From Siderastrea radians (taxonomy: Eukaryota; Cnidaria; Anthozoa; Scleractinia; Rhizangiidae), in assembly GCA_964017195.1 (NCBI GenBank), contig OZ024895.1, positions 17,274,534 through 17,338,533 of the forward strand: 64,000 nt of DNA, read 5' to 3'. The notes beneath the pieces were generated by a model that was not told the origin of the DNA, made no database searches, and worked only from the letters and a program-made list of their open reading frames with translations. The position numbers were made by a program, and so were the translations under genes. Shown piece after piece: positions 1 to 64,000 of the stretch (position 1 is its first letter; each line of letters opens with the position of its first letter).

Positions 1-1728
1 GTAGCGATCATATGAAAACCAGCCTTTAAAGGGTAAGCACAGCCAGCAGGATCTTACCAGGTCCAGACAGAATTAGTCTGGCACCCTTAATCAACTGAGT
101 TCATTAACTCGAGCAGCAGTCAGAGGGCAAGCTAATAAGATGTGGTGCTTGTATCAACTGGTGCTTGTATCAACCTCAGCCTGGCCACATGTTATTGAGA
201 AAGGTTTTTGGGTGCGTGTACTGCTGAAAGGCACAATTTTCAGGAAAAAAAAGTTCCAGAAAATGCTCTTTTCCAAAACTCGTATCAAGTTATTGCTGTA
301 ATAATGAAATTTGGTATAAGTACGACATTTTACTTTCCACTCAATATACAAATAAAATACAATGAAATCAGTGACTGTACTGTGTTCTGTATCTCACTTT
401 CAGAATTATGAATTAAGGCCTCCACCCTACTCCTCCTACATGGCAAAAAAAGACAAGTGCCTGCAGAGAACCTACAGGATTACAAGATGAAAAGAAAAGA
501 AGAGAGACACCTTTAAACAACAAGCTTCAGAACTTAAATGTCATTGTATTTCAAGAACTACTTTGGAAAGAACATTTCTTATTAAGAGAATACATTGCTC
601 AGCAAGCCAGGATTAATTCAGGATTAAGATGGACTGAACTGGACTTCACTTTCTAGTTAATTGGATGATTATGCTGTTAAATTTTATCTCATGCAATGTT
701 GCAATTCATGTCCAGGCCTTTACCTGAGTTTTTGTAAGCTTTCTCTATTGCTTCTAGCTTCCTTAAACTTAATTGCCATCAGGCTCTAATTTTTATTTTA
801 TAATCTGACTGTACTATTATCGAGAGCACTTCCAAATTGCATGCTGTGCTTTTATAGGAGGCACTTCTTTTACAGAGCCACTTTCAGGTTGATTGATATT
901 GATATCTTTTAAAGGATTCAGAAGCAAACGTCAAATTGTGTCACTTTTGGGGGTTGCTACCTTTGGAACTTATTGCACAAACAGCAATTTTGATTACTAA
1001 TAAATTTAATAAAAATAATGTTATATTACTATTAATAGTATTTTAAAATGGTGTCCATGTGAACCTCCATCAGTCAGCAACCACTATGTGGCTGCAGTTG
1101 TCTGATATGCTACAGCTGTAATGTTCAATTACATGGAGCTCCTTAATTTTCACTCAAGGCATATTTTTTCAAAGCCAATGAGGGCTAAGCCACTGCACTG
1201 AAACAATTAGCTTAATGTCAGTCAAATCTTTTTCAGCATTTCATATTGATTGCATAATTAGCCTGAATAAAGAGCATGATATTAGATTAAGTTGCTGAAA
1301 ATTCGCGGTTGGTAATCTGTTCATCCCAGCTCCTCCAAAAGATTTTTGCCTGTCGCTCAAGAAAGTGTTTCCATCACAAACTGTTCCTTAAACATGAGTT
1401 CATGTTATTGTCACTGCTGATTTTTATTTGAATTATTCATGAGGTCATATTCTACTCATTAGGGTATTTAAATTTAATAATTTGACACATAAAATTAATG
1501 TTGTCAAGGCATTGCTCATATACACTCCATCATTGGGTAGTTTAATTAAAGGATTTAAATGCAAAAGATCATAATTATTTAAGTACTGTTCATATATCTC
1601 GACTAGGAGGATCTTTTTGCGATGAAATCTGTTTAATTAAATGCTTATGAAATTATGAAAACATTTTTGTATCAGTTTATAACTGTGTGCATGAACACCA
1701 TCTTTACATCCTAATAATAATGTTATTC
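1..1728. other. gene-free AT-rich DNA
   Basis: No convincing coding region is visible. Only short open frames under 70 codons without recognisable domains occur. The sequence is AT-rich and shows none of the inverted-repeat elements that crowd the rest of the window. It could be distal intergenic DNA, an intron or a UTR of a gene outside the window. Confidence 0.6.
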
Positions 1729-1919
1729 TGTAGTTCCAGACAAAATCCATACCCAGTCCCCATGGAAGGTCATCAGAAATTCCTGCAGGGAGGGGCTCTT
1801 AAAAGCCAAAATTTTAGAAGCAAAGTTATGAAGCTAAACTGGAATTTCTTTGGAGGAGGGAGAGGGTGCAAAACAAAAAGCCTTCCATGGGGGGAGTATG
1901 GATATTTTCTGGAACTACA
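1729..1919. mobile_element. small MITE (TGTAGTTCCAGA ends)
   Basis: The segment begins TGTAGTTCCAGA and ends TCTGGAACTACA. The inverted repeat continues inward through AAAATCCATAC and CCCCATGGAAGG with small mismatches. It is about 190 bp, non-coding, and fits a miniature inverted-repeat element. Its ends resemble those of the larger element at 3960-6226 (TTCCAGAAAAAATCCACACCC), so the two probably belong to one family. No clear target-site duplication was found. Confidence 0.65.
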
Positions 1920-3950
1920 CATTATCACCAGTAAAACCTCTGTACGTGTTATAAAGGCCTTTTACATGTGATAATCATAAGTACAAAAACCACTCAGGGT
2001 AGCATTACATTTCTTTAATATATATATCGATAGCCCCCACCCCCCATTGATCTCTTCCTACCTTGCCAATCCCCTCCATCCCATAATTGACATTTTCTTG
2101 AGCTCAGATTGCAGGTACGTTTTGGAGAAGGTGTGAATAAATTTTAAGAAAACAAAATAGATCAGAAGTTTATGACTCGTTATTTGGCCACTGACTTCCA
2201 TTATACGGTGTATGCAGATGGAAAGTCCAGCCAAAAGCATTTCAAAAACTGATGGATTATTATTTTGTAATCCACTTGGGTCGGTTGCAGTGGTTTTTGA
2301 TTTTCTGAGGTAGTTTTGTTAATAAAGTTGAAAACATTTTTTTTTTGTTACACAGTGGTCAGACTGACAGAGGTTCTATTAGACTGTAGAATATTATTTT
2401 TAAATTTTCAGTTTATCTGCTTAATTTTCCAAAGTAACCAAATAAAGGTTGGTTGTTATCAATTCAGATAATTCAGATCTGCATTATTCAGTTAAATTAA
2501 TATCCCCAGTTGGGGATGTTAACATAAACTATAAAGAAATTGAAAATTGGATGAATCAGAACACTGCTTATAAAAATTGGTCAAGACATTACGTACAAAT
2601 TTGTTGGTCAAAAGTTGCATTTTGCAGTTGCAGACACCACTTGAAATTTTTAGTAAATTTTGTTAAAGCATGCCAGTTTTAAAAAGTGCCATTGTCCTAC
2701 CTTGGAGCTCAGCAAATCTTTATCATAAGCCCAAAATCTCCAACAATAAGGTTAATTTGATTCTGTTTACCAATTGGGCATTCCAGTTAAATTTGATCAG
2801 TTGCCATGTGTAGCTTTTGATTTATTGTTGTTGTTGTAAGTTGTTTCTAAGTGTGGACGTGTTCGTCAAAACTGCAGAAATTTCGTTTTTCTCTTGAAAT
2901 AAATCTGGTTAAATATATAATTAGCCTAATGCAAATGGCCCTAAGAGTGGCTTTCCTTAACCCAGCACTTAAAAACATCTAAGAATATTGGTGTCTAGTA
3001 GTCATAAGTAAAGAAAAGAAAACAATGGAATTAAATGTGAAATAGTGCCAAATTGTTAAGTATCTACCAATATTTCAAGGGTAGGTGAAACCACTCAAGT
3101 ATCATACTAGTTCTTGAGAAAATTGTGGAAAGGGGGCTGGAGGAGGCTAAAAGGAAAATAAAACTAAAATGTTGCCCAAGTGACTAATTAAACACCTGGA
3201 AGTCTTCTCGATCAATTAATGCTCTTAATTTGTGCTGATTCTAACGTAACATTAACCAGCAATAACGTACTAATGCAGAAGACTTCAGAAGTTCCTGTTG
3301 AATTCAAAACTCTTTAAATATTTTCAATATGACAAATTTGTTTCTTGAAAACTGTGAATGAAAGCAATTTGCGGTTAACAGCTTGTTTCTTTAGAGGATT
3401 AAACATTTTAATTAAGATTTCTTTGAAATCAAAACCATTAGACAAAGTGTAAATTTAATTAACAAGCTAAGATACAGAGGTGGTTACAGATTAGATACAT
3501 TTAAGCTTTGTCCAGATTAGTATTAAATATGGGTAGATTATGGGCTTCTGCAGTCTATTGAATTTTGCATCTCGTCTCTTGAGTTAAATTAGTTAAAAAT
3601 ATGTGAGTTGTGTTTTAGTTCTCAATAAAATAACATCCTGATCTTGGCAGAAAGAGAGCTTGTTTAAATGTCTTTTAATTAGGGTTTTGTAAGTTGGTAT
3701 TAAAATGGATTATTTTCATGCTAACTTTATCCAGAAATTCAGAAGTTGTTCAATTTGTGGAAAGGCATTTCTTGGTCTTATGGTAGGCACTGTGGAGGAA
3801 AAGGGGCTGGAGGAGGCTTTAGCCCCACCCAGCCCCCCCCCCCCCCCTTCCCAACACTTTTTGTTACAGGCTTGTACAATCATACACTGCAGGTACATCG
3901 CCCACAATGCCGCGACACATCCGGGACTTAAATGTGTACCCAGCGCGAAA
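1920..3950. other. gene-free AT-rich DNA with TTAATTAA-like clusters
   Basis: No gene is visible. Palindromic TTAATTAA/TAATTA cores recur, especially around 3185-3680 (also near 1541 and 1630 upstream). A C-rich run at about 3832-3847 creates misleading proline-rich open frames. Conserved non-coding function is possible but not shown. Confidence 0.5.
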
Positions 3951-3959
3951 ATTCAAATT

Positions 3960-6226
3960 GGGTTATTCCAGAAAAAATCCACACCCCCCCGACGGATGGC
4001 AAGAGTTTTTGACCCCTCCTTCCTTCCGGATTTCCTGTACCTCTAGACCCCTCCCCCTGCCCAGATCTCCAAGGCCACAAACCCCCCTCCCACCTGGATT
4101 TCCCTGATTTATTATGGGCCCTAAATTCAACATTCAGTCCGTTGAAAATACGTAGAATTGCATTCAGAATATAATGACTGTGGAGCTCAATTTTAATTTC
4201 AATTTGTTCTTGTGATATGAACGGAAATTACGAACGGGTTTTTGTAAACAACATGATTAAAAGTTACTTTCTTCCCTTTTTATAGCACTGAACTACAACT
4301 GTAGTCCATTCCTGTGGAAATGCTCAATGAAGCTGATAGCGGCGAATAAAATAAATAAATAAAATTATATAAATCGTCCACGTAAAACTCGAGAACGGAG
4401 TATATATATAGGGTGCGTTTCTTTGGGAGAATCCGAAAACGGATTTGTGATCCCAGATCATATGGATTCTTCGACACCAAAGAAACGCAAAATCCGAAAA
4501 AGGATTATTTTGTCATGACAAGACAGGCTGGAGGCACGCAATATATATATCAGAACGATATTTCCCTCGTTCTGTCCTAGAATTAAACTAGAATGGAATA
4601 CAAATAATTTATAAACAAGGACAATATCAGCAGTAGTTCAAGTGAACTAGCTATTTGCTTTCACAATTAGCAAAATCTGGTCCCTGAATTACAGAAATGG
4701 TACGCAAATGAAGCTATCCTGACGTGTCAATGCTTCTGTCTGTACTTTTGGAGAAAACGTTTCAAATATACGGAACGGAATAATCACCTGAATTTTCTTT
4801 TTCGCGATCGACTGTTTTGTCACGCAAGATCGAGAGAAAATATGGCGAGACCAGTAAATTTGCATGGAAGACCGCTTGACAGATGTACTATTTTCGGATC
4901 CGTCCCCAAAGAAACGCACGGATCATGAATCCTAAAAATCCGGATTTAGATTTGATCTGATGTATCCACTCGGAGTGTGGATTCTTCAGATCACTAATCC
5001 CTGATTAATCCATTTCCAGATTTAGGTAAAGAAACGCAAAATCCGTTTTTGGATACAAGAATCCGGATTTGGATTTTCCCAAAGAAACGCACCCTTAACG
5101 TGTACCCGAGGTGAAAACAACCTTTCAAATCGAAACTTTTCCCGGACGTATTCTTGCCATAATTGAAATAAATGTTAAATAAAACTTAAAGGTAGAATTA
5201 AAGTTAACGACAGCAGCGGTAATTTAACAGGAAAACGATAAATTTAGCCAGCTGAAATTTATTTCGTGCTTCTTCTGTTGCAGACGCAATTTGCATACGT
5301 CAAAAGTAATTATATAATATGAAACCTATGCGTAACGCAACCATTTCCTAAAACGTCGTGCGATCGGTGACGCGAAAAGTATGCGATTTATATTCCTTTA
5401 TACCTGCAACACACAGAAGAAACTCAATGACAGACTGAGATTTATGGTTATTTTCGTCCAAACAACATCTATTGGGCAGAAGCAAAGGAAACATGTCACA
5501 AAAACGTGTCAGAAGACACGCGCATTCCGATACAGCGTACCAGTTTATTATTTTACATTTCACTTTCTTGGTTTTTGTGTTCCTTCAAATTGATAAGATA
5601 AACATTTATGACAGACAAACAACTATGAGAAATGAAATTCATTTGAGCAAGGTATTTGTAACTTGAGTTTTTGTTGCAAAAGCGAGAGCGAGGGAAACGA
5701 TAGCTCACAAACTTGTCAACACTAGCGTCGAATGCAGTCCATTTGTCCAATTTATTTCTTGAGAGATGACTCAAGCGACTACGTTGTTGCTCATTTGTTT
5801 TTCATTTCAAAACTGTCAACTTACATTTGGCCAGTACTGTAATACAATACAAAGTTCCAAGCTTTAAACTTGGTTCGCTGAGCATGCTTTGTAGCTACCA
5901 CGTCAACCGCGCGCTTTCTTCGTGTTTTCTCCTTTTATCATTTTTATAATTTTCTTCGCAGAATCTTTGAAACTGAACCTAAAAGCGTTTGAGGTAAGAA
6001 ATGCGTACTCTGAAAGACTACTACTTTCTTTGATTCGGAGGAAGTTTCTTCCGTAAAGTCAAATATCTGAAAAACTGAGGTTACATTTTTAATGACCCCC
6101 GAAGAAGAGTTTTAAGTCTAGACCTCCCCCTCCCGCCTGGATTTCCAGAGCCCTCGACCCCCCCTCCCGCGAGAATTTCCAGCGTGCCATCCGTCGGGGG
6201 GGTGTGGATTTTTTCTGGAATAACCC
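3960..6226. mobile_element. non-autonomous inverted-repeat element, about 2.3 kb
   Basis: The two ends are inverted copies: GGGTTATTCCAGAAAAAATC on the left and its complement on the right, followed inward by a C-run, GACGGATGGC and related G/C-rich blocks. The flanks read ATTCAAAT on the left (3951-3958) and ATTCAATA on the right (6227-6234), a plausible degenerate 8-bp duplication that would suggest a hAT-like element. No transposase is encoded. A second element (4411-5094) is nested inside. The alternative is two independent copies of the same MITE in opposite orientation. Confidence 0.5.
4411..5094. mobile_element. MITE with GGGTGCGTTTCTTTGGG ends
   Basis: A 684-bp segment begins GGGTGCGTTTCTTTGGGA and ends with the exact complement TCCCAAAGAAACGCACCC. 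Inside, short AATCCG/CGGATT motifs recur in both orientations, giving strong potential to fold. Left flank ends ATA and right flank begins TTA, so the target duplication is unclear. No coding potential is visible. Confidence 0.75.
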
Positions 6227-6234
6227 ATTCAATA

Positions 6235-8143
6235 AGGATAACAGACGGACAGACAATAGAGAAAATGACCTAAAAATGCCCAACATCATGTGCTTTTTGC
6301 AAGATAACGAGCTAACTAGGTTTATTTTGTACTAGTTAGTACACGGCTTTTACAGAAAATACATTAATGAAATGAATGAGACGTTTCTTAACCTTCTACC
6401 ACTTTTGAAACTAGTAGCGAAATTTAGTCAAAGTTTGTCTATTTTAGCGTTCTGTTTGTATGAGAAAACACAATGCACACACTTCAAGGTTGAATTTTTC
6501 TCCAATGAATTGCTTAACTTCTGACTTAGCACAGGGTGTTGATTGTTTGGTGTTCAAGAAAGCTTTCTGCAAAATTTCGTAGAAAAATAATGATTTAAAG
6601 TGCAAGCGAAATCCAACTTTCATGCAGTTTCCACTGATATTTTCGCTTTCCCTCTTCAAAGGGTCTGGAATAACAATAGAACGAACACGCTTTGAATCTC
6701 CCGCGAAAATCCAAATTTGAATAATTATTTTTGCAAACAATAGAGTATTAATTCCCACAGGAGTAATTATTGGCATGGGTCGGCTTGAGATGAGCGCTTG
6801 TTCATTTATGATCATACGACAAAGAAAGTATATCTAGTTTATTTCACTTTTCTCTTTGTCGTCCTTCATTGATAACATTATTTTGGTAAACTGAAGTACT
6901 TAGGACTGCAGTTAAGCGATGCTGAGAGAGCGAGCATAGGATAGAATAACCGTGATGCGCGAGTGGCAGGCAAGTAATGCTTCGGGGCCGTCTCAGCTAC
7001 CTTTAAAGCCGCCTGATCTGCATGAAACTATTTTGGATAACGTTTAGGCAGTCTCTGGATTCATTAAAAAAATTGCTCCTGAACTCTTTGACGAATCTCA
7101 CTATTCAATAGGTTTGAATAGAGACCCAAGGTATTCCCAAAGTTTAAGTCTGCCGATCAGTCACAGCCGACTTGTTCTAAACATGCAAATTATTATGCCG
7201 TGTGCTCTGAAATCGGACGCTTTAAGTACATGTCGTGAAAGACAATAGCATTGTGGGCGATGAGTTTTCCCCAGTGCTGCAATTTTTGTACTTATATATA
7301 AACTTCATGGACTGTTGTCTGTCTCTAGATAGGATTGGTCGACAATAGTGTCCTTGATGTTGTATATGTTGCAAATCAATAAAATTACTTCTACAAGCTT
7401 CTCCAGGTAAATTTTGCTACTGGAATAGTTTCCAAAGGATCACTTCTGCTACTAACTAGGACACATGAGGCAGTCAACAATAGGGGTTGTCATATACCAA
7501 CAGATTATTGCTATAATTATTAGTTCCTTACTTTTGGAAGTAGATTTTTCTGTGACGTTCATTTTAATTCAGATGCATTTTTGGTTATTTCAGAAGAAGA
7601 TAAATTTCAATGTTTGTGCCCGGGGTTTCTCTACTCCCCCTTAACCTCCCTAGTGTGACACAACCATAAGCGATCCAGTTAGCCCCTCAACTTAAAAATA
7701 TGCTCTGTCATCCTTGTATGAAGGTCCAGCATACACCTGTTGAGGTACGACATATTCCCGTGGGGGAATGGCATACCCTATTAAAGGCCCACTCTTGTCC
7801 CTCTTCCTGTGTCCTGTACCCTTCTTTCCCCCTTTTCGTCCAATGTTGCTACCCCGACCCCCTCCTCTACATAGGGGTATGACCTACTCTGGGATCTGGT
7901 ATCGTTCTTTCAGGAAGCTATCTTTTTACTAATTTTCTTCTCCGAAGAACTGAGGTTTGATTGACTTTGAGAATTTGAAGCCCTTCTCAAATGTTTATGC
8001 AAACGAAATAGGGTCACAGTCTGCTCTGAAATAGGATAGGGAAAATCACATATTTTGGTCTGAAATAGGGTAAGGGTTTCCAGAATTGGCCACATATCCC
8101 CACCCAAATCTTTGGGAAGTACCCCCCCCCCAGGGGGGAATTA
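6235..8143. other. no gene recognised
   Basis: An open frame of 123 codons on the minus strand at 6444-6815 has no recognisable domain or flanking splice signals, and I do not support it as a gene. The rest is unremarkable intergenic DNA, with a C/G-rich, repeat-like stretch from about 7990 to 8140. Confidence 0.4.
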
Positions 8144-8252
8144 AGGCCCGGTTCAAATGTCAAAGAACCTAATGCAAATGAGCAAAAGCTATTGTTGTTG
8201 CTCATTTGCATTAGGTTAGGCACATGTAAAGTTCAACATTTGAGCCAGGCCT
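8144..8252. mobile_element. tiny MITE (AGGCCCGGTTCAAATGT ends)
   Basis: A 109-bp near-perfect hairpin: AGGCCCGGTTCAAATGT at the left pairs with ACATTTGAGCCAGGCCT at the right, and the inner arms AACCTAATGCAAATGAGCAA also pair. It is too short to code. Target duplication is not clear (TTA left, AAG right). Confidence 0.6.
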
Positions 8253-8276
8253 AAGATTTTTTAGGTAGTTAATTAT

Positions 8277-8395
8277 CGGTGTGCGACAAATGCAGACTGC
8301 AGACTTCACATAATTTAACTAAATGTCACAAAGTTTGCAGGCCCTGTAAGTCTACAATTCTGCAAGTCTGCAAGCCTGCATTTGTTGCACAGCAG
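8277..8395. mobile_element. hAT-like MITE with 8-bp target duplication
   Basis: A 119-bp element with inverted ends built on GTGTGCGACAAATGCAG and CTGCATTTGTTGCACAG. It is flanked by the exact 8-bp direct repeat TTAATTAT (8269-8276 and 8396-8403). An 8-bp duplication is typical of hAT transposons; family assignment is inferred from that length only. Confidence 0.7.
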
Positions 8396-8977
8396 TTAAT
8401 TATACTCGATGGGTTCACTCACACCATCTGTTTATTAACCTGCGATCAGGCACCCGCCAACCCAAAATAATAACTTGGTATCTACCCACTAGTCTCTCAA
8501 CAATGTTACCTTAACGTATGAACCAATAAGAATTCAGCGGAGGTAATGTACACGATGCTGGACGAAAGTTAGCTGATTTGCATACAAGTAAGCTTATTGA
8601 TTCAGGAAAAAGACCTCAATCTAACTTTTTTACATCAGATCCCACAGAGAATTGTACCAGGCTCTCCTCTCCCAGGAGAGGGCAAGGACGAGGGAAGGCT
8701 TGATCGCAGGTTATCCTCTCGGTAGTCAATTTCACACGCGAGTACCCCTCCAGATTATTATTGGTAGCTTTGTGAGAGGAAATTTCCAACCTTTGGCCAG
8801 TAACTTGGCCACAAGGCCGAGGACAATATTCTGATGATTTCGATTTTTCATTGCTTGTCTTCAGTTTTAGTCGTTGCATAAGGCACGGCTAATCGATGAA
8901 AAAAAGCAACAACAAATAAATGTAATACTGTTTATACTCACAATACTTTTACGCCATCGAGGAGTCAAATTGCCACT

Positions 8978-9140
8978 GTCACAGTGATTTGGGTATCCCC
9001 GTGTTTTGGGTATCCCCATACCCAAATCCCTAGTGAAATGGGTATCCCCTCCAAATATGGCTGCCGTGTTTTCGGTATCCCCGGGTACCCTCCCGGGATA
9101 CCCAAAACCCTAGTGATTTGGGTACCCCCTCTCAAATGCG
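8978..9140. repeat. GGGTATCCC-rich block, possible outer left end of giant foldback
   Basis: The sequence starts GTCACAGTGATTTGGGTATC and carries several inverted GGGTATCC/GGATACCC motifs. Its first roughly 75 bp are the reverse complement of 48886-48965. It may be the outer terminus of the large foldback structure, or an independent copy of a common MITE, because the sequence between it and the core arm (9141-10797) does not match the other side. Confidence 0.5.
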
Positions 9141-9774
9141 AGTGGAATTTCGCAAACATCTTTTAAAATTCCATATTGCCAAGCAATGAGTTGAACTGGG
9201 TCTTCAAAGGCATTTTTGCCTCTCGGCATTTCGTCCCTACGCAAGGAAATTGAACCGATGTGCCTCGCGTTGCTCTGCATCAGAAGTTTCCCATGTGTGA
9301 TTAGTGTGCAAACGGACGTAAAGCTTTCAGGATGAGCTTAACACTGTATGTAAAACCGATAGAAGAAAAACCAAAACAAGTTTACTAAGCCTTTGAGTTT
9401 CGCGTCAATCAACTGCGTCAACCTCTGGATATTGCGTGACAATTTGCGCATTATAGCAAACACTGGGATCTGTTTACGCAATGCATGGTGTGTTTTTAGA
9501 AACCCGGGCATGCAAAAAACAGTAGTTTTGCCCTTACAAATGTGTATTGCAAGGTTTTCGTGTTTTCTTCAGCAGGCAGTAACAGGATACAGATCGATCT
9601 ACTGTACTGCAGTTTTAAACCCGTTCGTGTTTGTGACTGTTTCAGTGTTTACCTTCCGACCCACTGAAAGACCAGACAAGACTGAAGACCGTGAGGAGCG
9701 GGAGACGTCTGTTATTTGTTTCAAAAAATATCCTCATCAAGAATCATTAGGGCTGGCTTCTACTTGAACGCTTA
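9141..9774. other. no gene recognised
   Basis: This stretch lies between the GGGTATCC block and the Harbinger-like MITE. A 124-codon open frame on the plus strand shows no domain or compositional sign of coding. It has no counterpart in the right arm of the giant foldback, so it is either left-arm-specific DNA or an unresolved insertion. Confidence 0.35.
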
Positions 9775-10587
9775 TGCACCTATCAATTTAAAGCCGGAGG
9801 GGGGGGAGGCAGGGCATGGGGTGGGGATTTGATTGTTACTGTTGGCCCTGGGGTGGGGCTTTTGACTAATCTTGCCTTCCCGGGGAGGGGATATTTGAAT
9901 TTGCCTTTGCCCAACGTGGATCTGTTTGAACGTCAACTTGAACGAAAGAGACTGAGACCGAAATTACTTTTCCCACGTCACGCATGCACTCTACATCCTT
10001 GAAATCATAGTGCATGTCCACGAGATCGAGAAACAGATAATCAAAGAATTTGACCGTTTTATCTCCATATTTTCGATTGATTTAGAGTTTTTTTTGGTTG
10101 ATTTGAACGTTTTTAGACATTGCAGTATCGAAGTAAACAGGGATAAAGAGAAACCAAGTCGATTTTTTGGCCAATGCAAACGATCAGTGTACGGGTCAGT
10201 CGCTGCAATGACTGCTCTTTTCAAATGTTATGTTTTCTGCAGCCTTTGCAGAAAACACGAACTATTTCGTAAAGAATCTGTTGATTTTGTAATTCGATAT
10301 ACACAGTGTATTAAACGCAGATTGAATTTTATTAAATAGTACCTTTGGAGACGTAGTAACGTTGAGAAGAGAAAATGATAGAGTTTTCCTGTTTTCCTTG
10401 TGTGTTTCTTGCATCCAACCTGGGAATGATTGACAGCAATATGCCGCCCGGGGAGGGGAAATTTTTGTGCATTTGACTGGAATGGTTTGCCCGTGGGCAG
10501 GGAATTTGACGGCAAATTTTTGAAAAATGTCAAATCCCCACCCCATGCCCTGCCTCCCCCCCCGCCGGCTTTAAATTGATAGGTGCA
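9775..10587. mobile_element. PIF/Harbinger-like MITE, 813 bp
   Basis: The element begins TGCACCTATCAATTTAAAGC and ends with its complement, followed inward by a G-run and GGCAGGGCATGGGGTGGGG. Flanks are TTA on both sides (9772-9774 and 10588-10590), the 3-bp TWA duplication known for PIF/Harbinger transposons. The open frames inside have no recognisable domain. Its termini resemble those of 51876-52375 (TGCGCCGATCAATT), suggesting one family. Confidence 0.75.
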
Positions 10588-12709
10588 TTACGATCGTGGT
10601 ATCCCTCGCGTTTGTTTTCAAGCAAGCGGTTCACTATTTGCGATCGTGTAATTCATGTTCGCCCATTTATTAAGATATTATAAGCGGCTGGCGGTCAACT
10701 AAAGGCATTAACAAACCAATCTTTATATCAAGAATTGCTTTACTTTCGACTATATTTCAGGACATTGCCCCGAATTTAATAATAAAAGCATTTGTATTAA
10801 GAGCCAGTGTCTGTAAATATCGAAAACTCGGCGCCAGTTGTGAAATTTTCGATTTCTTCATATTTTGCCTAATAAACCTTTTAGTAAGTTATTTTCGAAA
10901 ATACAATTAAAAGTTCCTAAAGCGCTTTAGTTTTTTCAAAATCGAGGAAAGTCTGAAAATCGCCATTTTGGCTTCCCGCCGCCATCAAAAAAAGGGTAAA
11001 ATGGTGCATTTTCTTTTCGCTCGTACAGCTAAACGCGGTAATGTTTACCGATGTACTTTAAACAAATCATAACACCATTCCTGCTCTTTCCAAAACTGTA
11101 GTTTATTTGGGAAAAGCTTTTAAATTTTATATCTTTCTAGCTGTTTTATCTACCCCGCTCTAAGCGCTTCAGCGGATAAGCAAATTTTAGCCAATTTGTA
11201 AACCATAGAAAGCCCACTGGTACATTGAATTTCAAGCCGAAACTACGATGGTAGTTAAGCTTATACTTCATGTTATGCTGTGTGAAAATTTCTTCCGCGG
11301 CCCGACAAAAGTGTCCCGTTGAGAGACGGAAACGATGAGTCAATTTTGGCAACGCGACCAATTTGTACTGCAAACAAACGTCACTATAAATAAACCCAAC
11401 ATCAATCAAAAATCAGCTCAGAAAACCTTCTGCAGTTCAATATCAGACATCATACACATTGTAACTTAAAATACTTTTTATTTTGATGAAAAAACATCCT
11501 ACCTTTGCGTATTTGTCGTAAAATAGATGCTAAAAGAAGAAGCTTTGATTCCAGCTTTCGTTATCCGACACCGAATAAATTATAACTCAACCACAGGTCG
11601 AAAAGTCAATGCAATCATCTGTTCGTCACACAAGGGTCGTATTTGAGTATTTCCCTCCTTGTACTGCAAAATAACATGTTTTATAGCAAGGAAATTAACT
11701 TATTATCTTGAAAAGTTAACATTCGTGGTACTTTAAGCGTTCTTAAAAACAAACATCTGTTTACACTCGCTTACATTTGCGTGACAAGAATTCGCTTGCT
11801 GCTAAAGCGGCAAACTGTATCGAAAAGATAAAATGCAGTTTTCAATAGATTAAAACTGCTCATCGTAGGGAATATATTGCAGAATTTGCGTTGAATAGTT
11901 ACTGGCAGCGAGGAGGACTTAAAGTCCTAAAAATAAAACAGTGACAGACTAGTGAAAGCCAGTCATTTGAAATTAATTTCCAGCCAGTCTGTCCAACTGA
12001 AATACCCTTATTCTGAGAAAACACAACAAAGTCTAACATGGTTAAACTTACCAAGGTGGTTGAAGGATGATCAACTTGACTGTTAGTATTCCGGTAAAAT
12101 AATAGGAATGTGTTTCTTGCCTAGCTCGTACTAAAACTTTTAAGACGGCCATGTCAAAGAGCCCGTCGTGACAAAATTTGTTTTAGCGTGATTGGGGATT
12201 GGGGCGAACGCCGGGGAGTGGGTGGGGGTAAGGGGAAGGTAGGGCTTTCGGAGAGAAAAATATGCAGGTGTTACACTAAAGGCTACATTACTGAAATGAT
12301 ACGAATAAAGTAAGTTACAATGCACATTGATATTTTTGTCTGTATTCCCGTTGTTATTTTTATAATAACGTTAATCGACAATGATCCCTTAACCAGTGAT
12401 ATGAACAAAATTTATATTTTAAAAAATCTATTTGTACAGATATACTCTGCCAGACTAACTGTTTTACTGTACCCTGAATCGAAAGTAAGAAATAATGTGT
12501 ATAAAATCATTTCTCTTTCGTAAAACCCTTCCTGTTGCGGTAATATCTGTTTTTCGGCCCACGGCATGCGCTTTACAAATCAATTCTTGCAGTGTTATTG
12601 TGTGGTCTTTTTAAATGTACTCCACAGAGCAACTACAACAATCTACTAATTCTTAAAGATGAGAAATGTAGGGTACATTCCTCCGTACTGGCGGGGTTGG
12701 TGCTTGAAG

Positions 12710-13026
12710 CCCGGGGGGGTGTACTTCCTAGTAATAGGCTAATGGGGATGTGCCGCTGGATGGGGTCGCATTTTCACCACTGGATTGACTATATAGGGGT
12801 TTGCATTCTCATTAGGAGCTAATAGAGTTACTAGAATGGGGTCGCACATTTGCGGGATTTCAGGGGTAAGTAAATTCCGGCAAGTAGGGATTTGGGGTAT
12901 ATTTGCCCAAAAGTGACTAACATGGGGTCTATAATTGGCTACAGAATAGACTATAATGGGGTAGGGGTCTGGAGAGGCCAGCGGCACATACCCAGCAAAA
13001 ATTGACCCAAGTACCCCCCCCCCGGG
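12710..13026. mobile_element. hAT-like MITE inserted in left arm
   Basis: A 317-bp element beginning CCCGGGGGGGTGTACTTCC and ending with a matching AAGTAC plus C-run and GGG. It is flanked by the 8-bp direct repeat GCTTGAAG (12702-12709 and 13027-13034). The opposite arm at about 14934-14945 has a single uninterrupted copy of this octamer, which is a clean empty site. Insertion therefore post-dates formation of the inverted repeat. Confidence 0.85.
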
Positions 13027-13070
13027 GCTTGAAGTTCCAAGGCAACCCCACCTTTAACTTTTATATTTCC

Positions 13071-13432
13071 TCAAGAGAAAATAAGGAAACAGAGAGGGAC
13101 ACTGAGGGCGTTGGTTGGGATATGTCAATTCTACAAAAGTTATTTATATACTGGCTTTTCAACGGGTCTGTTTCCCGAAACGTCCGCATAAATGCCATTT
13201 CCCTTGTTTTTCAAAGTCGTTTTCATCGACAAAACATAACACCAGTTGGTCCGCCATTACAAGCAAAATTTTGAATGGATCTTCAAACGCCATATCGAGG
13301 TTGCCTTTATGCGGACGTCCGGAAAACAGACTTCCGTTCCAGAATTGTTATCTAAAAATAACTTTACCGAACGTGACAAATCCCAAAGCCTAGACTGACA
13401 GTGTCCCTCTCTGCCCCCCTATTTTCTCTTGA
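13071..13432. mobile_element. MITE with TCAAGAGAAAATA ends, inserted in left arm
   Basis: A 362-bp element whose ends pair as TCAAGAGAAAATA with TATTTTCTCTTGA, then GAGAGGGACACTG with CAGTGTCCCTCTC. The flanks repeat TTTCC (13066-13070 and 13433-13437). The right arm lacks this segment. Superfamily is not assigned because a 5-bp duplication is not decisive. Confidence 0.75.
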
Positions 13433-13441
13433 TTTCCTGGT

Positions 13442-13693
13442 TTAAACTAAGGCACACAGATCGTACTGATCGACAACAATAGGGTGGGTGATATGAGGGG
13501 AGGAAAGCAAGGTGTCTCTGGCTGTAGAGAAGTCCACTTGCTCTTCTACGGCAAGCACATCTTGCTCCGTCTCCTGCACCTTTTGCTGACACACTTTCGC
13601 TGCCAAACGAGAGAAGAAGGATGAAATTTGCTGGGCAAACAACCTCTCACCATTTGGGCCCTCGAGCTCGACGCATGCTTTTGGCGACAACAT
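13442..13693 (-). pseudogene. fragment of zinc-finger-associated coding sequence (left arm copy)
   Basis: The minus-strand frame encodes the stretch QQISSFFSRLAAKVCQQK followed by TEQDVLAVEEQVDF and VDQYDLCALV. The same peptide appears in the right arm at 14700-14909 with a few changes. It is a mirrored fragment caused by the inverted repeat, without start, splice sites or a complete domain. I do not recognise the parent protein. Confidence 0.55.
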
Positions 13694-14330
13694 CTTGGTC
13701 TAGTTTCTTCCCGGTGCCTTGACCAATGTCAAACTTGGCTTTTAGGTAAGACGTAGGTAAAACATTGCCTGACTTTGAATTTATTATTCCTTGGAATAAT
13801 CAATTGCACAGTTTCGAGTTTGGCGATGGGGAACTAAATGTGGTATGGCGAGCGTATGGCATTGTTTCAGGAAAGCGATTTGTGGTGGACAAAAATACAG
13901 GTCAGTCGCTTTACGTTTGTTATTTTATGATTTTAAAAAGGTAGTATGTTGGTATTAAAGGGCTCTATAACTGTTTTATTTACGAGAAAACGAATTTTGA
14001 GGTGAAATTTCATACAGAAACGTCTTTATAAATTCAAAGTCAAGCAACGTTTTACCTTAGGGTGTACAAGGGAAGGGGCCTTGGATGGCACTCCAATGAC
14101 ATTTCAATTTTCGCACTCTGTTATTTAAATTACTTATTCTTTACCATTGGTATAGTAATTTAATCCAAAGTTGTTATTTTATCCCAGATGTAAACTAAAG
14201 TTGGTTCTCTGCTCCGTTTTCAAACGATCATTTTAAAACGATATCCACGGTCAGGCAGCCTAGGCAATCCAACACAGAAACAACCGATGTTCCTCAAGTT
14301 CGTAAGACTCCTGCTTTGCCCAGTACTGGA
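13634..14330. other. central spacer of giant foldback
   Basis: This is the part of the loop between the two arms that I cannot pair with anything. No gene is recognised. It contains two AT-rich patches and short palindromes but no clear mobile-element ends. Confidence 0.4.
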
Positions 14331-14909
14331 GATTTGTTCTCGTGTCCACAAGAGGGCTGTGTACGTGTGTTCCAACGACTCTACTATGGAACGGCACCTT
14401 TCCCTGGAAGCCTGCGAGCTGTCCCCTGAAAAGTATTCCATCTTAGACCTTGCAAAACAGGAGTACGCCTCTCACCTTCAGGAAGTTACAGGCCTTGTGC
14501 CTTCGTTACAAGTCCCAGCCTCGTATGTGTCAGCCGACAACGACCAAGGCTACAAGGACGACTGGGCCTGAGGCTGAAAGATTTAGGGACGCGCAGAAGT
14601 CTTAACTGGCACCGGGAAGAAAGTAAACCCCGATGTTGCGCCAAAGAAATGCTTCGAGCTCGCTGTCCAAATGATGACAAGCTGCTTGCCGTAACAGAAA
14701 GTCTATCCCCCCAGCAAATTTCATCCTTCTTCTCTCGTTTGGCAGCGAAAGCTTGTCAGCAAGAAGTGCAGGTGACGGAGCAAGATGTGCTCGCGGTAGA
14801 AGAGCAAGTTAACTACTCTACAGCCAGAGACACCTTCCCTCATATCGCCCACACTATTGTTGTCGATCAGTACGATCTGTGTGCCTTAGTAAAAAGCAAG
14901 GAAATATAA
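14331..14909 (+). pseudogene. C2H2 zinc-finger-like coding relic
   Basis: From 14331 the frame reads DLFSCPQEGCVRVFQRL, then a frameshift leads to STMERHLSLEACELSPEKY. Together they spell most of a C2H2 finger: C-P-x3-C, F, L, H, although the final histidine is replaced by the ACEL stretch. The frame continues through GYKDDWA, stops at 14569, and resumes in another frame as DLGTRRSLNWHREESKPRCC and on to QQISSFFSRLAAKACQQEV. At least two frameshifts make this a relic, perhaps from an older element or a captured gene. The part after 14709 lies in the right arm. Confidence 0.55.
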
Positions 14910-15961
14910 AAGCTAACTGTGGGGTTGCCTTGGAACTTCAAGCACCAACCCCGCCAGTACGGAGGAATGTACCCTACATTTCTCTTCTTTAAGAATTAGT
15001 AGATTGTTGTAGTTGCTCTGTGGAGTAAATTTAAAAAGACCACACAATAACACTGCAAGATTGATTTGTAACTGGCTCGTGCCGTGGGCCGAAAAACAAA
15101 TATTACCGCAACAGGAAGGGTTTTACGAAAGAGAAATGACTTTATACACATTATTTCTTACTTTCGATTCAGGTTACAATAAAACATGTGCATTGTAACT
15201 TACTTTATTCGTATCATTTCAGTAATGTAGCCTTTAGTGTAACACCTGCATATTTTTCTCTCCGAAAGCCCTACCTTCCCCTTACCCCCACCCACTCCCC
15301 GGCGTTCGCCCCAATCCCCAATCACGCTAAAACAAATTTTGTCACGACGGGCTCTTTGACATGGCCGTCTTAAAAGTTTTAGTACGAGCTAGGCAAGAAA
15401 CACATTCCTATTATTTTACCGGAATACTAACAGTCAAGTTGATCATCCTTCAACCACCTTGGTAAGTTTAACCATGTTAGACTTTGTTGTGTTTTCTCAG
15501 AATAAGGGTATTTCAGTTGGACAGACTGGCTGGAAATTAATTTCAAATGACTGGCTTTCACTAGTCTGTCACTGTTTTATTTTTAGGACTTTAAGTCCTC
15601 CTCGCTGCCAGTAACTATTCAACGCAAATTCTGCAATATATTCCCTACGATGAGCAGTTTTAATCTATTGAAAACTGCATTTTATCTTTTCGATACAGTT
15701 TGCCGCTTTAGCAGCAAGCGAATTCTTGTCACGCAAATGTAAGCGAGTGTAAACAGATGTTTGTTTTTAAGAACGCTTAAAGTACCACGAATGTTAACTT
15801 TTCAAGATAATAAGTTAATTTCCTTCCTATAAAACATGTTATTTTGCAGTACAAGGAGGGAAATACTCAAATACGACCCTTGTGTGACGAACAGATGATT
15901 GCATTGACTTTTCGACCTGTGATTGAGATGTAATTTATTCGGTGTCGGATAACGAAAGCTA
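14709..15961. repeat. right arm of giant inverted repeat, inner part
   Basis: Reverse complement of about 11550-13633 without the two MITEs found there. It ends abruptly at TA 15960-15961, where the MITE-bracketed array begins; the arm resumes at 48057. Confidence 0.85.
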
Positions 15962-16140
15962 CAATCACTGCCACAAGTCGTTGAAACACCCTTCCCCTTT
16001 CCCCTTGTTCAATGTTGAATCACACAACAACGCACCAGTTTTCTTTTGGTTTTCATTTGTTTTGAAACAACATTGGTAAGGTGGGGGAGGGAGGTAGACA
16101 CTGCTCAGAAGATGGTGTTTCAACATTCTGGCAGTGATTG
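15962..16140. mobile_element. 179-bp MITE, left bracket of the array
   Basis: Begins CAATCACTGCCA and ends TGGCAGTGATTG, with the pairing extended by GTTGAAACACC and GGTGTTTCAAC further in. It is flanked by TA on both sides (15960-15961 and 16141-16142), as Tc1/mariner elements are. By eye it is identical in sequence, length and orientation to 47876-48054. It is non-coding and presumably mobilised by a Tc1-like transposase in trans, possibly the one encoded in the array. Confidence 0.9.
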
Positions 16141-16280
16141 TATAGACGTGACAGGGCTTAAATTTCAAGTCACGGCATGAGGGTTTCTGCAATGATCACG
16201 AATCTTCGCTTTATTTCTTTCATATGTGGGTGTGGTTATGTGTAAAACATTGAACACGTGCAATTTTTTTGGCATAAATC

Positions 16281-16288
16281 TATAAAAG
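16281..16288 (+). promoter_or_regulatory. TATA box of unit 1 transposase
   Basis: TATAAAAG about 85 bp before the ATG of the broken unit 1 transposase. The surrounding sequence is the same as in the other units, so this promoter is probably still competent upstream of a dead gene. Confidence 0.5.
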
Positions 16289-16372
16289 AAATAAACCCTA
16301 TTCCTGCACACATAACAGGAAAAGTAATTTACCAAACAGGATTGATAAACCGGAATTTCGTAAGGAGCGAAA

Positions 16373-16913
16373 ATGGTTTTTAAAGGTTATATACCTGCAG
16401 ATACTAGAGCATCAGTTTTTCAACTTAGACAAAGTACTTGTGAAATTGTTTGTTGGAATAACGTATAACGAGGGCGTTGTATTGTGTGAGCCATATGAGC
16501 ACCTATCAGGAGCTTCATTTGCTGCCTTTATTGAAAAGCATTTTAGCCCAACATTTACTAAAGCCAATAAGAATGGCAGTAGGCTATGGGTTCAAGATAA
16601 TGACCCCTCGCAAAGCTCGAGACTCGCAAAAAATGCGATGAAAAATTGCAACTGTGATACGTCGCTTATTGCGCTACCTTGTCGAAGCCCAGACCTTTCT
16701 CCACCAGAGAACTTTTTTCATTTAGTACGATGTAAGCTGAAAAAAGATGCTTTAAGGCTGAACATCACTAAAGAAACATATCAAGAATTCAAGGAAAGGG
16801 TCATCCGCACAATTTATAGCATTCCGGTTGAAAACATTAACAAGATTATCGCGTCAATGCCCGATCGGCTTGATGCAATTATAGATAAGAACGGCTGTCG
16901 TACAAAATATTAA
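16373..16913 (+). pseudogene. deleted DDE transposase, unit 1
   Basis: Same start as the intact copies, but 551 bp are missing between AAAGTACT (residue 22) and TGTGAAATTG (about residue 206), with ACT shared by both edges, as in end joining or slippage through microhomology. The deletion shifts the frame and removes the DNA-binding region and first catalytic Asp (D160). The downstream piece 16440-16913 remains open and keeps the second Asp and the Glu, but cannot make an active enzyme. Upstream, 5 bp (ATTGA relative to other units) are also missing. Confidence 0.9.
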
Positions 16914-17104
16914 ACACAAACAGTGATGTTTATTTGTGTTTTACCCAGGAGCTCAGGACCTTTTGGTTATTTTAACAGTTAAAGTACACACAATTTCATA
17001 CTTACAAACTAAGAAATGTATTCAGTTAGCAAGGAGTGGATCACTGTAATGTGCAATAGCTTCGTTATAAGATACATTTACAATTGCGTAATTTGTTGTG
17101 TTTA

Positions 17105-17191
17105 CGGGTTACCATTGTAACCCGACAACATTTGAAAATGAACATAGACCTCATTGTTATTAAATAAATGACGGGTTACAGTGGTAACCCG
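17105..17191. promoter_or_regulatory. twin hairpin between convergent genes, unit 1 (candidate origin or terminator)
   Basis: CGGGTTAC-CATT-GTAACCCG (17105-17124) is followed 47 bp later by CGGGTTAC-AGTG-GTAACCCG (17172-17191). The outer arms extend as GTTTACGGGTTAC and GTAACCCGTAAAC, so the two hairpins can also pair with each other into a cruciform or T shape. Four copies of one octamer beside a Rep gene fit iterons or a nicking origin. The position, near an AATAAA at 17163-17168 and downstream of both stops, also fits a 3'-end signal. No canonical CRESS-virus nonanucleotide was found. Confidence 0.5.
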
Positions 17192-17405
17192 TAAACAATG
17201 AACGTAATGTTATGTCTGTCTGAGTACTAAACAAAGTAACAGAATATAATCCTTCAGATCATGTCAATTTAACTGTTATAAAGGTGTCACAAGCTTATTA
17301 TTTATTTCATTTAACAATCTCCTTCATATTAAAATATTGCCTTCGTTTCCGAAAGGCTGTTTCAGTACAAAGAAATAAGAACTGTTCGAAGCGCATAAAA
17401 TGCCT

Positions 17406-18857
17406 CTATTCCAATATGAGTTGCGCGAAACATTTTGGACAAGACTCAATAATAACTTGTTCCTCTTGTAGTATTTGTGCGTGTAACGAAAACACGCGCC
17501 ACCTTACCGCCATCATTTCGGTTTCCCTATCGTCCACTACACCGTTTCTAAGAGAAATAATTTCACTCTTTGACGTGCAGAAGATTGGTATGTCCTTATC
17601 GAACACAATGTCTTGCGCGTAATGCGTCTTTGGGGCAGAAAAATGCACAGGTTGCCCTTTTAGTAATAAAAGCATGTCTTGCCAAGGTAGCACTTGTGCA
17701 GACCACCTAAAATCGTTGAGAAAGATGATTTCAGCATTTTCGGCGCCCACCCAAGCAAATGATGTGCTCGCAGGGTTTACAAATGTCTTGTATATCACGG
17801 TCAGCGGATTTAATAGAAACGTTTTACCTCGATTTGCGCCACCTTTCAGAAAAATATTGCGGTACTTTCCTCTACCTTTATCTAACAATTCATGAACAGC
17901 CGCACCGAACTCTGTTTGTGTAATTCCATTTCGCTCAAGAATGTCCTTCGCCATAGTCAACCAACGTCCATTGCAATTGTGTGTACAGTCCCCCTCTAAG
18001 GCGGCCTGCAGGATTTCCAATCTTGACATCTGTTGACGCTTCAATTTCTCTTCAGATTCTTCTATTTCCCACCCTGTTTTGATGGCTTCTTCTACTGCTT
18101 TCTTCCCTCTGTTTACAATGAACTGAGCCAAATCTGTTTTCCCCTCCGTCTTCTGTCTCTTGGCAAGTGCAAGTAGGCCCAGGTAGCTTTTGATCCCTTT
18201 CGATACAGCTATCTCTGAGACTTCAAACATGCTTAGGCGTGGTGCTCGTTTTCTCTTTCTCCCAGATGTTGTTGGAGTGCTCTCTTCCTCTGATTCTGTC
18301 TCTTCACTTTGTGTCGATGTAATAGCGGCCCTGTCAGCAGCAACAGCTTCGCTAGCTGCCGTTGTCACTGGTGGTTGGCTGTTCCACAGATCAGGGTGTC
18401 CAGGCGAATGCAAAACCTCACTGTCCTCTTTAGTCACGTACAGCCAGGCACTGTAGTAGTTGACGTGTCTGTTTGAAAAGTGTACATTTATACTATATCG
18501 AGACTGCATAAATTGCCGAACAGCTAACCAGCGTCTAGGCTTTGATAGCTTAATAGCCATATGGAAATGTATACCACCATCAGCATGATACTCTAGGCAA
18601 CACGACCATTGCTCGACGCGAGACTCGGTGTTTTCATCTCGAAAATGAAATGCCTCCAAAACGAGATTTGCAAACCTTTGCCGAGAAGACACTTTAAGTG
18701 TGTCCGCTTGACTGTAGGTTATTAAATAAACTCTCCGTATTTCACGAACCCCTAAACTCGCTTGAGTGTTAGAACTTTCAGCCATTTTGTAGTGTTGGGA
18801 AATCAAAAGAAATGTCGTAACCAAGACCACCCGTAATGTATCTCGACAGAGAGACAA
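17406..18857 (-). CDS. Rep-like protein: HUH endonuclease + SF3 helicase, unit 1
   Basis: A replication initiator expected to nick DNA at an origin through a tyrosine and unwind it. Motif I is YLITYSQ (residues 44-50), motif II is HFH (97-99) and motif III is YVTK (140-143, Y140 the likely nucleophile). A charged linker with a basic stretch RKRKR (about 200-204) could be a nuclear signal. The helicase has Walker A GGANRGKT (339-346), Walker B IIFLND (377-382), motif C IFCTSK (425-430, with Lys where SF3 usually has Asn) and an Arg-rich RETEMMAVRW. Met25 (ATG at 18785) has a better start context (ACAAAATGG) than Met1. This domain order is that of Rep proteins of small circular or linear ssDNA viruses and related mobile elements; the closest group is not determinable by eye. 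Unit 1 has Ile423 and Ala178. Confidence 0.9.
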   Translation of the reverse strand: MSLCRDTLRVVLVTTFLLISQHYKMAESSNTQASLGVREIRRVYLITYSQADTLKVSSRQRFANLVLEAFHFRDENTESRVEQWSCCLEYHADGGIHFHMAIKLSKPRRWLAVRQFMQSRYSINVHFSNRHVNYYSAWLYVTKEDSEVLHSPGHPDLWNSQPPVTTAASEAVAADRAAITSTQSEETESEEESTPTTSGRKRKRAPRLSMFEVSEIAVSKGIKSYLGLLALAKRQKTEGKTDLAQFIVNRGKKAVEEAIKTGWEIEESEEKLKRQQMSRLEILQAALEGDCTHNCNGRWLTMAKDILERNGITQTEFGAAVHELLDKGRGKYRNIFLKGGANRGKTFLLNPLTVIYKTFVNPASTSFAWVGAENAEIIFLNDFRWSAQVLPWQDMLLLLKGQPVHFSAPKTHYAQDIVFDKDIPIFCTSKSEIISLRNGVVDDRETEMMAVRWRVFSLHAQILQEEQVIIESCPKCFAQLILE

Positions 18858-19111
18858 TGCAATTAACTACTTGTTAATTAAGGCAAAAGTGTCACCACAT
18901 CACTGCACGCGATTAATGTATTAACAAGCGATAAACGATTTACAGAAAGGCATGTATTGCTGCTATGTTCCATCTCACCCACAACAAAGAACAATAATCA
19001 CGGAAATATACTCCATCTCGCGCATAAATGAAATCAATAATCAGAAATAATGAGCTTCCACTGTCAAAGAGTAACGCAGTCTAACAAGACATTCGATACG
19101 TTTATTTTGTA

Positions 19112-19119
19112 TACATGTA
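19112..19119. other. unit 1/2 junction scar TACATGTA
   Basis: The junction reads GTATACATGTATAG. CATG between two TA dinucleotides is what Tc1-type excision leaves when an element with CA...TG ends departs: two terminal bases from each side. The bracketing MITE has exactly such ends and adjoins the array ends at this same position. Confidence 0.75.
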
Positions 19120-19257
19120 TAGACGTGACAGGGCTTAAATTTCAAGTCACGGCATGAGGGTTTCTGCAATGATCACGAATCTTCGCTTTATTTCTTTCAT
19201 ATGTGGGTGTGGTTATGTGTAAAACATTGAACACGTGCAATTTTTTTGGCATAAATC

Positions 19258-19265
19258 TATAAAAG
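19258..19265 (+). promoter_or_regulatory. TATA box of transposase promoter, unit 2
   Basis: TATAAAAG lies 90 bp before the ATG. The equivalent boxes in later units start at 30355, 33888, 37421, 40954 and 44487. The spacing leaves room for a short 5' leader. Confidence 0.6.
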
Positions 19266-19354
19266 AAATAAACCCTATTCCTGCACACATAACAGGAAAA
19301 GTAATTTACCAATTGAAACAGGATTGATAAACCGGAATTTCGTAAGGAGCGAAA

Positions 19355-20446
19355 ATGGTTTTTAAAGGTTATATACCTGCAGATACTAGAGCATCAGTTT
19401 TTCAACTTAGACAAAGTACTGACATGAGTATCCGTCAAATTGCGAAAGTCTGTGGTATTTCACCGGCTTCAGCTACAAGGGTTTTAAAAGTCGGTATCCA
19501 AAGAAGATTACATTGTTGTCGTCGAAGTGGCCGGCCTAAAAAACTATCAGCGAGGCAAGAGAGGATACTGATGCGGAATTTACTCAAACTGAGAAATGAA
19601 AATCCCGGCTTTTCAGTGAAAGATTTGATGACGGAGTGTGGTGTGAGCTTAAGAGAGGTTTCAGAGAGGACTGTTAGTCGTTTACTACAGCGAAACGGGT
19701 ATTTTTATCTCCAAACAAGGAAGAAAGGACTGTTGACTAAAAGCGATTTGTGCGAACGCGTGCGATTTGCCAAGTTGATAAACACGGTCTATGGTCCTGA
19801 TGTTTGGACCAAACAAATTGCGTTTTATTTGGACGGAGTATCGTTCGCGTTTAAAACCAATCCACTCGAAGCAGCACGAGCACCCAAAGCAAGAATCTGG
19901 AGAAAGCTTGGCGAAGGTTTATCGTTTGGATGCACAGCAAAAGGGAGGAAAGAAGGAACTGGCGGTAAACTTGTGAAATTGTTTGTTGGAATAACGTATA
20001 ACGAGGGCGTTGTATTGTGTGAGCCATATGAGCACCTATCAGGAGCTTCATTTGCTGCCTTTATTGAAAAGCATTTTAGCCCAACATTTACTAAAGCCAA
20101 TAAGAATGGCAGTAGGCTATGGGTTCAAGATAATGACCCCTCGCAAAGCTCGAGACTCGCAAAAAATGCGATGAAAAATTGCAACTGTGATACGTCGCTT
20201 ATTGCGCTACCTTGTCGAAGCCCAGACCTTTCTCCACCAGAGAACTTTTTTCATTTAGTACGATGTAAGCTGAAAAAAGATGCTTTAAGGCTGAACATCA
20301 CTAAAGAAACATATCAAGAATTCAAGGAAAGGGTCATCCGCACAATTTATAGCATTCCGGTTGAAAACATTAACAAGATTATCGCGTCAATGCCCGATCG
20401 GCTTGATGCAATTATAGATAAGAACGGCTGTCGTACAAAATATTAA
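19355..20446 (+). CDS. Tc1/mariner-type DDE transposase, unit 2 (first intact copy)
   Basis: A 363-aa cut-and-paste transposase of the IS630/Tc1/mariner superfamily. The N-terminal helix-turn-helix is at about 24-47 (MSIRQIAKVCGISPASATRV), followed by a basic GRPKKL linker (59-64) and a second winged-helix-like region (to about 115). The catalytic triad is D160 (AFYLDG), D259 (VQDND) and E296 (SPDLSPPEN). I count 36 residues between the second Asp and Glu, i.e. DD36E. Length is normal for the family. The start follows GCGAAAATGG, a reasonable animal context. The gene converges on the Rep gene of the same unit with about 490 bp between stops. Expected targets are TA dinucleotides. Confidence 0.93.
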   Translation: MVFKGYIPADTRASVFQLRQSTDMSIRQIAKVCGISPASATRVLKVGIQRRLHCCRRSGRPKKLSARQERILMRNLLKLRNENPGFSVKDLMTECGVSLREVSERTVSRLLQRNGYFYLQTRKKGLLTKSDLCERVRFAKLINTVYGPDVWTKQIAFYLDGVSFAFKTNPLEAARAPKARIWRKLGEGLSFGCTAKGRKEGTGGKLVKLFVGITYNEGVVLCEPYEHLSGASFAAFIEKHFSPTFTKANKNGSRLWVQDNDPSQSSRLAKNAMKNCNCDTSLIALPCRSPDLSPPENFFHLVRCKLKKDALRLNITKETYQEFKERVIRTIYSIPVENINKIIASMPDRLDAIIDKNGCRTKY

Positions 20447-20637
20447 ACACAAACAGTGATGTTTATTTGTGTTTTACCCAGGAGCTCAGGACCTTTTGGT
20501 TATTTTAACAGTTAAAGTACACACAATTTCATACTTACAAACTAAGAAATGTATTCAGTTAGCAAGGAGTGGATCACTGTAATGTGCAATAGCTTCGTTA
20601 TAAGATACATTTACAATTGCGTAATTTGTTGTGTTTA

Positions 20638-20724
20638 CGGGTTACCATTGTAACCCGACAACATTTGAAAATGAACATAGACCTCATTGTTATTAAATAA
20701 ATGACGGGTTACAGTGGTAACCCG
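20638..20724. promoter_or_regulatory. twin hairpin, unit 2
   Basis: Same two CGGGTTAC/GTAACCCG hairpins as in unit 1, unchanged. Confidence 0.5.
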
Positions 20725-20938
20725 TAAACAATGAACGTAATGTTATGTCTGTCTGAGTACTAAACAAAGTAACAGAATATAATCCTTCAGATCATGTCAA
20801 TTTAACTGTTATAAAGGTGTCACAAGCTTATTATTTATTTCATTTAACAATCTCCTTCATATTAAAATATTGCCTTCGTTTCCGAAAGGCTGTTTCAGTA
20901 CAAAGAAATAAGAACTGTTCGAAGCGCATAAAATGCCT

Positions 20939-22390
20939 CTATTCCAATATGAGTTGCGCGAAACATTTTGGACAAGACTCAATAATAACTTGTTCCTCTT
21001 GTAGTATTTGTGCGTGTAACGAAAACACGCGCCACCTTACCGCCATCATTTCGGTTTCCCTATCGTCCACTACACCGTTTCTAAGAGAAATAATTTCACT
21101 CTTTGACGTGCAGAAGATTGGTGTGTCCTTATCGAACACAATGTCTTGCGCGTAATGCGTCTTTGGGGCAGAAAAATGCACAGGTTGCCCTTTTAGTAAT
21201 AAAAGCATGTCTTGCCAAGGTAGCACTTGTGCAGACCACCTAAAATCGTTGAGAAAGATGATTTCAGCATTTTCGGCGCCCACCCAAGCAAATGATGTGC
21301 TCGCAGGGTTTACAAATGTCTTGTATATCACGGTCAGCGGATTTAATAGAAACGTTTTACCTCGATTTGCGCCACCTTTCAGAAAAATATTGCGGTACTT
21401 TCCTCTACCTTTATCTAACAATTCATGAACAGCCGCACCGAACTCTGTTTGTGTAATTCCATTTCGCTCAAGAATGTCCTTCGCCATAGTCAACCAACGT
21501 CCATTGCAATTGTGTGTACAGTCCCCCTCTAAGGCGGCCTGCAGGATTTCCAATCTTGACATCTGTTGACGCTTCAATTTCTCTTCAGATTCTTCTATTT
21601 CCCACCCTGTTTTGATGGCTTCTTCTACTGCTTTCTTCCCTCTGTTTACAATGAACTGAGCCAAATCTGTTTTCCCCTCCGTCTTCTGTCTCTTGGCAAG
21701 TGCAAGTAGGCCCAGGTAGCTTTTGATCCCTTTCGATACAGCTATCTCTGAGACTTCAAACATGCTTAGGCGTGGTGCTCGTTTTCTCTTTCTCCCAGAT
21801 GTTGTTGGAGTGCTCTCTTCCTCTGATTCTGTCTCTTCACTTTGTGTCGATGTAATAGCGGCCCTGTCAGCAGCAACAGCTTCGCTAGCTGCCGTTGTCA
21901 CTGGTGGTTGGCTGTTCCACAGATCAGGGTGTCCAGGCGAATGCAAAACCTCACTGTCCTCTTTAGTCACGTACAGCCAGGCACTGTAGTAGTTGACGTG
22001 TCTGTTTGAAAAGTGTACATTTATACTATATCGAGACTGCATAAATTGCCGAACAGCTAACCAGCGTCTAGGCTTTGATAGCTTAATAGCCATATGGAAA
22101 TGTATACCACCATCAGCATGATACTCTAGGCAACACGACCATTGCTCGACGCGAGACTCGGTGTTTTCATCTCGAAAATGAAATGCCTCCAAAACGAGAT
22201 TTGCAAACCTTTGCCGAGAAGACACTTTAAGTGTGTCCGCTTGACTGTAGGTTATTAAATAAACTCTCCGTATTTCACGAACCCCTAAACTCGCTTGAGT
22301 GTTAGAACTTTCAGCCATTTTGTAGTGTTGGGAAATCAAAAGAAATGTCGTAACCAAGACCACCCGTAATGTATCTCGACAGAGAGACAA
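20939..22390 (-). CDS. Rep-like HUH + SF3 protein, unit 2
   Basis: Full-length 483-aa copy with all HUH, Walker A, Walker B and motif C residues. It differs from unit 1 at residue 423 (Thr instead of Ile, just before motif C), the state shared with units 4 and 6. Codon 178 is Ala. Confidence 0.9.
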   Translation of the reverse strand: MSLCRDTLRVVLVTTFLLISQHYKMAESSNTQASLGVREIRRVYLITYSQADTLKVSSRQRFANLVLEAFHFRDENTESRVEQWSCCLEYHADGGIHFHMAIKLSKPRRWLAVRQFMQSRYSINVHFSNRHVNYYSAWLYVTKEDSEVLHSPGHPDLWNSQPPVTTAASEAVAADRAAITSTQSEETESEEESTPTTSGRKRKRAPRLSMFEVSEIAVSKGIKSYLGLLALAKRQKTEGKTDLAQFIVNRGKKAVEEAIKTGWEIEESEEKLKRQQMSRLEILQAALEGDCTHNCNGRWLTMAKDILERNGITQTEFGAAVHELLDKGRGKYRNIFLKGGANRGKTFLLNPLTVIYKTFVNPASTSFAWVGAENAEIIFLNDFRWSAQVLPWQDMLLLLKGQPVHFSAPKTHYAQDIVFDKDTPIFCTSKSEIISLRNGVVDDRETEMMAVRWRVFSLHAQILQEEQVIIESCPKCFAQLILE

Positions 22391-22644
22391 TGCAATTAAC
22401 TACTTGTTAATTAAGGCAAAAGTGTCACCACATCACTGCACGCGATTAATGTATTAACAAGCGATAAACGATTTACAGAAAGGCATGTATTGCTGCTATG
22501 TTCCATCTCACCCACAACAAAGAACAATAATCACAGAAATATACTCCATCTCGCGCATAAATGAAATCAATAATCAGAAATAATGAGCTTCCACTGTCAA
22601 AGAGTAACGCAGTCTAACAAGACATTCGATACGTTTATTTTGTA

Positions 22645-22652
22645 TACATGTA
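22645..22652. other. unit 2/3 junction scar TACATGTA
   Basis: Identical to the unit 1/2 junction. The TTAA-targeted foldback element is inserted only 16 bp further on. Confidence 0.75.
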
Positions 22653-22671
22653 TAGACGTGACAGGGCTTAA

Positions 22672-24622
22672 GTGGCATTCTCGCTAAAAGCGGTCCACTC
22701 GATTTCGCGACCAAAAATAGTTTTCCTTTATTTTTTGTTTGTGAAAAGGGTTTGGTACACATGTATCAAAACCACTTTATTTATTTTCCAATTCTTTATT
22801 TTCGCTTTGCTACAAGCCAAAAACCAATTTTGCCCGCAACAGGGTTTCCGGCGGTGATCAAAAGGCTGAAATGTATGGATTTTGAGAGGCGGGTTACGGC
22901 CAATTAAATGTAGCTTACGAAATTTTGCTTTGACCTAGCATCTAAGATACACCGACCAAGTTCACAGACAAAATGTGGAAAAAGTTGATACATTTTTAGC
23001 GACGTCAGGTGAAGTTAAAGACAACCTACTCTGAAGCCTATAATGAGATCCCAAAAATGGACCAAATACAACAAACAATTTCGTATCGTTTGCGGCCTAA
23101 ATTGGGTTAAAAAACAACATCACAGCAAATTTCTTACCTTATTTAATCAATTTGTAAGCTCAAACGTGCGGGTATCTCCCTGGATCACAAGCGAAAACAG
23201 GTTAGAACTCCGCCATTGACAGCGTGTTAACGTAAATATCGCTCGTGTCAAAGGTCACTTACATCACCGTAGAAGTTGGCAAAAATACTTTAGTCGGGGA
23301 TCCTAACCCGTTGCTGTCCACCAAAATAAATGTCTATAGCTTCCTTTAATGCTCGTACATCCAATTTTGATCCAGAACAGCATGAAAGTTGCGTTAAGTT
23401 GATAAACATTCATGGCGGGTGACGCTCAACAAAGTAAACAACGTCAGGTATCGTAGTTGATCCAGGTTTCTGCTCCGGTAAGGAATACAAAACATTTTCA
23501 AGATCCCTAGAAGAAGAAAAGAAGTTATGTAGTTGACCTCTAACAATGAATTTAGACTGTTCTACACCTCCTGCAACTTGGACGCGGTCGAGGCAGAAAA
23601 ATATAATTTGAAAACTTGCAACGAAAATCGTGCTAGTTGTCCAGACTCACCTGGGAACTGGCCCGCCAGAAGGTGAAATGAAATTATTTTTGACTAAGTC
23701 GCTTGAGTTTCCGTTTTAGCTTTGCATCTAGTCGTTCAGTAATGGACTGTAGGAATCTTCCTTTCAGTATAACGAGAAATTGTGAAGTTCGCAGTAGTTG
23801 CGTGATTACTCATCTCAGAAGACTTGAGACGACCCCGACGTTTGCTTACGTCACAATTTGTCACACAATCTTATCAATGTCGTGCGACTAACTTAGTAGC
23901 AAGCGAAAAGAGAAATTTAAAAAAAATCCTTCGCGATTTAGGCCCTGTGCACTTTATGATAATTTATGGAAAGTGGGGAACAGGTTTCATCTAGCAAATG
24001 AGAGAAAAAAAGGGCGAGCGTGACGCGGCACATTGGCGTTCACCCAAAACATATAGAGGATATTACACGGCGGCGCGAAGATAGGAATTTTATTTTCGAG
24101 TGCTAAGATATTGTCTTTTACCACGAGAAAATAAAATTCATATAGTCAAGCCACCATGTAATATTCTTTTTATTATATAAAGTAGAGTATTTTTGCACAT
24201 GAGTGAGAGAATAAGAGAGTGTAAGAGCGGAAAATGACGTCATTGATATCCTCACAAGTGAGGATATGGATAATACGCCACTTCGAGTCCCAGATGTAGT
24301 TTCGTGTGAACTTTACGAGTGGTCTACTTTCCACTAAAACACTCTTGTCTAAGAGAAATACGTCACAACGCACGGTACAAAGTCAAATATGAATAGCAAA
24401 TATGAATAGGAAATATCAAATATAGCACGAAACGCGAGTTTTTCTCAAACTGAGCAGTTGCGAGAGAAAACGTTTCAATACTTACGAGTAGTTGTGTAAA
24501 ATCAATCAATGATTAAATAAATATTCATTCCAATGCCGAGGAATCACGGGACTGGGGAGCACTAACAAACTAAGATATCTTCACCGCTACTTCAAATATT
24601 GGACGGGGTGGGGGTTGTTGAA
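22672..24622. repeat. left arm of TTAA foldback element
   Basis: About 1.95 kb, reverse-complementary to the right arm. The first about 220 bp are nearly perfect; inner parts differ by scattered substitutions. It is non-coding: the 61-codon frame near the tip is mirrored in the right arm and has no known domain. Confidence 0.85.
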
Positions 24623-26146
24623 CATTCTTCTACCATGTTTCTTGGCTTATTTAATAAAGAGGCCTTCACTTCCCTGGTTTTATAGGGAAGTTCAAAATGC
24701 GAACACATGGCCTTAAGCAGGGTGACGTGGAATTTAGATAATGGGCTGAGCCTGACTTGCTCGCACACGTCATAACCATCAAAAGTTATTAAATGACTGA
24801 GTCCCACCTGGATTATAACCTCATCTATAGTATTCTGCCTTTCCTTCTCATCGAGGTAATTTAATCCATCTTCCATGAGGCTTTCATCATCTTTATCAAA
24901 TTCAGGTAATATCCATAGTCTTCAGCTTGATGTCAATCTTGAAAAAATCGCCGGTTACATCTGAGCCTTTGTCAGCCATTCACTTGTCTCACATCTTCTC
25001 TCTCCAACTGTTTCTCTGGCCTTTCTCATGTCCCCTGACACCTGTACTGAATCAGGAGCCCATAACCCTGACTCCTGAGTGAATCAGCTATTCGCAGTCT
25101 TTCCTCGCCAATATGAAATTGCGTTGTAGGGTACTCTTTTACCCTCTCCGAAGTCCTCGATCCTTTCCTCTTGGTGTCTGAAAAGCCAGCCCATGTCGCA
25201 CAATTCGATTGTTACTTCACAAATACTTTCCAATTGGGGGGGGGGGGGGGGGGGGCACTTCCTATAGTGGAGTATACGGGGAGGCTCCGCCGAAAAGGGT
25301 GACTTTTTGTGCCTGCAGCATAGTGAAAGGTTGGAAAAATCGTTATATTAATACATTAAGTATATTAAAGGTCAGCAAAGTGCGCTGCTAAGCAAAAGAG
25401 AAAGCAGCTAAAGTTAAGTATATAAAAAGGTGCCAGATTCTGGCAAAAATGACGCGGAACACAGGAAAGCTGAGGGCCTTTAGTAACCGACTCAGGGCGA
25501 CTGAAAGCCCAGATACAAACGTCGCGACAATAAGATATTCCACTTTTTTGGCTTATCCTTGAGATATAAACATGTGTATAAGAAAGGGCTACATTCTTAC
25601 TCTAGGTTATGAAAAGAGTGCAATTTGGATAAAAAACTGGTATATTAAAGGGTAAGGGTTTGAGCCTAAGGGCGGAGCCTCCCCCTGCTGATAGCTTGGA
25701 TTCTAGTGCCAGTGATGAAAACGTGGATGCCCAGTCACGTGTTTCATACAAACCTTCCGACGGTTGCTGTCTTGTCGTGCTGCCCAAAGTGGATGTGGTT
25801 TTGAGGTCCCTCTCATGTGGAGAACTCACACAAGCATCCTGGCTCCTAGCATTCAAACAGAGCGTCTTGATTGGAACCTTCAGGATCTTTGTGACTCGGT
25901 TTTATTGCCCTGGCCAAAGTGGTGAAGAACTAATGTTCGTTAACTTTCTTTGACAATGTAAAAAAGTGTCACTGCGTTTATTAGAAAACGCAGTCTGGTC
26001 AAGCGAGTCACGGAGTGATAAAGATGTCAAGAAAGCGTCTATCTTTTCATATATTGTCATTATTATCTGGATTGAATAAACGTTCAGCTACACCTATGCA
26101 ATTGTTGGCTCGCAGTCGTTGATTTTTGTTATATGCTCTCTTTCAA
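24623..26146. other. central spacer of TTAA foldback element
   Basis: About 1.5 kb unique to the loop. It contains a run of about 20 Gs (from about 25237) and two open frames of 94 codons (24592-24876, minus) and 97 codons (25660-25953, plus) with no recognised domain. A degraded captured host fragment is possible, but nothing supports a function. Confidence 0.5.
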
Positions 26147-29100
26147 CACCCCCACCTCGTCCAATATTTGAAGTGGCACTGAGGATATCTTAGTTTGGTA
26201 GTGGTCCCCAGTCCGGTGATTACTCAGCGTTGGAATGAATATTTATTTAATGATTGATTTCTTTTACGTAACTAGTCGTAAGTATAGAAACGTTCTCTCT
26301 CTCAACTGCTCAGTTTGAAAACAACTCACGTTTCCTACTATATTCGATATTTCCTAGTCATATTTCCGACTTTTTACCCTGCCGGTTGTCACGTATTTCT
26401 CTTTATGATATCAACAAGAATGTTTTAGTAGAAAGTAGACCACTCGTAAAGTTCACACGAGACTACATCTGGGACTCGAAGTGGCGTATTATCCATATCC
26501 TCACTAGTGAGGATATCGATGACGTCATTTTCCGCTCTTACACTCTCTTATTCTCTCACTCATGTGCAAAAATACTCTTCTCTATATAATAAAAAGAATA
26601 TTACATGGTGGCTTGACTTTATGAATTTTATTTTCTCGTGGTAAAAGACAATATCTTAGCACTCGAAAATAAAATTCCTATCTTCGCGCCGCCGTGTAAT
26701 ATCCTCTATATGTTTTGGGTGAACGCCAATGTGCCGCGTCACGCTCGCACTTATTTTCTCTCATTTGCTAGATGAAACCTGTTCCCCACTTTCCATAAAT
26801 TATCATAAAGTGCACAGGGTCTAAATCGCGAAGGATTTTTTTAAAATTTCTCTTTTCGCTTGCTACTAACCTTGCATACGGCAACTGTGCCCGCGATACG
26901 AGCGGCAGTCAAAACCGTGGTGTCCTGTCAGTGTTCTCGGTTACGGTTCAGAATGCTACAACTGAAAACAGAGGAAACCCCAGTATTTTGTGTCTGTAAG
27001 CAAAAGCAAGAGTTTATAGCGACTGAAGCTATATAGGGTTCTCGATCCATTCAAAGGCAGGGTATTTTCCAATTGTATTGTATTGTCGCTCTTGCAAGAA
27101 AGGTAAAAATTAGTATGAAGATCGAAGCTGCTAGTGTTTGCGTTTTGTGCGGCTTGTGTTGGATTAAAAGTGTGCATTGTTTAAAGGATAACAAGAGTGA
27201 CAAGACGACGACAAAAACCGTCTAAAACCGTAATATTACATCAGAATTTATTCCTGATATCAGAAGAGTTGACTGTAGCTGCTCTACTTCCAGCGGGTCC
27301 CTCTGGGATCAGATTCGGAGAAACAACAACGCCATCATGGGAGCTACAAAACAGCTAATTCCAGTAAGATTTTTAGCGGATTTGTATGATCTATAAAACA
27401 GAAGTTGAAGTGACATTAGCATCGTTACAAGTTGAATGGCGTTACGAGTGCTTGTTGAGAAAGGAAAAATTATCACACTCTCCCATTTTCTGATTTAAGC
27501 CGCCCAAGTTTCCAGAGGCACGTTTACATAGCTTTAATAATGCAACTACCACCCAAGAAATAAACTTATACTAAACAGCCGGATCATAAATTTTTTAATT
27601 GGTTTCTGAAGAACAACTTCATCTCTTAGAGTCGCCTGTGATTATCGGTTCTTCCTTTTTGCAACGAATCCGACGTAACGCAGAGTTTTATAATTCCCAA
27701 ATCTCTTTCGGTACTGCGGACTGATGCAGGACCGCTTGACCTGCATTTTGCTCTTTTAAAATTACTTTCACTTCTCCTTTTTGAATAAACTCCTTCTGCC
27801 TGAATGCTAGAGTAGTTCTCAAATTTGTTCCTTTAATTATAACAATTTAAATCTTCTTGAAATTTCGTGAGAAATTACACATTTGCCTCTCTTTGCTCTC
27901 TGTCTGTAAAAGTCGATTGATTGCAAGTTTTGAAGGATACCTTATCTGGAGTGGAAATTGAAGCGAGAAAAAAATAAGCGTATCGATATTCGACTAAATA
28001 AACTTTGTTCCTACAATTACCGTTCCAATCCAGTTAGTCAAGTTAATTACCCATTTATAACGACGGGCTAGGTAATAATTATTTTGACTTTCCGTGGTGA
28101 ATAAAGCAAGCGAAAGTGTCGTTTCCTTGGCGGTCCGCGTGTTTTCTTTGTTTTGCACGGCCTGAATTTCAGGTGAGTTTTGACTTTTGAGAAGAAAAGT
28201 AAATTTTCTGCAGCTTTTCACCACGAGCCTTTTGCTGTTACGCTGACACAAGGAAGCTCCAAATTCCAAAAAGGCCTTTTCGTTTGTCTCCGGGTATGTG
28301 GAAAATTATACAAACTTGCCTATTTCCAAATTGAAGCATGAGCTGTGTAGCGCAACCATACAACGACTGTAGATCAAATTTGTCAAACATTCATGATGTA
28401 TCTCTGATCTGATGAACGGGAACATTTTTCCCTAAGCGATAAGACCACTCTCGTTGACAGCAGGCAATCACAGCTGGAAGTTGGAAGTTGGTGTGAATTA
28501 AAACCAGACATGAAGAACACGATGAAAACAAGTATGAAGTGACCAAAGATCTTTACAAGGACAGAAGACGGATTGTACCCGACGCTACTCAGAGCTGCTC
28601 AGTTAGTAGACAGCCATGTCATAAACGATGCCAAGGAGAGTGAAAGTGATGTGAAGTTTCTTGTGAAAATTGATATTCAGTAGGACAAGAGAAAAACCTT
28701 TATAGCCTCCTTCGCATTCAAGTCCAGTTAGCGATGTCTCCCGCCGCAGAAAAAAGTTTTGAATCGATTCTGGTTGCTCATCCAGCCCATATAATTGCAA
28801 ACAGTTGTGACTTTAATAAATTGAAGTAAGGCAAGTGGTTAATTTGAAGAAAACGCTGAAATAAAACCGCATCTCCACAGTATAAACTTTCGCTGATCAC
28901 GCAGAAATCGAAGCGAAGAGCACAAAATCTGCATGACGTCAGGACACCACAGTTTTTCCCGCCTACTGAATGCTGATTGGTTAATTCAAATTTCACCGTA
29001 TGCAAGGAAGTTAGTCGCACGACATTGATAAGATTGTGTGACAAATTGTGACGTAAGCAAACGTCGGGGTCGTCCCAAGTCTTCTGAGATGAGTAATCAC

Positions 29101-30231
29101 GCAACTACTGCGAACTTCACAATTTCACTTCATACTGAAAAGAAGATTCCTACAGTCCATTACCGAACGACTAGACCCAAGGCTAAAACGGAAACTCAAG
29201 CGACTTAGCCGAAAATAATTTCATTTCACCTTCTGGCGGGCCAGTTCCCAGGTGAGTCTGGACAACTAGCACAATTTTTCGTTGCAAGTTTTCAAATTAT
29301 ATTTTTCTGCCTCGACCGCGTCCAAGTTGCAGGAGGTGTTGAACAGTCTAAATTCATTGTTAGAGGTCAACTACATAACTTCTTTTCTTCTTCTAGGGAT
29401 CTTGAAAATGTTTTGTATTCCTTACCGGAGCAGAAACCTGGATCAACTACGATACCCGACGTTGTTTACTTTGTTGAGCGTCACCCGCCATGAATGTTTA
29501 TCAACTTAACGCAACTTTTATCCTGTTCTGGATCAAAATTGGATGTACGAGCATTAAAGGAAGCTATAGACATTTATTTTGGTGGACAGCAACGGGTTAG
29601 GATCCCCGACTAGAGTATTTTTGCCAAGTTCTAGGGTGATGTAAGTGACCTTTGACACGAGCGATATTTACGTTAACACGCTGTCAATGGCGGAGTTCTA
29701 ACCTGTTTTCGCTTGTGATCCAGGGAGATACCCGCACGTTTGAGCTTACAAATTGATTAAATAAGGTAAGAAATTTGCTGTGATGTTGTTTTTTAACCCA
29801 ATTTAGGCCGCAAACGATACGAAATTGTTTGTTGTATTTGGTCCATTTTTGGGATCTCATTATAGGCTTCAGAGTAGGTTGTCTTTAACTTCACCTGACG
29901 TGCTCAAAAATGTATCAACTTTTTCCACATTTTGTCTGTGAACTTGGTCGGTGTATCTTAGATGCTAGGTCAAAGCAAAATTTCGTAAGCTACATTTAAT
30001 TGGCCGTAACCCGCCTCTCAAAATCCATACATTTCAGCCTTTTGATCACCGCCGGAAACCCTGTTGCGGGCAAAATTGGTTTTTGGCTTGTAGCAAAGCG
30101 AAAATAAAGAATTGGAAAATAAATAAAGTGGTTTTGATACATGTGTACCAAACCCTTTTCACAAACAAAAAATAAAGGAAAACTATTTTTGGTCGCGAAA
30201 TCGAGTGGACCGCTTTTAGCGAGAATGCCAC
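26147..30231. repeat. right arm of TTAA foldback element, interrupted
   Basis: Reverse complement of the left arm in two pieces, 26147-26869 and 29008-30231, separated by the nested insertion. Confidence 0.85.
26870..29007. mobile_element. 2,138-bp element nested in the right arm
   Basis: It begins CCTTGCATACGG and ends CCGTATGCAAGG, a perfect 12-bp inverted repeat. Comparison with the left arm at about 23887-23893 gives the empty site: CTACTAAGTTAG became CTACTAA and AAGTTAG, so only AA is duplicated (or TAA with one change, as Harbinger elements would give). No transposase is recognisable; open frames are short and unsupported. It is the youngest of three nested insertions here. Confidence 0.75.
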
Positions 30232-30451
30232 TTAAATTTCAAGTCACGGCATGAGGGTTTCTGCAATGATCACGAATCTTCGCTTTATTTCTTTCATATG
30301 TGGGTGTGGTTATGTGTAAAACATTGAACACGTGCAATTTTTTTGGCATAAATCTATAAAAGAAATAAACCCTATTCCTGCACACATAACAGGAAAAGTA
30401 ATTTACCAATTGAAACAGGATTGATAAACCGGAATTTCGTAAGGAGCGAAA

Positions 30452-31543
30452 ATGGTTTTTAAAGGTTATATACCTGCAGATACTAGAGCATCAGTTTTTC
30501 AACTTAGACAAAGTACTGACATGAGTATCCGTCAAATTGCGAAAGTCTGTGGTATTTCACCGGCTTCAGCTACAAGGGTTTTAAAAGTCGGTATCCAAAG
30601 AAGATTACATTGTTGTCGTCGAAGTGGCCGGCCTAAAAAACTATCAGCGAGGCAAGAGAGGATACTGATGCGGAATTTACTCAAACTGAGAAATGAAAAT
30701 CCCGGCTTTTCAGTGAAAGATTTGATGACGGAGTGTGGTGTGAGCTTAAGAGAGGTTTCAGAGAGGACTGTTAGTCGTTTACTACAGCGAAACGGGTATT
30801 TTTATCTCCAAACAAGGAAGAAAGGACTGTTGACTAAAAGCGATTTGTGCGAACGCGTGCGATTTGCCAAGTTGATAAACACGGTCTATGGTCCTGATGT
30901 TTGGACCAAACAAATTGCGTTTTATTTGGACGGAGTATCGTTCGCGTTTAAAACCAATCCACTCGAAGCAGCACGAGCACCCAAAGCAAGAATCTGGAGA
31001 AAGCTTGGCGAAGGTTTATCGTTTGGATGCACAGCAAAAGGGAGGAAAGAAGGAACTGGCGGTAAACTTGTGAAATTGTTTGTTGGAATAACGTATAACG
31101 AGGGCGTTGTATTGTGTGAGCCATATGAGCACCTATCAGGAGCTTCATTTGCTGCCTTTATTGAAAAGCATTTTAGCCCAACATTTACTAAAGCCAATAA
31201 GAATGGCAGTAGGCTATGGGTTCAAGATAATGACCCCTCGCAAAGCTCGAGACTCGCAAAAAATGCGATGAAAAATTGCAACTGTGATACGTCGCTTATT
31301 GCGCTACCTTGTCGAAGCCCAGACCTTTCTCCACCAGAGAACTTTTTTCATTTAGTACGATGTAAGCTGAAAAAAGATGCTTTAAGGCTGAACATCACTA
31401 AAGAAACATATCAAGAATTCAAGGAAAGGGTCATCCGCACAATTTATAGCATTCCGGTTGAAAACATTAACAAGATTATCGCGTCAATGCCCGATCGGCT
31501 TGATGCAATTATAGATAAGAACGGCTGTCGTACAAAATATTAA
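30452..31543 (+). CDS. Tc1/mariner-type DDE transposase, unit 3
   Basis: Protein identical to unit 2 by eye, triad D160/D259/E296 intact. Its promoter with TATAAAAG (30355) lies downstream of the TTAA insertion and is unaffected, although the region is now separated from the upstream junction by 7.5 kb. Confidence 0.93.
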   Translation: MVFKGYIPADTRASVFQLRQSTDMSIRQIAKVCGISPASATRVLKVGIQRRLHCCRRSGRPKKLSARQERILMRNLLKLRNENPGFSVKDLMTECGVSLREVSERTVSRLLQRNGYFYLQTRKKGLLTKSDLCERVRFAKLINTVYGPDVWTKQIAFYLDGVSFAFKTNPLEAARAPKARIWRKLGEGLSFGCTAKGRKEGTGGKLVKLFVGITYNEGVVLCEPYEHLSGASFAAFIEKHFSPTFTKANKNGSRLWVQDNDPSQSSRLAKNAMKNCNCDTSLIALPCRSPDLSPPENFFHLVRCKLKKDALRLNITKETYQEFKERVIRTIYSIPVENINKIIASMPDRLDAIIDKNGCRTKY

Positions 31544-31734
31544 ACACAAACAGTGATGTTTATTTGTGTTTTACCCAGGAGCTCAGGACCTTTTGGTTAT
31601 TTTAACAGTTAAAGTACACACAATTTCATACTTACAAACTAAGAAATGTATTCAGTTAGCAAGGAGTGGATCACTGTAATGTGCAATAGCTTCGTTATAA
31701 GATACATTTACAATTGCGTAATTTGTTGTGTTTA

Positions 31735-31821
31735 CGGGTTACCATTGTAACCCGACAACATTTGAAAATGAACATAGACCTCATTGTTATTAAATAAATG
31801 ACGGGTTACAGTGGTAACCCG
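31735..31821. promoter_or_regulatory. twin hairpin, unit 3
   Basis: Unchanged copy of the pair described for unit 1. Confidence 0.5.
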
Positions 31822-32035
31822 TAAACAATGAACGTAATGTTATGTCTGTCTGAGTACTAAACAAAGTAACAGAATATAATCCTTCAGATCATGTCAATTT
31901 AACTGTTATAAAGGTGTCACAAGCTTATTATTTATTTCATTTAACAATCTCCTTCATATTAAAATATTGCCTTCGTTTCCGAAAGGCTGTTTCAGTACAA
32001 AGAAATAAGAACTGTTCGAAGCGCATAAAATGCCT

Positions 32036-33487
32036 CTATTCCAATATGAGTTGCGCGAAACATTTTGGACAAGACTCAATAATAACTTGTTCCTCTTGTA
32101 GTATTTGTGCGTGTAACGAAAACACGCGCCACCTTACCGCCATCATTTCGGTTTCCCTATCGTCCACTACACCGTTTCTAAGAGAAATAATTTCACTCTT
32201 TGACGTGCAGAAGATTGGTATGTCCTTATCGAACACAATGTCTTGCGCGTAATGCGTCTTTGGGGCAGAAAAATGCACAGGTTGCCCTTTTAGTAATAAA
32301 AGCATGTCTTGCCAAGGTAGCACTTGTGCAGACCACCTAAAATCGTTGAGAAAGATGATTTCAGCATTTTCGGCGCCCACCCAAGCAAATGATGTGCTCG
32401 CAGGGTTTACAAATGTCTTGTATATCACGGTCAGCGGATTTAATAGAAACGTTTTACCTCGATTTGCGCCACCTTTCAGAAAAATATTGCGGTACTTTCC
32501 TCTACCTTTATCTAACAATTCATGAACAGCCGCACCGAACTCTGTTTGTGTAATTCCATTTCGCTCAAGAATGTCCTTCGCCATAGTCAACCAACGTCCA
32601 TTGCAATTGTGTGTACAGTCCCCCTCTAAGGCGGCCTGCAGGATTTCCAATCTTGACATCTGTTGACGCTTCAATTTCTCTTCAGATTCTTCTATTTCCC
32701 ACCCTGTTTTGATGGCTTCTTCTACTGCTTTCTTCCCTCTGTTTACAATGAACTGAGCCAAATCTGTTTTCCCCTCCGTCTTCTGTCTCTTGGCAAGTGC
32801 AAGTAGGCCCAGGTAGCTTTTGATCCCTTTCGATACAGCTATCTCTGAGACTTCAAACATGCTTAGGCGTGGTGCTCGTTTTCTCTTTCTCCCAGATGTT
32901 GTTGGAGTGCTCTCTTCCTCTGATTCTGTCTCTTCACTTTGTGTCGATGTAATAACGGCCCTGTCAGCAGCAACAGCTTCGCTAGCTGCCGTTGTCACTG
33001 GTGGTTGGCTGTTCCACAGATCAGGGTGTCCAGGCGAATGCAAAACCTCACTGTCCTCTTTAGTCACGTACAGCCAGGCACTGTAGTAGTTGACGTGTCT
33101 GTTTGAAAAGTGTACATTTATACTATATCGAGACTGCATAAATTGCCGAACAGCTAACCAGCGTCTAGGCTTTGATAGCTTAATAGCCATATGGAAATGT
33201 ATACCACCATCAGCATGATACTCTAGGCAACACGACCATTGCTCGACGCGAGACTCGGTGTTTTCATCTCGAAAATGAAATGCCTCCAAAACGAGATTTG
33301 CAAACCTTTGCCGAGAAGACACTTTAAGTGTGTCCGCTTGACTGTAGGTTATTAAATAAACTCTCCGTATTTCACGAACCCCTAAACTCGCTTGAGTGTT
33401 AGAACTTTCAGCCATTTTGTAGTGTTGGGAAATCAAAAGAAATGTCGTAACCAAGACCACCCGTAATGTATCTCGACAGAGAGACAA
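32036..33487 (-). CDS. Rep-like HUH + SF3 protein, unit 3
   Basis: Full-length with all motifs. Ile423 as in units 1, 5 and 7. Val178 in the linker is shared only with unit 7, which links these two units by descent. Confidence 0.9.
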   Translation of the reverse strand: MSLCRDTLRVVLVTTFLLISQHYKMAESSNTQASLGVREIRRVYLITYSQADTLKVSSRQRFANLVLEAFHFRDENTESRVEQWSCCLEYHADGGIHFHMAIKLSKPRRWLAVRQFMQSRYSINVHFSNRHVNYYSAWLYVTKEDSEVLHSPGHPDLWNSQPPVTTAASEAVAADRAVITSTQSEETESEEESTPTTSGRKRKRAPRLSMFEVSEIAVSKGIKSYLGLLALAKRQKTEGKTDLAQFIVNRGKKAVEEAIKTGWEIEESEEKLKRQQMSRLEILQAALEGDCTHNCNGRWLTMAKDILERNGITQTEFGAAVHELLDKGRGKYRNIFLKGGANRGKTFLLNPLTVIYKTFVNPASTSFAWVGAENAEIIFLNDFRWSAQVLPWQDMLLLLKGQPVHFSAPKTHYAQDIVFDKDIPIFCTSKSEIISLRNGVVDDRETEMMAVRWRVFSLHAQILQEEQVIIESCPKCFAQLILE

Positions 33488-33741
33488 TGCAATTAACTAC
33501 TTGTTAATTAAGGCAAAAGTGTCACCACATCACTGCACGCGATTAATGTATTAACAAGCGATAAACGATTTACAGAAAGGCATGTATTGCTGCTATGTTC
33601 CATCTCACCCACAACAAAGAACAATAATCACAGAAATATACTCCATCTCGCGCATAAATGAAATCAATAATCAGAAATAATGAGCTTCCACTGTCAAAGA
33701 GTAACGCAGTCTAACAAGACATTCGATACGTTTATTTTGTA

Positions 33742-33749
33742 TACATGTA
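33742..33749. other. unit 3/4 junction scar TACATGTA
   Basis: Identical to the other internal junctions. Confidence 0.75.
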
Positions 33750-33984
33750 TAGACGTGACAGGGCTTAAATTTCAAGTCACGGCATGAGGGTTTCTGCAAT
33801 GATCACGAATCTTCGCTTTATTTCTTTCATATGTGGGTGTGGTTATGTGTAAAACATTGAACACGTGCAATTTTTTTGGCATAAATCTATAAAAGAAATA
33901 AACCCTATTCCTGCACACATAACAGGAAAAGTAATTTACCAATTGAAACAGGATTGATAAACCGGAATTTCGTAAGGAGCGAAA

Positions 33985-35076
33985 ATGGTTTTTAAAGGTT
34001 ATATACCTGCAGATACTAGAGCATCAGTTTTTCAACTTAGACAAAGTACTGACATGAGTATCCGTCAAATTGCGAAAGTCTGTGGTATTTCACCGGCTTC
34101 AGCTACAAGGGTTTTAAAAGTCGGTATCCAAAGAAGATTACATTGTTGTCGTCGAAGTGGCCGGCCTAAAAAACTATCAGCGAGGCAAGAGAGGATACTG
34201 ATGCGGAATTTACTCAAACTGAGAAATGAAAATCCCGGCTTTTCAGTGAAAGATTTGATGACGGAGTGTGGTGTGAGCTTAAGAGAGGTTTCAGAGAGGA
34301 CTGTTAGTCGTTTACTACAGCGAAACGGGTATTTTTATCTCCAAACAAGGAAGAAAGGACTGTTGACTAAAAGCGATTTGTGCGAACGCGTGCGATTTGC
34401 CAAGTTGATAAACACGGTCTATGGTCCTGATGTTTGGACCAAACAAATTGCGTTTTATTTGGACGGAGTATCGTTCGCGTTTAAAACCAATCCACTCGAA
34501 GCAGCACGAGCACCCAAAGCAAGAATCTGGAGAAAGCTTGGCGAAGGTTTATCGTTTGGATGCACAGCAAAAGGGAGGAAAGAAGGAACTGGCGGTAAAC
34601 TTGTGAAATTGTTTGTTGGAATAACGTATAACGAGGGCGTTGTATTGTGTGAGCCATATGAGCACCTATCAGGAGCTTCATTTGCTGCCTTTATTGAAAA
34701 GCATTTTAGCCCAACATTTACTAAAGCCAATAAGAATGGCAGTAGGCTATGGGTTCAAGATAATGACCCCTCGCAAAGCTCGAGACTCGCAAAAAATGCG
34801 ATGAAAAATTGCAACTGTGATACGTCACTTATTGCGCTACCTTGTCGAAGCCCAGACCTTTCTCCACCAGAGAACTTTTTTCATTTAGTACGATGTAAGC
34901 TGAAAAAAGATGCTTTAAGGCTGAACATCACTAAAGAAACATATCAAGAATTCAAGGAAAGGGTCATCCGCACAATTTATAGCATTCCGGTTGAAAACAT
35001 TAACAAGATTATCGCGTCAATGCCCGATCGGCTTGATGCAATTATAGATAAGAACGGCTGTCGTACAAAATATTAA
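33985..35076 (+). CDS. Tc1/mariner-type DDE transposase, unit 4
   Basis: Same 363-aa protein with intact triad. It carries one silent change (TCACTT where others have TCGCTT, near 34828). Confidence 0.93.
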   Translation: MVFKGYIPADTRASVFQLRQSTDMSIRQIAKVCGISPASATRVLKVGIQRRLHCCRRSGRPKKLSARQERILMRNLLKLRNENPGFSVKDLMTECGVSLREVSERTVSRLLQRNGYFYLQTRKKGLLTKSDLCERVRFAKLINTVYGPDVWTKQIAFYLDGVSFAFKTNPLEAARAPKARIWRKLGEGLSFGCTAKGRKEGTGGKLVKLFVGITYNEGVVLCEPYEHLSGASFAAFIEKHFSPTFTKANKNGSRLWVQDNDPSQSSRLAKNAMKNCNCDTSLIALPCRSPDLSPPENFFHLVRCKLKKDALRLNITKETYQEFKERVIRTIYSIPVENINKIIASMPDRLDAIIDKNGCRTKY

Positions 35077-35267
35077 ACACAAACAGTGATGTTTATTTGT
35101 GTTTTACCCAGGAGCTCAGGACCTTTTGGTTATTTTAACAGTTAAAGTACACACAATTTCATACTTACAAACTAAGAAATGTATTCAGTTAGCAAGGAGT
35201 GGATCACTGTAATGTGCAATAGCTTCGTTATAAGATACATTTACAATTGCGTAATTTGTTGTGTTTA

Positions 35268-35354
35268 CGGGTTACCATTGTAACCCGACAACATTTGAAA
35301 ATGAACATAGACCTCATTGTTATTAAATAAATGACGGGTTACAGTGGTAACCCG
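35268..35354. promoter_or_regulatory. twin hairpin, unit 4
   Basis: Unchanged copy of the pair described for unit 1. Confidence 0.5.
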
Positions 35355-35568
35355 TAAACAATGAACGTAATGTTATGTCTGTCTGAGTACTAAACAAAGT
35401 AACAGAATATAATCCTTCAGATCATGTCAATTTAACTGTTATAAAGGTGTCACAAGCTTATTATTTATTTCATTTAACAATCTCCTTCATATTAAAATAT
35501 TGCCTTCGTTTCCGAAAGGCTGTTTCAGTACAAAGAAATAAGAACTGTTCGAAGCGCATAAAATGCCT

Positions 35569-37020
35569 CTATTCCAATATGAGTTGCGCGAAACATTTTG
35601 GACAAGACTCAATAATAACTTGTTCCTCTTGTAGTATTTGTGCGTGTAACGAAAACACGCGCCACCTTACCACCATCATTTCGGTTTCCCTATCGTCCAC
35701 TACACCGTTTCTAAGAGAAATAATTTCACTCTTTGACGTGCAGAAGATTGGTGTGTCCTTATCGAACACAATGTCTTGCGCGTAATGCGTCTTTGGGGCA
35801 GAAAAATGCACAGGTTGCCCTTTTAGTAATAAAAGCATGTCTTGCCGAGGTAGCACTTGTGCAGACCACCTAAAATCGTTGAGAAAGATGATTTCAGCAT
35901 TTTCGGCGCCCACCCAAGCAAATGATGTGCTCGCAGGGTTTACAAATGTCTTGTATATCACGGTCAGCGGATTTAATAGAAACGTTTTACCTCGATTTGC
36001 GCCACCTTTCAGAAAAATATTGCGGTACTTTCCTCTACCTTTATCTAACAATTCATGAACAGCCGCACCGAACTCTGTTTGTGTAATTCCATTTCGCTCA
36101 AGAATGTCCTTCGCCATAGTCAACCAACGTCCATTGCAATTGTGTGTACAGTCCCCCTCTAAGGCGGCCTGCAGGATTTCCAATCTTGACATCTGTTGAC
36201 GCTTCAATTTCTCTTCAGATTCTTCTATTTCCCACCCTGTTTTGATGGCTTCTTCTACTGCTTTCTTCCCTCTGTTTACAATGAACTGAGCCAAATCTGT
36301 TTTCCCCTCCGTCTTCTGTCTCTTGGCAAGTGCAAGTAGGCCCAGGTAGCTTTTGATCCCTTTCGATACAGCTATCTCTGAGACTTCAAACATGCTTAGG
36401 CGTGGTGCTCGTTTTCTCTTTCTCCCAGATGTTGTTGGAGTGCTCTCTTCCTCTGATTCTGTCTCTTCACTTTGTGTCGATGTAATAGCGGCCCTGTCAG
36501 CAGCAACAGCTTCGCTAGCTGCCGTTGTCACTGGTGGTTGGCTGTTCCACAGATCAGGGTGTCCAGGCGAATGCAAAACCTCACTGTCCTCTTTAGTCAC
36601 GTACAGCCAGGCACTGTAGTAGTTGACGTGTCTGTTTGAAAAGTGTACATTTATACTATATCGAGACTGCATAAATTGCCGAACAGCTAACCAGCGTCTA
36701 GGCTTTGATAGCTTAATAGCCATATGGAAATGTATACCACCATCAGCATGATACTCTAGGCAACACGACCATTGCTCGACGCGAGACTCGGTGTTTTCAT
36801 CTCGAAAATGAAATGCCTCCAAAACGAGATTTGCAAACCTTTGCCGAGAAGACACTTTAAGTGTGTCCGCTTGACTGTAGGTTATTAAATAAACTCTCCG
36901 TATTTCACGAACCCCTAAACTCGCTTGAGTGTTAGAACTTTCAGCCATTTTGTAGTGTTGGGAAATCAAAAGAAATGTCGTAACCAAGACCACCCGTAAT
37001 GTATCTCGACAGAGAGACAA
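35569..37020 (-). CDS. Rep-like HUH + SF3 protein, unit 4
   Basis: Full-length with Thr423. It has two private changes in the helicase domain, Trp392Arg (between Walker B and motif C) and Ala450Val (in the Arg-rich motif). It is the most diverged Rep in the array, and the Trp to Arg change could weaken the helicase. Confidence 0.88.
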   Translation of the reverse strand: MSLCRDTLRVVLVTTFLLISQHYKMAESSNTQASLGVREIRRVYLITYSQADTLKVSSRQRFANLVLEAFHFRDENTESRVEQWSCCLEYHADGGIHFHMAIKLSKPRRWLAVRQFMQSRYSINVHFSNRHVNYYSAWLYVTKEDSEVLHSPGHPDLWNSQPPVTTAASEAVAADRAAITSTQSEETESEEESTPTTSGRKRKRAPRLSMFEVSEIAVSKGIKSYLGLLALAKRQKTEGKTDLAQFIVNRGKKAVEEAIKTGWEIEESEEKLKRQQMSRLEILQAALEGDCTHNCNGRWLTMAKDILERNGITQTEFGAAVHELLDKGRGKYRNIFLKGGANRGKTFLLNPLTVIYKTFVNPASTSFAWVGAENAEIIFLNDFRWSAQVLPRQDMLLLLKGQPVHFSAPKTHYAQDIVFDKDTPIFCTSKSEIISLRNGVVDDRETEMMVVRWRVFSLHAQILQEEQVIIESCPKCFAQLILE

Positions 37021-37274
37021 TGCAATTAACTACTTGTTAATTAAGGCAAAAGTGTCACCACATCACTGCACGCGATTAATGTATTAACAAGCGATAAACG
37101 ATTTACAGAAAGGCATGTATTGCTGCTATGTTCCATCTCACCCACAACAAAGAACAATAATCACAGAAATATACTCCATCTCGCGCATAAATGAAATCAA
37201 TAATCAGAAATAATGAGCTTCCACTGTCAAAGAGTAACGCAGTCTAACAAGACATTCGATACGTTTATTTTGTA

Positions 37275-37282
37275 TACATGTA
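37275..37282. other. unit 4/5 junction scar TACATGTA
   Basis: Identical to the other internal junctions. Confidence 0.75.
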
Positions 37283-37517
37283 TAGACGTGACAGGGCTTA
37301 AATTTCAAGTCACGGCATGAGGGTTTCTGCAATGATCACGAATCTTCGCTTTATTTCTTTCATATGTGGGTGTGGTTATGTGTAAAACATTGAACACGTG
37401 CAATTTTTTTGGCATAAATCTATAAAAGAAATAAACCCTATTCCTGCACACATAACAGGAAAAGTAATTTACCAATTGAAACAGGATTGATAAACCGGAA
37501 TTTCGTAAGGAGCGAAA

Positions 37518-38609
37518 ATGGTTTTTAAAGGTTATATACCTGCAGATACTAGAGCATCAGTTTTTCAACTTAGACAAAGTACTGACATGAGTATCCGTCA
37601 AATTGCGAAAGTCTGTGGTATTTCACCGGCTTCAGCTACAAGGGTTTTAAAAGTCGGTATCCAAAGAAGATTACATTGTTGTCGTCGAAGTGGCCGGCCT
37701 AAAAAACTATCAGCGAGGCAAGAGAGGATACTGATGCGGAATTTACTCAAACTGAGAAATGAAAATCCCGGCTTTTCAGTGAAAGATTTGATGACGGAGT
37801 GTGGTGTGAGCTTAAGAGAGGTTTCAGAGAGGACTGTTAGTCGTTTACTACAGCGAAACGGGTATTTTTATCTCCAAACAAGGAAGAAAGGACTGTTGAC
37901 TAAAAGCGATTTGTGCGAACGCGTGCGATTTGCCAAGTTGATAAACACGGTCTATGGTCCTGATGTTTGGACCAAACAAATTGCGTTTTATTTGGACGGA
38001 GTATCGTTCGCGTTTAAAACCAATCCACTCGAAGCAGCACGAGCACCCAAAGCAAGAATCTGGAGAAAGCTTGGCGAAGGTTTATCGTTTGGATGCACAG
38101 CAAAAGGGAGGAAAGAAGGAACTGGCGGTAAACTTGTGAAATTGTTTGTTGGAATAACGTATAACGAGGGCGTTGTATTGTGTGAGCCATATGAGCACCT
38201 ATCAGGAGCTTCATTTGCTGCCTTTATTGAAAAGCATTTTAGCCCAACATTTACTAAAGCCAATAAGAATGGCAGTAGGCTATGGGTTCAAGATAATGAC
38301 CCCTCGCAAAGCTCGAGACTCGCAAAAAATGCGATGAAAAATTGCAACTGTGATACGTCGCTTATTGCGCTACCTTGTCGAAGCCCAGACCTTTCTCCAC
38401 CAGAGAACTTTTTTCATTTAGTACGATGTAAGCTGAAAAAAGATGCTTTAAGGCTGAACATCACTAAAGAAACATATCAAGAATTCAAGGAAAGGGTCAT
38501 CCGCACAATTTATAGCATTCCGGTTGAAAACATTAACAAGATTATCGCGTCAATGCCCGATCGGCTTGATGCAATTATAGATAAGAACGGCTGTCGTACA
38601 AAATATTAA
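37518..38609 (+). CDS. Tc1/mariner-type DDE transposase, unit 5
   Basis: Protein identical to unit 2 by eye; triad intact. Confidence 0.93.
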   Translation: MVFKGYIPADTRASVFQLRQSTDMSIRQIAKVCGISPASATRVLKVGIQRRLHCCRRSGRPKKLSARQERILMRNLLKLRNENPGFSVKDLMTECGVSLREVSERTVSRLLQRNGYFYLQTRKKGLLTKSDLCERVRFAKLINTVYGPDVWTKQIAFYLDGVSFAFKTNPLEAARAPKARIWRKLGEGLSFGCTAKGRKEGTGGKLVKLFVGITYNEGVVLCEPYEHLSGASFAAFIEKHFSPTFTKANKNGSRLWVQDNDPSQSSRLAKNAMKNCNCDTSLIALPCRSPDLSPPENFFHLVRCKLKKDALRLNITKETYQEFKERVIRTIYSIPVENINKIIASMPDRLDAIIDKNGCRTKY

Positions 38610-38800
38610 ACACAAACAGTGATGTTTATTTGTGTTTTACCCAGGAGCTCAGGACCTTTTGGTTATTTTAACAGTTAAAGTACACACAATTTCATACTTA
38701 CAAACTAAGAAATGTATTCAGTTAGCAAGGAGTGGATCACTGTAATGTGCAATAGCTTCGTTATAAGATACATTTACAATTGCGTAATTTGTTGTGTTTA

Positions 38801-38887
38801 CGGGTTACCATTGTAACCCGACAACATTTGAAAATGAACATAGACCTCATTGTTATTAAATAAATGACGGGTTACAGTGGTAACCCG
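38801..38887. promoter_or_regulatory. twin hairpin, unit 5
   Basis: Unchanged copy of the pair described for unit 1. Confidence 0.5.
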
Positions 38888-39101
38888 TAAACAATGAACG
38901 TAATGTTATGTCTGTCTGAGTACTAAACAAAGTAACAGAATATAATCCTTCAGATCATGTCAATTTAACTGTTATAAAGGTGTCACAAGCTTATTATTTA
39001 TTTCATTTAACAATCTCCTTCATATTAAAATATTGCCTTCGTTTCCGAAAGGCTGTTTCAGTACAAAGAAATAAGAACTGTTCGAAGCGCATAAAATGCC
39101 T

Positions 39102-40553
39102 CTATTCCAATATGAGTTGCGCGAAACATTTTGGACAAGACTCAATAATAACTTGTTCCTCTTGTAGTATTTGTGCGTGTAACGAAAACACGCGCCACCT
39201 TACCGCCATCATTTCGGTTTCCCTATCGTCCACTACACCGTTTCTAAGAGAAATAATTTCACTCTTTGACGTGCAGAAGATTGGTATGTCCTTATCGAAC
39301 ACAATGTCTTGCGCGTAATGCGTCTTTGGGGCAGAAAAATGCACAGGTTGCCCTTTTAGTAATAAAAGCATGTCTTGCCAAGGTAGCACTTGTGCAGACC
39401 ACCTAAAATCGTTGAGAAAGATGATTTCAGCATTTTCGGCGCCCACCCAAGCAAATGATGTGCTCGCAGGGTTTACAAATGTCTTGTATATCACGGTCAG
39501 CGGATTTAATAGAAACGTTTTACCTCGATTTGCGCCACCTTTCAGAAAAATATTGCGGTACTTTCCTCTACCTTTATCTAACAATTCATGAACAGCCGCA
39601 CCGAACTCTGTTTGTGTAATTCCATTTCGCTCAAGAATGTCCTTCGCCATAGTCAACCAACGTCCATTGCAATTGTGTGTACAGTCCCCCTCTAAGGCGG
39701 CCTGCAGGATTTCCAATCTTGACATCTGTTGACGCTTCAATTTCTCTTCAGATTCTTCTATTTCCCACCCTGTTTTGATGGCTTCTTCTACTGCTTTCTT
39801 CCCTCTGTTTACAATGAACTGAGCCAAATCTGTTTTCCCCTCCGTCTTCTGTCTCTTGGCAAGTGCAAGTAGGCCCAGGTAGCTTTTGATCCCTTTCGAT
39901 ACAGCTATCTCTGAGACTTCAAACATGCTTAGGCGTGGTGCTCGTTTTCTCTTTCTCCCAGATGTTGTTGGAGTGCTCTCTTCCTCTGATTCTGTCTCTT
40001 CACTTTGTGTCGATGTAATAGCGGCCCTGTCAGCAGCAACAGCTTCGCTAGCTGCCGTTGTCACTGGTGGTTGGCTGTTCCACAGATCAGGGTGTCCAGG
40101 CGAATGCAAAACCTCACTGTCCTCTTTAGTCACGTACAGCCAGGCACTGTAGTAGTTGACGTGTCTGTTTGAAAAGTGTACATTTATACTATATCGAGAC
40201 TGCATAAATTGCCGAACAGCTAACCAGCGTCTAGGCTTTGATAGCTTAATAGCCATATGGAAATGTATACCACCATCAGCATGATACTCTAGGCAACACG
40301 ACCATTGCTCGACGCGAGACTCGGTGTTTTCATCTCGAAAATGAAATGCCTCCAAAACGAGATTTGCAAACCTTTGCCGAGAAGACACTTTAAGTGTGTC
40401 CGCTTGACTGTAGGTTATTAAATAAACTCTCCGTATTTCACGAACCCCTAAACTCGCTTGAGTGTTAGAACTTTCAGCCATTTTGTAGTGTTGGGAAATC
40501 AAAAGAAATGTCGTAACCAAGACCACCCGTAATGTATCTCGACAGAGAGACAA
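39102..40553 (-). CDS. Rep-like HUH + SF3 protein, unit 5
   Basis: Identical in protein sequence to unit 1 (Ile423, Ala178). It also shares with unit 1 a G at the upstream marker (19002 and 40698) where the other units have A. Confidence 0.9.
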   Translation of the reverse strand: MSLCRDTLRVVLVTTFLLISQHYKMAESSNTQASLGVREIRRVYLITYSQADTLKVSSRQRFANLVLEAFHFRDENTESRVEQWSCCLEYHADGGIHFHMAIKLSKPRRWLAVRQFMQSRYSINVHFSNRHVNYYSAWLYVTKEDSEVLHSPGHPDLWNSQPPVTTAASEAVAADRAAITSTQSEETESEEESTPTTSGRKRKRAPRLSMFEVSEIAVSKGIKSYLGLLALAKRQKTEGKTDLAQFIVNRGKKAVEEAIKTGWEIEESEEKLKRQQMSRLEILQAALEGDCTHNCNGRWLTMAKDILERNGITQTEFGAAVHELLDKGRGKYRNIFLKGGANRGKTFLLNPLTVIYKTFVNPASTSFAWVGAENAEIIFLNDFRWSAQVLPWQDMLLLLKGQPVHFSAPKTHYAQDIVFDKDIPIFCTSKSEIISLRNGVVDDRETEMMAVRWRVFSLHAQILQEEQVIIESCPKCFAQLILE

Positions 40554-40807
40554 TGCAATTAACTACTTGTTAATTAAGGCAAAAGTGTCACCACATCACT
40601 GCACGCGATTAATGTATTAACAAGCGATAAACGATTTACAGAAAGGCATGTATTGCTGCTATGTTCCATCTCACCCACAACAAAGAACAATAATCACGGA
40701 AATATACTCCATCTCGCGCATAAATGAAATCAATAATCAGAAATAATGAGCTTCCACTGTCAAAGAGTAACGCAGTCTAACAAGACATTCGATACGTTTA
40801 TTTTGTA

Positions 40808-40815
40808 TACATGTA
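40808..40815. other. unit 5/6 junction scar TACATGTA
   Basis: Identical to the other internal junctions. Confidence 0.75.
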
Positions 40816-41050
40816 TAGACGTGACAGGGCTTAAATTTCAAGTCACGGCATGAGGGTTTCTGCAATGATCACGAATCTTCGCTTTATTTCTTTCATATGT
40901 GGGTGTGGTTATGTGTAAAACATTGAACACGTGCAATTTTTTTGGCATAAATCTATAAAAGAAATAAACCCTATTCCTGCACACATAACAGGAAAAGTAA
41001 TTTACCAATTGAAACAGGATTGATAAACCGGAATTTCGTAAGGAGCGAAA

Positions 41051-42142
41051 ATGGTTTTTAAAGGTTATATACCTGCAGATACTAGAGCATCAGTTTTTCA
41101 ACTTAGACAAAGTACTGACATGAGTATCCGTCAAATTGCGAAAGTCTGTGGTATTTCACCGGCTTCAGCTACAAGGGTTTTAAAAGTCGGTATCCAAAGA
41201 AGATTACATTGTTGTCGTCGAAGTGGCCGGCCTAAAAAACTATCAGCGAGGCAAGAGAGGATACTGATGCGGAATTTACTCAAACTGAGAAATGAAAATC
41301 CCGGCTTTTCAGTGAAAGATTTGATGACGGAGTGTGGTGTGAGCTTAAGAGAGGTTTCAGAGAGGACTGTTAGTCGTTTACTACAGCGAAACGGGTATTT
41401 TTATCTCCAAACAAGGAAGAAAGGACTGTTGACTAAAAGCGATTTGTGCGAACGCGTGCGATTTGCCAAGTTGATAAACACGGTCTATGGTCCTGATGTT
41501 TGGACCAAACAAATTGCGTTTTATTTGGACGGAGTATCGTTCGCGTTTAAAACCAATCCACTCGAAGCAGCACGAGCACCCAAAGCAAGAATCTGGAGAA
41601 AGCTTGGCGAAGGTTTATCGTTTGGATGCACAGCAAAAGGGAGGAAAGAAGGAACTGGCGGTAAACTTGTGAAATTGTTTGTTGGAATAACGTATAACGA
41701 GGGCGTTGTATTGTGTGAGCCATATGAGCACCTATCAGGAGCTTCATTTGCTGCCTTTATTGAAAAGCATTTTAGCCCAACATTTACTAAAGCCAATAAG
41801 AATGGCAGTAGGCTATGGGTTCAAGATAATGACCCCTCGCAAAGCTCGAGACTCGCAAAAAATGCGATGAAAAATTGCAACTGTGATACGTCGCTTATTG
41901 CGCTACCTTGTCGAAGCCCAGACCTTTCTCCACCAGAGAACTTTTTTCATTTAGTACGATGTAAGCTGAAAAAAGATGCTTTAAGGCTGAACATCACTAA
42001 AGAAACATATCAAGAATTCAAGGAAAGGGTCATCCGCACAATTTATAGCATTCCGGTTGAAAACATTAACAAGATTATCGCGTCAATGCCCGATCGGCTT
42101 GATGCAATTATAGATAAGAACGGCTGTCGTACAAAATATTAA
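41051..42142 (+). CDS. Tc1/mariner-type DDE transposase, unit 6
   Basis: Protein identical to unit 2 by eye; triad intact. Confidence 0.93.
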   Translation: MVFKGYIPADTRASVFQLRQSTDMSIRQIAKVCGISPASATRVLKVGIQRRLHCCRRSGRPKKLSARQERILMRNLLKLRNENPGFSVKDLMTECGVSLREVSERTVSRLLQRNGYFYLQTRKKGLLTKSDLCERVRFAKLINTVYGPDVWTKQIAFYLDGVSFAFKTNPLEAARAPKARIWRKLGEGLSFGCTAKGRKEGTGGKLVKLFVGITYNEGVVLCEPYEHLSGASFAAFIEKHFSPTFTKANKNGSRLWVQDNDPSQSSRLAKNAMKNCNCDTSLIALPCRSPDLSPPENFFHLVRCKLKKDALRLNITKETYQEFKERVIRTIYSIPVENINKIIASMPDRLDAIIDKNGCRTKY

Positions 42143-42333
42143 ACACAAACAGTGATGTTTATTTGTGTTTTACCCAGGAGCTCAGGACCTTTTGGTTATT
42201 TTAACAGTTAAAGTACACACAATTTCATACTTACAAACTAAGAAATGTATTCAGTTAGCAAGGAGTGGATCACTGTAATGTGCAATAGCTTCGTTATAAG
42301 ATACATTTACAATTGCGTAATTTGTTGTGTTTA

Positions 42334-42420
42334 CGGGTTACCATTGTAACCCGACAACATTTGAAAATGAACATAGACCTCATTGTTATTAAATAAATGA
42401 CGGGTTACAGTGGTAACCCG
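42334..42420. promoter_or_regulatory. twin hairpin, unit 6
   Basis: Unchanged copy of the pair described for unit 1. Confidence 0.5.
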
Positions 42421-42634
42421 TAAACAATGAACGTAATGTTATGTCTGTCTGAGTACTAAACAAAGTAACAGAATATAATCCTTCAGATCATGTCAATTTA
42501 ACTGTTATAAAGGTGTCACAAGCTTATTATTTATTTCATTTAACAATCTCCTTCATATTAAAATATTGCCTTCGTTTCCGAAAGGCTGTTTCAGTACAAA
42601 GAAATAAGAACTGTTCGAAGCGCATAAAATGCCT

Positions 42635-44086
42635 CTATTCCAATATGAGTTGCGCGAAACATTTTGGACAAGACTCAATAATAACTTGTTCCTCTTGTAG
42701 TATTTGTGCGTGTAACGAAAACACGCGCCACCTTACCGCCATCATTTCGGTTTCCCTATCGTCCACTACACCGTTTCTAAGAGAAATAATTTCACTCTTT
42801 GACGTGCAGAAGATTGGTGTGTCCTTATCGAACACAATGTCTTGCGCGTAATGCGTCTTTGGGGCAGAAAAATGCACAGGTTGCCCTTTTAGTAATAAAA
42901 GCATGTCTTGCCAAGGTAGCACTTGTGCAGACCACCTAAAATCGTTGAGAAAGATGATTTCAGCATTTTCGGCGCCCACCCAAGCAAATGATGTGCTCGC
43001 AGGGTTTACAAATGTCTTGTATATCACGGTCAGCGGATTTAATAGAAACGTTTTACCTCGATTTGCGCCACCTTTCAGAAAAATATTGCGGTACTTTCCT
43101 CTACCTTTATCTAACAATTCATGAACAGCCGCACCGAACTCTGTTTGTGTAATTCCATTTCGCTCAAGAATGTCCTTCGCCATAGTCAACCAACGTCCAT
43201 TGCAATTGTGTGTACAGTCCCCCTCTAAGGCGGCCTGCAGGATTTCCAATCTTGACATCTGTTGACGCTTCAATTTCTCTTCAGATTCTTCTATTTCCCA
43301 CCCTGTTTTGATGGCTTCTTCTACTGCTTTCTTCCCTCTGTTTACAATGAACTGAGCCAAATCTGTTTTCCCCTCCGTCTTCTGTCTCTTGGCAAGTGCA
43401 AGTAGGCCCAGGTAGCTTTTGATCCCTTTCGATACAGCTATCTCTGAGACTTCAAACATGCTTCGGCGTGGTGCTCGTTTTCTCTTTCTCCCAGATGTTG
43501 TTGGAGTGCTCTCTTCCTCTGATTCTGTCTCTTCACTTTGTGTCGATGTAATAGCGGCCCTGTCAGCAGCAACAGCTTCGCTAGCTGCCGTTGTCACTGG
43601 TGGTTGGCTGTTCCACAGATCAGGGTGTCCAGGCGAATGCAAAACCTCACTGTCCTCTTTAGTCACGTACAGCCAGGCACTGTAGTAGTTGACGTGTCTG
43701 TTTGAAAAGTGTACATTTATACTATATCGAGACTGCATAAATTGCCGAACAGCTAACCAGCGTCTAGGCTTTGATAGCTTAATAGCCATATGGAAATGTA
43801 TACCACCATCAGCATGATACTCTAGGCAACACGACCATTGCTCGACGCGAGACTCGGTGTTTTCATCTCGAAAATGAAATGCCTCCAAAACGAGATTTGC
43901 AAACCTTTGCCGAGAAGACACTTTAAGTGTGTCCGCTTGACTGTAGGTTATTAAATAAACTCTCCGTATTTCACGAACCCCTAAACTCGCTTGAGTGTTA
44001 GAACTTTCAGCCATTTTGTAGTGTTGGGAAATCAAAAGAAATGTCGTAACCAAGACCACCCGTAATGTATCTCGACAGAGAGACAA
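42635..44086 (-). CDS. Rep-like HUH + SF3 protein, unit 6
   Basis: Full-length with Thr423 as in units 2 and 4. It has one private change, Leu208Arg, just after the basic stretch in the linker and outside known catalytic motifs. Confidence 0.9.
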   Translation of the reverse strand: MSLCRDTLRVVLVTTFLLISQHYKMAESSNTQASLGVREIRRVYLITYSQADTLKVSSRQRFANLVLEAFHFRDENTESRVEQWSCCLEYHADGGIHFHMAIKLSKPRRWLAVRQFMQSRYSINVHFSNRHVNYYSAWLYVTKEDSEVLHSPGHPDLWNSQPPVTTAASEAVAADRAAITSTQSEETESEEESTPTTSGRKRKRAPRRSMFEVSEIAVSKGIKSYLGLLALAKRQKTEGKTDLAQFIVNRGKKAVEEAIKTGWEIEESEEKLKRQQMSRLEILQAALEGDCTHNCNGRWLTMAKDILERNGITQTEFGAAVHELLDKGRGKYRNIFLKGGANRGKTFLLNPLTVIYKTFVNPASTSFAWVGAENAEIIFLNDFRWSAQVLPWQDMLLLLKGQPVHFSAPKTHYAQDIVFDKDTPIFCTSKSEIISLRNGVVDDRETEMMAVRWRVFSLHAQILQEEQVIIESCPKCFAQLILE

Positions 44087-44340
44087 TGCAATTAACTACT
44101 TGTTAATTAAGGCAAAAGTGTCACCACATCACTGCACGCGATTAATGTATTAACAAGCGATAAACGATTTACAGAAAGGCATGTATTGCTGCTATGTTCC
44201 ATCTCACCCACAACAAAGAACAATAATCACAGAAATATACTCCATCTCGCGCATAAATGAAATCAATAATCAGAAATAATGAGCTTCCACTGTCAAAGAG
44301 TAACGCAGTCTAACAAGACATTCGATACGTTTATTTTGTA

Positions 44341-44348
44341 TACATGTA
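44341..44348. other. unit 6/7 junction scar TACATGTA
   Basis: Identical to the other internal junctions. Confidence 0.75.
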
Positions 44349-44583
44349 TAGACGTGACAGGGCTTAAATTTCAAGTCACGGCATGAGGGTTTCTGCAATG
44401 ATCACGAATCTTCGCTTTATTTCTTTCATATGTGGGTGTGGTTATGTGTAAAACATTGAACACGTGCAATTTTTTTGGCATAAATCTATAAAAGAAATAA
44501 ACCCTATTCCTGCACACATAACAGGAAAAGTAATTTACCAATTGAAACAGGATTGATAAACCGGAATTTCGTAAGGAGCGAAA

Positions 44584-45675
44584 ATGGTTTTTAAAGGTTA
44601 TATACCTGCAGATACTAGAGCATCAGTTTTTCAACTTAGACAAAGTACTGACATGAGTATCCGTCAAATTGCGAAAGTCTGTGGTATTTCACCGGCTTCA
44701 GCTACAAGGGTTTTAAAAGTCGGTATCCAAAGAAGATTACATTGTTGTCGTCGAAGTGGCCGGCCTAAAAAACTATCAGCGAGGCAAGAGAGGATACTGA
44801 TGCGGAATTTACTCAAACTGAGAAATGAAAATCCCGGCTTTTCAGTGAAAGATTTGATGACGGAGTGTGGTGTGAGCTTAAGAGAGGTTTCAGAGAGGAC
44901 TGTTAGTCGTTTACTACAGCGAAACGGGTATTTTTATCTCCAAACAAGGAAGAAAGGACTGTTGACTAAAAGCGATTTGTGCGAACGCGTGCGATTTGCC
45001 AAGTTGATAAACACGGTCTATGGTCCTGATGTTTGGACCAAACAAATTGCGTTTTATTTGGACGGAGTATCGTTCGCGTTTAAAACCAATCCACTCGAAG
45101 CAGCACGAGCACCCAAAGCAAGAATCTGGAGAAAGCTTGGCGAAGGTTTATCGTTTGGATGCACAGCAAAAGGGAGGAAAGAAGGAACTGGCGGTAAACT
45201 TGTGAAATTGTTTGTTGGAATAACGTATAACGAGGGCGTTGTATTGTGTGAGCCATATGAGCACCTATCAGGAGCTTCATTTGCTGCCTTTATTGAAAAG
45301 CATTTTAGCCCAACATTTACTAAAGCCAATAAGAATGGCAGTAGGCTATGGGTTCAAGATAATGACCCCTCGCAAAGCTCGAGACTCGCAAAAAATGCGA
45401 TGAAAAATTGCAACTGTGATACGTCGCTTATTGCGCTACCTTGTCGAAGCCCAGACCTTTCTCCACCAGAGAACTTTTTTCATTTAGTACGATGTAAGCT
45501 GAAAAAAGATGCTTTAAGGCTGAACATCACTAAAGAAATATATCAAGAATTCAAGGAAAGGGTCATCCGCACAATTTATAGCATTCCGGTTGAAAACATT
45601 AACAAGATTATCGCGTCAATGCCCGATCGGCTTGATGCAATTATAGATAAGAACGGCTGTCGTACAAAATATTAA
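44584..45675 (+). CDS. Tc1/mariner-type DDE transposase, unit 7
   Basis: Full-length with intact triad and one private change, Thr319Ile, in the C-terminal region after the catalytic Glu. Confidence 0.92.
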   Translation: MVFKGYIPADTRASVFQLRQSTDMSIRQIAKVCGISPASATRVLKVGIQRRLHCCRRSGRPKKLSARQERILMRNLLKLRNENPGFSVKDLMTECGVSLREVSERTVSRLLQRNGYFYLQTRKKGLLTKSDLCERVRFAKLINTVYGPDVWTKQIAFYLDGVSFAFKTNPLEAARAPKARIWRKLGEGLSFGCTAKGRKEGTGGKLVKLFVGITYNEGVVLCEPYEHLSGASFAAFIEKHFSPTFTKANKNGSRLWVQDNDPSQSSRLAKNAMKNCNCDTSLIALPCRSPDLSPPENFFHLVRCKLKKDALRLNITKEIYQEFKERVIRTIYSIPVENINKIIASMPDRLDAIIDKNGCRTKY

Positions 45676-45866
45676 ACACAAACAGTGATGTTTATTTGTG
45701 TTTTACCCAGGAGCTCAGGACCTTTTGGTTATTTTAACAGTTAAAGTACACACAATTTCATACTTACAAACTAAGAAATGTATTCAGTTAGCAAGGAGTG
45801 GATCACTGTAATGTGCAATAGCTTCGTTATAAGATACATTTACAATTGCGTAATTTGTTGTGTTTA

Positions 45867-45953
45867 CGGGTTACCATTGTAACCCGACAACATTTGAAAA
45901 TGAACATAGACCTCATTGTTATTAAATAAATGACGGGTTACAGTGGTAACCCG
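45867..45953. promoter_or_regulatory. twin hairpin, unit 7
   Basis: Unchanged copy of the pair described for unit 1. Confidence 0.5.
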
Positions 45954-46167
45954 TAAACAATGAACGTAATGTTATGTCTGTCTGAGTACTAAACAAAGTA
46001 ACAGAATATAATCCTTCAGATCATGTCAATTTAACTGTTATAAAGGTGTCACAAGCTTATTATTTATTTCATTTAACAATCTCCTTCATATTAAAATATT
46101 GCCTTCGTTTCCGAAAGGCTGTTTCAGTACAAAGAAATAAGAACTGTTCGAAGCGCATAAAATGCCT

Positions 46168-47619
46168 CTATTCCAATATGAGTTGCGCGAAACATTTTGG
46201 ACAAGACTCAATAATAACTTGTTCCTCTTGTAGTATTTGTGCGTGTAACGAAAACACGCGCCACCTTACCGCCATCATTTCGGTTTCCCTATCGTCCACT
46301 ACACCGTTTCTAAGAGAAATAATTTCACTCTTTGACGTGCAGAAGATTGGTATGTCCTTATCGAACACAATGTCTTGCGCGTAATGCGTCTTTGGGGCAG
46401 AAAAATGCACAGGTTGCCCTTTTAGTAATAAAAGCATGTCTTGCCAAGGTAGCACTTGTGCAGACCACCTAAAATCGTTGAGAAAGATGATTTCAGCATT
46501 TTCGGCGCCCACCCAAGCAAATGATGTGCTCGCAGGGTTTACAAATGTCTTGTATATCACGGTCAGCGGATTTAATAGAAACGTTTTACCTCGATTTGCG
46601 CCACCTTTCAGAAAAATATTGCGGTACTTTCCTCTACCTTTATCTAACAATTCATGAACAGCCGCACCGAACTCTGTTTGTGTAATTCCATTTCGCTCAA
46701 GAATGTCCTTCGCCATAGTCAACCAACGTCCATTGCAATTGTGTGTACAGTCCCCCTCTAAGGCGGCCTGCAGGATTTCCAATCTTGACATCTGTTGACG
46801 CTTCAATTTCTCTTCAGATTCTTCTATTTCCCACCCTGTTTTGATGGCTTCTTCTACTGCTTTCTTCCCTCTGTTTACAATGAACTGAGCCAAATCTGTT
46901 TTCCCCTCCGTCTTCTGTCTCTTGGCAAGTGCAAGTAGGCCCAGGTAGCTTTTGATCCCTTTCGATACAGCTATCTCTGAGACTTCAAACATGCTTAGGC
47001 GTGGTGCTCGTTTTCTCTTTCTCCCAGATGTTGTTGGAGTGCTCTCTTCCTCTGATTCTGTCTCTTCACTTTGTGTCGATGTAATAACGGCCCTGTCAGC
47101 AGCAACAGCTTCGCTAGCTGCCGTTGTCACTGGTGGTTGGCTGTTCCACAGATCAGGGTGTCCAGGCGAATGCAAAACCTCACTGTCCTCTTTAGTCACG
47201 TACAGCCAGGCACTGTAGTAGTTGACGTGTCTGTTTGAAAAGTGTACATTTATACTATATCGAGACTGCATAAATTGCCGAACAGCTAACCAGCGTCTAG
47301 GCTTTGATAGCTTAATAGCCATATGGAAATGTATACCACCATCAGCATGATACTCTAGGCAACACGACCATTGCTCGACGCGAGACTCGGTGTTTTCATC
47401 TCGAAAATGAAATGCCTCCAAAACGAGATTTGCAAACCTTTGCCGAGAAGACACTTTAAGTGTGTCCGCTTGACTGTAGGTTATTAAATAAACTCTCCGT
47501 ATTTCACGAACCCCTAAACTCGCTTGAGTGTTAGAACTTTCAGCCATTTTGTAGTGTTGGGAAATCAAAAGAAATGTCGTAACCAAGACCACCCGTAATG
47601 TATCTCGACAGAGAGACAA
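46168..47619 (-). CDS. Rep-like HUH + SF3 protein, unit 7
   Basis: Full-length, with Ile423 and Val178, matching unit 3. Its upstream region runs only to TA 47874-47875, where the right MITE replaces the scar and the next unit, so it no longer has a transposase promoter beside it. Confidence 0.9.
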   Translation of the reverse strand: MSLCRDTLRVVLVTTFLLISQHYKMAESSNTQASLGVREIRRVYLITYSQADTLKVSSRQRFANLVLEAFHFRDENTESRVEQWSCCLEYHADGGIHFHMAIKLSKPRRWLAVRQFMQSRYSINVHFSNRHVNYYSAWLYVTKEDSEVLHSPGHPDLWNSQPPVTTAASEAVAADRAVITSTQSEETESEEESTPTTSGRKRKRAPRLSMFEVSEIAVSKGIKSYLGLLALAKRQKTEGKTDLAQFIVNRGKKAVEEAIKTGWEIEESEEKLKRQQMSRLEILQAALEGDCTHNCNGRWLTMAKDILERNGITQTEFGAAVHELLDKGRGKYRNIFLKGGANRGKTFLLNPLTVIYKTFVNPASTSFAWVGAENAEIIFLNDFRWSAQVLPWQDMLLLLKGQPVHFSAPKTHYAQDIVFDKDIPIFCTSKSEIISLRNGVVDDRETEMMAVRWRVFSLHAQILQEEQVIIESCPKCFAQLILE

Positions 47620-47875
47620 TGCAATTAACTACTTGTTAATTAAGGCAAAAGTGTCACCACATCACTGCACGCGATTAATGTATTAACAAGCGATAAACGA
47701 TTTACAGAAAGGCATGTATTGCTGCTATGTTCCATCTCACCCACAACAAAGAACAATAATCACAGAAATATACTCCATCTCGCGCATAAATGAAATCAAT
47801 AATCAGAAATAATGAGCTTCCACTGTCAAAGAGTAACGCAGTCTAACAAGACATTCGATACGTTTATTTTGTATA

Positions 47876-48054
47876 CAATCACTGCCACAAGTCGTTGAAA
47901 CACCCTTCCCCTTTCCCCTTGTTCAATGTTGAATCACACAACAACGCACCAGTTTTCTTTTGGTTTTCATTTGTTTTGAAACAACATTGGTAAGGTGGGG
48001 GAGGGAGGTAGACACTGCTCAGAAGATGGTGTTTCAACATTCTGGCAGTGATTG
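47876..48054. mobile_element. 179-bp MITE, right bracket of the array
   Basis: Identical by eye to 15962-16140 and in the same orientation, with TA on both sides (47874-47875 and 48055-48056). The outer TA joins directly to arm DNA (GAATCAAAGC) that continues from the arm DNA left of the first MITE. Confidence 0.9.
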
Positions 48055-48056
48055 TA

Positions 48057-48810
48057 GAATCAAAGCTTCTTCTTTTAGCATCTATTTTAAGACGAATACC
48101 CAAAGGTAGGATGTTTTTTCATCAAAATAAAAAGTATTTTAAGTTACAATGTGTATGATGTCTGATATTGAACTGTAGAAGGTTTTCTGAGCTGATTTTT
48201 GATTGATGTTGGGTTTATTTATAGTGACGTTTGTTTGCAGTACAAATTGGTCGCGTTGCCAAAATTGACTCATCGTTTCCGTCTCTCAACGGGACACTTT
48301 TGTCGGGCCGCGGAAGAAATTTTCACACAGCATAGTATGAAGTATAAGCTTAACGACCATCGTAGTTTCGGCTTGAAATTCAATGTACCAGTGGGCTTTC
48401 TATGGTTTACAAATTAGCTAAAATTTGCTTATCCGCTGAAGCGCTTAGAGCGGGGTAGATTAAACAGCTACAAAGATATAGAATTTAAAAGCTTTTCCCA
48501 AATAAACTACAGTTTTGGAAAGAGCAGGAATGGTGTTATGATTTGTTTAAAGTACATCGGTAAACATTACCGCGTTTAGCTGTACGAGCGAATAGAAAAT
48601 GCACCATTTTACCCTTTTTTTGATGGCGGCGGGAAGCCAAAATGGCGATTTTCAGTCTTTCTCGATTTTGAAAAAACTAAAGCGCTTTAGGAACTTTTAA
48701 TTGTATTTTCGAAAATAACTCAGTAAAGGGTTTATTTAGGCAAAATATGAAGAAATCGAAAATTTCACAACTGGCGCCGGGTTTTCGATATTTACAGACA
48801 CTGGCTCTTA
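48057..48810. repeat. right arm of giant inverted repeat, outer part
   Basis: Reverse complement of about 10798-11545. The mirrored 72-codon frame at 48199-48417 matches the 87-codon frame at 11146-11409 on the other strand, but neither has a known domain. Confidence 0.85.
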
Positions 48811-48885
48811 AATAATGGAGATAAACGACAGAATGACCTCGCTTCTTCCAGTCTTTCGTCAGTGTAAGAATGAGTGTTTTGGGTA

Positions 48886-48965
48886 TCCCTACCCGGGATA
48901 CCCATTTCACTAGGGATTTGGGTATGGGGATACCCAAAACACGGGGATACCCAAATCACTGTGAC
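48886..48965. repeat. GGGTATCC block, possible outer right end of giant foldback
   Basis: Ends CCCAAATCACTGTGAC, the complement of the start of 8978-9140, with alternating GGGTATCC/GGATACCC motifs. If this and 8978 are true ends, the nested structure spans about 40 kb. Confidence 0.5.
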
Positions 48966-49066
48966 ACCGCCATCTTAAAGCCCGACGATTGAGGACTGGG
49001 GCTAGTTAAGCCCAGTCCCCTCAAAGCGAATCCCTCGTACTTGAGGCCTAGCAAGCTTCCCGTTCG

Positions 49067-49068
<2 letters not shown>

Positions 49069-49100
<32 letters not shown>
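49069..49100. repeat. (TC)16 microsatellite
   Basis: Sixteen perfect TC units. The RERERE-type open frame that overlaps it on the minus strand is produced by this repeat and is not a gene. Confidence 0.9.
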
Positions 49101-49105
<5 letters not shown>

Positions 49106-49481
49106 CTTTGCTTTTTGGCCGTGCGAAAATTAAAGCACGGAAAATGCCTCAAACGTACAAAACAGCCTACGGAAACGCTTGCTACGCAGGCTACCCAGGC
49201 TTCACTTAACCCGTGAATAACCTTTAATTCTCTCGCCGCATGGTTACCTTTTCTCATTTCTATTACAACGTGTTTGAACGAAACTGCCCTAAATTGCCTC
49301 ATACCCACGTTCAAATACATCGTAAGGCAATTGTGAAACGCTATTATTTTCGAGGGCTTCAAACCAGCACACCCGAAAGTCTCCTTCCCTAGTTGTTCTT
49401 ATCCCAAGTTTGGCTAGGGCGAAACTTGGGATAAGTGCATCCTCGGGATGTTTTGGCTGCTGAAATTAAGATTGGATAAAG

Positions 49482-49918
49482 TATACCTGCCAACTTTTTG
49501 TGATTCATAGGTGTGACATTTTTATCCTGAGAGTGTCAAGATTTTTCGTACGGGACCGATAATATCCGAAGATGTCCCACGATTTCCGAAGAGTTTCCGA
49601 TTTATGGCCAGTAAATCGATGCTTTGATCATTTAAGGTTATACGGAGCTCGTCTCGACAATATGACCATGTCTCCAGTGACTTTCCTTACTAAAATCCGA
49701 GATTTCGCGAAAGTAGGATCATTATTTTCTCGCATTGGTTCGAGTTTATTTAAATACTTAAAATTGTTTTTTCAAAATGAGTCGGTTAAGGCCGTAATGG
49801 CTCACACTTCTCCACCAGGCGTGAGAAATGGGAACGCAGGCGTGAGTAGGCGTGAGATCGCAGTTTTCGATCCGCAGGCGTGACAATCACGCCTTAGGCG
49901 TGACACTTGGCAGGTATA
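49482..49918. mobile_element. MITE with TATACCTGCCAA ends
   Basis: TATACCTGCCAA at the left pairs with TTGGCAGGTATA at the right over about 437 bp. GGCGTGA motifs recur near the right end. A TA duplication would fit, since both ends are TATA, but the boundaries are ambiguous for that reason. Confidence 0.6.
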
Positions 49919-50080
49919 ATAAAGTCTTTGAAGAACAAACTCCCGGAACAAACTACACTGAGAAAAACAGCAAAGAAAAATTGAATTGTCTAAAAAACGA
50001 GCCCACGTTGCCCGACCGCTGGTCTCATTGTACATTTTGACGTCTCGGACAAGCGGCCAGGCTGCTAAGTACGATTCAAA

Positions 50081-50164
50081 ATGGCGGCGCACAGTGTTGA
50101 ATTTTGGCCCTCTTTGGAGAGGAATTTCAGTGGGATAGGATGCACTTTAGAAGCTAAAACCAAG
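50081..50164 (+). CDS. possible first coding exon of an unidentified gene
   Basis: ATG in a good context (TCAAAATGG) opens 28 codons (MAAHSVEFWPSLERNFSG and on to EAKTK) and runs into AAG|GTCAGT, a good 5' splice site in phase 0. This is the usual look of an animal first exon. I found no convincing downstream exon in the next kilobases and do not recognise the peptide. It could be chance or a relic. Confidence 0.3.
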
Positions 50165-50750
50165 GTCAGTAACTCAACTTAGTGTTCTTTTTATTGGCGA
50201 TTTCAAAAAATGCACCGTTTATGGAGTGACCTTCTCCTTTAAAAACTCTTTCACCAGTCTGTAACAAATAACGTTACTTGTGTCAGCTATAGGAAATTTT
50301 TTTTCGGCTCACTGTATGTGGCAAGAATTTTTGTTTTCGACATTGGTGTTGCACATGAATTTTTTTGGATTCCCGATTCCAGTCATCTAGATTCTGGACT
50401 CCAATCTGGATTCCAGATGCCAACCATATGGATTCCGATTTCCTCCATACTTGTTGCAACTTATGTTTGCCGCGCTGTGACTTCTTACTTTAATCGTTTT
50501 CTGTCATAATTCAATAAAAGAAAAAATGCAAACGCCTCTGTTCTGTACAGTAGCAGCGGAGCAGCAAGTCAAGATTTCTCTCTGAAAAACTACGAGTAAT
50601 CCTCTCACGGCAACAGAGCTACTACTACCATGTTCTTTATGCATGGTAACTTGGGTTTTATACACATGCATCTCTACGTACTATTATTTTCCGTAAGTAA
50701 CCTTTCATTAATGTGTGACATTTTTTCTATTTTCTACTTAACAGTAACGC

Positions 50751-50946
50751 CATCCTCGGACACCCAGGGGCAGATAGTGGGGCGAGGCAAAGTCGGGACG
50801 GGCAAAAAAAAAAAAAAGTAGGCGAAGAAAATAAGGGCAAAGGTAAAAGCTTTCACCTTTGCCCTTGACTTTTCTTCGCTCACTTTTTTGTTCGCCCGTC
50901 CCGACTTTCCCTCGCCCCACTATCTGCCCCTGTGTGTCCGAGGATG
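50751..50946. mobile_element. Mutator-like foldback MITE with 9-bp duplication
   Basis: A 196-bp near-perfect hairpin with ends CATCCTCGGACAC and GTGTCCGAGGATG. The arms continue through GGGGCAGATAGTGGGGCGAG and a GTCGGGACGGGC block to an A-rich loop. It is flanked by the exact 9-bp repeat CAGTAACGC (50742-50750 and 50947-50955). A 9-bp duplication is typical of Mutator-like elements. Confidence 0.8.
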
Positions 50947-50969
50947 CAGTAACGCCAAAGTAGAACAAA

Positions 50970-51870
50970 ACGTTGACTCTGGTATTTACTAGTAATTCTC
51001 ATACCGTTTGGCATATAATCGCCAACTATCAAACTTTAAATTTTCACGGCTATTGTTTTGACAAAATCTTGATTTGAGGCCTTAGAGCAGGACAAGCCGA
51101 CTTGTTGAAGTTACTCCTGTCTGCCGTGCTAGGCCATATGTATGCATATACCAAACATTCTCATCATTCTCTTGCCCTTCAACAAGCTGACTGTCTTAAC
51201 CCTCGGACGTACGGGGGGGGGGGGGGCGTGGATGCCACCCCCATAAGGTTTTTCTTCAAGTTTTCCAAGATGATTTTTCATCAGCACCAGCTGTTTTCAT
51301 TAGCTGTAGGCATATCTCTTAGACACATTTTGACGCAAGATTGGTGGTAACGAGGTATGACGTCATAATTAGCAAGTGGTCAAGCCATTTTTGGGTAAAA
51401 CTGCCATTGAACTCCGGTTACCATCGGCAAGACGACAGAGTCTGTTTTCTCATCTGGAACCAAAGTAAAGAAACAGCCAGATCTTCTCTGGTCACAAGCG
51501 TAATTAGTGAATCCAAGATGTTCTTTGGGGGGGGGGGGGGTTGAAAGGGACAGTTCAGCTAAGGTGTATGTTAGATGGTCGCCGTTTTGCTTGAAGCAAG
51601 TGAACTGCACGTTGCCACTCACGAATCTGAGGTGTTTAGATCCACATGGACGTCCTCTGCGAGAGCAGCTAGCTAGAAAGGGCTCGTCTGACCCTCCTTC
51701 TGTTGTGTCTGCTGAATTGCAGTTACTCTAACTATTCTGTGGAACTTTGTAACTGGATTAATTTCTTGTTTCAGGCACTCAGCGACTTTTCATTTTAGAC
51801 ATTTGAAGTTCGGTGGTTCGAGGCCTGGATTCTGCTGCACTGTTCTTTCCTTAGACAAGAAACCTTGTCC
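50970..51870. other. repeat-rich intergenic DNA with poly-G runs
   Basis: Two runs of Gs (about 51211-51226 and 51529-51540) sit in stretches that look like degraded repeats. Open frames here are short, glycine-rich and unsupported. No gene is recognised. Confidence 0.4.
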
Positions 51871-51875
51871 TCTAA

Positions 51876-52375
51876 TGCGCCGATCAATTCGAAACTTCAA
51901 CATCCCCCCCCCCGGGCATACCCCGGGCATTTGACTGTGCATCGTGCCCGGGGAGGGGGGAATTTGAACGTTGCGTTTCAAGGGTGGGGAATTTGAACGG
52001 GATTTATCTCTTGTTCTGACGTACTACGCCGTGAGTTTTTTCGTTTTTTGCAGGGTTTGACGGATTTAATAGACAGAATTTCCCCTTTGTCAGTGAATAA
52101 CTCTTTCAAAAGGGTTTTTAAAAGAAGTTTGAAGGTGTCATTACGGCATATCTCTCTGAAAAGCGTGTAAAGTGTTTGATTGAAGACGAAATTTGTCTTT
52201 GAGGAGAGGTATTTTAGTAGTAATTGGTGGGGCATTTGAACGGCTTTTTTGCCTCGAGGGGAGGGAATTTGAACAAGCCAATCTTCAAAAGTTCAAATGC
52301 CCGGGGGGTTGCCCGGGGGGTTGCCCGGGGGGTTGCCCGGGGGGGGGATGTTGAACTTTCGAATTGATCGGCGCA
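51876..52375. mobile_element. PIF/Harbinger-like MITE, 500 bp
   Basis: Begins TGCGCCGATCAATTCGAAAC and ends with its near-complement. It is flanked by TAA on both sides (51873-51875 and 52376-52378). It includes a short tandem array of about 12-bp CCCGGGGGGTTG units near 52299-52345. Its ends are related to those of 9775-10587. Confidence 0.75.
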
Positions 52376-52474
52376 TAAGCCGAAGGTGACAAGAACTTTC
52401 CAAGCTGCCTACCATGAAACTGATGTACAACGCGACGGCAATATTCTCGCGTGTTTGCGTGTTTAAAACAAAAT

Positions 52475-52511
52475 GAAGAAGAAGAAGAAGAAGAAGAAGA
52501 AGAAGAAGAAA
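52475..52511. repeat. (GAA)n microsatellite
   Basis: About 12 GAA units, followed by ACACTTTATTTCAGTAGGG. Read on the minus strand this is AATAAAGTGT plus a TTC run, like the 3' tail of a non-LTR retrotransposon, but no reverse transcriptase remnant is visible. Confidence 0.8.
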
Positions 52512-52986
52512 CACTTTATTTCAGTAGGGTGCATAATTACAGTCAGACTGTAGTCTCCCTTATGGCCCTGTGAATCTTAAATACAACAATTACTAACATA
52601 CTAAAATCCTTAAATACTAAATATTAGGAAATATTAAGAGACTCTTCCAAGACTCTTCAGATCTAGATCACGATGTAGGATCTAGGTAAATAGAAAATCA
52701 CTGTTCTTGCTTTCAGTATGCTTCTGCCGTGCCATGCACAATTTTTAAGAAAAACCTTACAAGATTCTTGATGGATAAACATTTTTAGACGATAAATAAA
52801 TATTTTTTTAGATGTACGACGTATTGTTAATAGATAATTATTTGTAATTAGTTTCTTAGGACAGTAGGTAGTTTTAGTAGTTTTAATCATTGTATATTTT
52901 ATATTTTAGATTTTAATACTTTTTATTTTATGGAGGACCTCCCTGAAAACCACGTATTTACGTGACGGGCGCTTCCTCTTTATAGA

Positions 52987-52989
<3 letters not shown>

Positions 52990-53048
<59 letters not shown>
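52990..53048. repeat. (TTA)n microsatellite, possible LINE tail
   Basis: About 20 TTA units following GACGGGCGCTTCCTCTTTATAG. A simple-repeat tail after a GC-rich hairpin-like stretch resembles the 3' end of a truncated non-LTR retrotransposon. No coding part is seen. Confidence 0.75.
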
Positions 53049-53051
<3 letters not shown>

Positions 53052-56000
53052 AAACTAGGTCTGACTGAAGTTGATCCACCGCCCATGTTGATAATGCGCA
53101 AGGTGATGATGTTTTGTTTCTGGGCCAGTTATTTACAAAATTGTTGAGACTCATTGACTCCAACCTGGCTCAAAAGCGGAACAGTACGTAGACAGAACGG
53201 ATGCCATCTTTAAATTTACATTTAATATTGCCATTGTAAAAGTTTTAAATTGGTTTCATGGCATTGCAGCAGAAACATTCAATACGAAAACCGAGCGGTT
53301 GAAAGCGAATTCATTTAAGCAACATTCTATATAAGCAGCAAGTTTTGTTAATTAGAACTGTGTGTGGACTGCAACCTTTGAGCTTCTAATTGGCTGTCCT
53401 TTATTAAAAATTTTTATTTAAAAAAAGATAAAACAAATCACGTAGAAATGTTTTAAAAACTTCTGAAACACGGAATTTATATTTCATCAACAACGCCCCT
53501 AAATTCATGAACCGACCGATGTATTGAAATACCGGCTTGCTTGTTATCAGCAGCGAAAAAACTAGTTCTGTTAAGGTTTGAATATGACCAACTGTCAAAT
53601 GTGTGTTTTTAATCGTTAATATTATAGTTATTGAACCGTCAATTATTTTTAATTCATAACTCATCGTTATTCAAAAACGCAGAAAAACACCTTTTTATCC
53701 TGTAATTTGATGCAGATGGTTTGTTCCCCCGTTTGATCAGGAGCCACTGCAAAGCTATTGCCATTAAGGTAAGTTATGTAAGGAAATACAGTCGCGAGTG
53801 AAGGCTGTATAGGCCCTGTGACAGCGTAATAAATTGTGAAGTGAAACGTTTTTTCTTCTCGAATCCGAAAGGTTCCTCGCTAGCCTATTTTGGTCAAACA
53901 TATTGCTTTGAAGATATTGCAAGTTGTTTAGTTGTCAAATGTTTAGTTCAGTGAAACAGTTTTTGCTTGAAAATAAAAAGAAACCTCAAACAACCTGATC
54001 GACTAGCGGTGAAAAAATTAAATATTGGGCGTCGTGCCTAATGTCATATTCGTGGTTATTATTGCTTAGTTTTAACATTTAGGGGGCTTAAACATTAGCG
54101 AGAAAAGCTGCGTGCATACTGATGGTAAGCCGGAAACTGAACTTTGGCTTAAGCAAAAGCTTTCTCTGCAAACATTTTAACAGCCAATTGTTGTTTAAAA
54201 AAAAGTCACTGGTGAAATCATTTACAACGTACCTTCCGTGGAATTACTAAAAGTAAGATAGAAAATTGAATGGAATCCAAAAATCAGTTGAATTTATCAT
54301 CATTCCTGTTAGCATAAGACAATAAAAAATTTGCGACGCACACTTTTTCAGTCAAATATTTTAAAACGTAGTGGAAGTCTAAGAAAAGGCTAACGCTTGA
54401 CATGCCATTTGGTAAATCATCTAACTAAAAAGGATCCAGTTTAACAAAAGCAGGAATTGGCACCTTTAAAGGCGAATTAGCTGTAAGCTGCAAACATCTA
54501 AGCTGGGGCCTTTCTGAGAAGGAATTCAAAATGACAATTCCATTGATGTCTCGTTAAGCTCAGACGATATTCAAACGGCACAAAAACGTTCCTAAATTTT
54601 TACAAAAAAGCTGCAATCAATTTTCTACAATACAGGCAGTACCTCTACCGAAATACAAAAACTGTCGCTGTCGCCTTTTATTAATAGCAGACTGCTATAA
54701 ATTTTGTTCGTTTTCTTCTTCTTTCTGAGGAATACGCCAGTAAACCTTTTCTTTCCTTTTTATAAAGAAAAAATAAAACTGCCATCCAACGTCGAAGACA
54801 AAAAATTAAATATGTAGAAAAAAAATCTGGCAATTTATAATTCGTTTTGTTTTTATGGGCGCAAAATGTTGAATACGAGAGAAATTCTCGGCCTCTCTGC
54901 GCTGCATTGCATTCATTCGTCACTGATATTTTGATATAGAAAGTGCATCTCAGTAAACCTATTTCTAGAGTTGTACCAGCATTTTTTAATTTCGTGGATT
55001 CCGAATTCCGGATTACTTCTCGAGGATTCTGTTACGTGGGGCGAGACAAAGATTTTTTACTAGAGTCTAGTGCATACAACATGTGCGATCTGAGTTATTC
55101 ATTATTCCGAAAGTTCATACTTTGAACACTCCTTATTCATTTACTGATTTAATAAGTTATTCGTTATTCATTATTCCCCTTCACCCCCGACACTTAATAT
55201 TACTCATGACGATCATTAATGAAGAACGTTTCAACTGGAAAAAATGTGGGAAGAGGGGGAATTTTTCAGTTTAGTTTAATCAACACTGTTTGACAGCCCC
55301 CGGTTGTTTTCAGCGAAAACAGCCTGCATGCATGCTGATTGATTTGTTATTTTTCCCGAGCAGCTTCAGCTTGTTTGCATAGCACCTGGTATCTTACCTC
55401 CCGTGTCTTTTCCACTACAGAAAATTTTCATTGCAAAAGCAATGGGCTCTACTCTCAATTCAAGCCATGATGCTAGAATTGTTCACTTGTTTCGCCGAGG
55501 GGAATAATAATTTTTCAGTATGTAAATCATCAAGCACTTTTAAAATCTTGTGGCAATGACCGAGGCATGACTTCATGGGCTTGAAATGTGTCCGCTGGAC
55601 GGAAAAGTTAGTGCCAAAATATCTATAAAAAAAAAAGTTAGGACCGAAATATCTACAAAATTGGTGCGTTTATTTGTCAAGGGAAGTAAACATGCGTCAA
55701 CTTTAATTCGAGCTGTTGTTTGCTTTAAGTACTCCCACGGACCATTAGTAAGTGATCCCTCGCAGATAGTTTAGAGACAACTCATATATAATGGTCCGTT
55801 GACTATTAAAACGGGTCGTGAAATAACCAGGGGCAAATATTCATTTGTAAAGGACTTGACAGGAAGTCGTTAGCTGGCATATAATTTAGCAGATCATGTT
55901 GTCATTTAACCATTTCGGGATTTTTAATTGACCTATCACTCACGATAGAAAATCAAATAAACTTTGAAGTCAAATCAAACTGGTAAAACAGCAGAAAACG

Positions 56001-58180
56001 CGCGCTGGCCAGTGAGCCATCTGCTTCCAACGCATGGGTTGTATCAAAATCGACGTGCGGCTTCCTCGAGATCTGTATAAGAGAAACGTACAAATTGTTA
56101 ACATTTTACGCAGCTGAGGAGATTTTAAGCTACAACATCGTAAGTCAATTTCGACTTTTATACAGGTTTTAGTGAAGAAAGCGTAAAATAACTCTGGGAA
56201 AGATTGGTTGTTGGTAGATATGAACCATTCAACTGAGTTTCTTGACAGCAAATAACCCCACCCTATTACACTTATGCGAACCGCCACATTGATTGGGTTT
56301 TCATACCAAACGTCCCTTACATGAAAGAAAACAATATTTAGATTTTGGAGATAAACCCTACACAAGCACTATAATTTATTTGCCTTTTGCGAATAACGTG
56401 TTGAAGAAAGGTTGTGTCATGGTAAGAAATATCTGACTTAAAAAGCCACGTATTGAATAGAACATTGACGACCTCTTTAGTTTCACCCACTCGGCTCAAG
56501 GCATTCGAGGTTTTACATTGTGAAAAATGTCTACATATATATTCCACTGCCGGGTGCGATGACTCTGGAATTATTCTTCCATTTCGCCGAAGGAATAACT
56601 AAAAGTGCTCTCTGGAATTTATAGGCCTACTTTTCATTGGACCGAGATATACACACGACAAGTTTAAATCGACTCACGATAGAAGATATACAAGGTAATC
56701 AAAAATAAAAAAAAGGAAAGAAAAAACCATCCACGGCCTCTCGTAGAATTTTGGTAAATACAGAGTTTGCATGATTGAGAGTTCAAACAGGATTTCGTCA
56801 AGGTGGCCCTCTGTAAAGCTGTGCGCTTACGACAGTACATGTAATTCCACTCGCAGAGTTTCTGGCTCACTTTGAAAACGACTGTATACAGTCTTCTTGA
56901 AAATACGCTATTACCGTTATAGCTGTTGTTTGTTTTTTCTCACTAGTGTGTCTTTTTATTGGCGTTTCAATAAAACTGCCATTGGCGAGAGGAAAAGACG
57001 CAAAAAAAGTGTATAGTTTTTCTGCCGCAAGATGAAAAACATTCAGTTATCTCAAGCCAAGACCAACAAAACTAATATGAGATATGGTGTTTCTCATTGC
57101 TTCATCTGGAACACCAATAGTGGATCAATTGCAAGATGTAGTGAACATATTGTAATTGAAAATGTGTCAGAACTACACATTATTTACGCCTACATTAAGG
57201 GGCATCCCGTCAGCCAAGATTTGTTTCTGTCGTATTATACACAAGTTGTCAATAAAGAAATGTAATATTTCTACCCTCTAATGTTATAGGTCCACATCGC
57301 AACGTTGTTTTTGTATTGTACAAAAAAGATAATAAAATAATAAAAGGCAAACAAAGCAAAAACAAAATCACCGAAAGATAAATTTTGAATAACCTTTTCA
57401 GCAGTGGTAAAAGCTGCAACTTAATTTAAACGTGTGGAAGTGCAGTTAAGTTTCTCCAATAAATTTTGCAATTCAAATTCGAGTTAAATTGCCACTAGTT
57501 AATCAAACTGACCAAAAGTAATTTTTAATTTTTATTCTATGCCCGATATTGCGTTGAGCTGTAATTTTCCCTGCCTATCACAATGAGCTAGCCCAGCTTA
57601 AACCAATCTGTTAATATGAAGAACATATAGTAAGAAAGTGAACTGCGGCGTTTCAGACATTCTCCAGTGACACTTCCACAGACCAAATTGCCATTTACTG
57701 TAAGCATTACTAGCGCCAGTCCCATTCTAAACAAATGTGTTAACGGCTTTGTTTTACACAAGCTTTTAGGATACATATTTGAAGTTTCGTATCTAGTTCT
57801 GGTTTTATATACGAACCAATCAAATGTTGGTAAAATTGCGTCTCACCGGAAGTGGATTTTGACCTTAACTCGGGCAAAACGGTTTTTCTCGAATTTTCGC
57901 GAAAGGAAGCCGTATTTGGAAAAATTAACTACAGCCCGTTTAGTTTCTCACTAGGTCTCATCTATGAGGAAAATATGAGCAAAATCGATTTTTCCACTTG
58001 TGCCACTGCTTGTTAGGAATTATGAGGAACTTGAGACGATGATATCTCGTAAACGGACATGGGGACCTATTCGTTTTATTTATATTTCAAAACATTGCAC
58101 GATAGATAACAACTTGTGAAAGTTTGACAAAAACCGTATGTTAAATTTTATTTTGGGGGGAATGACCTTAAGTACATTTG
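53049..58180. other. long gene-poor stretch
   Basis: No supported gene, RNA gene or mobile-element end over about 5 kb. Open frames are at most 131 codons (55970-56365, minus) and show no domain. One possible internal exon is visible at 53716-53768, between TTTGATGCAG and GTAAGTTATG, open in one frame for 17 codons (GLFPRLIRSHCKAIAIK); support is weak. Confidence 0.4.
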
Positions 58181-58200
58181 GAAATATGTCGTAACAAGAA

Positions 58201-58230
58201 ATTCTGAAGAATTTACAGGCGGCCGATGGT
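58201..58230. repeat. 30-bp direct repeat, copy 1
   Basis: ATTCTGAAGAATTTACAGG followed by CGGCCGATGGT. It recurs 184 bp downstream with three mismatches. Confidence 0.7.
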
Positions 58231-58384
58231 AACTCTGCCCGCCCTTTCTCCGGTGGACCCTCGTGTACACTCTCTTAAAATTCCAAGGAGGCCCACCACG
58301 TGAAACTGTGTGACCAAAACAGTGGCTATTTGAAGCAATATTTTGACTAATGCTGTGACACTGTCGAAGAAAGATATTTTGGGT

Positions 58385-58414
58385 ATTCTGAAGAATTTAC
58401 AGGAGGCCCATGGT
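58385..58414. repeat. 30-bp direct repeat, copy 2
   Basis: Second copy of the repeat at 58201, followed by a similar GTGACTC/GTAACTC continuation. Probably an old local duplication. Confidence 0.7.
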
Positions 58415-59145
58415 GACTCAACGGCATCCCCCCTTCCCCCACTATGGAGACAGTACGTGAACCTGCGTGACGAAAAACCGTGAAAGTGTGATGCCATATT
58501 CTAGCTATGTTGCAACCCTGGCACACTTACCTGAATAAATAAAGAACTGAAATGTTACCTTTGCCTTGCTGTTTGATTTCCACGGGATCGTCCGTCCAAA
58601 TATCGGGCGCTAAAGATGTAGCAGCCTTGTCACAGAAGAACGGCCGGACTACGATCTAAATTGCTTTATTTCAAAGTCAATGGGTTAACCCCAAAGACAA
58701 CACGAAATCGCATATCAGCTAAGACCACGCAAGGCTATCAATAGCAAGTTGTTGACAGGCAACGTGATATAATACGGATTTTGTTAAACGGTCGCGAAAA
58801 CGATAACAATTGTTATTTGTATTCTCCTACAATCTGCGTGCTTATGGACGTCCGATATGGCGCCCTGTCACGATCTGTCACCGTATTCCCTTTAAAAACA
58901 CGTTTTATAAACACGTCTGCAGCGACTCTAATGTATTTTGTCAATACTACCCTGGAGTTTTCTGCGATCTTAGATGGAAAATTAAATTCAACTTAAAAGA
59001 TCTTCAGTAAAGGTCATGTTATTGTTTATTCACTAGTATGTCCGGTATTTGAGAGATTGAATTTCAAACCTGATAAAATCGATCTGTTTACGTCATTATA
59101 ACAGCAAGGCCATTGTTCAAACGACCCCAAGAGGACAAGTAACTG

Positions 59146-59175
59146 ACGGACGACGACTACGACTACGACGACGAC
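59146..59175. repeat. GAC/ACG-rich microsatellite
   Basis: An imperfect run of CGACGAC and CTACGAC units of about 30 bp. It creates a valine-rich minus-strand open frame that is not a gene. Confidence 0.6.
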
Positions 59176-59709
59176 AAAAATGAAAAAAAAAAACGTCCAT
59201 TCTACGAGTCGGCGCGACGTGCGCATACGCACGACGACCGCCTAAATAATGTGGAAATACGCCAAGCAAAACTTTTATTTCAACACCTTATTCGCGGACC
59301 TCGTCAGGTTTAAGGGCGATTCATCTTTGTTTTATTTCCGATGTAATAATTTCGTTTTACCAACAAGGAGTTTTAATTAAAATTTGCTTTATGACTTTGT
59401 CTCTAGTACGTCGCCAGATAGCTTGACGAAAAGACAACTTTCTCTGCTTGAGGCCACATTTAACGTATTATCGTACTTTTAGAAAAGCATTGGTAAGGCG
59501 AATGACACGATAATGAGGAAACAGCAGTCTGACTGTCCGCCTTTATCGAAATAAAGTTGGAGGGAAGTCGTATTGAAACTACACACACAATAGTGACAAG
59601 TGACGAAAATGACACGAGATGGTCGCCATATTGCCAGTAATATCTCATGCAAGTTGTTTTGCTGCCTCCGTAGCTGGTTTTGTCTATCCACTCAGAGTTT
59701 TTAGTCAAT

Positions 59710-59890
59710 GATAACTGTAAACTGTGCATTTTTGAGTTTAACCAGACTGGAGTTTAACTGTACGTATGAAACTTATCTCGATTTGACGGTTGTCGACGTT
59801 TTAGTCTTATGTTGAATTGGATACTGACTTGACGGCGTTTGCTTGTCCTATTCGCTGGAACAGCCTTCGCACACGACTGGCTGACACCAC
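59710..59890. repeat. diverged direct duplicate upstream of the GPCR
   Basis: Matches 62240-62410 in order: CTGTAAACTGTGCAT, CGGTTGTC, GTCTTATGTT, GAACAGCCTTCGC and CGCTCGAAA, with many substitutions and small gaps. It may be a promoter-proximal segment left from tandem duplication of a receptor gene. Confidence 0.6.
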
Positions 59891-59924
59891 GCTCGAAAAT
59901 TAAATTTGAACCGAATAGAACTAA

Positions 59925-60085
59925 ATCGAACTCAATCCATGGATTCAGATTGATTCCGATTGGTTAGGAAATCGAACTCGCACAAAGGTCGGTGTTCGAT
60001 TTCGTTCGATTGCCGAACTCAATCGAACTCAATCCATGGATTGAGTTCAATTTAGTTCGATTTCCGAACGTTCGATTGAGTTTGC
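59925..60085. repeat. local palindromic repeats (ATCGAACTCAATCCATGGAT)
   Basis: The motif ATCGAACTCAATCCATGGAT appears twice, together with inverted partners such as ATGGATTGAGTTC and ATTTCGTTCGATT. This gives a cluster of overlapping hairpins. Probably a small foldback element; no clear target duplication. Confidence 0.5.
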
Positions 60086-60406
60086 AGGGAGTTATCTAGG
60101 CTTAAATGAGTGTAATTGGAAACTTCCTTAGGTTCGAGTTAAAGGGGATTTCATTCAACTTTTGTTATTTTGGCTTTGTTACTCTGACCTCCCTTCGTAA
60201 TTTGAGAGAAATTTAATTTAAAAATGTACACTGACTTGTTGCTTGTGGTTTTAAAAATTGTTATTCTGCTGCAAAGCCATTAAAGTTTAAAGTATAATAG
60301 ACCCACGTCTTGGAACTTGTGGGCTTGTTAACGTTCATTACTTCAGCGGGCAGGAAAGATATCCTTGCTGCCCATGGCCAACTCTGAATCAAGCTAACTA
60401 GTCTGT

Positions 60407-60421
60407 TATATCTTTTTACAG
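60407..60421 (+). promoter_or_regulatory. likely 3' splice site before the GPCR coding exon
   Basis: TTATATCTTTTTACAG is a good pyrimidine tract plus AG, 67 bp before the ATG at 60489. It suggests a 5'-UTR intron with the coding exon beginning at 60422. Confidence 0.45.
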
Positions 60422-60488
60422 GGCTATTGTAAATGCACGCAGCTGTTGTTGAAAAGAAGAAGAAGAAGACAACAGAGCAAGAGAAATA

Positions 60489-60562
60489 ATGAGCGGAAGC
60501 GTCACTGACTTTTCTTTGGATACTTTGGACGATTCGCTCGGTGGAAACAGCAGCAATACCTC

Positions 60563-60566
<4 letters not shown>
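60489..60566 (+). pseudogene. probable original N-terminus of the GPCR, cut off by a microsatellite
   Basis: ATG opens 25 codons (MSGSVTDFSLDTLDDSLGGN and on) ending in NSSNTS, two overlapping N-glycosylation sequons as in GPCR extracellular tails. The next codon is TAA, the first unit of a TAA microsatellite. The receptor body lies downstream in a different frame. A splice joining the two around the repeat is conceivable but no strong donor was seen. Confidence 0.5.
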
Positions 60567-60618
<52 letters not shown>

Positions 60619-60665
60619 CTAATAATCTAATAATCTAATAATAATCTAATAATCTAATAATAATA
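60563..60665. repeat. interrupted (TAA)n microsatellite inside the receptor's N-terminal region
   Basis: About 18 TAA units, then TAATC-interrupted units to about 60665. It supplies stop codons in the upstream frame and one stop (60650-60652) in the receptor frame. Confidence 0.9.
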
Positions 60666-61705
60666 ATCTGCTATGTCCCATAGCAGAGAAACCTGTGGGT
60701 ATAAAGGAGGTTAATATTGCTATTTATGTAGTCCTACTTATAGTTGCCTTGGTCGGAAACAGTCTCATCATCACTGCATTCGTGAGGATGAAAGAACCGC
60801 TCATGCTCCTCATCGCTAACATGGCAGCCTCCGACCTCTTGACGGCCCTCTTTTTTCTCCCTCGCTTAATTACAATTGAAGTCGTTGGCTCCTACAGTTT
60901 CCAACTGCGAGGATTAGTAGGAACGATTGCATGTAAGATGTCTTGCTTCTTATGCGACATCTCTATATCATTGTCAACCCAGAGTTTGGTGATCATCGCC
61001 GTGGAACGCCTTCTTGCCGTCGTGTATCCCTTAAGGGCTCGTAACATCACTGCGAAAACACGCCGCCTTCTCGTCGCGTCCACCTGGCTGGTAGCGATAG
61101 CTTTTCACTCGCCTTATCTTTACACGGTTGGACTTGTAAATGATAAAAATGGCGACATAATATGCATAAACAAGTGGATTTTGGATGACCCCCCAGCATT
61201 CCTTCGATACTTTATATTTTTATTCGTAACAGTTTGGCTGATACCCCTGGTTGTTATTTCCATTCTCTACCCAATTATTTTGATCAACCTTGGAAGAGAC
61301 AAAATGGCTGCGCACCGAAACAGCAAGCAAATAAGGCGAAACCGGGAACGTAACATAAATGTATTGAAGTTGGCTTTGGCAACTGTATTGCCACTGTTAA
61401 TATGTTACACTTCCTTTATAGTGATTACTTTATTCCGTCTGCTAGCTCCAGATACCCTTCCCAAGTGTAGCTATAGTTTTATAATAATAGAGTTTATCTC
61501 CATTATGGTGGTGAGCTCCTACTGCGCAGTCAACCCCTTCATCTGCTTCTCATTTTTACGTAATTTTCGTGGTGAACTGCGTATCATGTGGAAAGGGAAG
61601 CGTCGTCGAGGCCCTATAAAATCATCGAGAATATCATCAGCGGAAGAACGTGATCGAGCACAGCCAGCACAAGTTGTCGAGTTGAGTCACATGAGGAAAC
61701 TCTAA
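60653..61705 (+). CDS. class A (rhodopsin-like) GPCR, start codon lost or unresolved
   Basis: A seven-transmembrane receptor of the plasma membrane, ligand unknown. Counting from the GTG at 60695: TM1 holds GN (N22), TM2 has NMAASDL (D47), C80 precedes TM3 and can pair with a Cys in the second loop (GDIICINKW), TM3 ends in ERL (104-106, the DRY position), and TM7 ends in NPFICF (N280, replacing NPxxY). The CWxP motif of TM6 is replaced by LPLLICY. A basic C-tail with Ser-rich RISSAEER follows. There is no in-frame ATG before TM1; the frame is open only from 60653, just after a microsatellite stop. Cnidarian genomes hold large families of such single-exon receptors. It is either a recent pseudogene, a polymorphic allele, or spliced around the repeat. 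Confidence 0.8.
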   Translation, partial: SNNNNLLCPIAEKPVGIKEVNIAIYVVLLIVALVGNSLIITAFVRMKEPLMLLIANMAASDLLTALFFLPRLITIEVVGSYSFQLRGLVGTIACKMSCFLCDISISLSTQSLVIIAVERLLAVVYPLRARNITAKTRRLLVASTWLVAIAFHSPYLYTVGLVNDKNGDIICINKWILDDPPAFLRYFIFLFVTVWLIPLVVISILYPIILINLGRDKMAAHRNSKQIRRNRERNINVLKLALATVLPLLICYTSFIVITLFRLLAPDTLPKCSYSFIIIEFISIMVVSSYCAVNPFICFSFLRNFRGELRIMWKGKRRRGPIKSSRISSAEERDRAQPAQVVELSHMRKL

Positions 61706-62239
61706 TTCGACAAGCCCTCAAAATACCTCTGTGTAAGGAGTATCTATCTACAGTTTAACTCTAGTGGGATGCCGATAAACTCTTAACTCTTTAAGCCACA
61801 ATATCCACATGCATATTCTCCTCACTGTTCTTCATATATTTCTTGTTACTAGTTGAGAGAATTTGTTTAAACATCAACACATTTCATGTCTGGTGATCAT
61901 TTACTTTATTCTCGTGATATTGTAAGGAGAAATTAGATGCTTGTCACTGTTGGGGCTTAGAGGGTTAACTGTGGATGCGTTGCACACAGTGCATGAGGAG
62001 TTTAAAAAGTATAAGCACGGTAAACTCATTCCTTTCCCACCTTATTAGAACCTTTTCCAGGAGATAATCATAGAATATTCTTCTGAATTTAAAGCCTAAG
62101 AAAAAGGAAACTCCTGTTACGGCCTTCGCTATCATAGACTTTGGGTATTACTCCGAAGGTAGCCTTTGAACCCTGAACTCCTTCACCATATCACTGGTGA
62201 ACCCTTCATATTTCAGTCGTAATAGTAGTGTCCATCCAA
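61706..62239. other. downstream of GPCR, nothing recognised
   Basis: No gene and no clear AATAAA close to the receptor stop; presumably 3'-UTR and intergenic DNA. Confidence 0.4.
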
Positions 62240-62410
62240 AGACAACTGTAAACTTTGTAAACTGTGCATCGCTGGGTTAAGTTGTGTACGTTTTTTCACG
62301 ATATGCCGGTTGTCAAAGTGGTAGTCCTATGTTATTAAAGTTGACCGCCTGTTTTCATTCTCTATACACGTGAACAGCCTTCGCTCCTGAGTATCTTTTA
62401 CCGCGCTCGA
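62240..62410. repeat. diverged direct duplicate downstream of the GPCR
   Basis: Second copy of the segment at 59710-59890, in the same orientation about 2.5 kb further on. No second receptor follows within the window. Confidence 0.6.
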
Positions 62411-62418
62411 AAGTTGCT

Positions 62419-62663
62419 AGACTACGAGCAGTCTCTCTTTCCGCTCAGGGATAGTCAAAATCGAAACGAAAAAGCGAGCGCGCACGAACATCGCCCGCGG
62501 CGTTGAAATGTCACGTGCGTGTCGAGCCGCTAGTGTAGTGGGCCGGCTCACTGCACTAGAGGCTCGACACGCGCGTCACGTTTCAACGCGGCAGGCGATT
62601 TCGCGCTCACTCGCTTGTTTTTTCCTCAAATATCTCTGAGTGGAAAGAGACTGCTCGTAGTCT
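62419..62663. mobile_element. MITE with AGACTACGAGCAGTCTC ends
   Basis: A 245-bp element with ends AGACTACGAGCAGTCTC and GAGACTGCTCGTAGTCT. A second pairing is inside (GTGTCGAGCC with GGCTCGACAC, around a CACTAG-rich loop), so nearly the whole element folds. The flanks AAAGTTGCT and AAAGTTATG are only a weak 9-bp duplication. Confidence 0.75.
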
Positions 62664-63432
62664 AAAAAGTTATGGGAACTTTTGAGAAAGGAGGCCTTGG
62701 TTCCGTACTCAAAGGATATGACGCAATATGCCATCACTACCTTTCCTTATTTGGAAAGCCTGCGTGTCTATAACGAATAGGAATATTACACTTTTCGTAT
62801 GTTGTTATCCTTCAATTTTCTCCGGATAATTGGCATTTTGAGGAAAAGTAATATACATAATTATTTTTTAAAATTAAATTTTCAACTTCGGAAATCAGTG
62901 CTGAATTTTTTGGTCACATTTTTGGACAAAACTTTGCTTCCCGGAGAGAACTTTTGAATGCCTTAGCTTGGCACTTTAGAAGGCACTTAATTCCTTATAA
63001 GGCAAAAAGCAGGGTAGTAAACTCCTTCCGGCGGCTGGTATATCGGAAGATAATGCCCTAGGCTAAAAGATCGTTCGAAACTGAATGACCAGTCCGCTTC
63101 TCCGGACGCTAAAATGTCAAATTGATCCCATTTAATGCTGTGACCGGTGGTTTTCATATTCAGATTTTCTTGTTTTTCTCTCGTCGATAAAATCGGACGA
63201 CGGATATCAAATCAGACGGTGGGTGTCACTTGAAACCTGCCCTCCGACTTTTTACCACGTAATGTGTTTTGTCCAATGAGCTCGCGCAAAAGTTAATCGG
63301 TGGGTTATAATTAACAATTTATTCACCGATGTGGAGGTGAATAGTGGTACATATTTGCCGAGCCACAAAGAGGCCAGGTAAATATCTACCACTCTTCACC
63401 GACACTAAGGGGAATAATTGTTTAGTATAATT
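62664..63432. other. no gene recognised
   Basis: Intergenic. Around 63290-63420 there are short inverted GGTGAATAGTGG/CCACTCTTCACC motifs suggestive of another small hairpin repeat, with unclear ends. Confidence 0.35.
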
Positions 63433-63560
63433 ATACCAAACCAGTGGATAACCAGCACCAAATAGTTGGCAATGCCGGGAGGTGAATAGCACATACTGTC
63501 CCGAGTTTGAGTAGCCAATCAGAGCGAGCGAAAAACACGTTATCCACTGGTTTGATGTAT
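63433..63560. mobile_element. small inverted-repeat element (ATACCAAACCAGTGGATAAC)
   Basis: The 20-bp left end ATACCAAACCAGTGGATAAC pairs with GTTATCCACTGGTTTGATGT at the right with one or two mismatches. About 128 bp, non-coding. Confidence 0.6.
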
Positions 63561-64000
63561 GCTAAGCAAAATAGTTCTTCTGTCGAAGGCACTGTCGTGG
63601 GATAGGTTGCCCGAGGATATTTGATGTTCACAACAAATATTAGCTCGAGAACGTACCTCGAGGGTTTATATGAAGTTTAAACATCACACTTCCGATGGAA
63701 CCTATCACACATAGGGCCTGAGACAGAAGGACTCTATTTTTTATTACGCAACGCCAAATTTTGAGCGAAATTGCCAAAAACGGGCACTGTGCCCTGATAG
63801 GCACCCGCTGAGGAAGACACTATTGCATCACGTGAACCTGTACAGTGAACCAATCAGAACGCAAGAAATTCACTAACCAAGATTGAGAGTTAAAATAAAA
63901 ACCAAAAATCAAACAAACATACAAACAAACAAAAAAAAAACAAACAAAAGCAAAACAACTATTCTACTCTGCTTCACCGAACTTAGACCCAACATGGCGC
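63561..64000. other. no gene recognised
   Basis: Intergenic DNA ending in an A/C-rich low-complexity stretch (about 63900-63955). The last bases, CCAACATGGCGC, could open a coding exon that runs past the window, but there is too little to judge. Confidence 0.3.

Follow-up and report, generated by a model that had tools for sequence, protein, structure and literature searches.

A tandem array in the genome of Siderastrea radians is built from a mobile element in which a Tc1/mariner-type transposase (Tnp) and a Rep protein with HUH endonuclease and SF3 helicase motifs lie convergently between terminal direct repeats (TDRs). Based on this architecture and on the recurrence of the gene pair across the genome, we conclude that the element is probably an autonomous composite-like DNA transposon, TDR-[Tnp> <Rep]-TDR, in which Rep copies circles into multimers and the transposase inserts and excises DNA via the TDR ends.

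A convergent gene pair between terminal direct repeats

The DNA studied, hereafter the window, is a stretch of 64,000 nt (assembly GCA_964017195.1, contig OZ024895.1, forward strand, 17,274,534-17,338,533); counts within the own genome were taken in the 805 Mb assembly of the species. The array (16139-47877) comprises seven head-to-tail units with a period of 3,533 bp, and each intact unit carries Tnp on the plus strand and Rep on the minus strand. The features are as follows.

11546..11551, minus: paralogous empty site, flanks continuous without TDR or array
15960..16142, plus: left TDR, 183 bp, TA-CAATCACTGCCA...TGGCAGTGATTG-TA, with inverted ends of about 30 bp, folding as one hairpin
16139..19115, plus: unit 1, Tnp start removed by an internal deletion; first 4 bp overlap the left TDR
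16440-16913: truncated Tnp copy of unit 1
19112..19119: TDR-less junction TACATGTA, predicted 2-nt excision footprint of a TDR
22645-22652, 33742-33749, 37275-37282, 40808-40815, 44341-44348: same TACATGTA junction
19116..22648, plus: unit 2, complete, 3,533 bp
19355..20446, plus: Tc1/mariner-type transposase, 363 aa, HTH_Tnp_Tc3_2 and DDE_3, DD36E
30452-31543, 33985-35076, 37518-38609, 41051-42142, 44584-45675: other intact Tnp copies
20632..20730: intergenic palindrome between the 3' ends of Tnp and Rep, GGGTTAC/GTAACCC iterons, loop with ACAACATT, one per unit
20939..22318, minus: Rep, HUH endonuclease and SF3 helicase, 459 aa from the first ATG
17406-18785, 32036-33415, 35569-36948, 39102-40481, 42635-44014, 46168-47547: other Rep copies
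22649..33745, plus: unit 3, split by a nested insertion
22672..30231: later nested insertion in unit 3, 7,560 bp, TTAA duplication, GTGGCATTC ends, inverted repeats of about 1.2 kb
33746..37278, plus: unit 4
37279..40811, plus: unit 5
40812..44344, plus: unit 6
44345..47877, plus: unit 7, last 4 bp overlap the right TDR
47874..48056, plus: right TDR, identical to the left

The initial annotation had described seven tandem 3,533-bp units with two sizeable convergent genes and no capsid gene, and both points were borne out, the latter by an ORF scan that found no third ATG ORF longer than 75 aa in the unit. The period also held, but not all units are whole: unit 1 has lost about 551 bp and, upstream of that deletion, a further 5 bp, and unit 3 is interrupted. 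The interrupting sequence, in which no ORF longer than 108 aa was found, arrived later and is not part of the element proper. Moreover, the mobile entity is not the bare 3.5-kb repeat that had been proposed; it is TDR-unit-TDR, with flanking 183-bp repeats that had gone unreported. Apart from the unit 1 deletions, 8 sites vary among the units, which share about 99.9% identity. To judge from the sequences, such near-identity within one genome points to recent activity, so that circles and excision can be searched for directly.

Rep and transposase

The Rep frame is opened by TTG and spans 483 aa. Alignment with 31 relatives recovered the HFH, YVTK, Walker A (GGANRGKT) and SF3 stretches, in agreement with the HUH and SF3 motifs first read from the window. 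Pfam returned only sub-threshold matches for the window Rep, none of them to Parvo_NS1 at E 1, while weak matches to Parvo_NS1 and PPV_E1_C occurred in 9 and 10 of the 32 family members, respectively; a search of solved structures by Rep sequence alone gave only weak, unrelated matches. When the AF2 model of Rep was compared with the PDB by Foldseek, the top matches were AAV2 Rep68 (E 9e-13, with a whole-chain TM-score of only about 0.38) and papillomavirus E1. The modelled fold thus appears parvovirus-like, resembling the parvovirus replication enzyme.

This fold, the weak family matches and the hairpins formed by the terminal repeats are also consistent with an endogenous virus of parvovirus type whose capsid was lost and which captured a nearby Tc1/mariner element by chance. 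We consider such an origin very improbable, as the unit, although its Rep is of the HUH and SF3 NS1/Rep type, has no capsid gene, the convergent pair recurs in diverged lineages, and two scans of a viral contig collection revealed no relative. One scan of GTDB genome contigs was likewise negative for relatives. Two other Rep-encoding classes were rejected. Helitrons encode a RepHel with an SF1 (Pif1-type) helicase, have TC...CTRR ends and insert between A and T, and are ruled out by the SF3 helicase fold and by CA...TG ends at TA. CRESS DNA viruses have a circular genome, a Rep, a capsid and a nonanucleotide stem-loop; here there is no capsid-sized ORF, and the origin is a motif-based candidate.

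The window Tnp scored above the Pfam cut-offs for HTH_Tnp_Tc3_2, DDE_3 and HTH_23, and its best PDB match was Sleeping Beauty (E 6.8e-5). The expected DDE triad was located at D160, D259 and E296 (DD36E) in an alignment with 31 relatives, among which the spacing is 34 in 26, 36 in four and 33 in one, a catalytic letter being missing from the DDE columns in three. Tc1/mariner elements are normally single-gene cut-and-paste transposons. The present element shares their domains, catalytic residues and TA target duplication, but it has two genes between direct repeats with their own inverted ends instead of a single gene between terminal inverted repeats. Incomer DD36E elements, according to the part of PMC6875036 that describes them, have similar transposase domains, the same spacing and short inverted ends, but are about 1.2 kb long with one ORF between inverted repeats, unlike the two-gene composite found here. 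Membership in Incomer was ruled out by this difference in architecture and by the spacing of 34 that prevails among the aligned relatives.

The pairing recurs across the genome

A Tnp was found within 4 kb of Rep at all 20 listed family Rep loci (the window counted as two) and at 18 of the 38 listed diverged Rep loci (44-64% identity), against an expected frequency under uniform placement of about 0.0007 per locus; the orientation was convergent in 37 of these 38 pairs. Within this genome, therefore, the pairing is not a one-off, and the proposal withstands here the refutation that the initial annotation had set for it, namely absence of the pair outside this array. No listed partner was present at 20/38 diverged Rep loci and 15/34 diverged Tnp loci; when five of the unpaired Rep loci were opened, a Tnp or Tnp fragment was seen at four. 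One locus, L033, is a Rep copy with inverted instead of direct repeats and without Tnp.

A one-off nested insertion followed by tandem duplication, or an assembly artefact, for which only the unusual gene pair speaks, is refuted by this genome-wide recurrence, and we give it practically no credence. Arrays occupy several chromosomal places with different units, and in the window array units have variants of their own, one carries a deletion and another a nested insertion.

The TDR-Tnp-Rep-TDR layout, hairpin TDRs and arrays are common to diverged lineages. Both genes are open at seven translated diverged loci, where Rep is 42-59% identical to that of the window, making it unlikely that Rep is a neutral passenger. 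Co-divergence of Rep and Tnp is weakly suggested: r was 0.96 (p 0.0002) over eight loci that include two near-identical pairs, but dropped to 0.48 (p 0.049) over six distinct lineages based on rounded distances.

Across species, Rep and Tnp clusters on equally sized contigs coincided three times among the 120 best matches per list, against 1.4 expected (P 0.17), and in a second equal-size comparison also three times (1.6 expected); neither exceeds chance, and both were set aside as evidence for pairing. A small clump of 3.5-4.25 kb contigs was present in both Rep lists and in the Tnp list, and is suggestive of collapsed circles or tandem units.

Insertion sites, junctions and palindromes

Both window TDRs sit between C-TA and TA-G. 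Folded as DNA, the TDR reaches -37.7 kcal/mol (z -5.9 vs. 200 shuffles), and it has at least 46 matches in its own genome, with 40 of 180 candidates scored. Of the 18 further family loci 16 were opened, and TDRs were present at both ends of 12 of these and at one outer end of the other four. C-TA...TA-G flanks were found at 13/13 tabulated insertions (10 composites and 3 solo or doublet TDR loci); L020 lies outside this table, and L023 and L026 are without an intact TA-flanked outer end. At the one empty site compared, which is paralogous, TG rather than TA occupies the insertion point. Left and right TDRs were identical in 8 of 12 pairs and differed at one or two sites in four. Variants specific to a pair and absent from all other insertions (two at L013, one at L018, two at L026) look as if both TDRs had been copied from one template.

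All six internal junctions of the window read TACATGTA, the sequence predicted to remain once a TDR has been excised in the Tc1 manner. A footprint-like junction also occurs at the single junction of C12:28.99 Mb, and the form GGA-CA-TG-TCC was found in a lineage with about 53% Rep identity.

The intergenic palindrome is self-complementary in 7/7 units (DNA fold z -6.4) and is a candidate second Rep origin beside the TDR core. Comparable palindromes were detected at L029, L031, L035, L038 and L042, and none by the same approach at L033, L034, L036 and L037. The CAATGTTG...CAACATTG core was present in 7 of the 9 sequences examined; the full pair is missing at L035 and L037, and the word ACAACATT at L034.

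Arrays and proposed mechanism

At least seven arrays with two or more units, the window array among them, are present in the genome. One of them, with TA at its left end, has 23 listed copies of a unit in which Rep is deleted and Tnp broken; these are 99.9-100% identical where read. The otherwise uniform C14 array contains a version of this Rep-less unit that is about 2-4% diverged. L020 is an inverted dimer whose two units are identical over 3,530 bp; its TDR orientation and irregular junctions fit cut-and-religation inversion equally, so that it is not clean evidence for hairpin replication and was not counted as a rolling-hairpin product.

We propose that the Tc1/mariner-type transposase would act on the inverted ends of the TDRs, inserting either a lone TDR or the complete composite at C-TA-G and excising single TDRs, so that CA+TG remain between the flanks. 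The parvovirus-like Rep would nick a palindromic origin, namely the TDR core and/or the intergenic palindrome, both of which carry ACAACATT in several lineages, and would copy a circle bearing one TDR or none to give head-to-tail multimers. Such multimers could then be released at TDR ends, or could recombine with a copy already in place; arrays would thereby grow, and defective units could be amplified in trans. The sequence itself shows the layout, the repeated pairing, insertion at TA, junctions resembling footprints, solo TDRs, and arrays, one of them of Rep-less units; the circles, the nicking, and Rep rather than passive recombination as the maker of arrays are what we infer here.

The main rival is that arrays of a composite Tc1/mariner transposon arise solely by host recombination via TDRs, through unequal exchange or circle integration, with Rep being an accessory nickase that stimulates recombination or an unrelated passenger. 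KolobokP elements, as far as described in PMC9587614, likewise occur as TDR-unit-TDR, as solo repeats and as multimers, and encode a homing endonuclease in the place of Rep; unequal exchange between TDRs can also produce arrays, and solo TDRs could be its products. Further, three shared variant sites in the window array follow a four-unit period (U1=U5, U2=U6, U3=U7), a pattern that fits a single block duplication and a multimeric circle equally well. However, the diverged Rep-less unit in the C14 array is unexplained by exchange within one founder insertion alone, the palindromes with one shared motif suggest a Rep substrate, and the open reading frames in diverged lineages speak against a passenger. 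We therefore regard recombination alone as possible yet distinctly the less likely account, and favour Rep-driven replication.

Relation to known elements

The closest architecture is that of KolobokP composite-like DNA transposons (Kojima and Bao 2022, PMC9587614). As far as that account goes, a DDD/E transposase and a second nuclease gene lie, as here, between long terminal direct repeats with their own short inverted ends; solo repeats also occur in both, the excision of single repeats with footprints has its match in the footprint-like junctions found here, and the multimers (LTDR-INT)n-LTDR and LTDR-(INT)n-LTDR, for which induced unequal crossover was proposed, have similar counterparts here. 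The present element thus has an internal region between such repeats, solo repeats and multimers, as composite-like LTDR elements do. KolobokP differs in its Kolobok transposase, target duplications of 3-5 bp and His-Me homing endonuclease, whereas here the transposase is of Tc1/mariner type, the target is TA within CTAG, the second gene is an HUH+SF3 Rep, and the repeats, 183-274 bp long, form hairpins. Membership in the KolobokP lineage is ruled out by the Tc1/mariner Pfam matches and by the second gene. The terms HUH, Rep protein and hairpin are absent from the main text of PMC9587614.

The initial annotation knew of no class with this gene pair. This stands for a Rep and Tc1/mariner composite, of which no description was found in the titles and abstract starts searched (most subscription journals, preprints and Repbase lie outside these); it fails in that KolobokP is a precedent for the architecture and a truffle element for joining Rep with a transposase. 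The geminivirus-like transposon of Tuber melanosporum, in its section of Liu et al. 2011 (PMC3198968), likewise holds a Rep-like gene and transposase ORFs in one repeated eukaryotic element, but has a geminivirus-like Rep, 37-bp inverted repeats, interrupted or truncated ORFs and no obvious target duplication, direct repeats or arrays being unreported there. Dispersed repeats of acorn worm, Hydra (DENSOV_HM) and planarian (PIVE) also carry a parvovirus/papillomavirus-type helicase, a likeness to this Rep drawn by description; the corresponding section of PMC3198968 mentions no Tc1/mariner partner for them. The acorn-worm element has a hairpin at one end and, unlike the present one, a coat-protein-like ORF.

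On these sequence comparisons, the element joins a KolobokP-type layout to a parvovirus-like Rep and a Tc1/mariner transposase, a combination suggesting that it both jumps and multiplies in tandem. In the broadest reading, to which we give even odds, this would be a eukaryotic transposon with the replication mode of a small virus and the integration mode of Tc1, the direct repeat serving as transposon end and Rep origin, one hairpin for both enzymes; from Rep-made concatemers the transposase would move monomers, arrays or lone TDRs into C-TA-G, with Rep-less units amplified in trans. Together with KolobokP, this would point to a general rule that direct-repeat composites carry, beside their DDE transposase, another DNA-cutting enzyme by which the element is multiplied. 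If true, a Tc1/mariner lineage that has added a replicase of viral type and a hairpin repeat with two functions would provide a testable link from ssDNA-virus replication to DNA transposition, would account for the building of long tandem arrays by a DNA transposon, and would represent an independent second case of the KolobokP architecture.

A composite element bounded by terminal direct repeats

The seven-unit head-to-tail array of a convergent two-gene unit reported by the initial annotation was borne out. Although the bare 3,533-bp repeat that it described is real, the 183-bp terminal direct repeats (TDRs) flanking the array had been overlooked.

Features of the array and its surroundings
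10797–12327: uninterrupted copy of a ~1.5-kb flanking repeat, inverted relative to the interrupted copy
15186–15967 and 48057–48811: interrupted copy of the same repeat
15960–16142: left TDR, 183 bp, identical to the right TDR
16139–47877: tandem array, seven units head to tail, period 3,533 bp, units ~99.9% identical
22672–30231: insertion nested in unit 3, flanked by a TTAA duplication, with GTGGCATTC at its ends and inverted repeats of ~1.2 kb (98%)
47874–48056: right TDR, 183 bp, bounding the other side of the array

A complete unit encodes a 363-aa Tc1/mariner-type transposase (Tnp) convergent with a 459-aa Rep (HUH endonuclease and SF3 helicase). Inside its terminal TA, the TDR starts with CAATCACTGCCA; it ends with TGGCAGTGATTG and forms one long hairpin (DNA fold −37.7 kcal/mol, z −5.9; equalled by 0 of 200 shuffles). 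The array sits in one copy of the ~1.5-kb sequence, whose inverted second copy nearby, with neither TDR nor array, represents a paralogous empty site. The Tnp start is deleted from unit 1, and the later 7.6-kb insertion interrupting unit 3, which also has a second, inner inverted pair and whose longest ORF does not exceed 108 aa, is probably a non-autonomous DNA transposon. At 60695–61705, a 336-aa ORF resembling by eye a seven-transmembrane receptor is probably a host gene.

Among 18 further loci of the window's Rep family, 16 were opened, and TDRs were found on both sides in 12 and on one outer side in four. Insertion was at C-TA...TA-G in all 13 cases tabulated (10 composites including the window, three solo or doublet TDR loci; L020 is omitted from the table, and L023 and L026 have no intact TA-flanked outer end), with AGC-TA-GCT as the preferred site. 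Left and right TDRs were identical in eight of 12 pairs compared and differed at one or two sites in the other four; several pairs share variants absent from every other insertion (two positions in L013, for example), much like the LTRs of one retroelement. Elsewhere in the assembly there are TDRs that stand alone, as judged within the ~200 bp read to either side, and a TDR doublet.

Recurrence of the Rep–Tnp pair

In the window's own assembly (805 Mb, 439 contigs), Rep matched at least 95 places (92 of 412 candidates scored), clustered into 58 loci, and Tnp at least 114 places (112 of 436 candidates scored). Rather than being a one-off, the pairing noted in the initial annotation recurs in this genome: Tnp lay within 4 kb of Rep at 20 of 20 listed family loci (the window array counted as two) and at 18 of 38 listed diverged loci, where ~0.0007 per locus is expected by chance, and 37 of the 38 pairs were convergent. 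Five unpaired diverged Rep loci, when opened, yielded a broken near-full-length Tnp in two, a Tnp fragment in two and none in L033. At the latter locus (G000:C3:38897800-38903300), where no transposase was found, an open Rep of 473 aa lies between 314-bp inverted repeats (97%) bearing the same core motif as the TDRs, and L033 is possibly a Rep-only relative. No Rep partner was listed for 15 of 34 diverged Tnp loci; the two opened, L042 and L043, are both arrays, each with a Rep remnant. Across seven translated diverged loci with both frames open, identity to the window proteins was 42–59% for Rep and 43–46% for Tnp (the ATG frame used for the L044 Rep begins at residue 56), and sequence comparison of six lineages weakly suggests that the two co-diverge (r 0.48, p 0.049).

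The transposase exceeds the Pfam cut-offs for HTH_Tnp_Tc3_2 and DDE_3, with D160, D259 and E296 as the catalytic triad by alignment. Alignment of Rep with 31 relatives revealed the stretches RRVYLITYSQA, HFH, YVTK, GGANRGKT and IIFLNDFRW. The window Rep gave nothing above Pfam cut-off; at E 0.01, 18 of 32 Rep family members matched REP_ORF2-G2P, 10 PPV_E1_C and nine Parvo_NS1. As modelled by AlphaFold (mean pLDDT 83, pTM 0.54), Rep resembles AAV2 Rep68 over the greater part of its length (Foldseek E 9e-13), and it also matches papillomavirus E1 helicase, with the domain arrangement uncertain because whole-chain TM-scores are low (~0.38). All four Rep relatives with an organism name among the matches listed come from stony corals (Acropora millepora, Porites harrisoni, Porites lobata and Oculina patagonica), which makes a coral the likely host.

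Among diverged lineages, contig C1 holds an array of six Rep copies with a period of 3,744, and C14 one of at least 15 Rep copies with a period of 3,737. Both arrays, like the single copy L034, show a fixed inner junction and TDRs of ~266–274 bp whose ends are inverted and which fold as hairpins (DNA fold z −7.4 in L034); an outer TA is present at both ends of the C1 array and of L034, the outer ends that were read. By eye, these TDRs and those of the window share a core composed of a C-rich stretch, CAATGTTG, a loop, CAACATTG and a G-rich stretch. This word pair occurs in seven of nine sequences examined (absent from L035 and L037) and in none of three other window parts searched. A palindrome made up of short iterons lies between the two gene ends in the window (DNA fold z −6.4), L029, L031, L035, L038 and L042; the same method showed none in L033, L034, L036 or L037. 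In the window, L029, L031, L038 and L042, ACAACATT is found once per intergenic palindrome and once per TDR read, its second place in L038 being the core, and the exact word is missing from L034 and L037. We regard ACAACATT as a candidate Rep nick site.

Unit junctions and arrays

All six internal unit junctions in the window read TACATGTA. If two bases of each end remain after cleavage, as is typical of Tc1, TDR excision would produce exactly TA-CA-TG-TA. The TDR is absent between units at these six junctions and at the single junction of the array at C12:28.99 Mb; it is kept in the array at C2:60.65 Mb and, judged by even spacing, in that on C1. Two steps of the C14 array are ~260 bp short, and the one read, GGA-CA-TG-TCC, is the same footprint as the window junctions.

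At 26.43 Mb of C12 (G000:C12:26432705-26488947; L042, L050 and L051), a 2,445-bp unit with a broken Tnp frame and most of Rep deleted appears 23 times among the matches listed and once more in L051, giving at least 24 units. Three stretches read are 99.9–100% identical, and the left end is at TA; two steps are 257–260 bp short, as if TDRs had been lost there too. One unit inside the C14 array carries the same Rep deletion, 2% diverged, although the remaining units listed there all score alike at the protein level. Units thus amplify without a Rep of their own, and one array can hold units of different descent. At L020/L021 (G000:C14:9883500-9895500) there are two units, identical to each other and broken in similar ways, that lie in opposite orientation, with TDRs doubled and tripled and irregular joints.

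Precedents and proposed mechanism

KolobokP (PMC9587614) shares this layout but carries another type of transposase, and a homing endonuclease, in place of the Tc1/mariner transposase and parvovirus-like Rep of the present element. Liu et al. 2011 (PMC3198968) describe a truffle element in which a geminivirus-like Rep occurs together with transposase ORFs, as well as parvovirus-like animal repeats, and Incomer appears in PMC6875036 as a one-gene DD36E family. Thus the architecture has a precedent in KolobokP, and the literature searched held no description of a Tc1/mariner transposase paired with a parvovirus-like Rep on hairpin direct repeats, a pair that is without precedent there.

The composite anatomy, the recurrent pairing, the insertion at C-TA-G, the footprint-like junctions and the multimers were observed; Rep-driven amplification is inferred as the most likely mechanism. 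Its rival, TDR exchange of the kind put forward for KolobokP, would account for most arrays too, and the four-unit period of three variants shared among the window units is compatible with either. In the favoured mechanism, the transposase would cut the TDR ends and a circle may arise through TDR recombination, or through joining of the unit once both TDRs are cut. Rep would nick a palindromic origin, generating concatemers that may be cut at their TDRs and enter new sites, or recombine into resident copies. In a circle devoid of TDRs, replication could still start at the intergenic palindrome, and this would account for the TDR-less arrays.
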